DNA of 64,000 nucleotides from Prevotella sp. (GTDB lineage Bacteria > Bacteroidota > Bacteroidia > Bacteroidales > Bacteroidaceae): NCBI GenBank assembly GCA_017623155.1, contig JAGAPR010000003.1, positions 62,001 to 126,000 of the forward strand, written 5' to 3'. The notes beneath the pieces were generated by a model that ran no database searches, had not been told where the DNA came from, and was given only the letters and a program-made list of their open reading frames with translations. Made by a program: the position numbers and the translations under genes. Of the stretch, positions 1 through 64,000 are shown in pieces. Numbering within the stretch: the first letter of the stretch is position 1; every line of letters begins with the position of its first letter.

Positions 1-85
1 TAAATTATGAAGTATAAATTCTAAGTATAAAGGTTATCATAACTCTGCACTGTTCAATTCTTAATATTTATAAAATTCAAAGGCC

Positions 86-460
86 AATTGTTAAAAGCAA
101 AAGGTGCGACTTGAAGTCACCGTTTAGAAAAAGCCGAGAATTTAAATTGACATTTCTGTGTCATTATTTCGAGGTTGGGCTGCAATTATTCAAGTCTGAG
201 CGTGATTTTCGGGTGTTTTTGCTCTGCAATAAGGCCGTAATTGCATTGCATTTACGGCCTTATTGCGTTCCAATTACGGCCTAATTGGAATGCAATTACG
301 GCCTAATTGGAAAAGCACGAACTGCAAACTTTACCGCCAAAACGGTCAACATATTGACATACAGTAAATTACGCTAATATCGAAAATACGGCGTTTTTTC
401 GGCATTCGGAAAAATATTTTTGAAATTTTTGAATTACAACGCGTTTTTATGTAAAAACAA
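86..460 (-). repeat. Dispersed four-dyad element, copy 1 (diverged one side)
   Basis: Reverse-orientation copy of an intergenic element that recurs near 10.1, 19.0, 35.1 and 54.4 kb. It contains the near-palindrome GCGACTTGAAGTCAC (106-120) and an exact 85-bp array at 226-310. The array is four 19-bp quasi-palindromes (226-244, 248-266, 270-288, 292-310) separated by ATT, GTT and AAT. The flank beyond 311 only weakly resembles the other copies. No ORF of note lies inside. The rest of the first 600 bases is AT-rich and has no gene that I can see. Confidence 0.85.
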
Positions 461-520
461 GTTCAAACCGTTAAGACATTTTAAACGGTTTTAACAGTCG
501 GGCCGGCCAGTGTGTTTCTT

Positions 521-562
521 TGTGCTTTTTACCCTTTTACCCTTTTTACTTTTTACCTTTAA
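521..562. repeat. T-rich TTTTACCC repeat
   Basis: Short run of TTTTACCCTTTTACC-type units. The same motif recurs as an inverted pair at about 54047-54150 and inside the start of the S41 protease gene at 33298-33341. Function unknown. Confidence 0.6.
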
Positions 563-619
563 ATAATATTAACGAATGTTATTTCGGGGGGGGTAATTTC
601 ATGGTTTCGTTAAAAATAT

Positions 620-627
620 TATCTTTG
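620..627 (+). promoter_or_regulatory. Putative -7 box of the HTH gene
   Basis: TATCTTTG matches the Bacteroidetes -7 consensus TAnnTTTG and lies 49 bp upstream of the ATG at 676. No clear TTTG -33 box is visible; TTTC at 597-600 is the nearest candidate. Confidence 0.5.
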
Positions 628-675
628 CATATAGATTTTTAATAGACATAACGAAATTACCTTAAACAACTTAGT

Positions 676-900
676 ATGCACATAGGAAACAGAATAAAGG
701 AAGTACTCTTTGAACAAGGACACAATGCTTGTTGGTTGGCCGACAGAATACCATGCGAACGCTCTAATGTTTATCATATCTTCAAGCGAAACGATTTGGG
801 AATACAATTGCTCCTCACCATATCCGGAATACTAAACCACGACTTCTTCGCCGAACTGTCGGCCGAGTATAACGCCATGGAAAAGAATAAAAAGGAATAA
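676..900 (+). CDS. Small HTH (XRE-like) DNA-binding protein
   Basis: A 74-residue protein that looks like a single helix-turn-helix domain. The stretch LADRIPCERSNVYHIFKRND (about residues 22-41) resembles the HTH of XRE-type regulators. Bacteroidales encode many stand-alone proteins of this size and form. It lies 52 bp upstream of the outer-membrane receptor gene on the same strand and has a plausible -7 box at 620-627, so the two may be co-transcribed and the protein may regulate the receptor. That link is inference from position. No enzymatic domain is visible. Confidence 0.7.
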   Translation: MHIGNRIKEVLFEQGHNACWLADRIPCERSNVYHIFKRNDLGIQLLLTISGILNHDFFAELSAEYNAMEKNKKE

Positions 901-952
901 TCGGCAGCAGACTATTAAACCTTTTGCCGCCTCCGGCGTCAAACAATACATT

Positions 953-3436
953 ATGAATAGGATAATACTGGTATTTGTTATGATGATCAGTGCCGTTGCG
1001 GCATCGGCCCAAGGCACGGTAAAGGGAAAAATAGTAGACAGGCAGACGAACGAGGTGTTGCCATACGTCAACGTAAGAGTGTCGCAGCGGGGCACGGATA
1101 AGATGGTCAAAGGTGCTATCAGCGACGAGCGCGGACACTTTGCCGTCACCGGACTCGCCAAGGGCGACTATCGCCTCACGGTGTCGTTTGTGGGCTACAA
1201 GAACGCCGTGCGCGACTTCTCCATTACCGACAAGGCGAAAAACATAAACTATGTCGTAATATATATAGGTGAGGACTCGCGCACGCTGAAAGAAGTCAAG
1301 GTCACGGGACAACGCTCGCAGATGAAGCTCGAAGTAGACCGAAAGACTTTCTCCGTAGACCAAGTGCTCGCCGCGGCGGGCGGCTCGGCCAGCGACCTGC
1401 TCGAGAACATCCCGTCGGTAGAGGTGTCCACCGATGGAGAGATATCGTTGCGCGGCAACAGCAGTGTAGAGGTATGGATAAACGGAAAGGCCAGCGGACT
1501 GACGACAGACAACCGCGCCGAGATACTACAGCAGATACCCGCCGAGAGCATAGAGAAAGTGGAGGTGATAGACAACCCCGGCGCCAAATACAGTGCCGAA
1601 GGCTCTGCCGGCATCATCAACATCGTGCTCAAGCGCGACCGCAAGGCCGGATACTACGGCTCGGTGCGCGCCGGAATGAACACCATGGGCGGCGGACAGG
1701 CAGGTGCCAACATCAACTACTCGAGCGGACCGCTCGACGCATTCGCCAACATAGGATTCCGCGCACGGAAAAACAAGGGCGGCTCGCTCAGCGAACAGAC
1801 ATACGCCAACCGCGGAACATACCAGAACTATGAGGCCGAAGACGAACGAAAAGGCAGAAACCTCTTCGCACGCGCAGGACTGACATGGCACTTCACCAAG
1901 AAAGACGAAATATCACTGTCGGGAATGACCATGCTCGGCAAGCGCGACAACCTCTCGCTCACGCCATACCGGTATGGAACAATCGGCGGAGCGGCCGACT
2001 CGCACGTCATGTTCAGACGCTCCGAGGGCGACGGCGACATGAACATGTACAACGTCGAACTGGGATATACACACACGTTCGGCGACAAGCACAAACTCGA
2101 TTTCAACCTGTCGTACAACAAATGGGACAACGACGACAGCAATTACTATCGCGACAGCACAACATTCGCCGATCCGCTCCTGCCAACGACGTACAGCTAT
2201 CAGTATCGCCCGATGCTCATCAACAACCGCTCATGGGAGACAAAGCTCGACTATGAAAACCAAATAGCCGAGAACTTCAAGATAGAGGCGGGATACAACG
2301 GACGCTTCTCGCACGAGAACACACCGCAGGAACTGTGGCGCGACAATGCCAACTGGGACGGTCGCGACATGACCGAAGACCGAGATTACTTCAACCGCTT
2401 CATCTATGACATCGACATCCACGCGCTCTATGCCACCGTGACAACGAAGCTCGGCAGGCTCGGCATCATGGCCGGACTGCGCGGCGAATATTGGCGGGTG
2501 AACACCGAGAGCTACGACTACGACCAAGAGCGCGACCCGGCGCTGCGCGACGAGCCTTTCAAAAAAGACTATTTCCAGCTCTTCCCGAGCCTCTTCCTCA
2601 ACTATCCGCTCACCGAGACCTCGCAACTGCAACTCAACTACACACGGCGACTGCGCCGCCCGTGGGGCGGACAGCTCAACAGTTTCCGCAATACACGCGA
2701 CGCAACGATGGTGTCGTTCGGTAATCCCGAACTTACCCCCGAGTTCACACACGCCTTCTCGCTAAACTATCTGAAGACGTGGACAGACCACACGTTGTCC
2801 GTCGGAACATACTACCGACCCACGACAGACGTCATACAGAGCGTGAGATGGAACAAGGACGGCGTCATGTACTCCACACACCAAAACGTGACTGGAAGCC
2901 GCAGTGCGGGAATGGAGCTGATACTTAAAGACAAACTCTTCCGCATTCTCGACCTCACGACCACCGTCAACGCCTACTACTACAAGCTCGACGGCTTCAG
3001 CTACGAGATAGACGGAGTCACCGTGACTGGCCAGTCGGACGAAAACTTCTCGTGGGACGCACGCATTCTCGCCGGACTCATCCTGCCCTACGACATATCG
3101 TTGCAGGCCACGGGCAACTACCGCTCGCGCAGCGTCATCACTCAGGGATACCGCAAACCCACGGCAAGCCTCGATCTCGGTCTGAGAAAGTCGATGTTCA
3201 ACAAGATGCTGACATTCTCCGTCAACTGGCGCGACGTGTTCGGCACGCGCAAATGGGAGACATTCACCGAGGGCGAAGACTTCACGCGACATCAGAAAAA
3301 CTGGCGCGACCCGCGCGTCAATTTCGTGGTGACGTGGAACTTCGGCAACATGGCCGGTTCGAAAAAGAAGCAAAGGCAGGAAGACTCCGGCGCGGCCGAC
3401 GACGACATGCAGGGCGGCTACGGCGGATATGAGTAG
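953..3436 (+). CDS. TonB-dependent receptor-like outer-membrane beta-barrel protein
   Basis: An 827-residue outer-membrane protein. Residues 1-19 form a signal peptide ending SAVAASA. Residues about 21-105 look like a carboxypeptidase-D regulatory-like domain (GTVKGKIVDRQTNEVLPYVNV). A plug-like region follows at about 125-225, with LLENIPSVEVSTDGEISLRG and VEVIDNPGAKYSAEGSAGIINI. The rest is rich in alternating barrel strands. This layout fits the outer-membrane beta-barrel receptor family common in Bacteroidetes, not the larger SusC type. No SusD partner follows, and the substrate cannot be told. The next gene is convergent, with a shared terminator hairpin between them. Confidence 0.85.
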   Translation: MNRIILVFVMMISAVAASAQGTVKGKIVDRQTNEVLPYVNVRVSQRGTDKMVKGAISDERGHFAVTGLAKGDYRLTVSFVGYKNAVRDFSITDKAKNINYVVIYIGEDSRTLKEVKVTGQRSQMKLEVDRKTFSVDQVLAAAGGSASDLLENIPSVEVSTDGEISLRGNSSVEVWINGKASGLTTDNRAEILQQIPAESIEKVEVIDNPGAKYSAEGSAGIINIVLKRDRKAGYYGSVRAGMNTMGGGQAGANINYSSGPLDAFANIGFRARKNKGGSLSEQTYANRGTYQNYEAEDERKGRNLFARAGLTWHFTKKDEISLSGMTMLGKRDNLSLTPYRYGTIGGAADSHVMFRRSEGDGDMNMYNVELGYTHTFGDKHKLDFNLSYNKWDNDDSNYYRDSTTFADPLLPTTYSYQYRPMLINNRSWETKLDYENQIAENFKIEAGYNGRFSHENTPQELWRDNANWDGRDMTEDRDYFNRFIYDIDIHALYATVTTKLGRLGIMAGLRGEYWRVNTESYDYDQERDPALRDEPFKKDYFQLFPSLFLNYPLTETSQLQLNYTRRLRRPWGGQLNSFRNTRDATMVSFGNPELTPEFTHAFSLNYLKTWTDHTLSVGTYYRPTTDVIQSVRWNKDGVMYSTHQNVTGSRSAGMELILKDKLFRILDLTTTVNAYYYKLDGFSYEIDGVTVTGQSDENFSWDARILAGLILPYDISLQATGNYRSRSVITQGYRKPTASLDLGLRKSMFNKMLTFSVNWRDVFGTRKWETFTEGEDFTRHQKNWRDPRVNFVVTWNFGNMAGSKKKQRQEDSGAADDDMQGGYGGYE

Positions 3437-3455
3437 AATTTGGTATTTGAAAAAT

Positions 3456-3500
3456 GGAATTTGGAATTACGAATTCGTAATTCCAAATTCCTTTTTTTTT
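3456..3500. terminator. Bidirectional terminator hairpin
   Basis: A perfect 36-nt palindrome (3456-3491) followed by nine T on the plus strand, with a T-rich tract on the other side when read on the minus strand. It lies between the convergent receptor gene and glnN, whose stop codon falls just inside the T run, so it can serve both. Confidence 0.8.
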
Positions 3501-5688
3501 ATCTTATAAACAGCAGCTCACGGTATTTCGGCAGCGTCCAGAGGTCGTCTTCGACAATCAGTTCGAGCTTGTCTATCTGATAGCGGATTTCCTCCATCTT
3601 CGGTGCCACGGTGTCGTGGTATGCTATTGCCTTGGCGTGCTCGTCGTCGATGCGGTTTGCCACCTTGCGCGCCTGCACCAGTTCTTCCACTCCGCGTTCT
3701 ATCGTCGCCGTGCGGTCGGCAATCTCTTCAATCAGTTTTATGTTGCGTGCGCTCAGCTTGTCGGCCTTTTCGGTGTCGAAGATGCCGCGCATGTTCTGCA
3801 CGTTCTTTATCAGCTGGCTCTGGTAGTGCGTGGCCACGGGGATGATATGGTTCATCGACAGGTCGCCCATCACGCGCGCCTCGATCTGTATCTTCTTCGT
3901 ATACGTCTCCCATTTCACCTCGTTGCGTGCCTCCAGCTCCTTGCGCGACATGACGTTCAGGCTCTCGAACATGCTGATGCTGTCCTCGTCGAGGTAGCGC
4001 TCGAAAATCACCGGGCAGCTCTTCTCGCAGTCGAGACCGCGGCGCATTGCCTCCTCGACCCACTCGTCGCTGTATCCGTTGCCGTCGAAGCGTACCGGCT
4101 TGCACGTCTTTATGTCTTCGCGGATGACGTCGATGATGGCGCTCGTCTTGTCCTCGCCCTTGGCGATGAGTGCGTCCACGCGCTTCTTGAAGCAGACGAG
4201 AGCCTCCGCCACGGCCGAGTTGAGGGCAATCATGGCCGATGCGCAGTTAGCCTCGGAGCCCACGGCACGGAACTCGAAGCGGTTTCCGGTGAAGGCGAAG
4301 GGCGACGTGCGGTTGCGGTCGGTGTTGTCGATGAACAGTTCGGGAATCTCCGGGATGTCGAGCTTCAGTCCCTGCTTGCCCATCACGGCGAAGAGGTCGT
4401 CCTTGTCCGACTTCTCGATATGGTCGAGCAGTTCGCTCAGCTGGCTGCCGAGGAACGACGATATGATGGCGGGCGGAGCCTCGTTGGCGCCCAGCCGGTG
4501 TGCGTTCGTGGCGCTCATGATGCTCGCCTTGAGCAGTCCGTTGTGGCGGTATACGCCCATGAGCGTCTCCACGATGAACACGGCGAAGCGCAGGTTGTCC
4601 ATCGGCGTCTTGCCGGGTCCGTGGAGCAGCACGCCTGTATCCGTCGAGAGGCTCCAGTTGTTGTGCTTTCCCGACCCGTTGATGCCGGCAAAGGGCTTCT
4701 CGTGGAGCAGCACGCGGAAGCCGTGCTTGCGTGCCACGCGCTTCATCAGCGACATCAGCAGCATGTTATGGTCTACGGCGAGGTTGCACTCCTCGTATAT
4801 CGGGGCCAGCTCAAACTGGTTCGGGGCCACCTCGTTGTGGCGTGTCTTGCAGGGGATGCCCAGTTCGAGAGCCTGTATCTCAAGGTCTTTCATGAACGCC
4901 TGCACGCGGTCGGGGATTGTTCCGAAGTAGTGGTCGTCCATCTGCTGGTTCTTAGCCGAGTCGTGTCCCATGAGCGTGCGGCCCGTGAGCATCAGGTCGG
5001 GGCGTGCCGAGTATAGTCCCTCGTCGACGAGGAAATACTCCTGTTCCCATCCCAAGTTGCTGCGAACATTTTTCACTTCGGGATAGAAGTATCGGCAAAC
5101 GTCGGTCGCCGCCTTGTCCACCGCATGCAGTGCGCGCAGCAGCGGAGCCTTGTAGTCGAGAGCCTCACCGGTGTATGAAATGAAGACTGTGGGTATGCAG
5201 AGCGTGTCGTCCATGATGAAAACGGGCGATGTGGGGTCCCAAGCCGAGTATCCGCGAGCCTCAAACGTGTTTCGTATGCCGCCGCTGGGGAACGAGCTGG
5301 CATCCGGTTCCTGCTGCACGAGCAGTTTTCCGCTGAACTCTTCCACCATTCCGCCTTTGTAGTCGTGCTCTACGAACGAGTCGTGTTTCTCGGCCGTGCC
5401 CTCTGTCAGCGGTTGAAACCAGTGCGTGTAGTGCGTCACACCGTTCTCCGTTGCCCATTGTTTAATACCTGCCGCCACGGCATCGGCCACCGAGCGGTCG
5501 AGGCGCGTGCCGTTGTCTATCGCGTCGGTGAGCTTCTCGTATACATCTTTCGGCAGGTATTTATACATCTTCTCGCGGTTAAAGACGTTCTTGCCGAAAT
5601 ACTCACAAGGCCGCTCAGACGGGCACTTGACATCCAGAGGCTTCTTCTTGAAAGCCTCTCCTACAACCTGAAATCTTAAATTTTCCAT
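3499..5688 (-). CDS. glnN: Glutamine synthetase, type III
   Basis: Makes glutamine from glutamate, ammonia and ATP in the cytosol. At 729 residues it has the length of GSIII enzymes, well above the roughly 450 of GSI. Visible motifs are NEVAPNQFELAPIYEE (285-300), NGSGKHNNWS (337-346, the glutamate-binding region) and a C-terminal stretch typical of GSIII. The start gives MENLRFQVVGEAF, usual for the family. It is downstream of dapF and dapL on the same strand, separated from dapL by 309 bp of repeats without a gene. No TAnnTTTG box is seen just upstream, so read-through from the dapF promoter is possible. Ends at a hairpin shared with the convergent receptor gene. Confidence 0.97.
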   Translation of the reverse strand: MENLRFQVVGEAFKKKPLDVKCPSERPCEYFGKNVFNREKMYKYLPKDVYEKLTDAIDNGTRLDRSVADAVAAGIKQWATENGVTHYTHWFQPLTEGTAEKHDSFVEHDYKGGMVEEFSGKLLVQQEPDASSFPSGGIRNTFEARGYSAWDPTSPVFIMDDTLCIPTVFISYTGEALDYKAPLLRALHAVDKAATDVCRYFYPEVKNVRSNLGWEQEYFLVDEGLYSARPDLMLTGRTLMGHDSAKNQQMDDHYFGTIPDRVQAFMKDLEIQALELGIPCKTRHNEVAPNQFELAPIYEECNLAVDHNMLLMSLMKRVARKHGFRVLLHEKPFAGINGSGKHNNWSLSTDTGVLLHGPGKTPMDNLRFAVFIVETLMGVYRHNGLLKASIMSATNAHRLGANEAPPAIISSFLGSQLSELLDHIEKSDKDDLFAVMGKQGLKLDIPEIPELFIDNTDRNRTSPFAFTGNRFEFRAVGSEANCASAMIALNSAVAEALVCFKKRVDALIAKGEDKTSAIIDVIREDIKTCKPVRFDGNGYSDEWVEEAMRRGLDCEKSCPVIFERYLDEDSISMFESLNVMSRKELEARNEVKWETYTKKIQIEARVMGDLSMNHIIPVATHYQSQLIKNVQNMRGIFDTEKADKLSARNIKLIEEIADRTATIERGVEELVQARKVANRIDDEHAKAIAYHDTVAPKMEEIRYQIDKLELIVEDDLWTLPKYRELLFIR

Positions 5689-5997
5689 TGACTTATAATT
5701 TTATGGGAGCTCCTCCCGGCCTTTCGGGAGTCTCTCCCGACCGCCCCTAAGGGGAGGAGATGTGGGGCTTTTGTTGGGTTCTTATTTGGGGGTTTATTTG
5801 GGGTTTTATGGGAGGAATGGGATTTTATGGGAGAGATGGGAATAATGGGAGAGATGAGAATAATGGGATTGATGCCACATTATATGCTATCGGATTCTTC
5901 ATTCTTCACTCTTCACTCAGTTTCTCCCCTTTGGGGAGATTAAGAGGGGCTTCTTCTCCTCCCCTTTGTGGAGGTCGGGAGGGGCCTCCCTCTTCAC
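5689..5997. repeat. Intergenic repeats between dapL and glnN
   Basis: This 309-bp gap holds no credible gene. GC-rich palindromic units of the CTCCTCCCC/GGGGAGGAG type lie at about 5703-5760 and 5917-5995, in opposite orientation. Between them at about 5810-5880 is a degenerate tandem tract of ATGGGA units. On the minus strand, the coding strand of both neighbours, the tract reads TCCCAT. Related units occur at about 7.25, 22.9, 25.0, 33.2 and 57.6 kb. Confidence 0.75.
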
Positions 5998-7227
5998 TTA
6001 CAGTTGCTTCCTTATCCTTTCCATTGCCTGCTCGCAGTCGCTTCTTTTGCCGAAAGCCGTCAGTCGGATGTAGCCTTCGCCGCTCGGGCCGAAGCCCACT
6101 CCCGGCGTGCACACCACGTGGGCGTTGTAGAGCATCTGCTCGAAGAAGCGCCAGCTGCCCTCTCCGTTCGGCGTCTTCACCCACAGGTAGGGCGCGTTGC
6201 GGCCGCCGTAGACCTCGAGGCCGAGGCCGGTGAGTGTCTCGAGCATTATGCGGGCGTTCGTCATGTAGTAGTCTATCGTGGCCTTTACCTGTTCCTTGCC
6301 CTCCGGGGTGTATGTGGCTTCGGCCGCCCGCTGACTGATATAGCTCGTGCCGTTGAATTTGGTGCTCTGTCGGCGATACCACAGTTTGTGCAGCGATATG
6401 CGCTCGCGGCCGTCTATCGTGCCGGCCGTCAGGTCCTTCGGCACCACCGTATATCCGCATCTGATGCCTGTAAATCCCGCCGTTTTCGAGTAGCTGCGGA
6501 ACTCGATGGCCACTTTCCGCGCACCCTTTATCTCGTAGATTGAGTGCGGAATATCGTCGTCTTGTATGTAAGCCTCGTATGCCGCGTCGTAGAAGATGAG
6601 CGTGTCGTTCTTCAATGCATAGTTCACCCACTTGCGCAGTTCGTCTTTCGATATCACCGTGCCCGTGGGGTTGTTCGGGTAGCACAGGTATATGATGTCT
6701 ACACGGCGGTCGGGGATTTGCGGCACGAAGTTGTTCTCGGCCGTGCACGGCATGTATATCACATTGCTCCACTTGCCGTTCTGCACCGTGCCCGCGCGTC
6801 CGATCATCACGTTAGAGTCGATATATACCGGGTAGATAGGGTCTGTCACTCCGATGCTGTTGTCCCATCTGACGAGTTCCTGAATGTTTCCCGTATCGCT
6901 CTTCGCGCCGTCGTTGATGAAAATCTCGCTCGGGTCGAGTCTCACTCCGCGTGGCAGATAGTCGTGTTTCACAATCGCCTCGCGCAGGAAAGCGTAGCCC
7001 TGTTCCGGTCCGTAGCCCCTGAACGATTTTTCGCAGCCCAGTTCGTCGACAGCCTTGTGCATTGCTTCCGTCACTGCCGGGCACACGGGTCTCGTCACAT
7101 CGCCTATTCCGAGACTGATAAGCTCGGCCTGCGGATGCGACACCTTGAACGCATTTACCTTTTTCGCAATGTCGGAAAACAGGTAATTATCGGGTAATTT
7201 AAGAAAATGTTCGTTTACTAATGCCAT
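5998..7227 (-). CDS. dapL: LL-diaminopimelate aminotransferase
   Basis: PLP-dependent class I/II aminotransferase of 409 residues. It converts tetrahydrodipicolinate directly to LL-diaminopimelate with glutamate as amino donor, bypassing the succinylase route. The start MALVNEHFLKLPDNYLFSDIA and the segment ISLGIGDVTRP are typical of DapL. The PLP lysine lies in EFRSYSKTAGFTGIRCGY and an aminotransferase NNPTGT motif is present. dapF, the next enzyme of the pathway, lies 208 bp upstream on the same strand, which strongly supports DapL over other aminotransferases. Product is used for lysine and peptidoglycan. Confidence 0.97.
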   Translation of the reverse strand: MALVNEHFLKLPDNYLFSDIAKKVNAFKVSHPQAELISLGIGDVTRPVCPAVTEAMHKAVDELGCEKSFRGYGPEQGYAFLREAIVKHDYLPRGVRLDPSEIFINDGAKSDTGNIQELVRWDNSIGVTDPIYPVYIDSNVMIGRAGTVQNGKWSNVIYMPCTAENNFVPQIPDRRVDIIYLCYPNNPTGTVISKDELRKWVNYALKNDTLIFYDAAYEAYIQDDDIPHSIYEIKGARKVAIEFRSYSKTAGFTGIRCGYTVVPKDLTAGTIDGRERISLHKLWYRRQSTKFNGTSYISQRAAEATYTPEGKEQVKATIDYYMTNARIMLETLTGLGLEVYGGRNAPYLWVKTPNGEGSWRFFEQMLYNAHVVCTPGVGFGPSGEGYIRLTAFGKRSDCEQAMERIRKQL

Positions 7228-7435
7228 AATGTATTGTTTTTTAGAGCCCCTCCCTGAAAGCCCCCTCCCGGCCTCCCCAAAGGGGAGGAGAGATGCGGAT
7301 GCTTTCTGGGAGTGATGAGAGTTATGGGATTTTAATGAGAGTTATGGGGAGTGATGACGCATTATCTACTATTGGATTGTTCATTCTTCCCATTCTTCTT
7401 CCCTGACTCTTCATTTATAATTTTTAATTTATAAT
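7228..7435. repeat. Repeats between dapF and dapL
   Basis: No gene. A GC-rich palindromic unit lies at about 7243-7296, and a tract of GGGAGTGATGAGAGTTATGG-like repeats at about 7305-7360 reads as TCCCAT on the coding (minus) strand. Confidence 0.65.
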
Positions 7436-8302
7436 TTATTGAAATGTCCTCGCCATTTCAATACTTCCTTCGAAAACAAATTCCGCCGGGCCCGTGAGAT
7501 ACACGTGATTGTCGGCTTCGCGCCATTCTATCGACAGCCGTCCGCCGTCCATGATGATGTCTGTCTGTCGTCCGGCGCGTCCCGTCACGGCAGCGGCCAC
7601 GGCCGTGGCGCAAGCTCCCGTGCCGCATGCGAGTGTTATTCCGCTGCCCCGTTCCCATACGCGGGTGCGGATGTTCCCGTCAGGCAGCACCTCGGCAAAT
7701 TCGATGTTGCATCGCTCCGGGAATATGGGATGGCGTTCGAGTGCCGCCCCACTCCGGGCGATGTCACAACTACTGATATTATCCGTGAATACGACGAAAT
7801 GCGGGTTGCCCATCGACACGAACGTTCCGGTGTATACCTTCCCGTCGGCTTCGATGGCGGCCTCGTGCAGGCTGCCCGTTTCGTTTCTTACCTTAGTCTT
7901 GTCGCTGAGTGCTGGTTCCAGCATGTCCACCGTCACGCCGGCCACCGTGTTGTCGTCTCTTGTGCGTAGCAGCAGAGTTTTCACACCCGAGAGCGTTTGC
8001 AGCCGTATCTCCTTGGCGGTGGTCAGTCCTTTCTCGTAGAGATACTTCCCGATGCAGCGCGACGCGTTGCCGCACATCAGGGCTTCCGACCCGTCGGCGT
8101 TGAAAATCCTCATCGTGAAGTCGGCCGTGCGCCCGTCGCCTCTGCCTATCAGCACAAGGCCGTCGCTTCCTATGCCCGTGTGCGGCGCGCTCCATGCCTT
8201 TGCCGCCGCCGAGGGGTCGTCGATGTGGTATATCGACGTGTCAACGTATATATAATCGTTGCCCGCTCCGTGCATCTTTGTGAATTTGACAGTCGTTGTC
8301 AT
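7436..8302 (-). CDS. dapF: Diaminopimelate epimerase
   Basis: Interconverts LL- and meso-diaminopimelate by a two-cysteine, cofactor-free mechanism in the cytosol. The 288-residue protein starts [21 protein letters not shown], the family signature. Both catalytic cysteines are present, in [10 protein letters not shown] and in [10 protein letters not shown]. Likely first gene of a dapF-dapL(-glnN) unit. A TAnnTTTG box (8352-8359, minus strand) lies 49 bp upstream of the ATG. Together with dapL and the distant dapB it outlines the aminotransferase route to lysine and cell wall. Confidence 0.97.
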
Positions 8303-8351
8303 GCCGTAAATCTTTTGATGTGAAACAATGTCTTATTATTCGTTTATGGCG

Positions 8352-8359
8352 CAAAGTTA
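8352..8359 (-). promoter_or_regulatory. Putative -7 box of dapF
   Basis: CAAAGTTA on the plus strand is TAACTTTG on the minus strand and fits TAnnTTTG, 49 bp from the dapF start. The only strong box seen for the dapF-dapL-glnN run. Confidence 0.55.
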
Positions 8360-8615
8360 CGACGAATTGACGTAAAATGTGATAAAAAAGCGACCTTTTT
8401 CATAAACTTTTAGGCATAAAATAAAAATATGTAAGCAAACAACCCTCTTCACGTTTCGATTTGTCGCGCAAAGCAGCATCATTGCAATCATTTTGTAAGT
8501 TCTGTCGATTGCGAGTTTGAAATTCGTAATTCATAAATTAAGTTGCATAAACAAAAAAGTACATAATGCGGAGAGTATATCGTGAAAAACATTTCATAAT
8601 GTCCGATTTTAGTGC

Positions 8616-8623
8616 TATTTTTG
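8616..8623 (+). promoter_or_regulatory. -7 box that sets the start of the CBS protein
   Basis: TATTTTTG fits TAnnTTTG and lies 44 bp upstream of the ATG at 8668. It falls inside the longer reading frame that opens at 8566, so translation from 8566 or 8599 is unlikely. Confidence 0.55.
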
Positions 8624-8667
8624 CGATATACGGACATATTGTCCCACACACTCATGACCAAAAGAAT

Positions 8668-9936
8668 ATGGACGACCTTATAATAATTGCCGCTCTCATT
8701 GTTTTCAACGGCGTGTTTTCCATGTCGGAGGTGGCACTCATTTCCGCTCGAAAATCAAAACTTACGGCCGATGCCAGGCGGGGAAGCCGCAGTGCCGCCA
8801 CGGCTCTCAAACTGTCCAACGAGCCAGACCGTTTTCTGTCTACCGTGCAAATAGGGATAACATTGATAGGCATACTCACCGGTTTGTTCTCCGGTGCCAC
8901 GATAGCCACCGATTTCGGAGAGTATCTCGCGAGTCTCGGCATGGCTCCAAAACCGGCGCTGTGGATGTCGAAAGTGGTCATTGTGTCGGTTGTCACCTAT
9001 CTGTCGATAGTCGTGGGCGAGCTTGTTCCCAAGCGGATAGGTCTCGGCCGGGCCGATGCGATAGCCAAAGTGGTGGCCGGGCCGATGAGGTGGCTGTCGG
9101 CGCTGACGTTCCCCGTTGTGTGGCTCCTCTCCGTTTCCACGTCGGCAATAGTCAGGTTGTTGCGCGTGGGCGACAATGCCCAGCGTGTGACGGAGGACGA
9201 AATAAAGTCGCTTATACAGGAGGGTGCCGACTCGGGCGAGGTGCGCGAGGTGGAACAAGACATAATGGAGCGCGCCCTCGTGCTCGGCGACTGCCGCGTG
9301 GGAGCCGTGATGACAACCCGTAACGAGGTGTCGTGCCTCACGGTGGATATGGATGCCGACAGCGTCAGGGCCGTGCTCGCCCGCGACCTGCATTCGTCTT
9401 ATCCCGTATTCGACAAGAACAAGGAAGATGTTTGCGGGGTTATATCGCTCAAAAAACTCATTCTTACGCTCAACTCCGAGAATTTCGACATTGAGAAAGA
9501 ACTCGTTCCCGGCATGAGCCTGCCGGAGACAATGACGGTATACGATGCTCTCGACGCGTTCAAACAGGCAAAAGTACACACCGGACTGGTGTTCGACGAG
9601 TACGGTTGCTTTCAAGGCATAGTCACGCTGAGCGATATTCTGGGCGGACTTGTGGGCGACATTCCGCTTGGAGTGGACGAGCCGATGATAAAAAAGCGAC
9701 CCGACAAAGAAGAATGGATAGTGGACGGCCGCTGCATGATATACGATTTTCTCGCATATTTCGACCGTGAGGATCTTTACGAACCGGCATCTTACACCAC
9801 CATCGGCGGACTTGTAATGGAGAGTTTGCGCCGCGTGCCTTCCGAGGGAGACGCTTTCACATGGCGCGGTTTCAGGCTCGAAGTGGTAGACATGGACCGT
9901 GTGCGCATCGACAAAATAGCCGTGACTGTTGAATGA
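8668..9936 (+). CDS. Hemolysin-family CNNM/CorC-like membrane protein with CBS domains
   Basis: Integral inner-membrane protein of 422 residues from the start chosen here. Order: an N-terminal DUF21/CNNM transmembrane domain (MDDLIIIAALIVFNGVFSMSEVALISARKSK onward, about residues 1-180), paired CBS domains (about 190-330), and a C-terminal CorC/HlyC domain. The family is linked to magnesium or other divalent-cation export or homeostasis; a haemolytic role is not implied. The frame extends upstream to 8566. The promoter-like box at 8616-8623 and the family's usual N-terminus favour 8668. Confidence 0.88.
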   Translation: MDDLIIIAALIVFNGVFSMSEVALISARKSKLTADARRGSRSAATALKLSNEPDRFLSTVQIGITLIGILTGLFSGATIATDFGEYLASLGMAPKPALWMSKVVIVSVVTYLSIVVGELVPKRIGLGRADAIAKVVAGPMRWLSALTFPVVWLLSVSTSAIVRLLRVGDNAQRVTEDEIKSLIQEGADSGEVREVEQDIMERALVLGDCRVGAVMTTRNEVSCLTVDMDADSVRAVLARDLHSSYPVFDKNKEDVCGVISLKKLILTLNSENFDIEKELVPGMSLPETMTVYDALDAFKQAKVHTGLVFDEYGCFQGIVTLSDILGGLVGDIPLGVDEPMIKKRPDKEEWIVDGRCMIYDFLAYFDREDLYEPASYTTIGGLVMESLRRVPSEGDAFTWRGFRLEVVDMDRVRIDKIAVTVE

Positions 9937-9941
9937 CTTTC

Positions 9942-10386
9942 TTAATATATCTTAACGCTGTTAACATCTCTGATATTATATTTACAAAATAAGGCCTCAT
10001 AACTGCGTTCTTTTCAAAAAATAATTTCCTCGGCCGAAAAAACGCAGTTTTAGAGCATTTCACGCAAAGTATTGTCTGTCAACCATTTACCTACAAAACC
10101 TACCTTCCCTACTCTCCCTACCACCCCTCCTCTTTTCCAATTAGGCCGTAATTGCATTCCAATTAGGCCGTAATTGGAACGCAATAAGGCCGTAAATGCA
10201 ATGCAATTACGGCCTTATTGCAAGGCAAAAACACCCCAAAAGCACCATCAAACCCGAATAATTGCATCCCAAGCATCAAATAATGATACGGAAATGTCAA
10301 TTAAAATTTTCGGCTTTTTCTATTTGGTGACTTCAAGTCACACTTTTTGCGTTTAACAAATACCTCTCGGTTTTCACATTCATTAA
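9942..10386 (+). repeat. Dispersed four-dyad element, copy 2
   Basis: Full-length forward copy between two convergent genes. Its left flank (9942-10136) contains a conserved AACGCA/TGCGTT pair around an A/T-rich loop. The array at 10137-10221 is four 19-bp dyads (10137, 10159, 10181, 10203) with 3-bp spacers ATT, AAC and AAT. The right flank holds the perfect palindrome GTGACTTCAAGTCAC (10327-10341). The 470-bp intergenic region has no credible gene. Confidence 0.9.
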
Positions 10387-10406
10387 GGAATTACACCCTA
10401 CCGCCA

Positions 10407-12386
10407 TCAAAAAGTTGTGGGGCCTATCACCACGCCGCCGTTGGGCTGGATGGTGACTTTCTGTTTGCCGCCGGCGCCCACTTTCGTTTCTTTGAACAAT
10501 GTTTCGGCTTCGATTTCCGTCTTGGCGGGCTTGTCGCTGAGCACGCGCACGGACTTGCCGGCAAGCATGGGCAGATTGAGAGTGAGGGAGAGCGGCTTGT
10601 CGGTGGCGTTCATTGCGGCCACATACCAGCGGTTGCCGGAGCGGCGGGCGATGACGACATGGCGGCCGGGATAGCCGTCAATGAAGCGGGTCTCGTCCCA
10701 TGCGGAGGGCACGCCGCGCAGAAAGTCGAGCACGGGCGCGGAAAGCTCGGCGAGATTGTTTGGTTGCAGGGCTATGCACTGTATGCTGCTTTGGTTTACT
10801 ATCGCGGCGGCAAGTTCGAAAACGTCTGTCGTGTGGCGCGGATGACGGCGCTTGTTGTCGCGCGACATGCGGCTGTTCATTATCGTTCCGCCCCAGTCCA
10901 TTGCCGCCACGGCATTGCGACAGAAAGGATGGAGGGTGAGGTCGAAAGCCTCGCGACGTGCATGCGTGTCGGAGAAATACACATTCTCGGAGGCCAGCAC
11001 GGCCTCGGATGCCACGAAGTTGGGATACATGCGCTCCCAGCCGCGCGGCAGTGTGCATCCGTGGAATATCACTTGCAGGCCGAAATCGTTGGCATCGGTG
11101 AGAATGTCTTCATAGAGTTGCATGGTGTGTTGCTTGTCGCCGCCGAAGAAATCGACCTTTATTCCCTTCACGCCGATGCTCTTCATCCACTGCATCTCGC
11201 GTCGGCGGGCCGATACGGTGGCCATCCTGTGCTTCGGGGTCTGCGGCGCGTCATTCTCAAAACCGTTTGAGTTGTACCACAGTAGCAGGCTCACGCCCTT
11301 TGAGCGGGCGTAATCGCTGAGCCGGGCAATGCCGTCGCGGCCGATGTTGGTATCCCAACAGCCGTCGACGAGACAATATTCGTAGCCCATTGCGGCCGCT
11401 ACATCGATGAAAGCCACTTGGTCTTTATAGTTTATCGAGTTGTCCTGCCACACGAGCCAGCTCCATGTGTACCGGCCCGGGCGGTATTTCTCGGAGGCGG
11501 CGTATTGCGGAGCAACCACGTCGTAGGCCACGGTGGTCTCCACAATAGGGCGCAGGTTGTCGGCCACGGTGAGCGTTCGCCACGGCGTGGAGCCGGGCAG
11601 CGCCATGCCGGCCGTTGTCGTACCCACGCCGTTGGCCTCGCCCTGCATGGGAAAAGCCACGGTATAGCCCGACGCCGGGTCGTAGTCGCTCAGATGACAA
11701 CCCACATAACCGCCCGTGGTACCAGTCTCGCTGACGAGCACCCAACCGCTGTCGCCCACATGGAAAAGACATGGAAAGGTATAGCCGCGGCCGTATTGCG
11801 AGCGCGCCGTCATGGGAGCATCGGCACTGAACAGTTCTTCATAACTCGGTTTGGTGCGCTTCCACCCTATCATCGGGTCGGATTGTGGAGAGATAAACGT
11901 GGTTGTGCCGTCGGGAAGACGGAAAGCCGTGGCCTCGCTCTCCACCACCATGCACGCGGTATCGCCCTGCATGGGAAACGAATATCTGAAAGCCACGTCG
12001 TTGTCCGACACCCGGAAGTTTATCGTCATGCGCTGCCGCCGCGCATTTTCGTAGTCGACATCGAGCGTGTTGGCACGGTAATGTATCACCGAAGCCTTGG
12101 CATTGGCCATCGTATAGGCAGTGTCAATCTTTGCGGAAGAGTGTCCCGTCTGAGTGAGCCCCATGCTGAAATCGCCGATATCGGCCCGCAGACCGAGTGC
12201 CGAACGCTCAATCATCGTGCGGCCGTCGTAGGCCACGGAGTAGAACACACGGCCGCCATCGTCTGTGACTGTCACCGTCAGCCGTCCGTCGGGCGATGCC
12301 ACTTCGAGCGCAAAAGCCGACACACAGGCCGCAAGCGCCATAACCATCGATAATAATTGTCTCATATATTTTCGTTTTATTGTCAT
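10407..12386 (-). CDS. Glycoside hydrolase family 97
   Basis: Secreted or periplasmic glycosidase of 659 residues; GH97 members are alpha-glucosidases or alpha-galactosidases. Signal peptide near residues 8-26 (MRQLLSMVMALAACVSAFA); M8 (12365) is an equally plausible start. Then comes a GH97 N-terminal beta-sandwich (LEVASPDGRLTVTVTDDGGRVFYSV), the central barrel with LVDGCWD and GIKVDFFGG, and a C-terminal beta domain. The Asp in KVDFF lies where the retaining subgroup carries its nucleophile, which hints at a retaining, alpha-galactosidase-like member; this is tentative. No SusC/D genes adjoin it. Confidence 0.92.
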   Translation of the reverse strand: MTIKRKYMRQLLSMVMALAACVSAFALEVASPDGRLTVTVTDDGGRVFYSVAYDGRTMIERSALGLRADIGDFSMGLTQTGHSSAKIDTAYTMANAKASVIHYRANTLDVDYENARRQRMTINFRVSDNDVAFRYSFPMQGDTACMVVESEATAFRLPDGTTTFISPQSDPMIGWKRTKPSYEELFSADAPMTARSQYGRGYTFPCLFHVGDSGWVLVSETGTTGGYVGCHLSDYDPASGYTVAFPMQGEANGVGTTTAGMALPGSTPWRTLTVADNLRPIVETTVAYDVVAPQYAASEKYRPGRYTWSWLVWQDNSINYKDQVAFIDVAAAMGYEYCLVDGCWDTNIGRDGIARLSDYARSKGVSLLLWYNSNGFENDAPQTPKHRMATVSARRREMQWMKSIGVKGIKVDFFGGDKQHTMQLYEDILTDANDFGLQVIFHGCTLPRGWERMYPNFVASEAVLASENVYFSDTHARREAFDLTLHPFCRNAVAAMDWGGTIMNSRMSRDNKRRHPRHTTDVFELAAAIVNQSSIQCIALQPNNLAELSAPVLDFLRGVPSAWDETRFIDGYPGRHVVIARRSGNRWYVAAMNATDKPLSLTLNLPMLAGKSVRVLSDKPAKTEIEAETLFKETKVGAGGKQKVTIQPNGGVVIGPTTF

Positions 12387-12656
12387 TATATGCCTTGATT
12401 ATGCGGGTGATAACGATTGATACCCGATTGCAAAGATAATGCTTTTACGGCAAAAGATGATATAAACGACGATAAAAGCAGTGGTTATATGAGATAAAAC
12501 GAGCCTCAACAGGCAATTTACATAATGCAAAAAGACACCGGGAAGAAGGCACAGACGGAAACATCATAGGAAACCGGCAAAACACGGGCAAGGCTTCGCC
12601 AAAGCACGGATAATAAAAAAGTAGGACTTTTATTTCGCTTCCTCGTTTTTTTACAG
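12387..12656. other. Intergenic region upstream of GH97 and tRNA-Arg
   Basis: No gene seen. A minus-strand TATCTTTG box (12431-12438) is a likely promoter for the GH97 gene. The remainder is A-rich and unremarkable. Confidence 0.45.
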
Positions 12657-12664
12657 TAACTTTG
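12657..12664 (+). promoter_or_regulatory. -7 box of tRNA-Arg
   Basis: TAACTTTG fits TAnnTTTG, 25 bp upstream of the mature tRNA 5' end. Confidence 0.6.
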
Positions 12665-12689
12665 CAATTGAAATCGATTAATGGTGGTT

Positions 12690-12761
12690 GCCCTGATAGT
12701 TCAATGGATAGAATAGCTCTCTCCTAAAGAGTAGATCCGAGTTCGATTCTCGGTCGGGGTA
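12690..12761 (+). tRNA. tRNA-Arg (anticodon CCT)
   Basis: Folds into a full cloverleaf. The acceptor stem GCCCTGA pairs with TCGGGGT, with G-U pairs at its ends. The anticodon stem is GCTCT/AGAGT around the loop CTCCTAA, giving anticodon CCT for AGG codons. The T arm is CGAGT-TCGATTC-TCGGT's usual form and the discriminator base is A at 12761. CCA does not appear to be encoded. A promoter box lies just upstream and a strong hairpin terminator follows. Confidence 0.93.
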
Positions 12762-12794
12762 CAATACGATTTAAAAAGATTTTTTCATAATGTG

Positions 12795-12831
12795 GCATGA
12801 TGTCGTTGTGAAACGATATCATGCTTTTTTA
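12795..12831 (+). terminator. Terminator of tRNA-Arg
   Basis: A 13-bp stem (GCATGATGTCGTT paired with AACGATATCATGC, one G-U) and a 4-base loop, followed by TTTTTT. Confidence 0.8.
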
Positions 12832-12889
12832 TGCTCATCCGCCATTTTGAGCGGCATATATCGGGCCTGTGGAAAATCTTTGGATACAA

Positions 12890-12933
12890 AAAGACACAAA
12901 AAAAGCCGCCACATCTGTCACAGACGCGGCGGC
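12890..12933 (-). terminator. Terminator of secDF
   Basis: On the minus strand a GCCGCC/GGCGGC-based hairpin (12905-12933) is followed by a run of seven T. It lies about 80 bp past the secDF stop codon. Confidence 0.7.
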
Positions 12934-13010
12934 CGCCAAATTATATATAAAATCGTATTAGTTATTTCTCTTTATCATAAATCGTAACATTCGTACACTT
13001 ACGGATGCCG

Positions 13011-16000
13011 TTATGCCTGTACATTCTCTTCGTTCTTGATGCGCTTGCCCATGATGATGTAGGCAAGAGGAGCGGCGATGAAGATGGAAGACAGCGTTCC
13101 GAACACAACACCGAGCAACATCGCGAACGAGAAGCTGCGTATGCTGTCGCCACCGAGGATGAAGATGCAGAGCAACACAATCAAAGTGGTGACAGATGTA
13201 TTGATGGTACGCGCCAGAGTCTGGTTCAACGAGTCGTTGAACAACTGCTGACGGTCGCGCTTCGGATAGAGGTTGAAGTTCTCGCGTATACGGTCGAACA
13301 CAACCACCTTATCGTTGATAGAGTATCCGATAACTGTCAGTATGGCTCCGATGAACGTCTGGTCTATCTCGAGCGACATTGGCAGAATGCCCCAAAGAGC
13401 GGAATACAGACCGATGACCACGAGGGCATCGAGCGCAAGGGCTATTGTAGAGCCGAACGAATAAGCGATGTTGTGGAAGCGGAGAAGGATATAGAGGAAG
13501 ATGGCTATCAACGCGAAAATGACGCTGACAACGGCTCCGTGAGTGATATCCTTGGCCACAGACGGACCTACTTTCGTACTGCTGATAATCGAACCGCCGG
13601 CACGCACATCGGGATTTTTGAAGTCGTCAACACTCTTCTGCGTGACGAAACCGGCCTTTGAAAGCGAGTTGTAGAGTATTGTCTCTGCCTCATCGTCCAC
13701 GTTCGGGTCGTTGGATTCTATCTTATAGTTTGTCGATATACGGATTGTCTTGCCGTCGGTACCGAGAGCTATGACGCTGACATTGGCCTCGCCGAACGCT
13801 CCCTGCAATACAGGACGGATTTGTTCCGGCTCAACACTCTGCTCAAGCTTTATCACATAGTTGCGGCCTCCGGTGAAATCGATGCTCTTGCTGAGTCCTC
13901 TCACACCGAGACATACGGCGAACAACACGGCTGCAACGCCCCAAATGATAAACGACTTCTTGGCCGAGCCCATGAAGTTGAACGACGTGTTCTGCAACAT
14001 GTTGCGCGAGAATGACGTTGAGAATGTGAGGTTCAGCCACTTGTCGCGGCTCATCTGATGCTCGTAAACAAGGCGAGTCATGTATACGGCCGTGAAGAAC
14101 GAACAGCAGATACCTATTATCAACGTAGTGGCAAATCCACGGATGGGACCTGTTCCGAACACATACAGGATGACACCGGTAATCACCGAAGTCAGGTTTG
14201 AGTCGAAAATGGCCGAGAAAGCGTTTGCATATCCTTTCTTCATTGCCTCGCGAACATTGAGACCGGCACGCAGCTCTTCTTTCGTGCGCTCATATATCAG
14301 CACGTTGGCATCCACCGCCATACCGAGCGAAAGCACGATACCGGCGATACCCGGCATGGTAAGCGCGGCTTGGAACGAGGTGAGGATACCCAAAGTGAAG
14401 AAGAGGTTGAACAGCAATGCGATGTTTGCCATCATACCCGGAATGACGTTATAGAGCACGAGCATGTAGATCATCAGCAGCACAAAGGCCACGATGAACG
14501 AGATGACACCCTGCTGTATAGACTGTGCACCGAGCGAAGGACCTACCACTTCTTCCTGTACTATGCGCGTAGGAGCGGGCATCTTACCTGAGTTAAGTGT
14601 GTTTGCGAGGTCTTTCGTGTCCTCTATCGTGAAGTTACCGGTAATCTGTGAGTCGCCGCCGGCAATCTCTCCGTTGACGCGCGGAGCGCTATATACGGTG
14701 CCGTCGAGCACGATGGCTACCGCACGGCCGATGTTTTGCTTCGTTATCTGTGCCCAACGGCGTGCGCCGTCGGTGTTCATCTGCATTGACACACAGGGGT
14801 GTCCCATCTGCTCGAAACCGTCTTTCGCGTTTACAATCACGTCTCCTTCAAGCGGAGCGCGCCCCGACGGCTCTGTAACTTTGATGGCATGAAGCTCGAA
14901 TATCTCCGCACGCTTGTCGAATTCTGCGGGTTTCGCGCTCCAGAGGAGTTTCAAGTCGGCGGGCAACACCTGACGTGCAACATCCGAATAGATAATCTTG
15001 TTCACTGCGGCGGTATCGCGGGCAACGGCATAACCGACCACGCTCAGGCTCTGACCCTGCGAGGGTTGGAACACCGAGAAGAGCGGATTTTGCTTCTTCA
15101 ACAGCTCTGTCTGATTTGCCTTGTCTGCCTTTCCGTCCTTTTTATCCTTTGCACCGAGTGCTGCAGCGAGACTTGCTTTTGCCGTGTCAGCCTTTGTCGT
15201 GTCCTCGGCCAAGGCCTTGTCTGCCTCTGCCGGAGCCACGGTTGCGGTATCGGCGACATCGCCTACGGCTGCAAACTTCTGGTTAAGCTGGGCAAGGAGG
15301 GGTACGATTTCCTGACTGTTGTATGTCTCCCAGAATTCAAGATTGGCACTACCTTGGAGCAGTTTGCGCACACGCTCCGGCTCACGAACGCCCGGCATCT
15401 CTACCATGATACGTCCCGAGCTGCCTTCGAGCTTCTGGATGTTGGGCTGAACAACACCGAACTTGTCGATACGGTTGCGCACTACGTTGAACGAATTGTC
15501 AACGGCAGACTCCACTTCGGCACGCAGGGCACGCTCCACTTCGGCGTCTGTGCTTTGTGTGCTCACCTTTCCTTTCATCTGCTGCGTGGCAAATATCTCG
15601 GCCAGACGATGACCGGGAGCATTCTGTTTGTAATACTTGATAAACAGGGAGATGAAGTCTTGCTGGCTTGTTTCTTCCTCTTTCTTGGCCTGTTCCATTG
15701 ATTTTACGAACGCGGCATCAGTCTTGTGGTCTGCGAGTACTGCCACAACATCGGGCACCGAGACTTCAAGAATTACGTTCATACCACCCTTCAAGTCAAG
15801 TCCGAGACCGATTTCCATCTCGCGACATTGTTTCAATGAGTAAGTTCCGAAATACACTTTCTCGTTTTTCAGCGAGTCGAGATATTCCCGTCCGGCCTCT
15901 TCTCCCATTGCGGCAGCCTTGTTTTCATAGTGGCGTGTCACGAAAGAGAACGACAGATAGAATATGCACACAAGCATGAGGAGAAGTGCGATAAACTTTA

Positions 16001-16019
16001 CAATTCCTTTGTTCTGCAT
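13011..16019 (-). CDS. secDF: Fused protein-export membrane protein SecDF
   Basis: Inner-membrane accessory of the Sec translocon that uses the proton gradient to finish export. The 1002 residues fuse SecD (first ~620) and SecF (rest), as is usual in Bacteroidetes. SecD shows one N-terminal membrane segment, GLDLKGGMNVILEV (the DLxGG signature), a large periplasmic region with an Ala/Lys/Asp-rich linker near 260-310, and a five-helix bundle with SLGMAVDANVLIYER. SecF begins near FNFMGSAKKSFIIWG, has the DFTGG motif, and ends with a helix bundle containing TVIGYSINDKVVVFDRIREN. Monocistronic, with its own promoter box and terminator. Confidence 0.97.
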   Translation of the reverse strand: MQNKGIVKFIALLLMLVCIFYLSFSFVTRHYENKAAAMGEEAGREYLDSLKNEKVYFGTYSLKQCREMEIGLGLDLKGGMNVILEVSVPDVVAVLADHKTDAAFVKSMEQAKKEEETSQQDFISLFIKYYKQNAPGHRLAEIFATQQMKGKVSTQSTDAEVERALRAEVESAVDNSFNVVRNRIDKFGVVQPNIQKLEGSSGRIMVEMPGVREPERVRKLLQGSANLEFWETYNSQEIVPLLAQLNQKFAAVGDVADTATVAPAEADKALAEDTTKADTAKASLAAALGAKDKKDGKADKANQTELLKKQNPLFSVFQPSQGQSLSVVGYAVARDTAAVNKIIYSDVARQVLPADLKLLWSAKPAEFDKRAEIFELHAIKVTEPSGRAPLEGDVIVNAKDGFEQMGHPCVSMQMNTDGARRWAQITKQNIGRAVAIVLDGTVYSAPRVNGEIAGGDSQITGNFTIEDTKDLANTLNSGKMPAPTRIVQEEVVGPSLGAQSIQQGVISFIVAFVLLMIYMLVLYNVIPGMMANIALLFNLFFTLGILTSFQAALTMPGIAGIVLSLGMAVDANVLIYERTKEELRAGLNVREAMKKGYANAFSAIFDSNLTSVITGVILYVFGTGPIRGFATTLIIGICCSFFTAVYMTRLVYEHQMSRDKWLNLTFSTSFSRNMLQNTSFNFMGSAKKSFIIWGVAAVLFAVCLGVRGLSKSIDFTGGRNYVIKLEQSVEPEQIRPVLQGAFGEANVSVIALGTDGKTIRISTNYKIESNDPNVDDEAETILYNSLSKAGFVTQKSVDDFKNPDVRAGGSIISSTKVGPSVAKDITHGAVVSVIFALIAIFLYILLRFHNIAYSFGSTIALALDALVVIGLYSALWGILPMSLEIDQTFIGAILTVIGYSINDKVVVFDRIRENFNLYPKRDRQQLFNDSLNQTLARTINTSVTTLIVLLCIFILGGDSIRSFSFAMLLGVVFGTLSSIFIAAPLAYIIMGKRIKNEENVQA

Positions 16020-16076
16020 TTTGTTTATTATGTTATTTTAATTATTATTTTCCTTGATTATATGTAATTTAGCTTG

Positions 16077-16107
16077 CAAATATAGCTATTTTTTCACAGT
16101 ATGAAAA
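16077..16107 (-). promoter_or_regulatory. Promoter of secDF
   Basis: TATATTTG on the minus strand (16077-16084) matches the -7 box. TTTC (16103-16106 read in reverse) stands 18 bp upstream, near the -33 position. Confidence 0.6.
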
Positions 16108-16133
16108 ATTTATTGCCTTTTTTCGTGTTTTTT

Positions 16134-17222
16134 TTAGGGTTTATCCCGCATTTTTATCCAACAGGAGATGGGATAATGGTCGGAAGCGTCTATTTTGTTA
16201 TCCACGGAGCAATTATAGGGCGTTAAGTCGTTGGAGCACATTATATTGTCTATTCTCACGAAAAAACCTTTCTGATTATACGATATTCCGAGACCTCTGC
16301 CTGTGGCCACGAAGCAGTCCGTGAGCCCTTCGGCCACCGTGCGCCGGGCATACGAGATGGGGTTGTCGTTGAAATCGCCGCAAACGATAATCGGATATTG
16401 CACATGGTCTTCGATGTAGGCATGCACGGCGTCGGCCTGCGGTGCGCGCAGGCACACGGCGTCACTGAGTTTGAACAGCAGTTTCTTCGACTCCTCGCGG
16501 GCCGTGTCGCCGCCCATTTCGCCTTTCAGCATGGTCTTGTATCTGTCGCGCTCGGCGATGGAGAGGTGGTTGCTTTCAAAGTGGTTGTTTATCACTATCA
16601 GCGTGTCGCCGCCCGTTTGCAGGTAATATGCCACGCTGCCGTTGCCCCGCGAGTCGTATGCGATGCGCTCCTTTCGCAGTATCGGGAAGTGTGTGTATAT
16701 TCCCACGCCGTTCATTGCCGTGTCGCCCACATGCGTGGTGTCCATGTATTGGTATATCTCCTTGTAGCGTGCGAGTGTTCCCCGCCACCAGTCAATGTCT
16801 TCTTGCAGGCACACGATGTCGGCCTTGCTTTCCTTGATATAGTCGTATATCATGTCGAACGAGTCGTCGTAGCGCGGTTTCCCGCTATATGCCTGTACGT
16901 TATACGACAGTATCTTTATCACGTTTCCGTCCGGAATTTCCGACGGGGTGTTCAGCGGCATGTACACGCTTACGGGCTGATATGCCAGTATATATCCTAT
17001 AACAGGTATGAGGGCATACTTCAACTTGAACACGAGCCAGAAGAAAAGGAAAGCGAGATTTATCAACAGGAAGACGGGAAATGCCAGTCCGAGACACGAA
17101 AGCACGGAGTGGCTGACCGGGTCGAAGCGGTCGGCATTGCCCACAACGAGCATCACCGCGACGGTGGCCACATTGGCTCCGGCCACCATTCGCAGCGTAA
17201 ATGTTTTCATCTGCTTAATCAT
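16134..17222 (-). CDS. Endonuclease/exonuclease/phosphatase-family membrane protein
   Basis: A 362-residue protein with about three N-terminal membrane helices (residues ~10-95) and a C-terminal EEP domain outside the membrane. Metal-dependent phosphodiesterase motifs are visible: YNVQAYSG, CLQEDIDWW, NNHFESNHL, CGDFNDNP and SDHYPISCW. The family covers nucleases, phospholipases and phosphatases; the substrate cannot be deduced. The start codon overlaps the end of the rhomboid gene by 8 bp, so the two are translationally coupled. M6 (17207) is an alternative start. Confidence 0.85.
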   Translation of the reverse strand: MIKQMKTFTLRMVAGANVATVAVMLVVGNADRFDPVSHSVLSCLGLAFPVFLLINLAFLFFWLVFKLKYALIPVIGYILAYQPVSVYMPLNTPSEIPDGNVIKILSYNVQAYSGKPRYDDSFDMIYDYIKESKADIVCLQEDIDWWRGTLARYKEIYQYMDTTHVGDTAMNGVGIYTHFPILRKERIAYDSRGNGSVAYYLQTGGDTLIVINNHFESNHLSIAERDRYKTMLKGEMGGDTAREESKKLLFKLSDAVCLRAPQADAVHAYIEDHVQYPIIVCGDFNDNPISYARRTVAEGLTDCFVATGRGLGISYNQKGFFVRIDNIMCSNDLTPYNCSVDNKIDASDHYPISCWIKMRDKP

Positions 17223-18141
17223 TGTTGCTGCTGTCGAAGAGTTTTTTCTTCTCTTCCTTTGTCAAGCTGTCGTATCCGCTCTTGCGTATTTTGTCGAGTA
17301 TACGGTCTATCTCGTCCTGCTCCGCTTTCTTGCGGGCGTTGTATTCCATGTCTGTCTCTTTCGCCCCGCCCTCTTCGGCGTGCATGGTGGTGTCAGATTT
17401 CGGCTTGTGCTTGTCGAAGTTGCGCTTCAAGCTGTCGAAAAATCCGCGCCCGCCGTCGCTGCCGTATACATAATACGGGTGCTTGCGCCAGTATTTTATC
17501 AGCATGAAACCGAACAGCATGCCGCCCAGATGTGCCATATGGGCCACGCCGTCGCCGCGCGAACCGAGCGCCGACCACAGTTCTATGAACACATAGAACA
17601 TCACGAGCCACTTGGCTTTTATCGGCACGGGAAGCGGGAAGATGAACATTCTCTCGTTCGGAAACAGCATTCCGAAAGCGAGCAATATGGCGTATACGGC
17701 ACCCGAGGCGCCTATCGTGGTCCATAAGTTGAGCTGTCCGGAGAGCATGTTTCCGATATGGAATAACTCCACAACTCCCACAACGGGCTCCTGCGCGCTG
17801 ACCATAAAATAGAAAGAGCCCAACTGTGCCAGCTCCTGCATGATGCCCGCCCCTACTCCGCACACCATATAGTAGAGCAGGAAACGGCGCGGCCCCCACA
17901 CGCTTTCTATCACGCATCCGAACATCCACAGCGCGAACATGTTGAAGAGCAGGTGCATGAAACCGGCATGAAGGAACATATATGTCACCAACTGGTAAAT
18001 CCGGAAGTCGCTCGCCATGAAGAAGTGGAGTCCGAACAACGATGCCAGATCCACGCCGCGCAATGCCAGTACCTGCGTGGCAAGGAACACCAATATGTTT
18101 ATTATCAACAGATTTTTTGTTATCGGCGGAATATTGCGCAT
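17215..18141 (-). CDS. Rhomboid-family intramembrane serine protease
   Basis: A 308-residue polytopic membrane protein. The catalytic serine is Ser147 in GASGAVY and the histidine is His204 in HMAHLGGMLFGF. The HLLFNMFALWMFG segment (~63-75) is the conserved helix 2 motif. The last ~80 residues are a charged cytosolic tail. Rhomboids cut transmembrane substrates within the bilayer; partners are unknown. Overlaps the EEP gene downstream by 8 bp. A minus-strand TAATTTTG box (18193-18200) lies 51 bp upstream. Confidence 0.93.
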   Translation of the reverse strand: MRNIPPITKNLLIINILVFLATQVLALRGVDLASLFGLHFFMASDFRIYQLVTYMFLHAGFMHLLFNMFALWMFGCVIESVWGPRRFLLYYMVCGVGAGIMQELAQLGSFYFMVSAQEPVVGVVELFHIGNMLSGQLNLWTTIGASGAVYAILLAFGMLFPNERMFIFPLPVPIKAKWLVMFYVFIELWSALGSRGDGVAHMAHLGGMLFGFMLIKYWRKHPYYVYGSDGGRGFFDSLKRNFDKHKPKSDTTMHAEEGGAKETDMEYNARKKAEQDEIDRILDKIRKSGYDSLTKEEKKKLFDSSNND

Positions 18142-18192
18142 ACCTTATAATATATATTTCCTAAATTAGACATAAACCATTTAAAACGCCCG

Positions 18193-18200
18193 CAAAATTA
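18193..18200 (-). promoter_or_regulatory. Putative -7 box of the rhomboid/EEP operon
   Basis: TAATTTTG on the minus strand fits TAnnTTTG. No convincing -33 box at the usual distance. Confidence 0.45.
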
Positions 18201-18282
18201 CGAAAAATATCCGTCAAACAGCACTTTAACGCCCTTACAGCAAATATTTTTGCATAAAAATGTCACTTTTTTAGTTTTTTTG

Positions 18283-18313
18283 TTTGTATTCTGAATTGTT
18301 TACCCTATATTTG
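18283..18313 (+). promoter_or_regulatory. Consensus promoter of the HU gene
   Basis: TTTG at 18283-18286, a 19-bp spacer, then TATATTTG at 18306-18313: an exact match to the Bacteroidetes consensus TTTG-N19-TAnnTTTG. It overlaps the longer reading frame that opens at 18284 and so fixes the start at 18368. Confidence 0.85.
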
Positions 18314-18367
18314 CCACGTAAAAGGGTACAATTATATTTTATACATCAATATTCAATTAAAAAGATT

Positions 18368-18640
18368 ATGAACAAGACAGAATTAATCGAGAAGATTGCG
18401 GCAGGCTCAGGCCTTCCCAAGACCGACGCAAAAAAAGCACTTGACGCGACTGTTGCCGCCATCAAAGACGCTCTCATTGCAGGTGACAAAATTGCCCTCA
18501 TTGGCTTTGGTACATTCAGCGTTAACGAGCGCCCCGCTCGCGAAGGTATCAATCCCGCCACTAAGGAGAAGATCAAGATTGCCGCAAAGAAAGTGGCAAA
18601 GTTCAAGGCCGGCTCAGAATTGGCAGACGCTCTGAACTAA
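18368..18640 (+). CDS. HU-family DNA-binding protein
   Basis: A 90-residue nucleoid protein with the full HU/IHF fold: MNKTELIEKIAAGSGLPKTDAKKALDA at the N-terminus, KIALIGFGTFSVNERPAREGINPATKEKI spanning the DNA-binding arms, and a C-terminal helix. It bends and compacts DNA without strong sequence preference. The frame is open from 18284, but the consensus promoter and the standard HU N-terminus place the start at 18368. Single gene, ending in a strong hairpin. Confidence 0.96.
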   Translation: MNKTELIEKIAAGSGLPKTDAKKALDATVAAIKDALIAGDKIALIGFGTFSVNERPAREGINPATKEKIKIAAKKVAKFKAGSELADALN

Positions 18641-18657
18641 TCAAGATAACAGAAGAA

Positions 18658-18701
18658 CAAAATTCCGGGGAGTATCGACTTGATGCTCCCCGGAATTTTT
18701 T
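18658..18701 (+). terminator. Terminator of the HU gene
   Basis: Stem AATTCCGGGGAG / CTCCCCGGAATT (about 18661-18697) followed by TTTTT. Confidence 0.85.
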
Positions 18702-18779
18702 ATGCCTCTGCCGCCGATAATCATTCAACATGCGCTGTCTGTGAAATAGGCATCCGTCTTAACTCACGAACGCGGCTTA

Positions 18780-19217
18780 TTGCTTAAAATAACCAAAACC
18801 TTGTTAATTTTTTCAGGACTCACATGCTCTGAGAATGCGTTTTTTCAAAAATATTTTCCCGAGGCCGCAAAAAACGCAATTTTAGAGCGTTTTGCGTAAA
18901 ATATTGTCTGTCAACATCTTACCTACAAAATCCACCATCCCTACGCCCCCTACACACCCTCTTCATTTCCAATTAGGCCGTAATTGCATTCCAATTAGGC
19001 CGTAATTGGAACGCAATAAGGCCGTAAATGCAATGCAATTACGGCCTTATTGCAGAGCAAAAACACCCGAAAATCACGCTCGGCCCCGAATAATTGCAGT
19101 TCAACCTCAAAATAATGACACAAAAATGTCAATTTAAATTCTCGGCTTTTTCTAAACGGTGACTTCAAGTCGCACTTTTTATTTTAACAATCGCCCCTCG
19201 ATTTTCACATTTATTTA
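18780..19217 (+). repeat. Dispersed four-dyad element, copy 3
   Basis: Forward copy. The array at 18969-19053 is four 19-bp dyads (18969, 18991, 19013, 19035) with spacers ATT, AAC and AAT. The right-flank near-palindrome GTGACTTCAAGTCGC is at 19159-19173. The rest of the 18.70-19.39 kb gap holds a short unit at about 19218-19300 that matches, in reverse complement, the sequence at about 34836-34885. No gene is seen in the gap. Confidence 0.9.
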
Positions 19218-19393
19218 AAAACAAAGAGCGCAAAGATTTTTTTGAATTTAGAATTTAATCTGTTTTGGCACACCATCTTTACAATTCGCAATTCAATAAT
19301 TTGCTGCTGCAAATATTTTTTATTAATATTGCAGCGGATATGCGTTTCCGGCGCAAAAAAACATGATATAAAACAAAAAAACAAGATACATAT

Positions 19394-19924
19394 ATGCTGG
19401 ACAAACTCAGATTTTGCCCCAAGTGCGGCAGCAAGCACTTCGACATCAACGACGAGAAAAGCCGTAAATGCGCCAAATGCGGACTCGTGTTCTACGTAAA
19501 CCCGAGCTCGGCAACGGCGGCTTTCATCGTGAACGACAAGGGAGAACTGCTCGTCACGCGGCGAGGCAAAGAGCCGGGGAAAGGCACTCTCGACCTGCCG
19601 GGCGGATTTGTGGACTACGACGAGACCGCCGAGGAGGGCATAGCGCGAGAGATTAAGGAAGAGACAGGGCTCGAAGTGACAAAAACGGAGTATATGTTCA
19701 GTCTGCCCAACATTTACATCTACTCCGGGCTCGACATTCACACGCTCGACATGTTCTTCCGCTGCGAGGTGAAAGACTGTTCCGCCGCACGCCCGGACGA
19801 CGATGCCGAGGAGTGTTTCTGGCTCGCCCCGGACGACATCCACACCGAACTGTTCGGCCTGCGTTCCATACGCCATGCGATAAGAACATACCTCGACATG
19901 ACAAATAAATCATTAAAAAAGTAG
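19394..19924 (+). CDS. NUDIX hydrolase with zinc ribbon
   Basis: Hydrolyses a nucleoside diphosphate linked to another group; the exact substrate is not determinable. The 176-residue protein has an N-terminal zinc ribbon (Cys8, Cys11, Cys26, Cys29) like NADH pyrophosphatases. A NUDIX box follows at about 70-92, GGFVDYDETAEEGIAREIKEETG, with the catalytic REIKEE intact. It lies 79 bp upstream of topA, which has its own promoter box. Confidence 0.9.
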   Translation: MLDKLRFCPKCGSKHFDINDEKSRKCAKCGLVFYVNPSSATAAFIVNDKGELLVTRRGKEPGKGTLDLPGGFVDYDETAEEGIAREIKEETGLEVTKTEYMFSLPNIYIYSGLDIHTLDMFFRCEVKDCSAARPDDDAEECFWLAPDDIHTELFGLRSIRHAIRTYLDMTNKSLKK

Positions 19925-19965
19925 AAAAAAACGCATATATATAATGTAGTGGAAAAGTTTTTGCT

Positions 19966-19973
19966 TACTTTTG
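19966..19973 (+). promoter_or_regulatory. Putative -7 box of topA
   Basis: TACTTTTG fits TAnnTTTG, 30 bp before the ATG at 20004. It overlaps an upstream in-frame ATG at 19971, so the start at 20004 is preferred. Confidence 0.55.
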
Positions 19974-20003
19974 CACCCCAATTACAATAACAGTCAGTCG
20001 ATT

Positions 20004-22340
20004 ATGCAAAAGAATTTAGTTATAGTCGAGTCTCCGGCAAAAGCAAAAACGATAGAGAAGTTTTTGGGAGACGAGTATAAGGTGATGTCGAGCTACGGCC
20101 ACATAAGAGACCTGAAAAAGAAAGAACTCAGCGTCGATGTAGACACGTTGCAACCCTACTACGAGATACCCGAGGAAAAAGAGAAACTCGTAAAGGAACT
20201 GAAAAGCAACGCCAAGAAAGCCGACAAAATCTGGCTCGCGTCCGATGAAGACCGCGAGGGAGAAGCCATATCATGGCATCTGTGCGAAGTGCTCGGCCTC
20301 GACGAGGCGAAAACAAGCAGAATAGTATTTCACGAGATAACAAAACCGGCCATTCTCGACGCCATCACCAAACCGAGGCGGCTCGACATGAACCTCGTCA
20401 ACGCACAACAGGCGCGACGGGTGCTCGACCGTATCGTGGGCTTCAAGCTCTCACCGGTGCTGTGGCGCAAGGTAAAACCGGCACTTTCGGCCGGCCGAGT
20501 GCAGAGTGTTGCCGTGCGACTGATTGCCGAGCGCGAGCGCGAGATACAGGCGTTCAAGAGCGAACCATACTATCGGGTGAACGGAACATTCGCCATCACG
20601 GGCACCGACGGCACCGTAACTGAGCTTAAAGCCGAACTGGGCACACGCTTCAAGACGGAGAAAGAGATGGCAGATTTTCTCGAAGCATGCAAGAACGCGC
20701 AATTCACGATAGAGTCGATAAGCAAGAAACCGCTCAAACGCACGCCCGCACCGCCATTCACCACATCCACGCTGCAACAGGAAGCGGCGCGAAAGCTCGG
20801 CTTCACGGTGAGCCAGACGATGATGGTGGCACAGCATCTGTACGAAAACGGACGCATCACCTACATGCGTACCGACTCTGTAAACCTGTCGACACTGTGC
20901 CTCAACGCGAGCAAAGACGAGATTATAAAGGTGTGGGGAAAGGAATACAGCCACAAAAGACAATATCACACAAACTCGAAAGGAGCGCAGGAAGCACACG
21001 AGGCAATACGCCCCACATACATGAGCGACCACGAAATAGAAGGCACCGCACAGGAAAAACGACTCTACGACCTTATATGGAAACGCACGGCGGCAAGCCA
21101 GATGACCGACGCGGAAATGGAGAAAACCACCGTGACGATAAGCATACGGCCGGCAACAGGCGCAAAGAACATGCCGCAATTCGTGGCAACGGGCGAGGTT
21201 GTCAAGTTCGACGGTTTCCTGAAAGTATACCGCGAGTCACCCGACGACGACGAGCAGCAACGCGACGACAACTCAAACGGCCACCTGCTGCCGCCGATGA
21301 ACGAGGGACTGGAACTGACACCGAAAGAGATTACGGCAACGGAACGGTTCAGCCAAGGACCGCTGCGATACACCGAGGCAAGCCTCGTGCACAAGCTCGA
21401 AGAGCTGGGCATCGGGCGACCATCCACATACGCGCCCACAATCAGCACCATACAGCAGCGCGAATACGTGCACAAAGGCGACAAGAAAGGCGAGGAACGC
21501 ACTTTCACCATCGACACGCTGAAGAACAACAAAATCACGCGCCACACGAAAAAAGAAATGGCCGGCAGCGACAAAGGCAAGCTGTTGCCCACCGATATAG
21601 GCATCGTGGTAAACGATTTCCTAATGAAGTATTTTCCGGAGATAATGGATTACAACTTCACGGCCACCGTAGAACAGAAGTTTGACGAAATCGCCGAAGG
21701 CAAAGAGAAGTGGACCGACATAATGAAAGACTTTTACTCAAAGTTCGAACCCACCGTGGAAAGCACGATGAACACACGCTCGGAGCACAAAGCAGGCGAA
21801 CGGGAACTCGGCACCGACCCCGCAAGCGGACGGCCGGTATTCGTGAAAATCGGACGCTTCGGCCCTGTGGTACAGATAGGCGCGGCCGATGAAGAGGAAA
21901 AACCGCGCTTCTCACAACTGCCGGCCGACAAGAGCATGGAGACAATAACACTCGAAGAGGCTCTCGAACTGTTCAAACTACCACGCGAAATCGGCGAATA
22001 TGAGGGCGAAAAAGTAATCATCGGAGCAGGACGTTTCGGCCCATACATATTACACAACAGGAAATATGTGTCGCTGCCCAAGAGCGAAGACCCTATGACG
22101 GTGACACTCGACACGGCCGTAAGTCTCATCAACGAGAAACGCGAACAGGAACAGCAACGACACATAAAGGCATTCGCCGAAGAGCCGAAGCTCGAAATAC
22201 TGAACGGAAGATACGGCCCGTACATCGCATACGACGGCAAGAACTACCGACTGCCGAAAACCGTTCACGACAAAGCGGCAGACCTCACACTCGAAGAATG
22301 TATGGACATAATAAAGGCCGCACCAGCAAAAAAGAAATAA
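20004..22340 (+). CDS. topA: DNA topoisomerase I
   Basis: Relaxes negative supercoils by a transient single-strand break. From the start used here (MQKNLVIVESPAKAKTIEKFLG) it is 778 residues. The Toprim domain comes first, with SDEDREGEAISWHL (metal-binding DxD/E). The active-site tyrosine is Tyr287 in GRITYMRTDS. In place of Cys4 zinc fingers the C-terminus carries Toprim C-terminal repeats, seen as GRFGPVVQIG, GRFGPYILHNRKYVSL and GRYGPYIAYDGKNYRLPK. First gene of a probable topA-aroK-speA-argB transcript. Confidence 0.97.
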   Translation: MQKNLVIVESPAKAKTIEKFLGDEYKVMSSYGHIRDLKKKELSVDVDTLQPYYEIPEEKEKLVKELKSNAKKADKIWLASDEDREGEAISWHLCEVLGLDEAKTSRIVFHEITKPAILDAITKPRRLDMNLVNAQQARRVLDRIVGFKLSPVLWRKVKPALSAGRVQSVAVRLIAEREREIQAFKSEPYYRVNGTFAITGTDGTVTELKAELGTRFKTEKEMADFLEACKNAQFTIESISKKPLKRTPAPPFTTSTLQQEAARKLGFTVSQTMMVAQHLYENGRITYMRTDSVNLSTLCLNASKDEIIKVWGKEYSHKRQYHTNSKGAQEAHEAIRPTYMSDHEIEGTAQEKRLYDLIWKRTAASQMTDAEMEKTTVTISIRPATGAKNMPQFVATGEVVKFDGFLKVYRESPDDDEQQRDDNSNGHLLPPMNEGLELTPKEITATERFSQGPLRYTEASLVHKLEELGIGRPSTYAPTISTIQQREYVHKGDKKGEERTFTIDTLKNNKITRHTKKEMAGSDKGKLLPTDIGIVVNDFLMKYFPEIMDYNFTATVEQKFDEIAEGKEKWTDIMKDFYSKFEPTVESTMNTRSEHKAGERELGTDPASGRPVFVKIGRFGPVVQIGAADEEEKPRFSQLPADKSMETITLEEALELFKLPREIGEYEGEKVIIGAGRFGPYILHNRKYVSLPKSEDPMTVTLDTAVSLINEKREQEQQRHIKAFAEEPKLEILNGRYGPYIAYDGKNYRLPKTVHDKAADLTLEECMDIIKAAPAKKK

Positions 22341-22392
22341 GCGGAAAGGCCGCTACCGCGAGAAAACAAACATCCCACGGAATGAGAAGCGA

Positions 22393-22920
22393 ATGAGAAG
22401 AATAATTTTAACAGGCTACATGGGAGCCGGAAAGACCACAGTGGGCAAAGCTCTGGCAAAAGAGACCGGCTTGCAATTCTATGACCTCGACTGGTATATA
22501 GAGAGCCGGATGCACAAGACGGTGCCCGCCATATTCGCCGAACGAGGCGAAGAGGGCTTCAGGAAAATCGAATACAACATGCTGCACGAGGTAGCCGAGT
22601 TTGAAGACGTAATCATCAGTTGCGGAGGAGGCACCCCTTGTTTCTTCGACAACATGGAATACATGAACAATCAGGCACAGGTGGTATATCTTAAAGCATC
22701 GCCCGAAGTGCTGCACAAGCATCTCATGATGGGCAAGACGGAACGCCCGCTGATAAAAGACAAGACACCGGAGGAACTTATTACATTCATAACCGAACAG
22801 CTCGACAGGCGAGAACCGTTCTATTCAAAAGCCCGCTACACGCTCAATGTCGACCTGATGGACAACTACGAAAAGATAAAAATATCGGTGGAGAGACTGA
22901 GAGAGATGCTCGAGATATAA
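22393..22920 (+). CDS. aroK: Shikimate kinase
   Basis: Phosphorylates shikimate to shikimate-3-phosphate in aromatic amino-acid synthesis. A 175-residue P-loop kinase: Walker A GYMGAGKTTVGKAL at the N-terminus, DLDWYIE (substrate-binding Asp), CGGGTPC (Walker B/substrate loop) and a lid arginine in KTERPL. Lies 52 bp after topA on the same strand without a visible promoter of its own. Confidence 0.95.
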   Translation: MRRIILTGYMGAGKTTVGKALAKETGLQFYDLDWYIESRMHKTVPAIFAERGEEGFRKIEYNMLHEVAEFEDVIISCGGGTPCFFDNMEYMNNQAQVVYLKASPEVLHKHLMMGKTERPLIKDKTPEELITFITEQLDRREPFYSKARYTLNVDLMDNYEKIKISVERLREMLEI

Positions 22921-23060
22921 CAAAGCCTCTCCCGGAAGCACTTTCCGACCTCCCCAAGGGGAGGTGAACAGACTCCCATCTCTCCCATTAATGCCATCCC
23001 TCCCATCATTCCCATATCCCACATTATTCCCATCACTCCCATAAAAAGAAAGAAAAAGAA
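22921..23060 (+). repeat. Repeats between aroK and speA
   Basis: A GC-rich palindromic unit (about 22922-22975) followed by a run of CTCCCATC-type units (about 22976-23043) that ends at the A-rich leader of speA. The TCCCAT units are on the coding strand. No gene. Confidence 0.65.
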
Positions 23061-24953
23061 ATGAAAAAGTGGACAATCGAAGACTCTAAGGAACTCTACA
23101 ACATCAATGGTTGGGGCACATCCTATTTCAGCATCAACGACAAAGGAAACGTCTACGTCACGCCAAGCAAGGACGAAGCACAGATAGACTTGCGTGAGGT
23201 AATGGACGAATTGGCATTGCGCGATGTGACAAGTCCCGTGCTGTTGCGCTTTCCCGACATCCTCGACAACCGCATCGAGAAGACAAGCAGCTGCTTCAAG
23301 AAAGCGGCACAGACATATAACTACAAAGCCGAGAACTTCATAATCTATCCCATTAAGGTTAACCAGATGCAACCGGTGGTGGAAGAAATAATATCACACG
23401 GACGGAAATTCAACCTCGGACTCGAGGCAGGCTCAAAACCGGAACTGCACGCCGTGATAGCGATACAATGCCAAAGCGACTCCCTTATAGTCTGCAACGG
23501 GTATAAAGACCAAAGCTACATCGAGCTGGCACTGCTCGCGCACAAGATGGGAAAACGCATTTTCATCGTTGTCGAGAAACTCAACGAACTGGAAATAATT
23601 GCCCGCGAGGCAAAAAAACTCAACGTAAAGCCAAATCTCGGTATACGAATAAAGCTCGCGGCAAGCGGCAGCGGCAAGTGGGAAGAGAGCGGAGGAGATG
23701 CCAGTAAGTTCGGACTGACGAGCAGCGAACTGCTCGAAGCGCTCGAAATGCTCGACAAAAAAGGCATGCGCGACTGTCTGCGGCTCATCCACTTCCACAT
23801 CGGAAGCCAGATAACAAAGATACGACGGATACAGGCCGCCCTGCGCGAGGCGTCGCACTTCTATATCCAACTGCACAAGATGGGCTACAAAGTAGATTTC
23901 GTCGACTGCGGAGGAGGACTGGGAGTAGACTACGACGGCACGCGCTCGCCGAGTAGCGAGAGCTCGGTAAACTACTCGATACAGGAGTATGTCAACGATT
24001 GCATCTACACTTTCGTGGATGCCGCCGACAAAAACGGAATACCACACCCCAACATCATCACCGAGAGCGGCCGCTCACTGACGGCGCATCACTCGGTACT
24101 CGTCATTGATGTGCTCGAAACGGCATCGCTGCCCGAGATGGACGAGCAATACGAACCGGACGAAAACAGTCACCAGCTCGTCAAAGACCTGTACGAGATA
24201 TGGGACAACCTCAACCCGCGTACGATGCTTGAAGACTGGCACGATGCCGAGCAGATACGCGAAGAGGCACTCGACTTGTTCTGCCACGGCATCGTAGACC
24301 TCAAAACACGCGCGGAGATAGAGAGCATGTATTGGAGCGTCTGCCGTGAAGTGAACATACTGGCAAAACATCTCAAGCACACGCCCGAGGAACTGTTAAA
24401 CCTCGACAAACTGCTTGCCGACAAGTATTTCTGCAACTTCTCGCTGTTCCAGAGTCTGCCCGACTCGTGGGCGGTAGACCAGTTGTTCCCCATCATGCCC
24501 ATACAGAAACTCGACGAACGGCCCAACCGAAGCGCAACGCTGCAAGACATCACATGCGACAGCGACGGCAAGATCACCAATTTCGTCACCAACCGCAACA
24601 ACTCGCACATATTGCCAGTACATCCGTTGCGCCGCAATGAGCCTTACTATCTCGGAGTGTTCCTCGTGGGGGCATACCAAGAAATCCTCGGCGACATGCA
24701 CAATCTGTTCGGAGACACCACAGCCGTGCACATAAGCGTGAAAGACGGACACTACCACATCGACCAGATATTCGACGGCGAGACAGTGGCCGAGGTGCTC
24801 GACTACGTGCAGTATAACCCGAAAAAACTCGTGCGGCAACTCGAAGTATGGGTGACAAAGAGTGTGAAAGAGGGAAAAATAAGTCTCGAAGAGGGAAAAG
24901 AATTCCTCAGCAACTACCGTTCGGGACTATACGGATATACATATTTGGAATAG
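23061..24953 (+). CDS. speA: Biosynthetic arginine decarboxylase
   Basis: PLP-dependent fold-III decarboxylase that makes agmatine from arginine, the first step of one route to putrescine and spermidine. Length 630 residues as expected. The PLP lysine is in NFIIYPIKVNQMQPVV (~ residue 96). Other family signatures are LIHFHIGSQI, DCGGGLGVDYDG, ITESGRSLTAHHS and the late ELFCHGIVD-type segment (LDLFCHGIVDLKTRAEIE). argB of arginine synthesis follows, so arginine production and use are neighbours here. Confidence 0.96.
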   Translation: MKKWTIEDSKELYNINGWGTSYFSINDKGNVYVTPSKDEAQIDLREVMDELALRDVTSPVLLRFPDILDNRIEKTSSCFKKAAQTYNYKAENFIIYPIKVNQMQPVVEEIISHGRKFNLGLEAGSKPELHAVIAIQCQSDSLIVCNGYKDQSYIELALLAHKMGKRIFIVVEKLNELEIIAREAKKLNVKPNLGIRIKLAASGSGKWEESGGDASKFGLTSSELLEALEMLDKKGMRDCLRLIHFHIGSQITKIRRIQAALREASHFYIQLHKMGYKVDFVDCGGGLGVDYDGTRSPSSESSVNYSIQEYVNDCIYTFVDAADKNGIPHPNIITESGRSLTAHHSVLVIDVLETASLPEMDEQYEPDENSHQLVKDLYEIWDNLNPRTMLEDWHDAEQIREEALDLFCHGIVDLKTRAEIESMYWSVCREVNILAKHLKHTPEELLNLDKLLADKYFCNFSLFQSLPDSWAVDQLFPIMPIQKLDERPNRSATLQDITCDSDGKITNFVTNRNNSHILPVHPLRRNEPYYLGVFLVGAYQEILGDMHNLFGDTTAVHISVKDGHYHIDQIFDGETVAEVLDYVQYNPKKLVRQLEVWVTKSVKEGKISLEEGKEFLSNYRSGLYGYTYLE

Positions 24954-25075
24954 GAGCCCCCTCCAAGCCTCCCCAAGTGGAGGAGAATAGTCTCCCATTA
25001 TTCCCATAAAATCTCATAGCCCACACTCTTCTCCTCCCCTTGGGGAGGCCGGGATGGGCCCCAATAAAAACTTCC
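24954..25075 (+). repeat. GC-rich inverted repeat pair upstream of argB
   Basis: Two GC-rich palindromic units (about 24955-24985 and 25027-25062) in opposite orientation flank a short TCCCATTATTCCCATAA tract. An in-frame ATG at 25040 lies inside the second unit and is probably not used. Confidence 0.7.
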
Positions 25076-25891
25076 ATGAATATTACTTCCACCAAATCCT
25101 CCCCCTCGGGGAGACCGGCAGAGGCCGTCACAATAGTAAAAGTAGGCGGAGCCGTTGTCGAAGACGAGGCTCAGCTCGACCGGCTTCTCAAAGACTTTGC
25201 CGCCATAGAAGGCCGTAAAATCCTCGTGCATGGCGGCGGACGGCGCGCCACACAGATAGCGGCACGCCTCGGCATAGAAAGCAAGATGATCGGCGGACGG
25301 CGCATCACCGATGCCGATATGCTCGAAGTGGTGACAATGGTATACGGCGGACTGGTGAACAAAAACATTGTGGCACGCCTGCAAGCCGGCGGCGTGAACG
25401 CCCTCGGACTCACCGGTGCGGACATGAACATCATCCGCAGCCACAAACGCCCCGTGAAAGACGGCGTTGATTTCGGATTTGTGGGCGATGTAGACCGCGC
25501 CGACGGCGACGCGCTCACACAGCTGCTCGATGCTGGCGTAATCCCCGTCATCGCACCGCTCACACACGACGGCAACGGAAACATTCTCAACACCAACGCC
25601 GACACGATGGCCGCCGAGACGGCAAAAGCACTCGCCAAGAACAACGAGGTGACACTGATATACAGTTTCGAGAAGCCCGGCGTGCTGCGCAATCCCGACG
25701 ACAACGGCAGTGTGATAGCCACGATAACACACGACGACTTCGCACGCTACCGTGCCGACGGAACAATCAGCGGCGGCATGATACCTAAAATCGAAAACGC
25801 TCTCGCTGCCGTTGACGCCGGCGTGAGCCGCGTCATCATCACACTCGCCACGGCAATAGACGGCCGGCACGGCACAACGGTAACAAAATGA
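25076..25891 (+). CDS. argB: Acetylglutamate kinase with repeat-encoded N-terminus
   Basis: Phosphorylates N-acetylglutamate in arginine synthesis. From 25076 it is 271 residues. The amino-acid kinase fold is clear: VTIVKVGGAVVE (normally at the very N-terminus), LVHGGGRRATQIAARLG, NALGLTGADMN, and ISGGMIPKIENALAAVDAGV near the end. Residues ~8-17 (SSPSGRPAEA) are encoded by a copy of the GC-rich palindromic repeat (25097-25126). No ATG lies between that repeat and the conserved VTIVKVGG, so the repeat must be translated unless a non-ATG start is used. The upstream ATG at 25040 is less likely. A hairpin terminator follows. Confidence 0.92.
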   Translation: MNITSTKSSPSGRPAEAVTIVKVGGAVVEDEAQLDRLLKDFAAIEGRKILVHGGGRRATQIAARLGIESKMIGGRRITDADMLEVVTMVYGGLVNKNIVARLQAGGVNALGLTGADMNIIRSHKRPVKDGVDFGFVGDVDRADGDALTQLLDAGVIPVIAPLTHDGNGNILNTNADTMAAETAKALAKNNEVTLIYSFEKPGVLRNPDDNGSVIATITHDDFARYRADGTISGGMIPKIENALAAVDAGVSRVIITLATAIDGRHGTTVTK

Positions 25892-25917
25892 CAGGCCGCA
25901 AAAATGGCCGCAAACAT

Positions 25918-25955
25918 CAAAAAGCGCCATTTCATCGGCGCTTTTTTCTTTTTAC
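25918..25955 (+). terminator. Terminator of argB
   Basis: AAAAGCGCC / GGCGCTTTT stem with a 7-base loop, followed by TTTTTCTTTTT. Confidence 0.8.
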
Positions 25956-25971
25956 GAGTTTTTTTCTGAAT

Positions 25972-26056
25972 GTTACGCCGGCCGCGTAACATTGTTACTA
26001 CGCCCAAGTAACGACGTGACAACAGCCAAGTCGCAACGTTACTGCGGCCGCGTAAC
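25972..26056. repeat. 85-bp array of four GTTAC-N9-GTAAC dyads
   Basis: Four 19-bp quasi-palindromes at 25972-25990, 25994-26012, 26016-26034 and 26038-26056, separated by exactly 3 bp (ATT, GAC, AAC). Units 1, 2 and 4 have perfect GTTAC/GTAAC arms; unit 3 has GTGAC/GTCGC. Total length and period (85 bp, 22 bp) equal those of the arrays in the dispersed element, although the sequence differs. Lies between the argB terminator and the sigma-factor gene, 120 bp upstream of the latter. Confidence 0.85.
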
Positions 26057-26176
26057 AAATACGATTGCAAGCAAGCATTGACCGACAGACATATATATGT
26101 TTTACCGAACAGCAATAAAAAAAATCCGAAAGCCGTGTAACTTTCCGCTTTCACAATCGTCATATATACAGAGAGG

Positions 26177-26698
26177 ATGAAAAATATCAGTTTCCGGAAC
26201 GACGTGTTGCCGTTGAAGAACAAACTCTTCCGGCTCGCTCTCCGCATTACTCTCGATAAGGCGGAGGCGGAAGACGTCGTGCAGGACACCATGATAAAAG
26301 TATGGAACCGCCGCGACACATGGGAGCGGATAGACTCCATGGAAGCCTTTTGCATGACGATATGCCGCAACATCGCCCTCGACAAAGTCAAGGCGGCGGC
26401 AAAACGCAACATCGCGATAGACGGCACGGAGGCAAACATACCGCTGACACCATCTCACGAGGCCACCCCCGAAGAGCAGGCCGTGACGCGCGACAGAATG
26501 AACACCGTGATACGGATAATGAACAGCCTGCCCGAAAAGCAACGCAGCGCCATGCACCTGCGAGACTTCGAGGCAAAAAGCTACAAAGAGATAGCCGAGA
26601 TACTCAACATATCGGAAGAGCAAGTAAAGATAAACATCTTCCGCGCCCGCCAGACGATAAAGCAAAAATACGCTAAAACAGAAAGTTATGGACTATAA
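26177..26698 (+). CDS. ECF-type RNA polymerase sigma factor
   Basis: A 173-residue sigma-70 family protein with region 2 (LFRLALRITLDKAEAEDVVQDTMIKVWNRRDTWERI, residues ~17-52) and region 4 (LPEKQRSAMHLRDFEAKSYKEIAEILNISEEQVKINIFRARQTIKQKY, ~119-166). It directs RNA polymerase to a stress or envelope regulon that cannot be named from sequence. Its stop overlaps the next gene by 11 bp, and that gene encodes a single-pass protein fitting an anti-sigma factor. The GTTAC dyad array lies 120 bp upstream. No TAnnTTTG box is obvious in the leader, so it may use another or its own promoter type. Confidence 0.93.
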   Translation: MKNISFRNDVLPLKNKLFRLALRITLDKAEAEDVVQDTMIKVWNRRDTWERIDSMEAFCMTICRNIALDKVKAAAKRNIAIDGTEANIPLTPSHEATPEEQAVTRDRMNTVIRIMNSLPEKQRSAMHLRDFEAKSYKEIAEILNISEEQVKINIFRARQTIKQKYAKTESYGL

Positions 26699-27206
26699 GT
26701 ATATAGAACAATTACTCGAACGCTACTGGAACTGCGAGACCTCGCTCGAAGAAGAGCAAATTCTCCGCACGTTTTTCAGCCAGAAAGAATTGCCGGCAGA
26801 GCTTGCAATGTACCGCGAGATATTCACCTCGGCGGACAGCAACAGCAGCAACGACGTGCTTGGCGACGATTTCGACGCCAGAGTTCTGGCAGCGATTGAC
26901 GAGCCGGCCACTGTAAAGGCACGCACAATCAGCATCAGACAACGGTTTGCACCGCTGTTCAAGGCAGCTGCGATGGTGGCCATAATCGTGACAATCGTGA
27001 ACGCGGCACAGTTCTCTTTCAACAAGCCGGACAATAGCGACGATATCAACTATGCCAACTATACCGACACGTTCAACGACCCGGAAATGGCATACGACAA
27101 CATACGAAACGCGCTCGAGCTCGTATCCGAAGGAATGGCGAAAGCACAACCGGAGGATTCCACCGCCGTCAACAACATGTCAAACAACACTACCGACGAG
27201 CCATGA
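26688..27206 (+). CDS. Probable anti-sigma factor (single-pass membrane protein)
   Basis: A 172-residue protein with a cytosolic N-terminal half (MDYKYIEQLLERYWNCETSLEEEQILRTFF), one transmembrane segment at about 88-106 (FKAAAMVAIIVTIVNAAQF) and a Ser/Asn/Thr-rich periplasmic tail. This shape and the 11-bp overlap with the sigma gene fit the short anti-sigma-like proteins found after ECF sigma genes in Bacteroidetes. The assignment is by context; no zinc-binding HxxxCxxC motif is present. Overlaps the next gene by 4 bp (ATGA). Confidence 0.65.
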   Translation: MDYKYIEQLLERYWNCETSLEEEQILRTFFSQKELPAELAMYREIFTSADSNSSNDVLGDDFDARVLAAIDEPATVKARTISIRQRFAPLFKAAAMVAIIVTIVNAAQFSFNKPDNSDDINYANYTDTFNDPEMAYDNIRNALELVSEGMAKAQPEDSTAVNNMSNNTTDEP

Positions 27207-27712
27207 GACGACTGACCTGCCTGATAGCGGTGATGTTCGCTGCAATGACAATGCTCGCACAGGGCACGCAAGACTTCGCTTCGCGGTTCATGCAGATGTG
27301 CGATGAAGACACGGCAGTGGTCTGCGTGACGGTAAGCCCCAAGATGATGGAACAGATAAGCAGGCAAAACGGGGTGGAAATCAGCGAGAACATGGTGCAG
27401 GCCATACACAAGCTGAAAAGCGCGCGCATAGTGACGGCCACCAGCAACGGCGACATGTACTACAACAAAGCAGAAAAGCTGCTCATCAAAAACAGCAGGC
27501 GCTTCCACCGAAACAAGAGCTACAACTCGCAAGGCGTGCACGGAACGTTCTACACCCGGCAGGCAAAGAACGGCAACACCGTGGAATTGATACTCCTGCA
27601 CGGCGACACCCGGGGCAACACCATGGTGATAGTAAATCTCACGGGAGACATCGACAAGGAGTTTATCAACAGTCTTGCCAAGCATTTCGGAGTGAAAACG
27701 GCCGCGGCCTGA
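27203..27712 (+). CDS. DUF4252 secreted protein
   Basis: A 169-residue exported protein with a signal peptide (MRRLTCLIAVMFAAMTMLAQG) and one domain that resembles DUF4252, a Bacteroidetes family of unknown function. The visible core is VVCVTVSPKMMEQISRQ... and LILLHGDTRGNTMVIVNLTGDID. Its start overlaps the stop of the presumed anti-sigma gene (ATGA), so the three genes form a tight operon. It may be a target or sensor of that sigma system, which is inference. Function unknown. Confidence 0.8.
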   Translation: MRRLTCLIAVMFAAMTMLAQGTQDFASRFMQMCDEDTAVVCVTVSPKMMEQISRQNGVEISENMVQAIHKLKSARIVTATSNGDMYYNKAEKLLIKNSRRFHRNKSYNSQGVHGTFYTRQAKNGNTVELILLHGDTRGNTMVIVNLTGDIDKEFINSLAKHFGVKTAAA

Positions 27713-27829
27713 CAACAAAACAAAAGAAGAAATTTCTATGCTTTCTCAATAATAATCATGTTTAGTAAAACAAAAACGAAACTGCGAAGTTTCAAATCTC
27801 TCAAATTTTTCATAACATACTAACGTTGA

Positions 27830-27875
27830 AAGAAGAGCCGCCACGCTGAATTCAGCCGGCGGCTCTTCTCGTTTT
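27830..27875 (+). terminator. Terminator of the sigma operon
   Basis: Stem GAAGAGCCGCC / GGCGGCTCTTC with a ~16-base loop, followed by a T-rich tract. Confidence 0.7.
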
Positions 27876-27888
27876 CAGGCTTTTTCAT

Positions 27889-27896
27889 TATCTTTG
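27889..27896 (+). promoter_or_regulatory. -7 box of the M15 dipeptidase gene
   Basis: TATCTTTG fits TAnnTTTG, 32 bp before the ATG at 27929. Confidence 0.6.
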
Positions 27897-27928
27897 CAAC
27901 CACACAACAAATCATTATAATACGGCAA

Positions 27929-28624
27929 ATGACAGCAAGAGCAATCATAACGGCGGCAATAATGGCAATTGCCATGACGGCGGCGGCACAGAAAAAAGCC
28001 GCACGGCCCGCAAAAAAGACATCCACGGCACAAAGCATCGCACGCCAAGGATTTACAGACATTGCCGACATCGACCCGACGATACACGTAAGTCTGATGT
28101 ACGCCAGGGCCGACAACTTCACCGGGCGGGTGCTCTACGGCGACCTGCGGCAGGCATTTCTGCACCCCATGGCGGCAAAGGCTCTCAAAGAGGCACAGCG
28201 CATTCTGAAAAAAGAACGTCCCGACCTGAGCATAAAAGTGTATGACGCGGCGCGCCCGATGAGCATTCAGCAGAAAATGTGGGACGCGGTGAAGAACACC
28301 GGGCACAGCTTCTACGTGAGCAATCCGAAAAACGGCGGCGGACTGCACAACTACGGACTGGCCGTGGACATCACCCTGTGCACGGCCGACGGCGACACCA
28401 TCCCGATGGGAACGAAGATAGACAACATGAACAGCTTGTCGCACATCGACAAAGAAAGCGAACTGCTCAAGACCGGGAAAATATCGCGCGAGGCATACGC
28501 CAACCGGCAACTGCTGCGCAAGGTGATGCGGGCGGCGGGCTGGAAACCGCTGCGCACCGAGTGGTGGCACTTCAATCTGCGCACAAGAGCACAAGCCAAG
28601 AAATACTTTAAGCCCCTGCCATAA
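27929..28624 (+). CDS. M15-family D-Ala-D-Ala dipeptidase (VanX-like)
   Basis: Exported zinc peptidase of 231 residues with a signal peptide (MTARAIITAAIMAIAMTAAAQ). The M15D motifs are present: GLHNYGLAVDIT supplies the zinc His and Asp, and EWWHFN supplies the catalytic Glu and third zinc His. Family members split D-alanyl-D-alanine dipeptides; in a bacterium without a van cluster the usual reading is peptidoglycan peptide turnover, not glycopeptide resistance. Has its own promoter and is followed after 71 bp by the methyltransferase gene. Confidence 0.92.
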   Translation: MTARAIITAAIMAIAMTAAAQKKAARPAKKTSTAQSIARQGFTDIADIDPTIHVSLMYARADNFTGRVLYGDLRQAFLHPMAAKALKEAQRILKKERPDLSIKVYDAARPMSIQQKMWDAVKNTGHSFYVSNPKNGGGLHNYGLAVDITLCTADGDTIPMGTKIDNMNSLSHIDKESELLKTGKISREAYANRQLLRKVMRAAGWKPLRTEWWHFNLRTRAQAKKYFKPLP

Positions 28625-28695
28625 CTCCCATCCCCCACACAACTCCCATAATCCCCCCATAATCCCCATCACTCCCATAAGAAGAAATAAAAAAA
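28625..28695 (+). repeat. CTCCCAT-rich leader of the methyltransferase gene
   Basis: ACTCCCAT- and ATCCCCAT-type units (28625-28680) followed by an A-rich stretch at the ATG. Similar tracts precede glnN, dapL, speA, argB, the S41 protease and lepB, always with TCCCAT on the coding strand. Confidence 0.6.
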
Positions 28696-29937
28696 ATGAG
28701 AACCTCCGATTTCATCGACTCACACGCCAACGACGATATCCGCGCACTCGCCCTGAAACATGCCGGACGCAAAGACATCGACCTGCCGTTCGCCCTCGAC
28801 CAGATTGCCGGCCGACGCACGGCACGGCGCAAGTTGCCGACATGGGCCGAGACAGAGGGTATCACCTACCCGCCCCACATATCCATGGAACAATGCTCGA
28901 GCGAACAGACGGCACGATACAAGGCCGCCATCGCAGAAAGAATGGCCGGCGGCGGACTGATGGTCGACATAACAGGCGGATTAGGTGTCGACTTCTCGTT
29001 CATGGCACGCTGCTTCGACAGTGCCGTATACGTGGAGCGGCAGGAACATCTGTGCGCCATCGCCGAGAGAAACTTCGCCCGTCTCGGCCTCGGAAACAGC
29101 CGGATAGTATGCGGTGACGGCGTGGAATATCTGCAAACGATGAAAGAGCATGCCGCACTTATATTCGTCGACCCGGCAAGGCGCAACGACAACGGCGGCC
29201 GCACATACGCCATCGGCGACTGCACACCCGACATTCTCGGCATCAAAGACTTGCTGCTCGACAAGGCGGACAGCATCATCATAAAGCTGTCGCCGATGCT
29301 CGACTGGCACAAGGCGGCAGCCGACATCGGCAGAAACGTATGCGAAGTGCATATCGTTTCCGTGGAAAACGAATGCAAGGAACTGCTCGTGATACTCTCG
29401 AAAGATGCCGAAAAACCGCTTACGGTATTCTGCACCGACGGCGACAACGTGATTTCATACCGCCCCGAGACGGAAAACAAAACACCGGAATGCCGCCACG
29501 ACGAGACGATAAGGCCGGCGGCGACAAACGACACCGCACCTGTCGGCAGCGAGAGCGACACTCCCCACACTCCGAAATACCTCTACGAGCCCAACGCCTC
29601 GATAATGAAAGCGGGGTGCTTCGACCTCGTCGGACGCATGTTCGGCATGAGACAGATAAGCAACGACAGCCATCTCTTCGTGTCAAACGAACCCGCCGAC
29701 AACTTCCCCGGGCGCGAATTTGTCATCAGCACGATAACGGGAATGAACAAAAAAGACATCAGAAAAACTCTCGCAGGCATCACACAAGCCAACATCGCCA
29801 CACGCAATTTCCCACTGCCCGTGGCCGAACTGCGCCGAAAACTGAGACTCAAAGACGGCGGCGACACATTCATATTCGCCACAACCACAGCCGACAAAAA
29901 ACACATACTTATTGTCTGCAAAAGAAAGACCGCATAA
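28696..29937 (+). CDS. Class I SAM-dependent methyltransferase with THUMP-like domain
   Basis: A 413-residue cytosolic protein. A Rossmann-fold methyltransferase core is seen at about 95-170: VDITGGLGVDFSFMARCF (motif I, SAM loop), CGDGVEYL, and LIFVDPARRND, a DPPY-like catalytic segment. The C-terminal part (from about residue 295, PNASIMKAGCFDLVGRMFG) resembles the THUMP-like domain of a Bacteroidetes family usually annotated as putative RNA methyltransferase. The exact target is unknown. The residues between, rich in Thr, Pro and Asp, look like a linker. Confidence 0.85.
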   Translation: MRTSDFIDSHANDDIRALALKHAGRKDIDLPFALDQIAGRRTARRKLPTWAETEGITYPPHISMEQCSSEQTARYKAAIAERMAGGGLMVDITGGLGVDFSFMARCFDSAVYVERQEHLCAIAERNFARLGLGNSRIVCGDGVEYLQTMKEHAALIFVDPARRNDNGGRTYAIGDCTPDILGIKDLLLDKADSIIIKLSPMLDWHKAAADIGRNVCEVHIVSVENECKELLVILSKDAEKPLTVFCTDGDNVISYRPETENKTPECRHDETIRPAATNDTAPVGSESDTPHTPKYLYEPNASIMKAGCFDLVGRMFGMRQISNDSHLFVSNEPADNFPGREFVISTITGMNKKDIRKTLAGITQANIATRNFPLPVAELRRKLRLKDGGDTFIFATTTADKKHILIVCKRKTA

Positions 29938-29980
29938 ACGAAAAAAGCGTTTTTTCTTTCTTAGTCTTGATTTTTAGCGT

Positions 29981-29988
29981 TATCTTTG
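29981..29988 (+). promoter_or_regulatory. -7 box of the GNAT-like/topoisomerase operon
   Basis: TATCTTTG, with TTTC at 29957-29960 20 bp upstream as a -33-like box. 43 bp before the ATG at 30032. Confidence 0.6.
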
Positions 29989-30031
29989 CAGAAGACATTC
30001 AATATAATAACAAGATAAAACAACGACCGTA

Positions 30032-31207
30032 ATGTCATCTGTAAGAATAGAAAGAGTCACAGATAAAAAAGGACTGGACAAATTCATAGATTTCCACTAT
30101 GAACTGTATAAAGACAACGAATTCGATGCGCCCAACTTATATAGTGACGACTTTGCAACTTTGAGCAAAGACAAGAACGCAGCTTTCGAATTTTGCGAGG
30201 CAGAGTATTTCCTCGCCTACAAAAACGGAAAGCTCGCGGGCCGCGTTGCCGGCATAATAAACCACAAGGCAAATGATAAATGGAACCGCAAGAGCATACG
30301 CTTCGGGTGGATCGACTTCATCGACGACACCGAAGTGTCTGCCGCACTGCTCGATGCCGTGGAGCAATGGGGACGCGACAAAGGCATGACCGAGATTGTG
30401 GGACCGCTCGGCTTCACCGACATGGACCCCGAGGGCATGCTCACCGACGGTTTCGACCAGCTCGGAACACAAGCCACGATATACAATTACCCGTACTATC
30501 CCGAACATCTTGAACGCATCGACGGATGGGAAAAAGACAACGACTACGTGGAGTATAAGCTGATAGTGCCCGACAAAGTGCCGGAGAAATACGCCAAGAT
30601 TGCCGCCATGATAGAAAAGCGCTACAATCTGCACGTCAAGAAACTGAAACGCAACGAGATATTCGGTGCCGACGGTTACGGGCAAAAAATATTCGATGTG
30701 ATAAACGCCACGTTCAGCCATCTGTACGGATATTCCGAACTGTCACAGAAGCAAATAGACCAATATATAAAGATGTATCTGCCCATGGCCGACCTTAACC
30801 TCGTGACGCTTATCGAAGACCGCAGCGCCGACAACAAGGTCGTGGGAGTGGGTATTACAATACCTTCGCTCACAAAAGCACTCCAGAAGTGTCGCAAAGG
30901 CCGGCTCCTGCCGTTCGGATGGTGGCATGTGCTGCGCGCGTTGAAATTTCACAAGACCGAAGTCGTCGACCTTTTGCTCGTCGGGATATTGCCCGAATAT
31001 CGCGCGAAAGGCGCAAACGCACTACTCTTCGCCGACCTCATCCCATGGTATCAGCGATACGGTTTCAAATGGGGAGAGACACATGTGGAGATGGAAACGA
31101 ACGACAAGGTGCAGAGCCAATGGCAGTATCTTGAGCGTGAATGTCACAAACGCCGCAGATGCTACGTGAAAAAGATTAACATAAAAAAACAAAACACAAA
31201 TGGCTGA
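30032..31207 (+). CDS. GNAT-like protein of unknown substrate
   Basis: A 391-residue cytosolic protein with an acetyltransferase-like region in its first half ([33 protein letters not shown], then [20 protein letters not shown]). The C-terminal half contains [24 protein letters not shown], which resembles an acyl-CoA-binding loop. Similar proteins are widespread in Bacteroidetes as hypothetical or N-acetyltransferase; no substrate is known to me. Its stop codon overlaps the topoisomerase start by 8 bp, so the two are co-translated. Confidence 0.75.
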
Positions 31208-33152
31208 CAACATAACAGACATAGAAAACAACACGGCACCGCAAACGGAATATACCGACGACAACATCCGACACCTCTCCGACATGGAGCACGTGCGCAC
31301 CCGACCGGGCATGTATATAGGACGGCTGGGCGACGGAAACCTGCCGGAAGACGGCATATACGTGCTGCTCAAAGAGGTGATAGACAACTCGATAGACGAG
31401 TTCAAGATGCACGCGGGCAACAGAATTGAGATAAACGTGAACAACAACCTGAGCGTATCGGTGCGCGACTACGGACGAGGCATCCCGCAGGGCAAACTCA
31501 TCGAGGCGGTGAGCGTGCTCAACACAGGCGGAAAATACGACTCAAAAGCGTTCAAGAAGAGCGTCGGACTGAACGGCGTGGGCGTGAAAGCGGTGAACGC
31601 GCTGAGCGCGAATTTCGAAGTGAGATCCTATCGCGACGGCAAAGTGCGCACGGCAACATTCGAGCGCGGAACACTGAAAAGCGACACCACGGAAGACACC
31701 GACGACGAGAACGGAACATACATATACTTCGAACCGGACAATACGCTGTTTCTGAACTATTCGTTCCACGACGACATTGTGGAGACGATGCTACGCAACT
31801 ACACGTATCTGAACACCGGACTGGCCATCATGTACAACGACAGGCGCATCGTCAGCCGCAACGGATTGAAAGATTTGCTCAACGACACAATGACTGTCGA
31901 CGGCCTCTACCCGATAATACACCTCAAAGGAGAGGACATCGAGATTGCCTTCACACACACGGCACAGTACGGCGACGAGTACCACTCGTTTGTAAACGGA
32001 CAGCACACCACGCAGGGAGGAACGCACCAAAGCGCGTTCAAAGAGCACATAGCCAAGACCATCAAGGAGTTTTTCGGCAAGAGCTTCGAGTACGGCGACA
32101 TACGTAACGGACTCGTGGCGGCGATTGCCATCAACGTCGAGGAACCCATGTTCGAAAGTCAGACGAAGATAAAGCTCGGCTCGCTGACAATGGAACCCGG
32201 CGGAGGCATGAGCATAAACAAATACGTGGGCGACTTCATCAAGACCGAGGTCGACAACTATCTGCACAAGACGCCCGACGTGGCTGAGGTGATGCTCCAG
32301 AAGATACAGGAGAGCGAGAAGGAGCGAAAGGCCATGGCCGGAGTGACCAAGCTCGCCCGCGAGCGCGCCAAAAAGGCCAACCTGCACAACCGCAAGCTGC
32401 GCGACTGCCGCATACATTTCAGCGACGCCAAGAACGCCCGCAAGGAAGAAAGCTCGATATTCATCACCGAGGGCGACTCGGCAAGCGGAAGCATCACCAA
32501 GAGCCGCGACGTAAACACGCAGGCCGTGTTCTCGCTGCGCGGAAAACCGCTCAACTCGTTCGGACTGACAAAGAAAGTGGTATACGAGAACGAGGAGTTC
32601 AACCTGCTGCAAGCCGCGCTCGACATTGAAGAGGGACTCGACACACTGCGCTACAACAAGGTTATCGTGGCCACCGATGCCGATGTCGACGGAATGCACA
32701 TACGACTGCTGATAATCACATTCTTCCTGCAATTCTTCCCCGACCTGATAAAGAAAGGACACGTATACGTGCTCCAGACGCCGCTCTTCCGCGTGAGAAA
32801 CAAGCGCACGAAGATAAAAAACAAAGACGTACTGGCCGAGGCTGCCAAGGCCGAGAACAAGAAGAGCGACTTCATCACACGCTACTGCTACAACGAAGAC
32901 GAGCGGTTGAAAGCCGTCGGCGAGCTCGGGCCCGACCCGGAGATAACCCGGTTTAAAGGTCTCGGAGAGATTTCGCCCGATGAGTTTGCCAACTTCATTG
33001 GACCGGACATGCGCCTCGAACAGGTCACGCTCCACAAAACAGACCAAGTGCAGAAGCTGCTCGAATACTACATGGGCAAGAACACACCGGAAAGACAGAA
33101 CTTCATCATCGACAACCTCGTGATAGAGGAGGATGTCGTGGAGGAAGAATAA
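31200..33152 (+). CDS. parE: Type II DNA topoisomerase subunit B (topoisomerase IV ParE-like)
   Basis: ATPase subunit of a type II topoisomerase, 650 residues. The GHKL ATPase region shows [24 protein letters not shown] and [14 protein letters not shown]. The Toprim domain has [11 protein letters not shown] and [12 protein letters not shown], and the tail has the [13 protein letters not shown] segment. ParE and GyrB are hard to separate by eye. The short length, the divergent linker and the absence of recF or gyrA nearby favour ParE. No parC follows here. Start overlaps the preceding gene by 8 bp. Confidence 0.85.
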
Positions 33153-33282
33153 AGAATCCGATAGCTTCATAAAGGATTCCCATCTTTCCTCTCTTTCCCA
33201 TAATCTCCAATTCCTCCCATAATATCCTCCTCCCCTCTGGGGAGGTCGGGAGGAGCTAAAACAACATAACATCGCAAAAAAC
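33153..33282 (+). repeat. TCCCAT tract and GC-rich palindrome upstream of the S41 gene
   Basis: TTCCCATCTTTCC-type units (about 33175-33222) followed by one GC-rich palindromic unit (33226-33258). Coding-strand orientation as in the other leaders. Confidence 0.6.
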
Positions 33283-34845
33283 ATGAAACGAGCTATCGCC
33301 CTTTTACCCTTTTACCTTTTTACCCTTTTACCCTTAAACGCACAGACCGAGGCTCTGCGAAAACTGAATATCGCAGAGCTTGCCGTGTATAATCTGTATG
33401 TGGACAGCGTCGACGAGAACAAACTCGTGGAAGACGCCATACGGGGTATGCTCGAAAAACTCGACCCGCACTCGTCATACTCGACACCGAAAGAGGTGAA
33501 ATCGATGAACGAACCGCTCGCAGGAAACTTCGAAGGCATCGGCGTGCAATACAATATGATAGACGACACGCTGATGGTGATACAGCCGATAGCCGGAGGA
33601 CCGTCGGAGAGAGTGGGCATAATGGCCGGCGACCGCATCGTGACAGTGAACGACACGGCCATCGCAGGCGTGAAAATGAGCCGCGACGAGATTATGCGAC
33701 GTCTGCGGGGAGCAAAAGGAACGAAAGTGAGACTCGGAGTGGCGAGAAACGGAATAAAAGGCAACTTGGAGTTCACGGTGGTGAGAGACAAAATACCCGT
33801 GAAGTCGGTCGACGCCACATACATGATACGCCCGGGAATAGGATACATCAGGATAGGTAGCTTCGGAGCCACAACACACGATGAATTCATGGAGAGCCTC
33901 AACAGGCTGAACGCCGAGGGTATGACACATCTGATACTCGACTTGCAGGAAAACGGCGGCGGATACCTGCAAGCGGCGGTCCGGATAGCCGACGAATTTC
34001 TCGGCCGCGACGACCTGATAGTATACACCGACGGCCGCAGATCGCCCAGAACAGACTACAAAGCCACGGGCAACGGAGCGTTCATGAACGGGAAAGTGGT
34101 GGTGCTCGTCGACGGATACACGGCCTCGGCGGCCGAGATTGTCACCGGAGCAATACAAGACCATGACCGAGGAATGGTCGTGGGGCGACGCACGTTCGGC
34201 AAAGGACTCGTGCAACGGCCCGTAAACCTGCCCGACGGCTCGATGATACGACTCACCGTGTCGCACTATTACACACCGTCGGGACGCTGCATCCAGAAGC
34301 CGTACAAGAAAGGTGACAGCAAGGATTACGCCATGGACATGCTCAACAGACTGAAAAGCGGCGAACTGACAAACGCCGACAGCGTTCACTTTGCCGACTC
34401 GCTGAAATACCTGACGCTGAAAAAACAACGCACCGTATACGGCGGTGGCGGCATCATGCCCGACTTTTTCGTGCCGCTCGACACCACGCGATACACCAAA
34501 TTTCACCGCGAACTGTCGGCAAAGGGACTGATAATAAACGCCAACCTCAGATACATCGACAAGCAACGCAAGACGCTCGTAAAGACATATCCCACATTCG
34601 AGAGCTTCAACGCAACGTTTGAAATTCCGAAAAGCGTGACCGACGGAATAATCAAAGAGGCCGAAAAGCAAGGCATCAAGCCGAAAGACGACAACGAACT
34701 GGCCACTACCCTCACCTATCTGCGGCTGCAAATGAAAGCACTCATAGCCCGCGACCTGTGGGACATGAGCCACTACTTCCAAGTGATAAACGAAAGCAGC
34801 GACATCGTGAAGAAAGGCATAGAGGTGTTGAATTACGAATTGTAA
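33283..34845 (+). CDS. S41-family C-terminal processing protease (CtpA-like)
   Basis: Exported PDZ-containing serine protease of 520 residues. Order: signal peptide (1-20), an N-terminal helical region, a PDZ domain (~75-165, with IMAGDRIVTVNDTAI), and an S41 domain with the catalytic Ser282 (TASAAEIV) and Lys307 (RTFGKGLVQ), spaced 25 apart as in CtpA. It degrades or trims envelope proteins. The signal-peptide segment ALLPFYLFTLLPLN is encoded by TTTTACCC repeats (33298-33341), like the non-coding repeats at 0.5 and 54.1 kb. Follows the topoisomerase gene with a repeat-filled gap. Confidence 0.93.
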   Translation: MKRAIALLPFYLFTLLPLNAQTEALRKLNIAELAVYNLYVDSVDENKLVEDAIRGMLEKLDPHSSYSTPKEVKSMNEPLAGNFEGIGVQYNMIDDTLMVIQPIAGGPSERVGIMAGDRIVTVNDTAIAGVKMSRDEIMRRLRGAKGTKVRLGVARNGIKGNLEFTVVRDKIPVKSVDATYMIRPGIGYIRIGSFGATTHDEFMESLNRLNAEGMTHLILDLQENGGGYLQAAVRIADEFLGRDDLIVYTDGRRSPRTDYKATGNGAFMNGKVVVLVDGYTASAAEIVTGAIQDHDRGMVVGRRTFGKGLVQRPVNLPDGSMIRLTVSHYYTPSGRCIQKPYKKGDSKDYAMDMLNRLKSGELTNADSVHFADSLKYLTLKKQRTVYGGGGIMPDFFVPLDTTRYTKFHRELSAKGLIINANLRYIDKQRKTLVKTYPTFESFNATFEIPKSVTDGIIKEAEKQGIKPKDDNELATTLTYLRLQMKALIARDLWDMSHYFQVINESSDIVKKGIEVLNYEL

Positions 34846-34890
34846 AACTGGTGTGCCAAAACAGATTAAATTCTAAGTCTTTTGCGCTGC
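34836..34890. repeat. Short repeat shared with 19218-19300
   Basis: Sequence including TGGTGTGCCAAAACAGATTA just after the S41 gene. It occurs in reverse complement at about 19235-19295. Both copies abut a four-dyad element, one on the left side and one on the right. Confidence 0.7.
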
Positions 34891-34895
34891 AAAGT

Positions 34896-35340
34896 TTAAT
34901 ATCTCTTAAAAATGTTAATATTTTGATATTATATTTACAAAATAAGGCCTCATAATTGCGTTCTTTTCAAAAAATAATTTCCACGGCGAAAAAAACGCAA
35001 TTTCAGAGCGTTTCACATAAAACATTGTCTGTCAGCCCCTTACCTGCAAAATCTGCCATCCATACCTCCCCTACAAACCCTTTCGTTTTCCAATTAGGCC
35101 GTAATTGCATTCCAATTAGGCCGTAACTGGAACGCAATAAGGCCGTAAATGCAATGCAATTACGGCCTTATTGCAACGCAAAATCACTCGAAAATCATGT
35201 CCAACCCCGAATAATTGCATCTCAACCCCAAAATAATGACACGAAAATGTCAATTTAAATTCTCGGCTTTTTCTAAACGGTGACTTCAAGTCGCACCTTT
35301 TGCTTTTAACAATCGACTTGCGATTTTTACATTTATTAAA
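34896..35340 (+). repeat. Dispersed four-dyad element, copy 4
   Basis: Full-length forward copy between convergent genes. The array at 35090-35174 has dyads at 35090, 35112, 35134 and 35156 and spacers ATT, AAC and AAT. Unit 2 carries one T-to-C change (CCAATTAGGCCGTAACTGG). The right-flank near-palindrome GTGACTTCAAGTCGC is at 35280-35294. No gene in the gap. Confidence 0.9.
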
Positions 35341-35353
35341 GAAAAGAGGAATC

Positions 35354-35764
35354 CTACCTCATCGCCAAAGCCCTGTTCTCCTCGGCCTCCATTATCTCGC
35401 GCTCGCCCGGACCCTTGTCGTCGATGCCGCAGAGATGCAGAATGCCGTGGATAATCACCCGGTGCAGCTCATCGTCAAAATCCTTGCCAAACTGCAAGGC
35501 ATTGCTCCGCACCGTATCCACGCTGATGACGATGTCGCCGTTTATCGTGTCTCCCTCGTCATAATCGAAAGTTATGATGTCCGTATAGTAGTCATGGCCG
35601 AGATACTCGTTGTTCACTTCGAGTATACGCTCGTCGCTGACAAACATGTAGCCAATATCTCCCACCTTGCGCCCGTGGGCGGCAGCCACCGCCTTTATCC
35701 ATGCAGTGGTATCCCTCTTCCTTATTGCCGGCATCTTGATGCCATCCGAACTGTATGTAATCAT
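35354..35764 (-). CDS. ybeY: Endoribonuclease YbeY (rRNA maturation factor)
   Basis: A 136-residue zinc-dependent RNase that helps 16S rRNA 3' processing and ribosome quality control. The signature region is HRVIIHGILHLCGIDDKGPGE. The first two zinc histidines are present. The third, usual in HGxxHLxGxDH of proteobacteria, is replaced in this DDKGP context, as I recall for Bacteroidetes members. YLGHDYYTDIITFDYDEGD is the other conserved block. A TACTTTTG box lies upstream on the minus strand (35902-35909). Confidence 0.92.
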   Translation of the reverse strand: MITYSSDGIKMPAIRKRDTTAWIKAVAAAHGRKVGDIGYMFVSDERILEVNNEYLGHDYYTDIITFDYDEGDTINGDIVISVDTVRSNALQFGKDFDDELHRVIIHGILHLCGIDDKGPGEREIMEAEENRALAMR

Positions 35765-36101
35765 ATATATAAAGGTATAAATTTAATGCCATGCTGCATT
35801 CGTGGCTGCCGTGAGCAAGATGCGGCAATATTTTCATCCACTTGTAGTGCCGGAGTCGATTCGTTACCCGCGGATTTTCCAATGACCCACGAATGCACAT
35901 GCAAAAGTAACACTTTAAGACAGTCTGTTATCTTAAAAAACATTAAAAACAACAAGATAAAAAAACATTTTAGCCTTACTATTCTTTTTTTTCGAAACAT
36001 TAACCTACTTTTGTTGCGTGATAATCGGCACTTATTATTAAATGCCATGAAAAAAAAGAGAAGTAAAAAAAACTAAGAACCTAAAATAAACAATTAAAAG
36101 T
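35765..36101. other. Divergent regulatory region of ybeY and susC
   Basis: No gene seen. A minus-strand -7 box for ybeY at 35902-35909 (TACTTTTG) and a plus-strand -7 box for the SusC gene at 36006-36013 (TACTTTTG), the latter preceded by a T-run around 35985. The SusC leader would be about 85 nt. Confidence 0.55.
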
Positions 36102-39100
36102 ATGAGACAAACAAGGAGAATCTTTGCTGTTCTTGTAATGTTCATGTTCTGCGTCATGGGTTATGCCCAAAAGACCATTCACGGAACAGTAAAGGACGCA
36201 TCGGGAGAACCAATGATCGGCGTTACCGTCTTCGCGGGAGGCAAGGCAGGTGCAATCACCGACATGGAAGGAAAGTTCACTTTGAACAATGTATCACCGG
36301 CAACAGTTTTGAGAATTACCTACGTCGGATACGTTGAGCAAAACGTCAAGGTGGGTAACAAAACACAAATTGACGTGGTAATGAAAGAAGACAGCAACAC
36401 GCTTAGCGACGTGGTTGTGGTCGGTTACGGTACGATGAAGAAATCAGACCTCACCGGTGCGATAGCTTCCGTAAACACAGATAAACTGAATGCCAAAGGT
36501 GCCACCACAGTAATGGAAAACCTCCAAGGTTCTGTGCCGGGCGTGAACATCACGCAGACATCAAGCCGTGCAGGAGGAGGATTTAACATCGAAATCCGCG
36601 GTCAATCCACACTTGGAAGCAACAAGAGTCCGCTCTATGTTGTTGACGGTATCATCTGCGACGACATCAACTTCCTCAACCCGCAGGACATCGAGCGCAT
36701 CGACATCCTGAAAGACGCTTCGTCTACCGCCATCTACGGTTCGCGCGCCACAAACGGTGTCGTTATCGTGACCACAAAGAGCGCGAAAGAGCAAGGTGGC
36801 AAGGCTGCAAAGCCTACCATCAGCTATGACGGATACTACGGAATAACAAAAGCCGCGCGCATGCCCGACTTCATGAGCGGAGCTTCGTTCGCAAGATATC
36901 GTCACTTCCGCTACCTCAACGCTGTGGATGCACAGGGTTCGCAGACACTGGCAGGCTACGGAGCACAGAATATCTGGGGACAGACAGACGGTAACTACAA
37001 CACCGCTTGGCTTACGACAACAGAAGGAACGTCATACCTCAGAGACGTGATGACAGCCGGAAGCGAAACCGACTGGCAAGACCTCGTGATGCGCACGGCA
37101 TCGCAGCAGAACCACTACCTCAGCGTGAGTGGTAACGCCGGCGGCACAACCAACTATCACTTCGGCGCAGGATACCAGAAAGAAGAGGGTATCTACATGA
37201 AAGACGAGATGGAGCGTTTCAACCTGAAAGGTGCCGTAGACTCAAAGATAAACAAATGGGCAACGGCAGGTATCAGCTTCAACGGAGCTTATACAAACCA
37301 TTCTACTGTCGATGACAATGCCATCGGACAGGCTTTCCGCCTCAACCCGTTCTGCAAGCCCTACGACAGCGAGGGCAATATCGTAGACTATCCGGGCAAA
37401 TCGGAAGCTCTCGGCACCTCGGGAGACCAGTTTACAGGTACGGCCAACCCCATGCTTGACTTCGAAAACTCGGAATACAACTACAAGACATATCAGTTCT
37501 TGGCAAACTTGTATCTCGAAATTCGTCCCATCAAAGACCTGTCGCTCAAGACCACATTCTCTCCGAGCTACACACACCAGCGCTCCGGACAGTTTGAAGG
37601 CAGCGCCACGGCGGCACGTAACTTCGGCGACAACCGCGCATACGCAAGCAACGTGACCAAGTTCAGCTGGACATGGGACAACCAGATCAACTACAACCTC
37701 AAAATCAAGGACCACAGCATCGGCATCATGGGACTTATCTCTGCCAGTGCTTTCAATCAGGAGAAATACGAGCAGGAGGCTTTCGGCGTTGTTGATCAAG
37801 CCAAATGGTTCAACCTCTCACAGGCTTCCGGAACGGCATACACCAACGCTTCGGCTTACACCGAGTGGAGCATGCTCTCATACGCTGCACGTGTGAACTA
37901 CTCATACAAAGACCGCTACCTCTTCACCGGTACAATACGTCGCGACGGTTCTTCACGCTTCGCCGAAGGCAAGCGCTGGGGTTCGTTCCCCTCTGCTGCC
38001 GTGGCATGGCGCATCACGGAAGAGCCGTTCATGGCAAAAACATCCGAATGGCTCTCTAACTTGAAGCTCCGCGCAAGTATCGGTGTGACGGGTAACAACT
38101 ACACACAGGGCACCAACTACCCGGTAAGCGTGGTGGCAAACGGCGGTGATGTTTATTACGGCTTCGCAGACGGCACAGGCACAACCCCGTACTGGCCCGG
38201 AAAGGTTGTCAACAAAAACCTTACATGGGAGAAGACAACCGAGTTCAACGTCGGTGTAGACTTCGGCTTCCTCGGCGGACGCATCAACGGATCTATCGAC
38301 TGGTACACCAAGACAAGTAAAGACCTGCTCATGAACCGTCAGCTCACATACGAGACAGGTGGCGATGCTACCGTTATCGACAACATGGGCAAGGTGCGCA
38401 ACACCGGTGTCGAAATCGTTTTGAACACCGTCAACGTAAGCACGAAGGACTGGAACTGGACAACCTCGTTCACATTCTCACACAACAAGAACGAAATCCT
38501 CGAAGTAAACGGAGGCAAGAAAGACGATATCTCAAACAGCTTCTTTATCGGTGAGTCTATCAACGCACTGTACAACTACACATGGGCCGGTATCGTCAAC
38601 GATCAGAAAATGACCGTTCCGAACACACAGATAGCAAAAGACAAGGGCTTCACTCCCGGCGAATCGGTTGTAAGCCGCGACTACTACTTTACTTGCTACG
38701 GCTGGGGCGAGGGTATGCCTATCATATCCGACCTCAACGGCGACGGCACGATAGACCAGAAAGACAAGAGCATCGTCGGAAAGAGCAACCCCGCATGGAC
38801 CGGAAGCATCAGCTCTACACTCTCATATAAGAACTGGGACTTCTCGTTCTCTATATACACCAAGCAGAACTACAAGGTATACTCACCGTTCTACAAGCAG
38901 TATGCAAACTACGGCGACCGCGGTATGCAGCACATAGAAATGGACTTCTACATTCCGGACGGAGCCTTGATAGGCTATACATACGGCGAGGACGGCACAC
39001 GCACACCGATATACCAGAACGGTACACACTACGGCGAATATCCTTTCCCGACAAACGAGTCGGCATCAAACGCCGGAGCCGGTGTCATCTGGGCAGCGAA

Positions 39101-39404
39101 CAACGCCAAAGAGGGTGCCGACAACATGGACAAGATGGCTGACGCCAACAGAAAGGGTGCTCCCTATCAGGTTGTAGACGGCTCTTACTGGAAAGTAAAG
39201 AACATCAGCCTCGGCTACACGTTCCCCAAATCGCTCCTCTCAAAGACATTCATCAACTCACTCCGCCTGTACTTCAACGTGACAAACCCGTTCGTATGGG
39301 CTAAGGACTACAAAGGATTCGATCCCGAGTGGGCAGGAGAGAGCTTGTCAAAGGGCGGTCCCAGCACTGTCACCTATCAGTTCGGAGCAAGCATTAAGTT
39401 CTAA
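36102..39404 (+). CDS. SusC/RagA-family TonB-linked outer-membrane transporter
   Basis: A 1100-residue TonB-dependent transporter that takes up oligosaccharides or other large ligands with its SusD partner. Residues 1-23 form the signal peptide, 26-115 a carboxypeptidase-D regulatory-like domain ([22 protein letters not shown]), then the plug with [41 protein letters not shown] and [30 protein letters not shown], all SusC hallmarks. A ~22-strand barrel follows. SusD begins 11 bp later. The substrate is not readable from sequence; the nearby CE12-CE8 esterase makes pectin plausible. Confidence 0.96.
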   Translation: [1100 protein letters not shown]

Positions 39405-39415
39405 TTTAAAAATCA

Positions 39416-41281
39416 ATGAAGAATATGAGAAACAAGATATTGGTATCAGCATTGATGCTATCAGGATGTATCGGACTCACGGGATGCAGCGACTTCCTTG
39501 AGTCGGAAGATAAATCCAACGTGGAATCTGAAAAATATTTCATGACGGCCGAGGGATTTGAGAACCTCAGCACCACACCTTATTATAAGTTACGTGGCAT
39601 CTACGACGGCTCAACGGTAGACATGTTTATCAGCGGAACAGACATCTACGAGGCAGGACGAAGCAACTACGCCGACGTATCGCTCGCAACATACAAGACC
39701 CTGAACGCCGAGAACGGAACTCTGTTGTCGTTCTACAAGGCATGTTACGACGGCATACAGCAGGCAAACACAGTTATCGACTATGCCGACAAGGGTGCAG
39801 CAGGCAGCAACGTACAGAAGAGAAAGAACGAGGCGAAGTTCCTCAAAGCATTCTACTACTACCTGCTCACACAGCAGTTTGGCGGCGTTCCCGTGTCAGA
39901 CAGCTACATCACATCGGTGATAACATCGTTCCCCCGCAAGACACAGGGTGAAGTCTACGAGTATATCATCAATCTGCTTAAAGAAGTAGAAACGGCAAAC
40001 GTGCTTCCCGAAAGCGACAACACCGGCCGTGCATCGATGCGCGCCGTATACAACCTCATGGCAAAGGTTTACCTTGCATGGGCTTGGGACTACGACACTT
40101 CTGCCGACGACGAGGGCAACAACGTGACCATCAACAGCAAGGAAAAATTTGCGTTGGCAGCCACTTACGCCGACAAGGCCATTGCAGGCAAGACTCCCGC
40201 ACTGTCATTCAGCGATATGTGGGATGTCAAGAACGACAACAACGATGAGATTTTATTCGCCATCCAGTATACACGCGGCATCGCCGGACAGGACGAGACA
40301 ACCACCGGCAACCGCCAGATGGCATACTTCGGCAACTACTACAACGACGATGTAGAGGAGAGCAAGTACACCAACTCACAGTATCCGGCAAGCGAAAAGC
40401 TCATATACCTGTTCGAACCGGGCGACGACCGCTTCGAAGGCACGTTCATGGTAGAGCAGCTCCGCGCTTACCACAACTGGTACACAACAGGTATCGGCAA
40501 CGATACGGAGGTTCTCTACTACTTCCCCGCATGGTATACGGACCTTAGCAACCTGCAAGCATACAACCAATTGAGCAAAGGTCGCGAACAGACAAACATC
40601 TACTCTACATCCGATCCCTGCAAGTATGTAAAGGTAACGGTCAACAAACGTACCGGAAAGGTAACCTATACACCGGGAAGCCAGAGCTACAGCGTAAGCC
40701 GGAAGACAACAAGCCAATCGATATGCGTGCGTAAATTTGACGACTGTCAGTCTAAGAGAAACACCACAAAAGGCGTTTCTTTCCACAACATCGTGCTCGC
40801 ACACCTCACCGAGAGCTACCTCTTGGCTGCCGAGGCATATCACATGGCAGGTGACGACACAAAGGCGTTGCAACGTCTTAACACCGTGCGCGAACGCTCA
40901 CACGCCGAGGCTCTGACAAGTTTCGCAAGCTACAAGCGTCATTACAGCGACGGAACAGACAACTCTGTAAACATGGGATCCGGCATCGATAACGTTCCGT
41001 TCGAGACAAATCTCGACCCGATCGACGTTATTCTCGACGAACGTGCACGCGAACTTTGCGGCGAGTTCTACCGCTGGATGGACCTGCGCCGCACAAAACG
41101 CCTCGTAAGCTACAATGTCAAGCACAACAGCGGCGTATCTTCCGCTGCCGACATGAAAGGTCCCGATGGCAAAGTGCGCTGGTTCCGTCCGCTGCCGCAG
41201 GATGTAATCAACCTCAATCAGGCTCTTACAGACAAAGACCAGAACCCCGGTTACATAGCTCCGGAAGCAGAAGCAGAATAG
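39416..41281 (+). CDS. SusD/RagB-family outer-membrane lipoprotein
   Basis: Surface glycan-binding lid of the SusC transporter, 621 residues. The N-terminus is a lipoprotein signal peptide with lipobox LTGC (Cys24). SusD-type features are CSDFLESEDKSNVESEKYFMTAEGFENL, the TPR-rich helices (KFLKAFYYYLLTQQFGGVPV) and the C-terminal VILDERARELCGEFYRWMDLRRT. M4 (39425) is an alternative start. Tightly linked to susC. A stem-loop (41322-41359) lies between it and the next gene. Confidence 0.95.
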   Translation: MKNMRNKILVSALMLSGCIGLTGCSDFLESEDKSNVESEKYFMTAEGFENLSTTPYYKLRGIYDGSTVDMFISGTDIYEAGRSNYADVSLATYKTLNAENGTLLSFYKACYDGIQQANTVIDYADKGAAGSNVQKRKNEAKFLKAFYYYLLTQQFGGVPVSDSYITSVITSFPRKTQGEVYEYIINLLKEVETANVLPESDNTGRASMRAVYNLMAKVYLAWAWDYDTSADDEGNNVTINSKEKFALAATYADKAIAGKTPALSFSDMWDVKNDNNDEILFAIQYTRGIAGQDETTTGNRQMAYFGNYYNDDVEESKYTNSQYPASEKLIYLFEPGDDRFEGTFMVEQLRAYHNWYTTGIGNDTEVLYYFPAWYTDLSNLQAYNQLSKGREQTNIYSTSDPCKYVKVTVNKRTGKVTYTPGSQSYSVSRKTTSQSICVRKFDDCQSKRNTTKGVSFHNIVLAHLTESYLLAAEAYHMAGDDTKALQRLNTVRERSHAEALTSFASYKRHYSDGTDNSVNMGSGIDNVPFETNLDPIDVILDERARELCGEFYRWMDLRRTKRLVSYNVKHNSGVSSAADMKGPDGKVRWFRPLPQDVINLNQALTDKDQNPGYIAPEAEAE

Positions 41282-41321
41282 AAATCGATTAATGCGTAAC
41301 AGTATAAAACGATAAACAACG

Positions 41322-41359
41322 GCTTGCCGGCAACGCTTTTTGAAAGTTTGCCGGCAAGC
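41322..41359 (+). other. Stem-loop between susD and the secreted-protein gene
   Basis: GCTTGCCGGCAA pairs perfectly with TTGCCGGCAAGC across a 14-base loop. No T-run follows the stem, so mRNA processing or partial attenuation is more likely than full termination. Confidence 0.6.
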
Positions 41360-41405
41360 TATACAACAAACAATAATTTTATTAACAATCAAAAAACAAC
41401 AAATT

Positions 41406-42314
41406 ATGAAAAAGAGTTTACTTTTTGCAGCAGCATTGTTTGCAAGTGTTGCAGTTAATGCACAGACAGTAACATGGTCTTGCGAGACAGCCACAGCCGA
41501 CGGTAAGAACATGACAGAGGCTGATTACACATTGGACGGTGTAGTAAGCGGCAGCACATCAATCACAGCAAAGGCCATAACAACAGGCGCAGGCATAAAA
41601 TTCCCGCCCACAACATGCCAGAAAAGCCACAAAGACGCAACCGGAACTTCATTCAATTTCGGTTCTGAAGCAACTCCGGCTATCATCAAGTGGGTTCCCA
41701 CCTGTGCTCAAGATGCAGCTATCAAGGATATAGAAGCAGCTTACGGAGCAGGTCAGTATGTTGAGTTCTCTATCGAAGAGACCGATGTTAACAAGACTCT
41801 TCAGATTGGTTCAGTATCTTTCGGTGCCGTACGCCTTGGAACTGATGCCGTACGTATCAATGCAAAACTTGTCGACAACGGCGGTAGCAACTATGAGTCT
41901 GGTTGGCTTATCAACGCCGAAAACTGGGCAACTGTTTCCGACGGAACCGGATCATGGGTTGAAGCAACAGGTGCAGAAGGCGAAATCTTAGGTTGCCAGC
42001 CCTCTCGTGAGGACGCTGCAAAGCCCGCTTCTTGCGAAGCTGGTCTCACAATGTATAAAATTCCCGTTCCCGCCGACTTCCCCGCAGACGCTTATGATGT
42101 AAGCCTCCGCATCGTTGTTTACGGTATCGGTGAAAACAAAGCCGTTGCATACCACAATGTTGCTTTCAACCTCGGCAACACAGACGGCATCAACGACATC
42201 AAAGCTAACGCTGAGAATGTTAACGCTCCCGCATACAACATGGCAGGACAGCGCGTTAACAACAACTTCAAAGGCCTGATGATCAAGAACGGCAAGAAGT
42301 TCATCAACAAATAA
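41406..42314 (+). CDS. Secreted protein with C-terminal GQRV tail
   Basis: A 302-residue exported protein of unknown function, signal peptide MKKSLLFAAALFASVAVNAQ. The body has beta-rich sequence (VTWSCETATADGKNMTEADYTL) without a recognised catalytic motif; a carbohydrate- or surface-binding role is possible. The C-terminus AYNMAGQRVNNNFKGLMIK closely resembles the end of the CE12-CE8 esterase (AYNVGGQRVSRSAKGLVIR), suggesting a shared secretion or anchoring tail. The frame is open from 41340 but the signal peptide fixes the start at 41406. Likely the third gene of the susCD operon. A hairpin terminator follows. Confidence 0.75.
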   Translation: MKKSLLFAAALFASVAVNAQTVTWSCETATADGKNMTEADYTLDGVVSGSTSITAKAITTGAGIKFPPTTCQKSHKDATGTSFNFGSEATPAIIKWVPTCAQDAAIKDIEAAYGAGQYVEFSIEETDVNKTLQIGSVSFGAVRLGTDAVRINAKLVDNGGSNYESGWLINAENWATVSDGTGSWVEATGAEGEILGCQPSREDAAKPASCEAGLTMYKIPVPADFPADAYDVSLRIVVYGIGENKAVAYHNVAFNLGNTDGINDIKANAENVNAPAYNMAGQRVNNNFKGLMIKNGKKFINK

Positions 42315-42341
42315 TCAAGAGAAAATCTTGTAAAAGCATAA

Positions 42342-42383
42342 CGAAAAGGGGAAGCCGAACAAACGGCTTCCCCTTTTATTTTT
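42342..42383 (+). terminator. Terminator after the secreted-protein gene
   Basis: AAAAGGGGAAGCCG / CGGCTTCCCCTTTT stem with a short loop and trailing T-rich ATTTTTG. Confidence 0.85.
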
Positions 42384-42427
42384 GTACAAAAAGCAACTAA
42401 ATACTTGCCATTCTGTATCTTATTCGT

Positions 42428-42435
42428 TACCTTTG
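42428..42435 (+). promoter_or_regulatory. -7 box abutting the toxin start codon
   Basis: TACCTTTG fits TAnnTTTG and ends only 4 bp before the ATG at 42440; CTTG/TTGC near 42404-42408 lies at the -33 distance. Transcription would begin at or next to the A of the ATG. Confidence 0.6.
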
Positions 42436-42439
42436 CATA

Positions 42440-42796
42440 ATGAAAGAAAACTGCAATATAAGAGAATTGTATTTCTCGAATGAATTCTGGGAATTCTATC
42501 AACGTCAACAAGACAAAGTAAAACGCAAGTTTGACTACGTCATAGACATTGTAAGAAAAGAGAGAATTATAACATCCAAATTTATAAAACATTTGGAAGG
42601 AACTGATTTCTATGAGATGCGTATATCCATTGGAACGAACGAATACAGGACTGTATTGTTTGCAATAAACCATTCAAATATAATATCTGCAACGAAAATA
42701 TTGGTTCTTAACGCATTCCTAAAGAAATCAACTAAAGATTATAACAAACAGATTGAAATCGCAACAAAAATACTTGGAGGGTTCAAAGATGACTAA
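42440..42796 (+). CDS. RelE/HigB-like toxin
   Basis: A 118-residue basic protein with the RelE/ParE-like toxin layout (IRELYFSNEFWEFYQRQQDKVKRKFDYVIDIVRKER..., then FIKHLEGTDFYEMRISIGTNEYRTVLFAINHSNIISATKILVLNAFLKKSTKD). It matches the phage-derived Gp49/HigB subgroup, whose members cleave mRNA on the ribosome. It is followed by an overlapping HTH antitoxin gene in toxin-first order, typical of HigB-HigA. The region is more AT-rich than its neighbours. The promoter box ends 4 bp before the ATG, pointing to a leaderless mRNA. Confidence 0.85.
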   Translation: MKENCNIRELYFSNEFWEFYQRQQDKVKRKFDYVIDIVRKERIITSKFIKHLEGTDFYEMRISIGTNEYRTVLFAINHSNIISATKILVLNAFLKKSTKDYNKQIEIATKILGGFKDD

Positions 42797-43100
42797 ATTT
42801 GATGAAAAAAAACTTGCCGGACTCCGCAATGCAAAAGAACTGCTTGATGCAAAATACGGAGAAGAGGGAACGGACAGCCGCCGTCTGTTCGATGAAAAGG
42901 CACGCGCATATTACTATGGAGTAATATTACGAGACCGCAGAAAAGAACTGAAAATGACTCAAAAAGAATTGGCAGACAAGACAGGGACAGCCCGTAGCTA
43001 CATTGCCCGCATTGAACGCGGAGACACAGATATGCAATTATCAAGTTTCCTACGCATTGCTGAGGCGTTGAAAATAAGCTTCACTCCTGTATTTGCCTGA
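42789..43100 (+). CDS. XRE-family antitoxin (HigA-like)
   Basis: A 103-residue DNA-binding protein. The HTH domain is at about 50-100: LRDRRKELKMTQKELADKTGTARSYIARIERGDTDMQLSSFLRIAEAL. It should neutralise the toxin and repress the operon. The frame is open from 42753, but the start at 42789 gives an 8-bp overlap with the toxin gene and matches family size. Convergent with coaD across a perfect 48-nt palindrome. Confidence 0.88.
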   Translation: MTKFDEKKLAGLRNAKELLDAKYGEEGTDSRRLFDEKARAYYYGVILRDRRKELKMTQKELADKTGTARSYIARIERGDTDMQLSSFLRIAEALKISFTPVFA

Positions 43101-43130
43101 CATACAAGCTACCCGGAAGATGGAAGCCAA

Positions 43131-43178
43131 AAAACGAAAAGGTGTTAATCAGCATGCTGATTAACACCTTTTCGTTTT
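43131..43178. terminator. Perfect 48-nt palindrome, bidirectional terminator
   Basis: Two uninterrupted 24-nt arms (AAAACGAAAAGGTGTTAATC... at one end, its complement at the other) with A-run and T-run tails on both strands. It lies between the convergent antitoxin and coaD genes. Confidence 0.85.
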
Positions 43179-43192
43179 CTATAAAATTTCTG

Positions 43193-43636
43193 CTAACGCA
43201 CCGGCAGAAACTCATCGACGCTGCGTCCGAAATGTATCAGCTCGCGCACCATGCTGCTGCTGACGCTTTCCAAGTGCGGTTCAGCATAGAAAAGGACGGT
43301 CTCCATGTCCCCTATCTTGCGGTTTATGTCGGCTTGCTCGCGTTCATATTCAAAGTCGCGGACGCTGCGCACGCCCTTTATTATGAAGCCGGCATGCTCA
43401 CGGCTGGCGAAGTCTACCGTCAGGTCTGAATATGCCTTTACCTCTATCTTAGGCTCACCGGCATATAACGCCGCAATATCGGCCACCCGCCGGTCGGCCG
43501 GATACATGCTCTTCTTGTTTTCATTCACCCCCACCCCGATAACAATCCGGTCGAAAAGCGGAAGCGCACGCCTCACAACCGAGTCGTGACCGATGGTGAA
43601 CGGGTCGAAGCTGCCCGCGAAAATTGCTGTCTTCAT
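43193..43636 (-). CDS. coaD: Phosphopantetheine adenylyltransferase
   Basis: Fourth step of coenzyme A synthesis: forms dephospho-CoA from 4'-phosphopantetheine and ATP. 147 residues with the nucleotidyltransferase motif GSFDPFTIGH at the N-terminus, KGVRSVRDFEYE (substrate-binding) and the ESVSSSMVREL segment (family ISSSxVR). A minus-strand TAACTTTG box at 43672-43679 lies 35 bp upstream. A housekeeping gene placed between the TA pair and the esterase. Confidence 0.95.
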   Translation of the reverse strand: MKTAIFAGSFDPFTIGHDSVVRRALPLFDRIVIGVGVNENKKSMYPADRRVADIAALYAGEPKIEVKAYSDLTVDFASREHAGFIIKGVRSVRDFEYEREQADINRKIGDMETVLFYAEPHLESVSSSMVRELIHFGRSVDEFLPVR

Positions 43637-43671
43637 ATCTTTCCTTTCTTTTTGAGAAATGCCTTCGACTG

Positions 43672-43679
43672 CAAAGTTA
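43672..43679 (-). promoter_or_regulatory. -7 box of coaD
   Basis: CAAAGTTA on the plus strand, TAACTTTG on the minus strand; 35 bp from the start codon. Confidence 0.55.
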
Positions 43680-43708
43680 GCATTTTTTTTAAAGGCAGAG
43701 ATGATTTT

Positions 43709-43788
43709 CTAAAAACAAAGAGCGCAAAGAGGCAAAGTTTTTATCTTTTTAGAACTTCGCCTCTTTGCGCTCTTTGCGTTTAGAAAAC
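43709..43788 (-). terminator. Long inverted repeat after the esterase gene
   Basis: AAAGAGCGCAAAGAGGC and GCCTCTTTGCGCTCTTT form long arms separated by about 25 bases. It lies just past the esterase stop codon (minus strand), so it can act as its terminator. The AAACAAAGAGCGCAAAGA unit also occurs at 19216-19235. Confidence 0.65.
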
Positions 43789-43804
43789 CGACTTTAAATC
43801 AAGG

Positions 43805-46800
43805 TCATCGGTTCACATACTTACCACCGTCACGTATGACAAGCCCCTTTGCCGAACGGCTGACACGTTGTCCGCCGACGTTATAGGCTTTACCGGACTT
43901 GCCTCCTTTGCCTGCCGTCACAGCAGCAATGAAGTCTGTCGACGAGCCGAGAGTGACTTTATCAGACATGGGCGAAAGGATGCCGTGCTCGTTGGCCGAC
44001 TGGACGGTCACGATGTCACCGGCATTGCCCGTGAATGTCGGTTCGGTGACAAACGCCTGCGGCCGGCCGTTGACCGTCACGACATAGCATATTGCGAAAG
44101 CGTCGGGCGTCCATGTGACGACATTGCCGTTGACCGTGAGCGCGGGGGTCAGCGTCTTCTCAACAGCCGGCAGCGGATTCCACACGCCGGTGGAGGCATC
44201 GGCCGTCCCGTCACCCGCCATCACGTTCTCGACGGTATAGGAAGCGATGTCAGATGGCGAGAGCCAGTTCTTCGACTCACCTGTCACTTTCGTTCCGTTG
44301 TCCATATAGTAATAGTCCTTGCGCGAGGCGTTGGAATAGACTTTGTTGCCATTCTCATCGGCACGGTCGTCGGGCAGCTGGTTGCCGTTCTTGTCTTTAA
44401 TATCATAGATTGCCCAGAGAGCCGGCAGACCACCCATTGTTTCCGACCAGTAGCCGCTAATGGGTGTCAGCTCCATTACGGTATGCAAGAAGACGGTTTT
44501 GGGGAACTCGTGCCAAGGACGGCCGAACGATATTGAATAAGTTGAAGGATCGGAAGCGTAATGCGTGGTAATGGTCGTATTGTTGAACACGTAGCCCCAA
44601 CGCGTCTCTTTCCCATGATTTGGCGCAACAATCCATCCGCCCTTGTCGCGGTTGATGTCGAGCGTGGTGTTCTCAAACCATACGTCGCCGTTGCCGTAGA
44701 TGAAGTCAACCGAGCCTTCTATCGTCGAGTTAAGCCAGAACGAGCGTTTGAACGTGCCGTTGGTCTTGTAGGTGTCCTGATATGAACGTGCCCTCACGCC
44801 GTCGAAGACGATACGGTCGGCATCGGTGTTGAGACACAGCGCCTGCGGACCGGCCTTGCGGTCCTTGGTCCAGTTCTCGTTGTCGACGGTCACTCCCGAC
44901 ATGAGGAACCCGTCGCCACCGGCCTGCACCTCGATTGTAGCACCGGCATTGACATGATACCACGGCTTGCGCCAGTTGCTCTTGTCACCGCCGTCCTGAC
45001 GGTCTGAAGCGATGAAGACCTTCTCGACGTCCTGACCGATGAGGTGGACGTTGGGCTTGTTGACACTGACGATGCGGCAGTCGTCATATTTCACCGTGCC
45101 GTCCTCGCTCTTTCCGTTGCCGCCGATGCGCTCCGTCGTTGTCATAGTCTCGTCGGTCCAGCGGGTTCCGTAGCTTGAATTGAAATAAGGGTTAGGGTCG
45201 TCGTAATAGCCTTCCTTGACGTAGATAAGGTACGGCTTCGTCGATGCGGCCGGCGCGTCGTTGATGGCGTCCTGTATGTAGCGGTACTGGCGGGGCATCG
45301 TCTCTGTTGCCGCGATACTCTCGCCATAAGCCAAATTCAGTGTCTTGTCTACCACGGCATCAAATATTCTTGCCTCCGGCTTGCTGCGCTCCATGACGGT
45401 GAATGTCAGCGACAGGGCTGGAGCACTGTTGCCCGAACGGTCGGCCACATAGCCTTCGGGCATCGTGAAGGTGTACGTACGGCCATATTCGAGGCCTACA
45501 TAATTGAATGCCACCGAACGCGTGTTCCACACTGGCGAAAGAATTTTGTCGTCGAGCGTAGCCGCGCCGTTGACAAGATTGCCTGCCTGTATGCGTTCAT
45601 TGTATGATACGATTATCTTTCCGGAAGCCGATATACCAGTAGCCTTGTCGGCAGGCACGGTGCCCGTGACGGCGGGAGCGTCCTTGTCGTCTTCCACCTC
45701 GGCCGTTCCCATGACGTAGACATTGCCCACGCCCGACTCCGAGTGCTGATAGTAGTCAAGTCCGTCGAACGTTCCCACGGGAGTGTCCTTGCCGTATGTC
45801 GCCTCGCCCGTACCGGTGATGCGGATGTAAACAATGTCACGCCCCATGGCATCGGCCGGGATGGCAAAACAGAAATCGGTTATCTTGCTTGTGCCGAGGG
45901 TCTCGCAAACGGCACCGCTGATATCTGTGAATGTCGTTCCGTCGAGCGAATACTGCGCCTTGTAGGTCTTGTCGGCATTATTTTTGGCACACATCTGCGA
46001 CACAAATGTTGCCGATGTGAACTTCTTTGTTGAAAACTCATACTGCCATGCGATGTCCGTCGTCCGGTAGCCGTTCTGGTAGAGACCGTTGAGTCCGGCC
46101 GTCACGACACCCACACGGTTGCGGACGACCGGCGTTCCGCCGTCCTGAGTGTAGGCGGGAGAACCGTCTGCGACCTTGACCACTAAAGATTTGGCGTTGC
46201 GCTCGCCGTCCCACGTGATGTCGGCCGGGAAAGGATAGTTTGCTGTTGTTGGATAAGCATAGGCCTGCGTCTTGCTCGCGTCAAAGACGGCGATGAAGTC
46301 CTGAACCTCATACTCTGCCGTCAGGTCCATATCGCCGCTGACCCGGACGAGGCGCGGGTTGGCGGTGGAACCGTCCTCCCACTTCACGAAGTTGAGGATG
46401 CGCGACACCTCGGCCGTTGCCGTGAGTTCCTCTCCTTCTTCATATTTGCCGTTGTGCTCGTCGGGCGAGAGTGTCACGGAGCCGATGGAAAGCTCGGCGT
46501 CGTTCTTGACGAATGTCCTGACGGTATAGACCGGTATGGTCTCAAACTCGGCGACGAAAGACTTGTCGGCGTCCATCGTGAAACGGATCTGCTCGTCGGT
46601 GGAATAGTCCCGGCCGTCAAGCGTCCATTTGCTGAATTTATATCCAAAATTGCGACTTGCCGTCAGTGTGACGGTCTTGCCTTCCTTTATCGTGGTGCCG
46701 GCCGGTACGGCGGTGATAGTACCCGCGTCGGCCGGAGAGACAGCCGTCGTCAGGGTGTACTTCGCACCGGAGGAAGCCGCGTCGGTGGCTACGCCCTCTA

Positions 46801-48613
46801 TCGTCACGTCTTTCAGACAGAAGGTCTTGCCGGAAGCCGCAGAGCCGTAATACGGATAAAGGCGCACATATATCGTCTCGCCGTCGGAAATGGATACTAC
46901 CGGCACGGTCGATACATAGTACGCCTTGTTTGATGTCATGCTTGTCTGCCAAATAAAGTTTGTGGTGTTGCTCTCGCCTATGGGAAAGTCGGGGCTTGTG
47001 CTGTAATAAGCCTTGAACCTCATTCCGTTACCGCCGGCACCGCCGGCGTAGAACGAAATCTTGCTGACGGCAATCTGTATGTCGGCGGGAGCCGTCATGC
47101 CAAACTGTATATAGCGGTTGCTGTTCTCGTCCTCCTCGCCGGCAGGCCATTGGTCGCCAGTGATGCAGTTGCGCTGAACCCGCGGGTTCTGACCGTCATA
47201 CGCCGTTCCGGTCCAATCGGCTTTCGCGTTCATGGTGTTGTAGTCGCGTGCATACATGTTGCTGTATGTCTCGGGGAGCGCATTGCACGGGCCGGTCACC
47301 GTAGCTTCGGTGTTTGAGGAAAGGTCGTAAAGGACCTTTACTGCCGTGCCGCCTTCGAGCGAGATGGCCTCTGCCGTGAGTTCCATCTCGCCGGAGAGCG
47401 AGCCGCACGACGCCGTGAGCTTGCCGGCGATGATGCCTTGTGAGGTGACGTCGAGCTTTATGTAGAGTGTCTGGATGAGCGTCGAACCGGTATAGCCGGC
47501 TGTCACTTCTGTCGAGTAGTTGGTGCCGTCGGTGGAGACAAGGTATCCGCCAGTGGCCGAAAACGTGAACGTTCCCGTGGCGGAAGCGAGCGAGAAAGCC
47601 GACACGCTGACGGTCTTTGTCAGCGTCTGGCCGACGTATGCCTTGCCGAGATTGCCCGTCGAGGGTGAGAATGTGATTTCGGAAGAGAGACGGGTGTGGT
47701 CGGCAAGGAGTTTCAGGACGGCCTTCTTCTTTGTGTCCGTCTCTGCGGCGCACTGGTCTTTCACAAGTTGTGCGAACTGGCGCGCGATCAGTGTCGCACC
47801 GAACGGCGACGGATGGGTGCCGTCACCCTGCCATCCCTTCTGTTCGTCGGTGACGCAGAAGATGTTTTCCGTGCAATAGTCGGCCCCGAAACTCTCATAC
47901 ATCGTCTTCGTCGCCGCCGTGAGGTCCACGTAGGGCACGTCGTCATATGAGTCGGCCACCTTCTTTGCCTGAAGCGGATAGTTCATCGTGCCGTCATCAG
48001 ATGGCTTTCCGGTGTAATTGGGCGTGTAGACGCCATTCTCGATCTTGTCGAACTTCTGCCACAGATTGTGCTGGCCGGTCGCCGTTATCGTGCTCCCGGA
48101 GAAGTATTTGCGGCATATCGCGCCGACAACGATGGGAGTCGCGCCGGCTGCCTTGGCCTCGTCGATATATGCTTTTATATAGGTGGGGAAAGTTTCCGAT
48201 GGATGGGTTCCTCGATATTTGTTAGAGTAGTCCCAGTCGGCGGGTCGTTGTGAAGGATTTGCCTTGAAGAATTCTTCAAGCACGTCGCCATCTGCGCCGC
48301 CGCATTTCTCGTCGTTATGGGCAAACTGGATTATAACGATGTCGCCCGGGCCTATCTGCGGCTTGATGGTAGGCCAATAAGCGGTCTCCTTGTAGAACGA
48401 TTTGCTGGATGCTCCGGACTTCGCCTTGTCGATGATTTCTATCTCATCGGCATTGAAAAACTGTTGTAGCATCTGCGCCCAACCGCGCTTGTTTCCATTT
48501 TCGTCCTGCAAGGCCGCGGTGGAATCGCCGAGAATCCATACCTTGCGCACGGCATCAGCCGGCACGACGAAAAGCATTGTAAGACACACCAGTGTCAATA
48601 AGGTTCTTTTCAT
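43805..48613 (-). CDS. Multidomain CE12-CE8 esterase: GDSL acetylesterase fused to pectinesterase
   Basis: A secreted 1602-residue enzyme that appears to join two pectin-deesterifying activities. After the signal peptide (1-21) comes a GDSL/SGNH domain like rhamnogalacturonan acetylesterase (GDST at 29-32, FAHNDEKC near 97, GDGTHPSPFG near 265). Then follow Ig-like and carbohydrate-binding-like regions, two InlB/Listeria-type repeats (AGTITAVPAGTTIKEG...FSKWTLDG), and a Big_5-type Ig domain (VTGTVPADKATGISASGKIIVSYNE). A C-terminal CE8 pectin methylesterase has YQDT (~1279), GSVDFIYG (~1300) and GRPW (~1365). The tail AYNVGGQRVSRSAKGLVIR resembles that of the secreted protein at 41.4 kb. A minus-strand TAATTTTG box lies at 48643-48650. 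Confidence 0.92.
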   Translation of the reverse strand: MKRTLLTLVCLTMLFVVPADAVRKVWILGDSTAALQDENGNKRGWAQMLQQFFNADEIEIIDKAKSGASSKSFYKETAYWPTIKPQIGPGDIVIIQFAHNDEKCGGADGDVLEEFFKANPSQRPADWDYSNKYRGTHPSETFPTYIKAYIDEAKAAGATPIVVGAICRKYFSGSTITATGQHNLWQKFDKIENGVYTPNYTGKPSDDGTMNYPLQAKKVADSYDDVPYVDLTAATKTMYESFGADYCTENIFCVTDEQKGWQGDGTHPSPFGATLIARQFAQLVKDQCAAETDTKKKAVLKLLADHTRLSSEITFSPSTGNLGKAYVGQTLTKTVSVSAFSLASATGTFTFSATGGYLVSTDGTNYSTEVTAGYTGSTLIQTLYIKLDVTSQGIIAGKLTASCGSLSGEMELTAEAISLEGGTAVKVLYDLSSNTEATVTGPCNALPETYSNMYARDYNTMNAKADWTGTAYDGQNPRVQRNCITGDQWPAGEEDENSNRYIQFGMTAPADIQIAVSKISFYAGGAGGNGMRFKAYYSTSPDFPIGESNTTNFIWQTSMTSNKAYYVSTVPVVSISDGETIYVRLYPYYGSAASGKTFCLKDVTIEGVATDAASSGAKYTLTTAVSPADAGTITAVPAGTTIKEGKTVTLTASRNFGYKFSKWTLDGRDYSTDEQIRFTMDADKSFVAEFETIPVYTVRTFVKNDAELSIGSVTLSPDEHNGKYEEGEELTATAEVSRILNFVKWEDGSTANPRLVRVSGDMDLTAEYEVQDFIAVFDASKTQAYAYPTTANYPFPADITWDGERNAKSLVVKVADGSPAYTQDGGTPVVRNRVGVVTAGLNGLYQNGYRTTDIAWQYEFSTKKFTSATFVSQMCAKNNADKTYKAQYSLDGTTFTDISGAVCETLGTSKITDFCFAIPADAMGRDIVYIRITGTGEATYGKDTPVGTFDGLDYYQHSESGVGNVYVMGTAEVEDDKDAPAVTGTVPADKATGISASGKIIVSYNERIQAGNLVNGAATLDDKILSPVWNTRSVAFNYVGLEYGRTYTFTMPEGYVADRSGNSAPALSLTFTVMERSKPEARIFDAVVDKTLNLAYGESIAATETMPRQYRYIQDAINDAPAASTKPYLIYVKEGYYDDPNPYFNSSYGTRWTDETMTTTERIGGNGKSEDGTVKYDDCRIVSVNKPNVHLIGQDVEKVFIASDRQDGGDKSNWRKPWYHVNAGATIEVQAGGDGFLMSGVTVDNENWTKDRKAGPQALCLNTDADRIVFDGVRARSYQDTYKTNGTFKRSFWLNSTIEGSVDFIYGNGDVWFENTTLDINRDKGGWIVAPNHGKETRWGYVFNNTTITTHYASDPSTYSISFGRPWHEFPKTVFLHTVMELTPISGYWSETMGGLPALWAIYDIKDKNGNQLPDDRADENGNKVYSNASRKDYYYMDNGTKVTGESKNWLSPSDIASYTVENVMAGDGTADASTGVWNPLPAVEKTLTPALTVNGNVVTWTPDAFAICYVVTVNGRPQAFVTEPTFTGNAGDIVTVQSANEHGILSPMSDKVTLGSSTDFIAAVTAGKGGKSGKAYNVGGQRVSRSAKGLVIRDGGKYVNR

Positions 48614-48642
48614 GCTGTTTTAATTTGGTTAGTTTGACGGTG

Positions 48643-48650
48643 CAAAATTA
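48643..48650 (-). promoter_or_regulatory. -7 box of the esterase gene
   Basis: TAATTTTG on the minus strand, 29 bp before the start codon, with GAAA (TTTC on the minus strand) near 48664-48667 as a weak upstream box. Confidence 0.5.
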
Positions 48651-48737
48651 TTGCCACAGCATGAGAAAAAGGGGTAAAGTCTTGTCATTCCGAGGGGAAA
48701 ATCGTGTCAAAACATGATTTCCACGCTCTTTTGACGG

Positions 48738-51101
48738 TTAGCAATCACTGTTTCTAAGTTCCCTCGGTGTCTTGTCCGTTGATGCCTTTACACATTTCGC
48801 GAAATACTTCGGGTCGGAAAAACCGCAGGCGTATGCTACATCCGCCACAGGCATATCAGTCTCTTTCAGCATCTTCACGGCGCGTTTCATCCTTGCCTCT
48901 TTCAAGAAATCGGCAGGTGTCACTCCGAGCAACTGGCGCATCTTGCGGTTCAGTCCCGAGCGGCTTACGGCAGCGGCGGCGGCCATATCGTTGATGTTTA
49001 TGTCGCTGTCGGAGATGTTCTTTTCCGTGAAGTCGGCTATCCTTTTCATGAAAGCCTCGTCTTCGGCCGACAGACGAGGTGCTATGACGATTGGGGTCGA
49101 ATGTTTTTCAACCGCCGGCTTGCTACCGTTATTGGCGTTTTCTTTCTTGATGTCGAGCAGCAACAGATAGGCTTCAAGTGTCTCCTTGCGGCGTTTCTCC
49201 AAGTTTCGGACGTATATTATGGCGTATGTCAGCAGCACTATAAGTCCTGCTATGACAAGTGCCACGAACAGCCGCCCGTACCATGCCTCAAAGAATGTTG
49301 GTTCCACTACTATTGTCACTGAGCGCACATTGTCCGTCCACTGTCCGAGAGCGTTTGTTGAGCGTATCTTCAACGTGTGCGTACCTACCGCAATATCACG
49401 GAAGTCGATGCTGTTCACGGCCGTGGGATGGCTCCATACACTGTCTTCATCAAACTTCGTGGCATATCGTATATATTTGTTTCCCGCATAATCGAGGGCC
49501 GAGAAACTGAGAGTAAAATCACGTTGTGAGGGACTGATGACGATAGTGTCCCTGTAATCGACGGTATAATCGGTTGTAGTGCCGGCCATGCGAAGCTCCG
49601 TCAGCACTATGCGCGGCTTGTAGTCTACTGCATAGAGATCTTTTATTTTCACTGTCAGCACGCCCGTTTGAGTAGAGATGAGCATCCGTCCGTCGGGCAA
49701 CAGCAACGGTTCGGCATCGGAGAACTGTATGTTTTCGCCCCAAAACGCCCTCCCGTAGTTTTCTATCCGTGAGGTTTTCATGTCCAGCAGCGACAACATG
49801 TTGTTGCATTGCACGAGCAACACATCGTCAGTAAGTACGGCACATGCCATTGTAACGTCCGCTCCCAATCCGTTCTCCAATCCGTAATGTATGAAAGAAA
49901 ACTTGTCTGCATGAAGATTTTTGGTGAGCAGAAGATTTATTCCGCCACTCTCCGTCGTTACAAACACCCGTCCTCTGCCATCCGTTATGGCGTTCATCGT
50001 GGCGTTGTCGGAGAGGCTTTCAGCCCTATCTGCCTCCCTTACGTGCATACGCCAGCGTATCTTGTCCGATTGTTTATATATATTGTCCGCGACAAGAAGC
50101 CCGGTCGTGGTTGTCGCTATCAGTGTTCCGTCGTCAAGGATGAGCAGTCTTCTCACGCGAAGCCCCTTTGTCGCTTCTATCGCCTTTACGGCATATCGCC
50201 CGCCTTTGCGGCTTACGACACTTATTCCACCTACATGCGTGGCTACCCATATTCTGCCCTTGCGGTCTTTTTTCAAGTCGTAGACATCTTCGGAGTTGAG
50301 TCTGTCTATGCGCTCGATATCGCCTCCGTGCAGCCGGAACAGACCGGCCGGTTTGCTTCCAAGCCATATCGTGCCCTCATCATCCTCGCATATACAATAT
50401 ACAGGATGGAACAGTGTACTGTCGTCGTCATGTAACCGGCCGTCTTTTCCCATGTATCCCAAGAGCGACAGTCTCTCATCAAGCACAGTCAACCGCCCGT
50501 CCTTTGTTCCAATCCACAGTCTACCCGCACGGTCGCGATACATACCCCGTGTGACAGACGCGGATACATTCTCCACCGTGTTCCACTTCTTCATGCGCGG
50601 CACACTGCGAAAGAAGCCGCCGGGAGTTATTTTCCAGTGTATGCCGCGGCTGTCTTCAAAGTCGCCTATCCGTGTACCGTGTTCCTTAAAAACCTTGCGC
50701 GCTTTATCGCTCAGTTCGCCTTCGATACGGGCAAACCGCGATGTCCTCACATTGAAAAGGAACACATCATCGTCAACGAGACAATAGATATTGCCCACAG
50801 CCGTCGCCGGTGTTATGTCGTAGTCGGGCACAATGTTGCGGAAACGACAGCTGCCCATATCGTTTCCGTCTCCCGGCGTTGCCTTGAAAACGACAAAACC
50901 GTATCCGTCGAAACGATAGAGCCCGTTCCACGACGACAGCCACAACAGTCCCTTGCGGTCTTGAAGTATCTGTGTTACATGCTGACCGGATATGTCTGCC
51001 ACATCATCGATATTGTCCGTCACATAGTCTTCTTCCGCCATTCCGTATGCCGCGGAAGGAAACAACACCATCAATATGATCAACAGCAGTGGCATCGGCA
51101 T
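48738..51101 (-). CDS. Membrane sensor with beta-propeller, Y_Y_Y domain and AraC-type HTH, no kinase
   Basis: A 787-residue one-polypeptide regulator. Signal/anchor at the N-terminus, then a periplasmic two-component-regulator propeller with many WIGT/WLGS-type blades (LLWLSSWNGLYRFDGYGF, RLWIGTKDGRLT, TIWLGSKPAGLF), a Y_Y_Y domain (~500-600), one transmembrane helix (~609-630, LFVALVIAGLIVLLTYAIIYV) and a cytosolic AraC-type HTH (~685-785, MAAAAAVSRSGLNRKMRQLLGVTPADFLKEAR). Hybrid two-component systems of Bacteroidetes carry histidine kinase and receiver domains between the helix and the HTH; here only ~50 residues separate them. It probably controls the adjacent esterase gene and perhaps susCD. 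Starts 10 bp after ruvB. Confidence 0.9.
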   Translation of the reverse strand: MPMPLLLIILMVLFPSAAYGMAEEDYVTDNIDDVADISGQHVTQILQDRKGLLWLSSWNGLYRFDGYGFVVFKATPGDGNDMGSCRFRNIVPDYDITPATAVGNIYCLVDDDVFLFNVRTSRFARIEGELSDKARKVFKEHGTRIGDFEDSRGIHWKITPGGFFRSVPRMKKWNTVENVSASVTRGMYRDRAGRLWIGTKDGRLTVLDERLSLLGYMGKDGRLHDDDSTLFHPVYCICEDDEGTIWLGSKPAGLFRLHGGDIERIDRLNSEDVYDLKKDRKGRIWVATHVGGISVVSRKGGRYAVKAIEATKGLRVRRLLILDDGTLIATTTTGLLVADNIYKQSDKIRWRMHVREADRAESLSDNATMNAITDGRGRVFVTTESGGINLLLTKNLHADKFSFIHYGLENGLGADVTMACAVLTDDVLLVQCNNMLSLLDMKTSRIENYGRAFWGENIQFSDAEPLLLPDGRMLISTQTGVLTVKIKDLYAVDYKPRIVLTELRMAGTTTDYTVDYRDTIVISPSQRDFTLSFSALDYAGNKYIRYATKFDEDSVWSHPTAVNSIDFRDIAVGTHTLKIRSTNALGQWTDNVRSVTIVVEPTFFEAWYGRLFVALVIAGLIVLLTYAIIYVRNLEKRRKETLEAYLLLLDIKKENANNGSKPAVEKHSTPIVIAPRLSAEDEAFMKRIADFTEKNISDSDININDMAAAAAVSRSGLNRKMRQLLGVTPADFLKEARMKRAVKMLKETDMPVADVAYACGFSDPKYFAKCVKASTDKTPRELRNSDC

Positions 51102-51111
51102 ACTTTCATTT

Positions 51112-52140
51112 TCAGAACAGTTCCTGCTGCATGATGTTTCCTGTGTACGGGTTGCGGCCGAAATGGCGGTATGCCAGTTCGGTGACCATACGTCCGCGGG
51201 GGGTTCGCTTGATGAAGCCCTCCATGATGAGATACGGTTCGTATACTTCCTCCACCGTTCCCGAGTCTTCTCCTATCGCCGTGGCGATGGTGCTGATGCC
51301 CACCGGTCCGCCTTTGAACTTGTCTATTATCGTGAGCAGTATCTTGTTGTCTATCTGGTCGAGTCCGTATCTGTCGATGTTCAGTGCCGAAAGGCTCATC
51401 GTTGTTATCCCGATATCTATCTTTCCCGTACCTTTCACCTGCGCGAAGTCACGCACACGGCGCAGCAACGCGTTTGCTATACGCGGTGTTCCGCGGCTGC
51501 ATCGCGCTATCTCCATCGCCGCGTCGTCGTATATCGGTACTCTGAGTATGTCTGCCGAGCGTTTTATTATCTTCGTCAGCGTCTCCGGGTCGTAGTATTC
51601 GAGGTGCATGTTTATGCCGAAACGTGCGCGCAGCGGTGCGGTGAGCAGTCCGCCACGTGTTGTCGCTCCGATGAGCGTAAAGGGATTAAGGTCTATCTGT
51701 ATCGAGCGTGCCGACGGTCCTTTGTCTATCATTATGTCTATCCGATAGTCTTCCATGGCCGAGTACAGATACTCCTCCACCACGGGCGACAGCCGGTGTA
51801 TCTCGTCGATGAAGAGCACATCATTGCGCTCGAGCGATGTCAGTATGCCCGCGAGGTCGCCCGGCTTGTCGAGCACGGGTCCGCTTGTTATCTTGAATCC
51901 CACTCCGAGCTCGTTTGCTATGATGTTGCTCAGTGTGGTCTTTCCCAGTCCGGGAGGTCCGTGCAGCAGCGTGTGGTCGAGCGGTTCTCCCCTGTATTTT
52001 GCAGCCTCGACAAACACTTCAAGGTTTTCCACCACCTTTTTCTGTCCGCTGAAATCGCCAAATCGCAGCGGTCTCAGCGCGTTTTCAAAGTCTTTCTCTG
52101 CCGCGGCTCTTTCCTGTCTTATGTCAAAATCTTCGTTCAT
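51112..52140 (-). CDS. ruvB: Holliday junction branch-migration helicase RuvB
   Basis: AAA+ motor of the RuvABC resolvasome, 342 residues. Walker [12 protein letters not shown], Walker [10 protein letters not shown], sensor region [19 protein letters not shown], and a C-terminal winged helix ([21 protein letters not shown]) are all present. The regulator gene starts 10 bp downstream, possibly read through. A TATCTTTG box lies at 52192-52199 on the minus strand. Confidence 0.98.
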
Positions 52141-52191
52141 CAGGTTTTTCGGTTTTACTCTACCCTTATTATATATGTCTGCAAAGATAGT

Positions 52192-52199
52192 GTTTTTTT
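52192..52199 (-). promoter_or_regulatory. -7 box of ruvB
   Basis: CAAAGATA on the plus strand, TATCTTTG on the minus strand; 52 bp from the ruvB start. Confidence 0.55.
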
Positions 52200-52282
52200 G
52201 GCAAGCGGCAAAGAAAAAGCGGCACGTAAGAAAGCCGTCGCCTTCCCACGTGCCGCCATGTCAGTGTTTTTCAAGTATTCCG

Positions 52283-52378
52283 TCAGGCCATCATACCTGC
52301 CGCATGAGTTGCGCCGAGTGCGCTCAGCAGTGCCGTTGCCACTGCCACCACGATTTTAAGAATTTTCTTCCAGTCCAT
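52283..52378 (-). CDS. Smalltalk protein (31 residues)
   Basis: Very small ORF, MDWKKILKIVVAVATALLSA plus 11 residues (LGATHAAGMMA). It matches the Bacteroidetes 'smalltalk' family in length, in the MDWKK(I/L)L start and in its position just downstream of an HU-family gene. One hydrophobic helix (about residues 6-22) suggests membrane insertion. Function unknown. It lies 22 bp after the HU-family gene on the same strand and is almost surely co-transcribed with it. Confidence 0.85.
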   Translation of the reverse strand: MDWKKILKIVVAVATALLSALGATHAAGMMA

Positions 52379-52400
52379 AGTCTGTCCTCCTTTCATCAGC

Positions 52401-52853
52401 TCATGCTCCCGGCTCCACGGTCTCGGCATCCTCTTTTATCACGTTGTTTATCGGAAGCTCGCTCACCTTGCATCCATCTATGAACGCCTTTACTCGCCGT
52501 CCGGCTTTCGATATTTTCATCTCCGGCTGGAATATCACGTGTATGTCTTTCAGGTTCTGGCTCACGTTGAAGTCTTTTGCCGTGTCGCTCGGCTTGGTGC
52601 TGATAGCGAGTTTGAACGCTCCGAAGCGGTCGAGCTTCACGCGTTTGGAGTCTTGCAGTTCCTTTTTCATCGTCACCACCAGCTCACTGATAACGGCGAG
52701 AATGTCGGCTCGCTTCACGGTACAGTTTGCCTCGATGGTGTCTGCCAGTTGGTCGGTGGTCACGGTGTCGAGCGCGACGGCGCGTCCATACCACTTGTTG
52801 AAGTTTGCTGCCTTGGAGTTCTTGTTCTGGTAAAGTCTGTAATGTACTGCCAT
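52401..52853 (-). CDS. HU-family DNA-binding protein, extended form
   Basis: A 150-residue member of the HU-like family seen across Bacteroidetes. N-terminal MAVHYRLYQNKNSKAANFNKWYGRAVALDTV, then the HU-like fold (IEANCTVKRADILAVISELVVTMKKELQDSKRVKLDRFGAFKLAIS), and a C-terminal extension with acidic end. It differs from the classical 90-residue HU at 18.4 kb. It is followed by the smalltalk gene and preceded by an M15 peptidase and an unknown gene on the same strand. A TACCTTTG box (52927-52934, minus) lies 73 bp upstream. Confidence 0.88.
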   Translation of the reverse strand: MAVHYRLYQNKNSKAANFNKWYGRAVALDTVTTDQLADTIEANCTVKRADILAVISELVVTMKKELQDSKRVKLDRFGAFKLAISTKPSDTAKDFNVSQNLKDIHVIFQPEMKISKAGRRVKAFIDGCKVSELPINNVIKEDAETVEPGA

Positions 52854-52926
52854 AGTTTTTTCCTTTCTTAAATTTTTAAATGGTTAATGAAAAATTGTTT
52901 GTCGCTTGTCTTTCCGGAAGACATTG

Positions 52927-52934
52927 CAAAGGTA
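52927..52934 (-). promoter_or_regulatory. -7 box of the HU/smalltalk pair
   Basis: CAAAGGTA on the plus strand, TACCTTTG on the minus strand. Confidence 0.5.
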
Positions 52935-53031
52935 GTGAATTTTGAAGCCTTTGTCAAGCGTTATCCCGATACACATCCTGCTACACATTGCGATACCGTT
53001 GTCTTTTCGTTGCCGCCGGATGGTGTTTTCG

Positions 53032-53454
53032 TCAGCATTCCATTGTGGCGGCCATGCGTCTGTTTGCCCTCCGCGCGGTATATGATATGTGAAGCCATCG
53101 GCATCCGTTGCTCATGGCGTGCTCGAACAGCATCTGATCGAAATCGAGATTGCGCCTGACGAAGTCAAATATCTTCATTCCCGTCTCCATGTCGGATATG
53201 TGTATATCTGCGGCCTCGCCTCTCATGTGTTGCGAGGCGGGTGCTCCTCCCACGGCTTTGTTCAGCTCGGGCGATCGAAATCCGCTCGATATTCTCGTCA
53301 CTCCAAATCGCCGGCGTATCGGTTCGAGCACGTTTTCGCATAGCATCCTCATTCGTTCCACGTCGCCGTCGGTGGGGTTGTTCTCTATCTTCCGGCTTAT
53401 CGCCACGCCCGAGCGTGTCATTTCCTCGAGCGAAAAATGTGTTGTCAGTTTCAT
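53032..53454 (-). CDS. M15-family peptidase (endolysin-like)
   Basis: A 140-residue zinc D,D-peptidase without a signal peptide: MKLTTHFSLEEMTRSGVA, then RISSGFRSPELNKAVGGAPASQHMRGEAADI with zinc His and Asp, and WLHISY with the final His. The Peptidase_M15_3-type fold and lack of a leader resemble phage endolysins. It occupies the place where an N-acetylmuramoyl-L-alanine amidase usually accompanies HU and smalltalk. Starts 12 bp after the preceding gene on the same strand. Confidence 0.85.
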   Translation of the reverse strand: MKLTTHFSLEEMTRSGVAISRKIENNPTDGDVERMRMLCENVLEPIRRRFGVTRISSGFRSPELNKAVGGAPASQHMRGEAADIHISDMETGMKIFDFVRRNLDFDQMLFEHAMSNGCRWLHISYTARRANRRMAATMEC

Positions 53455-53466
53455 GGTTGTTTGTTT

Positions 53467-53889
53467 TTATTGTTTTGTTATGTTTCTCATCAGCGGCTGC
53501 TCTCCCTTTTCGTGCATCATCCGCATGTATCTCTCTATCAGTGCGCCCCTGCGCACTCCTTTTCGTCTTGCCGCCTGATAGGCCGCTCCCCTCGGGTTGT
53601 GCGGTTTTCTCACGTGCAGCGTGTGGCAAACCTCGGTCACCATGCCCGCAAACGTGCATACGTTTCCCTCTGTGTCGCATATCGAGCCCTGCATGTAGGC
53701 TATGTGTGCCGCCTCCATGAGGTCGGCCACAGAGCCTTTCCATTGCGCGCCCTCGTCGGGGTCGAGCTTCAACAGTGCGGCAAACTCTTCGGTGATACGC
53801 TCGCGCGCCTCTTTTTCCCTCTTTGCCTCGACGGCCATTCGCGTTTCGCGGTCGGCCGGCATGTGTGTTTTGTTGTTGTAAAACATCAT
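53467..53889 (-). CDS. Unrecognised 140-residue protein
   Basis: Not recognised. The sequence is charged and probably soluble, with a helical N-terminal third (ADRETRMAVEAKREKEARERITEEFAALLKL) and a basic end (NPRGAAYQAARRKGVRRGALIERYMRMMHEKGEQPL). No membrane segment or known catalytic motif. It is the first gene of the four-gene HU/smalltalk cassette and has a TACCTTTG box (53966-53973, minus). Position and base composition support a real gene. Confidence 0.7.
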   Translation of the reverse strand: MMFYNNKTHMPADRETRMAVEAKREKEARERITEEFAALLKLDPDEGAQWKGSVADLMEAAHIAYMQGSICDTEGNVCTFAGMVTEVCHTLHVRKPHNPRGAAYQAARRKGVRRGALIERYMRMMHEKGEQPLMRNITKQ

Positions 53890-53965
53890 TGATTTTAAGT
53901 TATTAAAGTTAATTATTTAATTATGTGCGCTCCGCCTTGCGGCCGCGAGTGCTTTATATCGGTTG

Positions 53966-53973
53966 CAAAGGTA
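53966..53973 (-). promoter_or_regulatory. -7 box of the M15 cassette
   Basis: CAAAGGTA on the plus strand, TACCTTTG on the minus strand; 77 bp from the start at 53889. Confidence 0.5.
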
Positions 53974-54046
53974 ATGCACGAATGTGCACATATAGTTCAA
54001 TTATTATATTTTTTCGTTAAACAATTTAAAAACGCAAAGACCGATT

Positions 54047-54150
54047 AAAGGTAAAAAGGCGATTTAAAGGTAAAAAAGTAAAAAGGTAAAAAACCGTGCG
54101 GCGTGTTTCTAAGCGCAGCCTTTTTTACCTTTTTACTTTTTTACCTTTAA
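54047..54150. repeat. Inverted pair of TTTTACC repeats
   Basis: AAAGGTAAAAAAGTAAAAAGG units on one side and CCTTTTTACTTTTTTACCTTT on the other form a long imperfect hairpin. Related to the repeat at 521-562 and to the coding copy at 33298-33341. Confidence 0.65.
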
Positions 54151-54167
54151 AACCACCTTTTTTCTTT

Positions 54168-54620
54168 AAATATTGTAAAAATCGCGAGGTAATTGTTAAA
54201 AGCAAAAAGTGCGACTTGAAGTCACCGTTTAGAAAAAGCCGAGAATTTAAATTAACATTTTTGTGTCATTATTTCGGGGTTGAGATACAATTATTCGGGG
54301 TTAAGCATGATTTTCGGGTGTTTTTGCTCTGCAATTAGGCCGTAATTGCATTGCATTTACGGCCTTATTGAGTTCCAATTACGGCCTAATTGGAATGCAA
54401 TTACGGCCTAATTGGAAAACGAGAGGAGTTGTAGGAGAAGTAGAGGAGGCTGATTTTGTAAGTAAGAGGCTGACAGACAATATTTTACGCAAAATGCTCT
54501 AAAAATGCGTTTTTTTCGCCGAGGAAATTATTTTTTGAAAAGAACGCAATTATGAGGCCTTGTTTTGTAAATATAATATCAGAATTGTTAATGCGTTTAA
54601 TATGTATTAACATTTTGATT
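54168..54620 (-). repeat. Dispersed four-dyad element, copy 5
   Basis: Full-length reverse copy between divergent genes. The array at 54331-54415 has dyads at 54331, 54353, 54375 and 54397 with spacers ATT, GTT and AAT; unit 2 ends TTGA where the others end TTGC. The palindrome GCGACTTGAAGTCAC is at 54211-54225. No gene in the remaining gap. Confidence 0.9.
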
Positions 54621-54678
54621 ATAAATTATGAGTTATAAATTTATAATTCATAATTGAATTATTACCAAATAATTATTA

Positions 54679-54686
54679 TAAATTTG
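54679..54686 (+). promoter_or_regulatory. -7 box of the LA_2272-type gene
   Basis: TAAATTTG fits TAnnTTTG, 33 bp before the ATG at 54720. It lies inside a longer frame that opens at 54654, ruling against that start. Confidence 0.55.
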
Positions 54687-54719
54687 CAGACAGAAAACTT
54701 TAACAGGTTATCGGGTTTT

Positions 54720-55838
54720 ATGAACATCAAGCAAATGACATTATCGGTCGGCGCGGCACTGCTCGGTGCTTTTTGCGGCACGGCCGACTGTGCGGCACAA
54801 AACCCTATCGGGCGGCGGGCCGGCAACATCGGCATGGGTGTGTGCCGCCACACGCCCGACTCCATGCATCTCGCTAATGCCAACATCGGACTTTTTGCCA
54901 ATACCGACACGCTGCACGGCGCACAGATTGGTCTGTTCACGGCCGTGGCACGGCGCGAGACACGCGGCGTGAACATCGGAGTGCTTGCCGCCATGAGCCA
55001 CCGGCGGATGTACGGCGTGCAGATTGCGGGCATCACCAACAGTGCCACCACGATGCGCGGCGTGCAGATAAGCATGGTGAGCAACGTGGCGAGAGAGGCC
55101 AACGGCGTGCAGCTGTCGGCACTCACCAACTCGTGCACCGCACCCATGCGCGGCGTGCAGATAAGCGGCATCACCAACATTGCCATGGGAGTGAAACGCG
55201 GCATTCAGCTCGCCGGCGCAACAAACGTGTGCTCATCGCACATGCGCGGCATACAAGCGGCAACATACAACTATGCCGACACGCTCAACGGCTCGCAGAT
55301 AGGTATCGTGAACGTGTGCGTAAGCCATCCGCGCGGCGTGCAGGTGGGCATCATCAATTACAGCCGCGACACCGTGGGCCGCAAGGTGGGACTGGTGAAC
55401 ATCAACCCGCGGACGCGCATCGACCTGCTCGCATACGGCGGCTCGTCGACGAAGACAAACATCGCACTGCGCTTCCGCAACCGCAGCACATACAGCATGA
55501 TAGGCTTCGGCACGCACTACATGGGGCTCGACGAGAAATTCTCTGGAGCCATATTCTACCGCATCGGCCAATATTTCCGCGTGGCGAAAGCGCTGACCGT
55601 GAGCGGCGACGTGGGCTACTATCACGTGGAGACATTCGAAGAGCACTCCGCCAACAAGCCCGAACGGCTCTACTCGTTGCAGGCACGCGTAAACCTCGAC
55701 GTGCAGATAAACCGCACCATAGGAGCTTTCGTCTCCACAGGTTACGGCGACACGAGATATTATCACCACTCGAGACGATACCGCGACAGAGCGATATTCG
55801 AAGCGGGAGTGAGCGTATTCTTGAATGGTGGATGGTGA
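54720..55838 (+). CDS. LA_2272-type surface repeat protein
   Basis: A 372-residue exported protein, signal peptide MNIKQMTLSVGAALLGAFCG onward. Most of residues 45-235 are degenerate ~21-residue repeats of the form RGVQISGITN (examples RGVNIGVLAAM, YGVQIAGITN, RGVQISMVSN, NGVQLSALTN, RGIQLAGATN, RGVQVGIINY). They match the LA_2272 family repeats and probably form a beta-solenoid or barrel wall. The C-terminal ~130 residues look like outer-membrane strands. Function unknown. Likely co-transcribed with the DUF3943 gene 67 bp downstream. The promoter box fixes the start at 54720. Confidence 0.8.
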   Translation: MNIKQMTLSVGAALLGAFCGTADCAAQNPIGRRAGNIGMGVCRHTPDSMHLANANIGLFANTDTLHGAQIGLFTAVARRETRGVNIGVLAAMSHRRMYGVQIAGITNSATTMRGVQISMVSNVAREANGVQLSALTNSCTAPMRGVQISGITNIAMGVKRGIQLAGATNVCSSHMRGIQAATYNYADTLNGSQIGIVNVCVSHPRGVQVGIINYSRDTVGRKVGLVNINPRTRIDLLAYGGSSTKTNIALRFRNRSTYSMIGFGTHYMGLDEKFSGAIFYRIGQYFRVAKALTVSGDVGYYHVETFEEHSANKPERLYSLQARVNLDVQINRTIGAFVSTGYGDTRYYHHSRRYRDRAIFEAGVSVFLNGGW

Positions 55839-55905
55839 GTGGTGATTACCAATAAGAATTCTCAGAGGACTCTGAGAACTCTGAGAACTCCTAAATAAAA
55901 AAGCA

Positions 55906-57570
55906 ATGAAAAAATCTCTATCGACAATAATATTTATGGTCTTCACCGGTTCTGCTGTCGCCGAACCGGCGACAACAGACTCTGTCTCCGCCGCTTCTCC
56001 TCCCCTTGAGGAGGTAGGGAGGGGATTCTCCTCGCTCGACAGCATGGCGGCACACTATCTCAAGCTCGCCGTCGACGACAGCAAGCGTGGAGGCATGCTC
56101 ATCGACTGCGGCCCTGATGCCGAGTGCAGCCTGCCGGCTCAACACTTCCGCCTCTCCCCCACCTCGGAGAGACCGGGAGGGGCTTCCGAAGATGTCGTAA
56201 GGGTTCACTCCCCCAAGCGACCGTGGATAGCTGCCGCCGAGACTTTCGGAATAAACATGCTTGTGCTCGGCTTCGACCGCTACGTGCTCGATGCCGACTT
56301 CGCCAAGGTGAGCCTCTCCACCATGCGCCACAACATAAAGAACGGCTTCGTGTGGGACAACGACCAGTTTTCCACCAACCTCTTCGCCCACCCCTATCAC
56401 GGCGGACTCTACTTCAACGCCGCCCGCAGCAACGGCATGAACTTCTGGGAGTCGGTGCCATACGCTTTCGGCGGCAGCCTGATGTGGGAAACGCTGTGCG
56501 AGACGGAGCCGCCGGCGATAAACGATCTCATCGCCACGACAATGGGCGGAGTGTGCATCGGCGAGGTTACCAACAGAATCAGCGACCTTATCTACGACGA
56601 CCGGCAACGGGGATTAAGCCGCTTCGCACGCGAATTTCTCGGCGCACTGGTGTGCCCCATAAAAGCACTTAACAGAATCATCAGCGGCGACGCGTGGCGC
56701 GTGCGCACGACACATTATAAATATCACGACTACGAACGGCTGCCGGTGAGCCTCAGCCTGTCGGCCGGCGCACGCTATCTTGCCGACGACAACGCCATGT
56801 TCCGCGGCGAGAGCAATCCGTATGTCAACGTGAATTTGGTATACGGCGACCCGTTCGACGAGTCGACAAACAAGCCCTACGACTATTTCACGGCCGACGT
56901 GACATTCGGACTGAGCTCCAACCAACCGCTCATCAGCGGCGTGCATCTGCTCGGACAGCTGTGGAGCGCGCCTGTATACACGGGCAACGACATGCAGGCC
57001 GAGTTCGGAGTGTTCCAGCATTTCAACTACTACGACTCGCAACCGGTGAAAGACGGCACGAGCATGGTGCCATTCCGAATATCGGAAGCGGCGGCGGTGG
57101 GCCCGGGAATAATATACAGATTTCCGCAAATAGGCAACCTCACGCACCTCGAACAGCGCGTATTTGTAAGCGGAATACTGCTCGGCGGCTCGCTGAGCGA
57201 CTACTACAACGTGATAGACCGCGACTACAACATGGGCAGCGGATACAGTGCCAAGACAGCCACGACAATGGACTTCGGACGCTACGGACGCTTCTCGTTC
57301 GCCGCGGAATACTACCACATATACACATGGAAAGGCTACGAGGGGAAAGACCTTGACACCACAGACCCGCTATATCTCAACGCACAGGGCGACAAGGGCA
57401 ACGCGCAGCTGCTCGTGCTCACACCCACCCTGCACCTGTCGATAAACGAAAAGCTCGGAATAGACCTCTCGGCATCATATTATCATCGCGACACTCACTA
57501 CAAATATCGCGACGACGTGAGGGCAAACACATTCACGGCACAAATGGGACTGGCATGGAGGGTGTTTTAG
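55906..57570 (+). CDS. DUF3943 protein with two repeat-encoded insertions
   Basis: A 554-residue exported protein with signal peptide MKKSLSTIIFMVFTGSAVAE. Residues ~115-260 resemble the DUF3943 family (GFDRYVLDADFAKVS, FAHPYHGGLYFNAARSNGMNFWESVPYAFGGSLMWE), and the rest is rich in aromatic beta strands, so an outer-membrane location is likely. Two GC-rich palindromic repeats lie in frame, at 55994-56031 (encoding SASPPLEEVGRGFS-like residues ~30-42) and 56152-56188 (LSPTSERPGGAS, ~83-95), both before the conserved domain. Function unknown. Confidence 0.8.
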   Translation: MKKSLSTIIFMVFTGSAVAEPATTDSVSAASPPLEEVGRGFSSLDSMAAHYLKLAVDDSKRGGMLIDCGPDAECSLPAQHFRLSPTSERPGGASEDVVRVHSPKRPWIAAAETFGINMLVLGFDRYVLDADFAKVSLSTMRHNIKNGFVWDNDQFSTNLFAHPYHGGLYFNAARSNGMNFWESVPYAFGGSLMWETLCETEPPAINDLIATTMGGVCIGEVTNRISDLIYDDRQRGLSRFAREFLGALVCPIKALNRIISGDAWRVRTTHYKYHDYERLPVSLSLSAGARYLADDNAMFRGESNPYVNVNLVYGDPFDESTNKPYDYFTADVTFGLSSNQPLISGVHLLGQLWSAPVYTGNDMQAEFGVFQHFNYYDSQPVKDGTSMVPFRISEAAAVGPGIIYRFPQIGNLTHLEQRVFVSGILLGGSLSDYYNVIDRDYNMGSGYSAKTATTMDFGRYGRFSFAAEYYHIYTWKGYEGKDLDTTDPLYLNAQGDKGNAQLLVLTPTLHLSINEKLGIDLSASYYHRDTHYKYRDDVRANTFTAQMGLAWRVF

Positions 57571-57690
57571 CCACACCCGACCTCCCCAAAGGGAGGAGAA
57601 GTGTGGAGTTTTTTAGTGCAGCGTGAAGAGTGCAGAGTGTACTTCTCCTCCACTTGGGGAGGTCGGGTGGGGCTAAAAAACTCTCCTTTC
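57571..57690 (+). repeat. GC-rich inverted repeat pair before dapB
   Basis: ACCCGACCTCCCCAAAGG (from 57574) and its near complement CACTTGGGGAGGTCGGGT (to about 57672) enclose ~50 bases. The pair could form a long hairpin between the DUF3943 gene and dapB. Confidence 0.7.
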
Positions 57691-57715
57691 TTGCCCCTTT
57701 ATCGCTAAAAATCAG

Positions 57716-57723
57716 TATCTTTG
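57716..57723 (+). promoter_or_regulatory. -7 box of dapB
   Basis: TATCTTTG fits TAnnTTTG, 23 bp before the ATG at 57747. Confidence 0.6.
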
Positions 57724-57746
57724 CCGGGAATTAAGCAAAAAAAGAC

Positions 57747-58502
57747 ATGAAAATAGCATTGATAGGATACGGCAAGATGGGCAAGATGATAGAACAGATA
57801 GCCCTGAGCCGCGGACACGAGATTGTTAGTATAATAGATGTGGACAACATCGGTGACTTCGACAGTCCCGAGTTCGCGTCGGCCGACGTGGCGATAGAAT
57901 TCACCGCGCCGCAAGCGGCATACGGCAACTATCTCAAAGCATTCGCCAAAGGCGTGAAAGTGGTGAGCGGCTCCACAGGATGGATGAAAGAACACGGCGA
58001 CGACGTGCGCCGCATGTGCTCCGAAGAGGGCCGCACACTCTTCTGGGCATCGAACTTCTCTATCGGCGTGGCGATATTCTCGGCCGTGAACAAATATCTC
58101 GCCAAGATAATGAACGGCTTCCCGCAGTATGACCCGGAAATGGAAGAGACGCACCACATACACAAGCTCGACCACCCGAGCGGCACGGCGATAACACTCG
58201 CCGAAGAGATCGTGGAACGCATCGACCGCAAAGACGGATGGACGGTGGGCACGGTAACAAACCCCGACGGCTCCGTGGACGGCACGAAAGACGCACCCGC
58301 CGACAAGCTGCGCATAGACAGCATACGCCGCGACGAGGTGCCGGGAATACACAGCATCAAATACGACAGCGAGGCCGACAGCATCACGATAACCCACGAT
58401 GCCCACTCGCGCAAAGGCTTCGCGCTGGGTGCCGTACTCGCCGCCGAATACACAAAAGACCACAACGGCCTGCTGACAATCAGCGACATGTTTAAGTTTT
58501 AG
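57747..58502 (+). CDS. dapB: 4-Hydroxy-tetrahydrodipicolinate reductase
   Basis: NAD(P)H-dependent reductase that makes tetrahydrodipicolinate, the substrate of the DapL encoded at 6-7.2 kb. 251 residues. Rossmann motif MKIALIGYGKMGKMIEQIA at the N-terminus, GSTGWMKE, SNFSIGVAIF and the catalytic ETHHIHKLDHPSGTA. Has its own promoter box. Confidence 0.96.
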   Translation: MKIALIGYGKMGKMIEQIALSRGHEIVSIIDVDNIGDFDSPEFASADVAIEFTAPQAAYGNYLKAFAKGVKVVSGSTGWMKEHGDDVRRMCSEEGRTLFWASNFSIGVAIFSAVNKYLAKIMNGFPQYDPEMEETHHIHKLDHPSGTAITLAEEIVERIDRKDGWTVGTVTNPDGSVDGTKDAPADKLRIDSIRRDEVPGIHSIKYDSEADSITITHDAHSRKGFALGAVLAAEYTKDHNGLLTISDMFKF

Positions 58503-58671
58503 GAGCCCCACACAATGAACAATGGTGAGTGGTGACTGGCGAGTTATGATTACCATCAAGCCTTGAAAGGTATTGTCTTTAACTCCCGAACGAGCTCCGC
58601 GAGCGATACCCCCTTAACTACTTTAACTCCGGTTCTCCCATTACTCCCATCCCCAAAAATAAAAAGAACCA
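58503..58671 (+). other. Leader of lepB
   Basis: No gene. Contains a short CGAGCTCCGCGAGCG dyad (about 58590-58606) and a TCCCATTACTCCCATCCCC tract (about 58636-58655) just upstream of the A-rich stretch at the lepB start. Confidence 0.5.
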
Positions 58672-60099
58672 ATGAAAAAAGAAATAAATATGCGCACGCA
58701 ATGGATAAAGTTTATCATCGTGCTCGTGCTGTACTTAGCATTCATCCTGTGGGTGAAAAGCTGGTGGGGACTCATCGTTGTCCCGTTCATATATGATGTT
58801 TACATCTCGAAGAAGATAAAATGGCAATGGTGGAAAGAGTCGCCCGCGGCCGAAGTGCGCTTCATAATGTCGTGGGTCGACGCGATAGTGTTCGCCCTCG
58901 TGGCCGTATATTTCATCAATCTGTTCTTCTTCCAGAACTATGTGATACCGTCGAGCTCGCTCGAGAAGTCGCTCCTCACGGGCGATTACCTCTTCGTAAG
59001 CAAGGTGAGCTACGGTCCCCGCGTGCCGCAGACACCGCTCACAATGCCCCTCACGCAGCACACGCTGCCCGTGCTCGAATGCAAGTCGTACATCGAGTGG
59101 CCGCAATGGGACTACCGCCGCGTAAAGGGACTGGGCAAGGTGGAGCTTAACGACATCGTGGTGTTCAACTATCCGGCGGGCGACACGATATGCACCGCGC
59201 CGCAATATCAGGCGACAGACTTCTACATGATGTGCTACGGACTCGGCTATCAGATGTATCCGCAGGCCGCAAACCCCGACTCGCTGTCGGCAGAGCAACG
59301 GTTGCGCTACTTCAACGACATCTACTCGGCCGGCCGCTCGTACATAGCGGGCAACCAACTGGAATACGGAAACATCGACACCCGGCCCGTGGACAGGCGC
59401 GAGAACTACGTGAAACGATGCGTGGGACTGCCCGGACAGACATTGCAGATAAAGAACCGCACAGTATATCTCGACGGAAAGGCAAACAAAGAGCCGGACA
59501 ACGTGCAATATACCTACTACGTGAAGCTGCGCCGCGCCATACCGGACGAGATGATGGAAGACCTCGGAATATCGATGGAAGACCTCACAAGCCTCAATAC
59601 TCTCGGTTACATGCCACTCACAAAACGTGCCGTGGCGGCACTGACCGCACGCAAAGACATCGTGGAACGCATCGAGCTGAACACCGAGGCAAGCGACAAC
59701 GACACATATCCGCTCAACGGAAACATGCACTGGACACGCGACAACTACGGCCCGATATGGATTCCCGCGAAAGGAAAGAGCATCGACCTCACACTCGACA
59801 ACATCGCGATATACGAACGGCCGATACGCACATACGAGGGCAACGACCTCGAAGTGCGCGACGGAAAGATAATCATCAACGGCAAAGAGGCACGGAGCTA
59901 CACATTCAAGATGGATTATTACTGGATGATGGGCGACAACAGACACAACTCGGCCGACTCGCGCTATTGGGGATTCGTGCCCGAAGACCATATCGTGGGC
60001 AAACCGATATTCATCTGGTGGTCGTCAAATCCGGACAAGAGCTTCTTCGGCGGAGTGCGCTGGAACAGGCTGTTCCGCTTCGTAGACAACATAAAATAA
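58672..60099 (+). CDS. lepB: Signal peptidase I
   Basis: Membrane-bound S26 peptidase that removes signal peptides, 475 residues. Two N-terminal membrane helices (~12-43 and ~68-88), then the catalytic Ser96 in VIPSSSLEKSLL and Lys248 in NYVKRCVGLPGQ, and the late motif GDNRHNSADSRYWGFVPEDHIVG. The long insert between Ser and Lys is usual for Bacteroidetes LepB. M7 (58690) is an alternative start. A shorter paralogue follows 33 bp later. Confidence 0.95.
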   Translation: MKKEINMRTQWIKFIIVLVLYLAFILWVKSWWGLIVVPFIYDVYISKKIKWQWWKESPAAEVRFIMSWVDAIVFALVAVYFINLFFFQNYVIPSSSLEKSLLTGDYLFVSKVSYGPRVPQTPLTMPLTQHTLPVLECKSYIEWPQWDYRRVKGLGKVELNDIVVFNYPAGDTICTAPQYQATDFYMMCYGLGYQMYPQAANPDSLSAEQRLRYFNDIYSAGRSYIAGNQLEYGNIDTRPVDRRENYVKRCVGLPGQTLQIKNRTVYLDGKANKEPDNVQYTYYVKLRRAIPDEMMEDLGISMEDLTSLNTLGYMPLTKRAVAALTARKDIVERIELNTEASDNDTYPLNGNMHWTRDNYGPIWIPAKGKSIDLTLDNIAIYERPIRTYEGNDLEVRDGKIIINGKEARSYTFKMDYYWMMGDNRHNSADSRYWGFVPEDHIVGKPIFIWWSSNPDKSFFGGVRWNRLFRFVDNIK

Positions 60100-60132
60100 T
60101 AAGGTGGCGACAGACATTGACACAGTGAAAAG

Positions 60133-60678
60133 ATGAAAACCGGACTGAAATTCATACTCGCTTTCGCGGTGGCGGCATTGTGCATGCTCGCCTTTCGCGG
60201 TCTGGTTTTCACCCTGCTCACCGTCGACGGCAACGCCCTCGAACCGACGCTCAGGCGCGGCGACCGCGTGGTCGTCAACCGATGGAGCTACGGACTGCGC
60301 ACCGGCGGTCACGGAAGTCTGTTCAGCTACGGACGGCTGTGGCGCTCGGAAGTGAACCGCGGCGACATAGTGGCGTTCGACAGCCCGGTGGATTCCGTTC
60401 CCGGCATCATGGTATGCCGATGCACCGCCCTGCCCGGCGACACGGTGAACACGGGCAACGCCATCGTCACACTGCCCGGAAAGATAAACTGCGACGCCGA
60501 AGACTGCTACTGGATGGAGTCGCTCAACAAGACAAACACCGCAGACAGCCGCACTTTCGGCGTCGTGCCCGAAAGCCGGATAATAGGCCGCGTGAGCCTC
60601 ATACTGTACAATCACGACGACAACCGGATGTTTTACGAAGGCTACGACGCGAGCCGGATGATGAAAACAGTAAGATGA
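60133..60678 (+). CDS. S26 signal-peptidase paralogue lacking the catalytic dyad
   Basis: A 181-residue protein with one N-terminal membrane helix (~5-27) and the signal peptidase I fold: VDGNALEPTLRRGDRVVVNRWSYG, RGDIVAFDSP, VCRCTALPGDTVNTG, and TADSRTFGVVPESRIIGRV. Aligned by EPTL and LPGD, the nucleophile serine is Ala35 and the general-base lysine is Cys95, so the normal dyad is absent. The frame is intact and the flanking motifs are kept, so it looks like a maintained pseudoenzyme, perhaps a LepB partner. It overlaps the WbqC-family gene by 4 bp. Confidence 0.88.
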   Translation: MKTGLKFILAFAVAALCMLAFRGLVFTLLTVDGNALEPTLRRGDRVVVNRWSYGLRTGGHGSLFSYGRLWRSEVNRGDIVAFDSPVDSVPGIMVCRCTALPGDTVNTGNAIVTLPGKINCDAEDCYWMESLNKTNTADSRTFGVVPESRIIGRVSLILYNHDDNRMFYEGYDASRMMKTVR

Positions 60679-61301
60679 TGACAACGCAAACACTGCTGGC
60701 AACGACATTTTTCGGCCCCGTGCAATGGTATGCCAAGATGGCAAACGACGGAAAAGTGCTCATCGAAAGCTGCGAGAACTACACGAAACAGACATATCGC
60801 AACCGATGCGTGATAGCCACGGCAAACGGCACGCAGACACTCACGGTGCCCGTGGAGCGCGGAACAAGCGAATCGATACGCGATATTATTATAAGCGACC
60901 ACGGCAACTGGCGGCACATTCACCGCCACGCACTGATGAGCGCATACGGCGACTCGCCGTTCTTCGAGTTCTACGCCGACGACATAATGCCCTTTTTCGA
61001 GCGACGGTGGAAATACCTCTACGACATGAACACGGATATATGCCGCACCGTTTGCGAGCTTATCGACATACATCCCGACATACAACACACCGATAAATAC
61101 ATCGCCGCGGCAGACATCCCGCCGACTATCGCCGACTATCGGGAAGCAATAAGGCCCAAACATCCGCTGCCCGACGACGGCTTTCACCCGCGCGAATACT
61201 ATCAGGTATACTCACAACGACACGGCTTCATGCCGAACATGAGCATCCTCGACCTCCTTTTCAACATGGGACCGGAAAGCATTTTCGTGCTGAAAGAATA
61301 A
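60675..61301 (+). CDS. WbqC-family protein
   Basis: A 208-residue cytosolic protein with the WbqC-like layout (TTFFGPVQWYAKMANDGKVLIESCENYTKQTYRNRCVIATANGTQTLTVPV, DHGNWRHIHRHALMSAYGDSPFFEFY, SILDLLFNMGPES). WbqC homologues occur in O-antigen clusters and elsewhere; the reaction is not established. ATG at 60675 overlaps the stop of the preceding gene (ATGA); a second ATG follows at 60678. End of the lepB operon. Confidence 0.9.
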   Translation: MMTTQTLLATTFFGPVQWYAKMANDGKVLIESCENYTKQTYRNRCVIATANGTQTLTVPVERGTSESIRDIIISDHGNWRHIHRHALMSAYGDSPFFEFYADDIMPFFERRWKYLYDMNTDICRTVCELIDIHPDIQHTDKYIAAADIPPTIADYREAIRPKHPLPDDGFHPREYYQVYSQRHGFMPNMSILDLLFNMGPESIFVLKE

Positions 61302-61308
61302 AAAAATA

Positions 61309-61350
61309 CGGGTTTCGGTGATGAAAACCGAAACCCGATTTGTCTTTTTT
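61309..61350 (+). terminator. Terminator of the lepB operon
   Basis: CGGGTTTCGGT / ACCGAAACCCG stem followed by ATTTGTCTTTTTT. Confidence 0.85.
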
Positions 61351-61466
61351 AAAGTGCATATCGGAGCGACCGGGGCTTCCGTACACACTATTTTTGGTGG
61401 TGCAAAGGTACAAAATTATTTCATAGGAACAAACATACAGACAAATAAATTAATGTAAATTAACGA

Positions 61467-62360
61467 TTATATTTTAAATCCTGTTCTATTTTCAATAAGA
61501 GATCGAAGGCTTGGACATCTTCCATATAATTCCAATGTAACTTCTTTCAATTTCTTATCCATGTCATACAATCTGTTAGTAGAAATAGTTTTAAGCAAAA
61601 ACCTTACAACACCTAATGCACTTGCCAACCCACTACTTTGTTCGATTGTAAAATTCCCGGCCGGTCCTTTCTTTGTAGAAGTTTCCAACTTTAAATCATA
61701 AAGTACATTACCATGAGCACAAGCATTGCGAAGTAGCCTTATGATTTCAATATAGTTAATAAACACCTTTGTTTTTTTTACTCCGAAATGAAGACTTATC
61801 AATCTCATGTCATCCACCAAAAGCAATGAATCATATAATTTGGTAAGATTGCCAAACACCATAAATTCCATTGTCTTCCATGCCGGAGCATAAACATCCT
61901 TTGGGTGTTTACGTTTATGACGCTTAATGACTTCTTTTTTCTTAATATTCTTATACACTTTCTCCGAAAATTCATCGATAAAGTTTTGATTTACTATCTT
62001 AGGAGAAATAAACCAAGTAGGATCTTCATGATACTTATTTGATAGTTCATAAACCATTGTCGTACGGATAGCAACTTCTATCCTCGCAAGATACTTATTT
62101 AGTATATTACGTAAATCAAAATCATAATAATAAAGCGCAACCGCATCTTCAAATTTTGTGTTTTCCAGTACGGTATGTTTCCTTGTATTATCTAATTTAG
62201 GATATGTTTTTTCAAAAGGAAAAAAATAAAAGCCTAATCGGTAATACCCAATATCAGACAACACCTCTTTTGCCTTTTCCTTATCATTGATAATAACGCC
62301 TCTATCTAAAAGCTTGTTTATTTGTTCATCAAATGTTGTCGCTTTCTTTTTTGTATCCAT
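61467..62360 (-). CDS. Abi-family (Abi_2/AbiD-F-like) abortive-infection protein
   Basis: A 297-residue protein with the Abi_2 pattern: FDEQINKLLDRGVIINDKEKAKEVLSDIGYYRLGFYFFPFE at the N-terminus, AVALYYYDFDLRNILNKYLARIEVAIRTTMVYELS, and RLLRNACAHGNVLYDL (an RNxxAHG-type motif) later. Relatives are linked to phage defence by abortive infection. The gene is strongly AT-rich compared with its neighbours and stands alone between two conserved transcription units, pointing to horizontal acquisition. Minus-strand TAATTTTG box at 62378-62385. Confidence 0.85.
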   Translation of the reverse strand: MDTKKKATTFDEQINKLLDRGVIINDKEKAKEVLSDIGYYRLGFYFFPFEKTYPKLDNTRKHTVLENTKFEDAVALYYYDFDLRNILNKYLARIEVAIRTTMVYELSNKYHEDPTWFISPKIVNQNFIDEFSEKVYKNIKKKEVIKRHKRKHPKDVYAPAWKTMEFMVFGNLTKLYDSLLLVDDMRLISLHFGVKKTKVFINYIEIIRLLRNACAHGNVLYDLKLETSTKKGPAGNFTIEQSSGLASALGVVRFLLKTISTNRLYDMDKKLKEVTLELYGRCPSLRSLIENRTGFKI

Positions 62361-62377
62361 TTCTTTAAGATTTAATG

Positions 62378-62385
62378 CAAAATTA
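62378..62385 (-). promoter_or_regulatory. -7 box of the Abi gene
   Basis: CAAAATTA on the plus strand, TAATTTTG on the minus strand; 17 bp from the start codon. Confidence 0.5.
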
Positions 62386-62492
62386 ATAAAAAATTTACAG
62401 ACTTCGCTTCAATATTTCGTAATTAACATCACTTTTACTCCATTCCTTTATTGTTAAAATTTTAATCTGTCTAAAAATTAACATGCTGAATA

Positions 62493-62524
62493 TTTGGTGG
62501 TTGTGATTTTTTTACATAACTTTG
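62493..62524 (+). promoter_or_regulatory. Promoter of the terminal lipoprotein gene
   Basis: TTTG at 62493-62496, a 20-bp spacer and TAACTTTG at 62517-62524: near-consensus for Bacteroidetes. 48 bp before the ATG at 62573. Confidence 0.75.
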
Positions 62525-62572
62525 CCGTCATATAACATAAGTTAATAACTTAACAACACATCAAATATAATT

Positions 62573-64000
62573 ATGTATAAATTCAACAAAGCCTCCCTGC
62601 TGGCAGTTGCAGCAGGTGCAGTTCTCCTTTCTTCATGCTCGAAGGAGACGGATTTTTATGATCCCGACTATGCGTCAAAACAGTACGCAAAGAGTTGGGA
62701 GAGTGCGTTCGGCAGCATATCTGCCGAGCAGGATTGGAACATGGCTGTACGCACATCGCTCAACATCAATCTTCCCTATCTCAAAGGAGAGAGCGAAGTG
62801 AAAGTGTTTACAGTCAACCCTCTCGAAAAAGGCTGTTATCTCATGGCAGAAACTAAGTTGAACAACGGTACGGGCAGCATCGTCTTCGACGCTCTCAAAA
62901 GCATGGACCAAGTATTTGTGGCTGTTGAGAACGACGGAATGAAACGCGTTTACGGATACTACGGTATCGAAAACGGAAGCGTGAATATCGGTGCAAACAC
63001 CACAAGCATGGCAAAGAACGCTCCGAAGACAAGAGCTGGGGAATGCAATGTTACTAAGGGCGAGAGAGCTTTAGTTATCACCGGTGCAGAGAGTCTATCA
63101 GGCGATGTTAAGTATTCATATAGCGGCAACTTATATACTTATGAGGAACTTGTCGAATTAGTAAAAGCAAGAGGAAATTATTATTGGACAGACCCGTTTA
63201 TAAGGGAGACTTGTGTGACTTTTGATGAATGGGGAAATCCAACTGGCTGGGATTTTTCAAACGCGAAATTAAACGACTATGCCGTACCTACTACTGAGCC
63301 ATTGGATATTTACATCACCTATCTCAACGGCGTAGAGAAGGCCGCAACCAATCCTTATAAGATATCTTGGGGATATGAGAACTTCGGTCCCGGCTCTTTC
63401 TTTGAGGAAAAATTGAAATATTATCTCGCTCCGAAATACGGCAACTTCTACAGCACTCCCGAAGAGTTGGCAGTGGTTGAGCAGGGCTTCTCCATAACAA
63501 CAGAGGGCGGAGAGATAGAACTACCTTTCATATACGGTGCTACACAAAAGTCCAACATGCTCGGATATGTGTATTACAAAGACGGACAAGACCCGCTGGC
63601 ACAGCCTCACTATGTACTCATGAACGACGGTCGTCCTAATGAAAACATCTATTTCGAACAATGGAAAGGAACACCTGCCGGTGGCGGTGACGGAATGGGA
63701 CTGTCAAATTGGAATGTGGCTTATCCTGAATTAAAGACAATATACGGTCATACAGGTGATGACCTTGTATACGGTACAAGCTACAAACTGACTTTCTTCG
63801 GCGAAAACCACGACATGACGACAGGTACCTATGAATTCCCCGCAGGATATCATATTGCATTCTTTATCTGTCCGCAAAATTACAGTAGTAAAGAAGAGTT
63901 GAACAATTACAACTATTCACTTCCCGAATTAAACCGTCGAATAAAGCATTATTACAGCATTGTTCCCGGTCAGGATACTTGGCAAGAGGATAAAACCCGC
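62573..64000 (+). CDS. Large lipoprotein, 3' end beyond the window
   Basis: The frame is open from 62573 to the window edge (476 codons, no stop). The N-terminus is a lipoprotein signal peptide, MYKFNKASLLAVAAGAVLLSSC, with lipobox Cys22. The next residues (KETDFYDPDYASKQYAKSWESAFGSISAEQDWNMA) resemble the start of Bacteroidales surface lipoproteins that precede DUF4114- or LruC-type domains. A beta-rich region with GYVYYKDGQDPLAQPHYVLMND and PAGYHIAFFICPQN supports a DUF4114-like domain near the edge. Function unknown; probably exposed on the outer membrane. Confidence 0.85.
   Translation, partial: MYKFNKASLLAVAAGAVLLSSCSKETDFYDPDYASKQYAKSWESAFGSISAEQDWNMAVRTSLNINLPYLKGESEVKVFTVNPLEKGCYLMAETKLNNGTGSIVFDALKSMDQVFVAVENDGMKRVYGYYGIENGSVNIGANTTSMAKNAPKTRAGECNVTKGERALVITGAESLSGDVKYSYSGNLYTYEELVELVKARGNYYWTDPFIRETCVTFDEWGNPTGWDFSNAKLNDYAVPTTEPLDIYITYLNGVEKAATNPYKISWGYENFGPGSFFEEKLKYYLAPKYGNFYSTPEELAVVEQGFSITTEGGEIELPFIYGATQKSNMLGYVYYKDGQDPLAQPHYVLMNDGRPNENIYFEQWKGTPAGGGDGMGLSNWNVAYPELKTIYGHTGDDLVYGTSYKLTFFGENHDMTTGTYEFPAGYHIAFFICPQNYSSKEELNNYNYSLPELNRRIKHYYSIVPGQDTWQEDKTR

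What the first reader, a model, noticed from the sequence alone, without database searches (positions are those of the whole stretch)
226..54415. A family of 85-bp arrays: four 19-bp dyads at an exact 22-bp period, in five dispersed copies
Each of five intergenic elements has an array of exactly 85 bp (226-310, 10137-10221, 18969-19053, 35090-35174, 54331-54415). Every array is four quasi-palindromes of 19 bp with 3-bp spacers; a typical unit is CCAATTAGGCCGTAATTGC. Unit length and spacing are invariant while bases vary. Two units with opposite asymmetry pair into a 15-bp hairpin. Conserved flanks of about 165-195 bp complete a ~445-bp element that carries no ORF. About 22 bp is two helical turns, so four protein dimers could bind on one DNA face, as with plasmid iterons or nucleoid-anchoring sites. 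The role is inference. At this density a genome would hold very many copies.
Basis: seen in the sequence. Interest (0 to 1): 0.9.

Follow-up and report, generated by a model that had tools for sequence, protein, structure and literature searches.

The report
Species-specific 22-bp palindrome arrays in Prevotella
Many bacteria of the genus Prevotella carry dozens of scattered non-coding DNA elements holding four or more palindromes at an exact 22-base step; the step is the same in nearly every species examined while the letters differ, which suggests docking platforms for fast-changing DNA-binding proteins.

Summary
All five arrays are exactly 85 bp: four 19-bp quasi-palindromes (7+5+7) with 3-bp spacers. 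I read 60 such arrays in fetched parts of this Prevotella MAG; 59 show four units, one five. In 38 main-class copies arrays are 97.7% identical with no indel, flanks 71% and 80%; the GGCCG centre is the most constrained part. With only the left-flank module as key, relatives were found in 46 of 149 genomes including the own, in multiple copies only within the genus. Beside it, other species carry arrays of other sequence with period 22 (top lag, or second to 44, in 11 of 12 sets; G059 is the exception) and palindromic units (9 of 9 sets). Copies lie largely at non-homologous sites in either orientation, no module was detected in 53 of 90 congeners, and searched Rfam, phage and plasmid collections gave no match. 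Best reading: a MITE-like non-autonomous element whose array is a phased multi-dimer binding platform, its sequence co-evolving with an unidentified protein. Binding and mobility are inferred; no terminal repeats, target duplication or mobiliser was found. Plasmid-iteron membership is not supported.

The parts
226..310 (-). 85-bp array, copy 1 (four 19-bp dyads, 22-bp period)
307..449 (-). conserved flank module of copy 1 (divergent type; the match overlaps the array edge by 4 bp)
   Evidence: 51.5 bits
46..225 (-). tail flank of copy 1 (approximate end)
9986..10135 (+). flank module of copy 2, with a 9-bp-period CCTACNNNN tract at about 10090-10125
   Evidence: 82 bits
10137..10221 (+). 85-bp array, copy 2
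10222..10401 (+). tail flank of copy 2 (approximate end)
18825..18965 (+). flank module of copy 3
   Evidence: 81.5 bits
18969..19053 (+). 85-bp array, copy 3
19054..19233 (+). tail flank of copy 3 (approximate end)
34939..35088 (+). flank module of copy 4
   Evidence: 87.1 bits
35090..35174 (+). 85-bp array, copy 4, between a peptidase S41 gene and ybeY (convergent)
35175..35345 (+). tail flank of copy 4 (approximate end)
54417..54566 (-). flank module of copy 5
   Evidence: 88.1 bits
54331..54415 (-). 85-bp array, copy 5
54151..54330 (-). tail flank of copy 5 (approximate end)
25972..26056 (-). array of a second family (B): GTTAC-N9-GTAAC-like units, also four at 22 bp, without the flank module

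Best explanation
A genus-wide family of dispersed, non-coding, MITE-like elements (about 445 bp here). Each has a conserved flank module next to a tandem array of palindromic sites at a strict 22-bp step (two helical turns). The array is most likely a cooperative docking platform for several copies of a symmetric DNA-binding protein, bound in phase. The protein's specificity, and hence the array letters, differ from species to species, while the geometry is fixed by how neighbouring dimers touch. Shown: geometry, palindromy, stronger constraint on the array than on the flanks, different arrays beside a homologous module in different species, dispersal. Inferred: that a protein binds, that binding is cooperative, that the element spreads by transposition or a similar copying process, and that the bound protein (a transposase, or a partner that organises or silences the element) is what keeps the array uniform.
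For: Lag 22 is top in 8 of 12 sets and second to 44 in 3 more (11 relatives found by flank only, plus own); 22 is the best of periods 19-25 in 7 of 8 sets. Units are palindromic in 9 of 9 sets, with 0-5 of 200 column permutations reaching the observed value. Own array 97.7% identical with 0 gaps against flanks 71.3% and 79.5% (n=38); 232 pairs have identical arrays with flank identity 0.59-0.90. Substitutions in those 38 arrays: GGCCG centre 1/760, arms 28/2128, spacers 10/342 (centre against arms p 0.0024); in 8 arrays of a second class 1/160, 48/448, 8/72. A homologous module beside a different array at the ctpA/ybeY site in Prevotella sp. MGM1. Dispersal: 37 of 90 same-genus genomes (own included) carry the module, 18 of them with 4 or more matches; 9 of 59 genomes of other genera have one match each. 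16 own-MGM1 pairs in shared intergenic regions: 8 in the same, 8 in flipped orientation (hand reading); modules of the 10 measurable pairs are hardly more alike than random pairs (mean z 0.73).
Against: No terminal inverted repeats, target duplication, empty site or autonomous partner found (no isolated module or tail in the 515 kb of own DNA fetched). No two flanks above 91% identity, so no recent jump seen, though near-identical copies would be lost in a short-read MAG. If old copies are dead, transposition alone does not explain why their arrays stay uniform. Arms are only slightly more conserved than spacers in the main class (p 0.033) and not in the second class (p 0.84), so copying or conversion of whole arrays may explain much of the uniformity. 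G059 has the module but no 22-bp period; margins are small in G029 and G046. One own-MGM1 pair (C57 with L143) does look inherited. No binding protein identified.
Confidence: 0.5

Rival explanations
1. A host-maintained nucleoprotein or regulatory site (nucleoid anchoring, insulation, or upstream control) that works in place; dispersal is old and copies are kept by selection.
For: Array far more conserved than flanks in old-looking copies, with the centre most constrained. Own elements enriched in divergent intergenic regions: 22 divergent, 20 tandem, 2 convergent of 44, against 29, 91, 26 of 146 gaps of at least 60 bp without an element (Fisher p 0.0002 for divergent; my own gene caller).
Against: Divergent gaps are longer anyway, so part of that excess is a size effect. 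No module detected in 53 of 90 same-genus genomes (strict filters, some incomplete MAGs). Context not constant: G016 has 10 convergent, 7 tandem, 3 divergent of 20. No orientation preference (module side faces a 5' end 33 times of 44, tail side 31 of 44). Sites differ between species.
Confidence: 0.25
2. A structured RNA, terminator or attenuator: the palindromes are RNA hairpins.
For: Both strands fold better than shuffles (z -4.2 and -5.3 for one own copy; -3.5 and -4.1 for one MGM1 copy); units 3 and 4 form a long hairpin. In MGM1 arrays G.T exceeds A.C on one strand, though that strand is rich in G and T.
Against: Palindromic DNA folds on either strand anyway. Over the set, G.T and A.C mismatches at the best dyad show no common lean (G.T/A.C: G016 0.11/0.09, G012 0.06/0.05, G029 0.11/0.13, G046 0.05/0.10, G077 0.11/0.05, G149 0.08/0.17, own 0.02/0.04). 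Own copies are rarely between convergent genes (2 of 44); no Rfam match in the window's elements or four loci of other species; RNAalifold finds no consensus pair in the module alignment.
Confidence: 0.1
3. Relics or decoys of plasmid- or phage-type iterons: chromosomal arrays that titrate a replication initiator.
For: Period and repeat length resemble theta-plasmid iterons (recalled); species-specific sequences would suit an arms race.
Against: No match of a window copy in 50,697 phage or 72,556 plasmid records; one exact unit match in viral contigs lies inside a phage gene and looks like chance. Units are palindromic rather than directional. Only the own species' element was searched there.
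Confidence: 0.07
4. A passive minisatellite inside a dead MITE, its period fixed by ancestry.
For: P. gingivalis BrickBuilt shows that MITEs with internal tandem repeats exist (PMC4596501).
Against: Passive arrays should vary in unit number and gain indels: 59 of 60 show four units and the 38 main-class arrays have no gap. The sequence differs between species while step and palindromy stay.
Confidence: 0.06

Closest known systems
BrickBuilt MITE of Porphyromonas gingivalis (PMC4596501)
   Same: Same order (recalled); leader, internal tandem array of a similar unit length, tail; intergenic; dispersed, 19 copies in strain ATCC 33277.
   Different: 23-nt direct repeats, 1 to 22.8 copies, indels 0-6%, no spacers, terminal inverted repeats like those of IS5-family ISs, one species. 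Here: 22-bp palindromic units, nearly always four in the own genome, no indel in 38 main-class arrays, no terminal repeats seen, genus-wide with species-specific arrays.
REP/BIME elements with RAYT transposases
   Same: Dispersed intergenic palindromes in high copy.
   Different: No Y1_Tnp match in the own MAG nor in the 99%-complete carriers G012 and G046, though other carriers have it; fixed multi-unit array and a long conserved module.
Theta-plasmid iterons (P1, R6K type; recalled, not compared here)
   Same: About 19-22 bp units at about 22 bp.
   Different: Iterons are directional repeats in an origin; here palindromes in dozens of dispersed copies, with no plasmid match for the own copy.
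Tn7-type ends with repeated 22-bp transposase sites (recalled, not compared here)
   Same: Several transposase sites at a helical step.
   Different: Here the array is internal, and no transposase or cargo was seen in it.
BOX and ERIC-type modular bacterial repeats (recalled)
   Same: Modular, dispersed, non-coding.
   Different: No species-replaced array at a constant step known to me.

Membership tests
MITE (non-autonomous IS derivative) | short, non-coding, dispersed, intergenic | tested here: met
MITE (non-autonomous IS derivative) | terminal inverted repeats | tested here: inconclusive
   ends inspected by eye in the consensus and in listed flanks: both sides end near TTAA, no convincing inverted repeat
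MITE (non-autonomous IS derivative) | target site duplication or empty site | not testable with these tools
   no close strain without an insertion was available
MITE (non-autonomous IS derivative) | related autonomous element | tested here: inconclusive
   no isolated module (67 hits) or tail (56 hits) more than 400 bp from an array in the fetched own DNA, 515 kb or about a fifth of the genome
BrickBuilt | 23-nt direct repeats of variable number | tested here: not met
   22 bp, palindromic, four units in 59 of 60
REP/RAYT | Y1 tyrosine transposase (PF01797) in every carrier genome | tested here: not met
   own MAG 0 matches (84% complete); G012 and G046 (both 99% complete) and G035 0; but present in carriers G014, G016, G029, G034, G038 and G059 (G075 and G077 were not in that search)
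Plasmid iteron origin | located on a replicon beside a rep gene | tested here: not met
   dozens of dispersed copies; of 10 window proteins scanned, all next to one of the arrays, none is named a replication initiator (3 have no Pfam match); no plasmid match
Plasmid iteron origin | directional repeats bound by an initiator | tested here: not met
   units palindromic; binding itself not testable here
Structured RNA family | match to a curated RNA model | tested here: not met
   whole window: only a tRNA; four loci of other species: none

The most novel reading that the evidence does not exclude
Geometry is inherited while sequence is not: the arrays are the DNA half of a fast co-evolving protein-DNA pair, comparable to a centromere or a hotspot-and-reader pair. 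It is maintained in place in dozens of copies per genome and rewritten as a set in each Prevotella lineage, under one structural rule (7+5+7+3 bp, one polymerising dimer every 22 bp).
Probability: 0.25. Interest if true: 0.88.

Novelty: new variant of a known kind. Interest (0 to 1): 0.7.

Why it matters
Dispersed bacterial repeats are usually recognised by sequence; here the conserved trait is a spacing rule, so sequence searches with the array would miss it between species. If the array is a binding platform, the genus offers a natural series of re-engineered protein-DNA specificities with constant architecture, and a direct test of how dozens of sites change together. The elements also appear to break the short-read assembly of this MAG.

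Tried and rejected
Rfam: nothing but a tRNA. Phages and plasmids: no match. Viral scan for the own unit: one hit, inside a phage gene, taken as chance. RAYT/Y1 transposase: no match in the own MAG, G012, G046 and G035, present in other carriers, so not a general mobiliser. RNA hairpin reading: no common G.T lean; in MGM1 alone a G.T excess is confounded by strand composition. RNAalifold on the module: no pairs, although I see an inverted repeat by eye in single sequences. That the two best dyad centres lie 11 bp apart is not independent evidence: any 22-periodic array with one dyad must have a second one 11 bp away. The substitution counts used 37 copies chosen by an exact first unit, which biases them; they are replaced. 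Chromosomal position in G016: 35 core-pattern hits, 3 of them between 1.14 and 2.25 Mb, but GC skew from 20 windows did not locate the origin, so no claim is made. Gene context: a crude caller, a second one with contaminated training and a run that picked a wrong record as window were superseded for the own genome; G016's numbers rest, trained on its own DNA. The core pattern gives clear excess over control only in G016 and G059, with mostly small counts elsewhere, and was not used for presence or absence. Papers: searches (open-access library, lists cut at 10-15 papers where more were found) listed no description of such an element in Prevotella. Of PMC4596501 I read the abstract, sections 5 and 8 in full and passages of others; of PMC5771137 and PMC3733652 passages; of all others only listings.

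Full report
OBSERVATION. The five arrays are present as described. A scan blind to sequence, scoring four palindromes of length 15-21 at every period up to 27, singled out period 22: only there did at least five positions reach the maximum of 10 Markov shuffles. The window is C102:62001-126000 of a 2.74-Mb, 104-contig MAG, 84% complete. The closest named relatives of one window protein are Prevotella records, the best at 87% identity, Prevotella sp. MGM1, so I take the genome for a Prevotella in the GTDB sense (inference).

OWN GENOME. A BLAST search with one element gave 133 candidates, 40 of them scored, at 82-90% identity apart from the query itself. A pattern of three GGCC at 22-bp step gave 81 forward hits, with 0 for the reversed control (listing cut at C85). 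In fetched stretches and the window I read 76 arrays at score 24 or more: 60 belong to the window's family A; the other 16 are a second family B and related dyad arrays. One row of the 61 selected (C64:77468) is family B and was dropped. Of 60 A arrays, 59 show four units and one (C42:124929) has five; six of the 60 have fewer than 22 bases visible on one side. Units 1-3 carry GGCCG, unit 4 the reverse, so units 3 and 4 pair over 18 of 19 positions. Eleven contigs begin or end within about 55 bases of an array, so copies are probably missing.

ARRAY AGAINST FLANKS. For 38 main-class copies with full flanks the array is 97.7% identical with no gap; the left 150 bp are 71.3%, the right 180 bp 79.5% (the five-unit copy was left out). 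For 8 copies of a class with another tail the figures are 87.8%, 69.4% and 69.7%. Over the 46 copies of both classes, 232 pairs have identical arrays although their flanks are 59-90% identical; the nearest-neighbour flank identity is at most 91%. Substitutions among the 38 arrays: centre GGCCG 1 of 760, arms 28 of 2128, spacers 10 of 342; among the 8: 1 of 160, 48 of 448, 8 of 72. The centre is clearly the most constrained part (p 0.0024 and 5e-6 against the arms). Arms against spacers differ weakly in the main class (p 0.033) and not in the other (p 0.84). So the array is held uniform by selection, by conversion or by both. Near-identical young copies would be lost from such an assembly, so recent movement cannot be excluded. 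By single linkage all 54 left flanks form one cluster, the 53 tails two (45 and 8 copies).

OTHER SPECIES. At the own site between the S41-protease gene and ybeY, MGM1 has an element with a homologous module but another array. It is dispersed there too: 115 candidates, 40 scored. Its consensus reads as five 19-mers at 22 bp built from other arms, with centre GACGC or GCGTC. A sequence-only model of the left module from 13 own and 12 MGM1 copies was then the only key for a search of 149 genomes, the own included: 46 of 149 matched at E 0.001; 37 of 90 same-genus genomes (own included), 18 of these with 4 or more matches; 9 of 59 genomes of other genera had one match each.

I fetched 80 elements from 11 of the 17 other multi-match genomes. 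Lag 22 was the top autocorrelation in 8 of 12 sets (own included), second to 44 in 3, and not in G059 (G034, G035 and G014 rest on 2, 1 and 1 elements). A periodic-profile fit gave 22 as the best of periods 19-25 in 7 of 8 sets: G016 46.4 against at most 12.1, G012 58.1 against 26.0, G077 49.2 against 21.4, but G149 (MGM1) only 26.2 against 19.8 and G075 20.3 against 13.8; G059 preferred 21. Lag-22 values exceeded all 200 within-sequence shuffles in 9 of 10 sets (not G059). In G029 and G046 the margin over the best other lag is small (0.331 to 0.326; 0.381 to 0.350). Units are palindromic beyond column-permuted units in 9 of 9 sets (0-5 of 200 permutations; G059 was not in that test). Unit sequences differ between species, for example own CCAATTAGGCCGTAATTG, G016 TAATTTGANTCAAATTA, G012 AAAGCNNNGCTTT; G046 is similar to G012. 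G001 and G069, found through the GGCC pattern and therefore selected for GGCC at 22 bp, also show 19-bp palindromes plus 3-bp spacers with their own arms (by eye); the module model gave a weak match in 2 of 11 G001 loci (E 0.0027 and 0.14) and in none of 9 G069 loci.

DISPERSAL. Of 30 MGM1 loci, 15 (16 pairs) lie, by my hand reading, in the same intergenic region as an own element: 8 pairs in the same and 8 in the flipped orientation; two further loci lie on the other side of the shared gene. Some pairs rest on one flanking gene only. Modules of the 10 measurable pairs are hardly more alike than random pairs (mean z 0.73; one pair, C57 with L143, is best in both directions). This fits repeated insertion into permissive intergenic regions, or turnover of whole elements, better than simple inheritance. 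Own elements with both neighbours called: 22 divergent, 20 tandem, 2 convergent of 44 (16 more lie at a contig or stretch edge); gaps of at least 60 bp without an element: 29, 91, 26. Part of the divergent excess may be a size effect. There is no preferred orientation. G016 shows another context, 10 convergent of 20.

MECHANISM. Shown: strict step, palindromy, constraint, different sequence in different species, dispersal. Inferred: several symmetric protein dimers bind in phase, touching at the 22-bp step; the protein changes specificity between lineages and the arrays follow as a set; the element spreads without its own gene. No common G.T over A.C lean, no Rfam family and the rarity of convergent positions in the own genome speak against an RNA or terminator role. 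Y1 transposases were not found in the own MAG and in two nearly complete carriers, but are present in other carriers, so RAYT is unlikely as the general mobiliser. No phage or plasmid match of the own element was found.

NOVELTY. The closest published thing I found is BrickBuilt of Porphyromonas gingivalis (PMC4596501; abstract, sections 5 and 8 and passages of others read): leader, tandem array and tail, but 23-nt direct repeats of free number with IS5-like ends. Seven searches of an open-access library, with capped listings, showed no description for Prevotella. I rate it a new variant of a known kind (dispersed non-coding bacterial element), whose unusual trait is a conserved step with replaced sequence.

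Noticed in passing
window 25972-26056; also C28, C64, C82, C83, C101 and other contigs (L064-L088): A second dispersed family (B): GTTAC-N9-GTAAC units at 22 bp, often bounded by TGAAAT/ATTTCA, without a module match in the 25 loci searched. Its N9 often holds GGCCG at the same offset as family A.
   Followed up: partly
window 10090-10125 and the same place in many own and MGM1 copies: A 9-bp-period CCTACNNNN tract between module and array, seen in both species.
   Followed up: no
left module, e.g. window 18825-18905; L133-L155: An inverted repeat seen by eye whose arms differ between subfamilies and species; RNAalifold found no consensus pairs.
   Followed up: partly
G059 loci L213-L222: Module core in high copy (64 pattern hits, control 0) but the neighbouring hairpins do not follow the 22-bp step.
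   Followed up: partly
G016 chromosome, 1.14-2.25 Mb: Only 3 of 35 module-core hits lie in this third of the chromosome; origin and terminus not located.
   Followed up: partly
window 18284-18640: The element at 18969 lies beside an HU-type DNA-binding protein gene (PF00216); probably coincidence.
   Followed up: no
L294-L302 (G069): Arrays of CCAATATGGGCCATATTAC-like units in a genome with 68 pattern hits, beside other repeats; some units have GACTC in place of GGCCC.
   Followed up: partly
contigs C3, C8, C21, C23, C26, C39, C62, C77, C85, C90, C95 of the own MAG: Contigs begin or end within about 55 bases of an array, suggesting that these elements break short-read assemblies.
   Followed up: no
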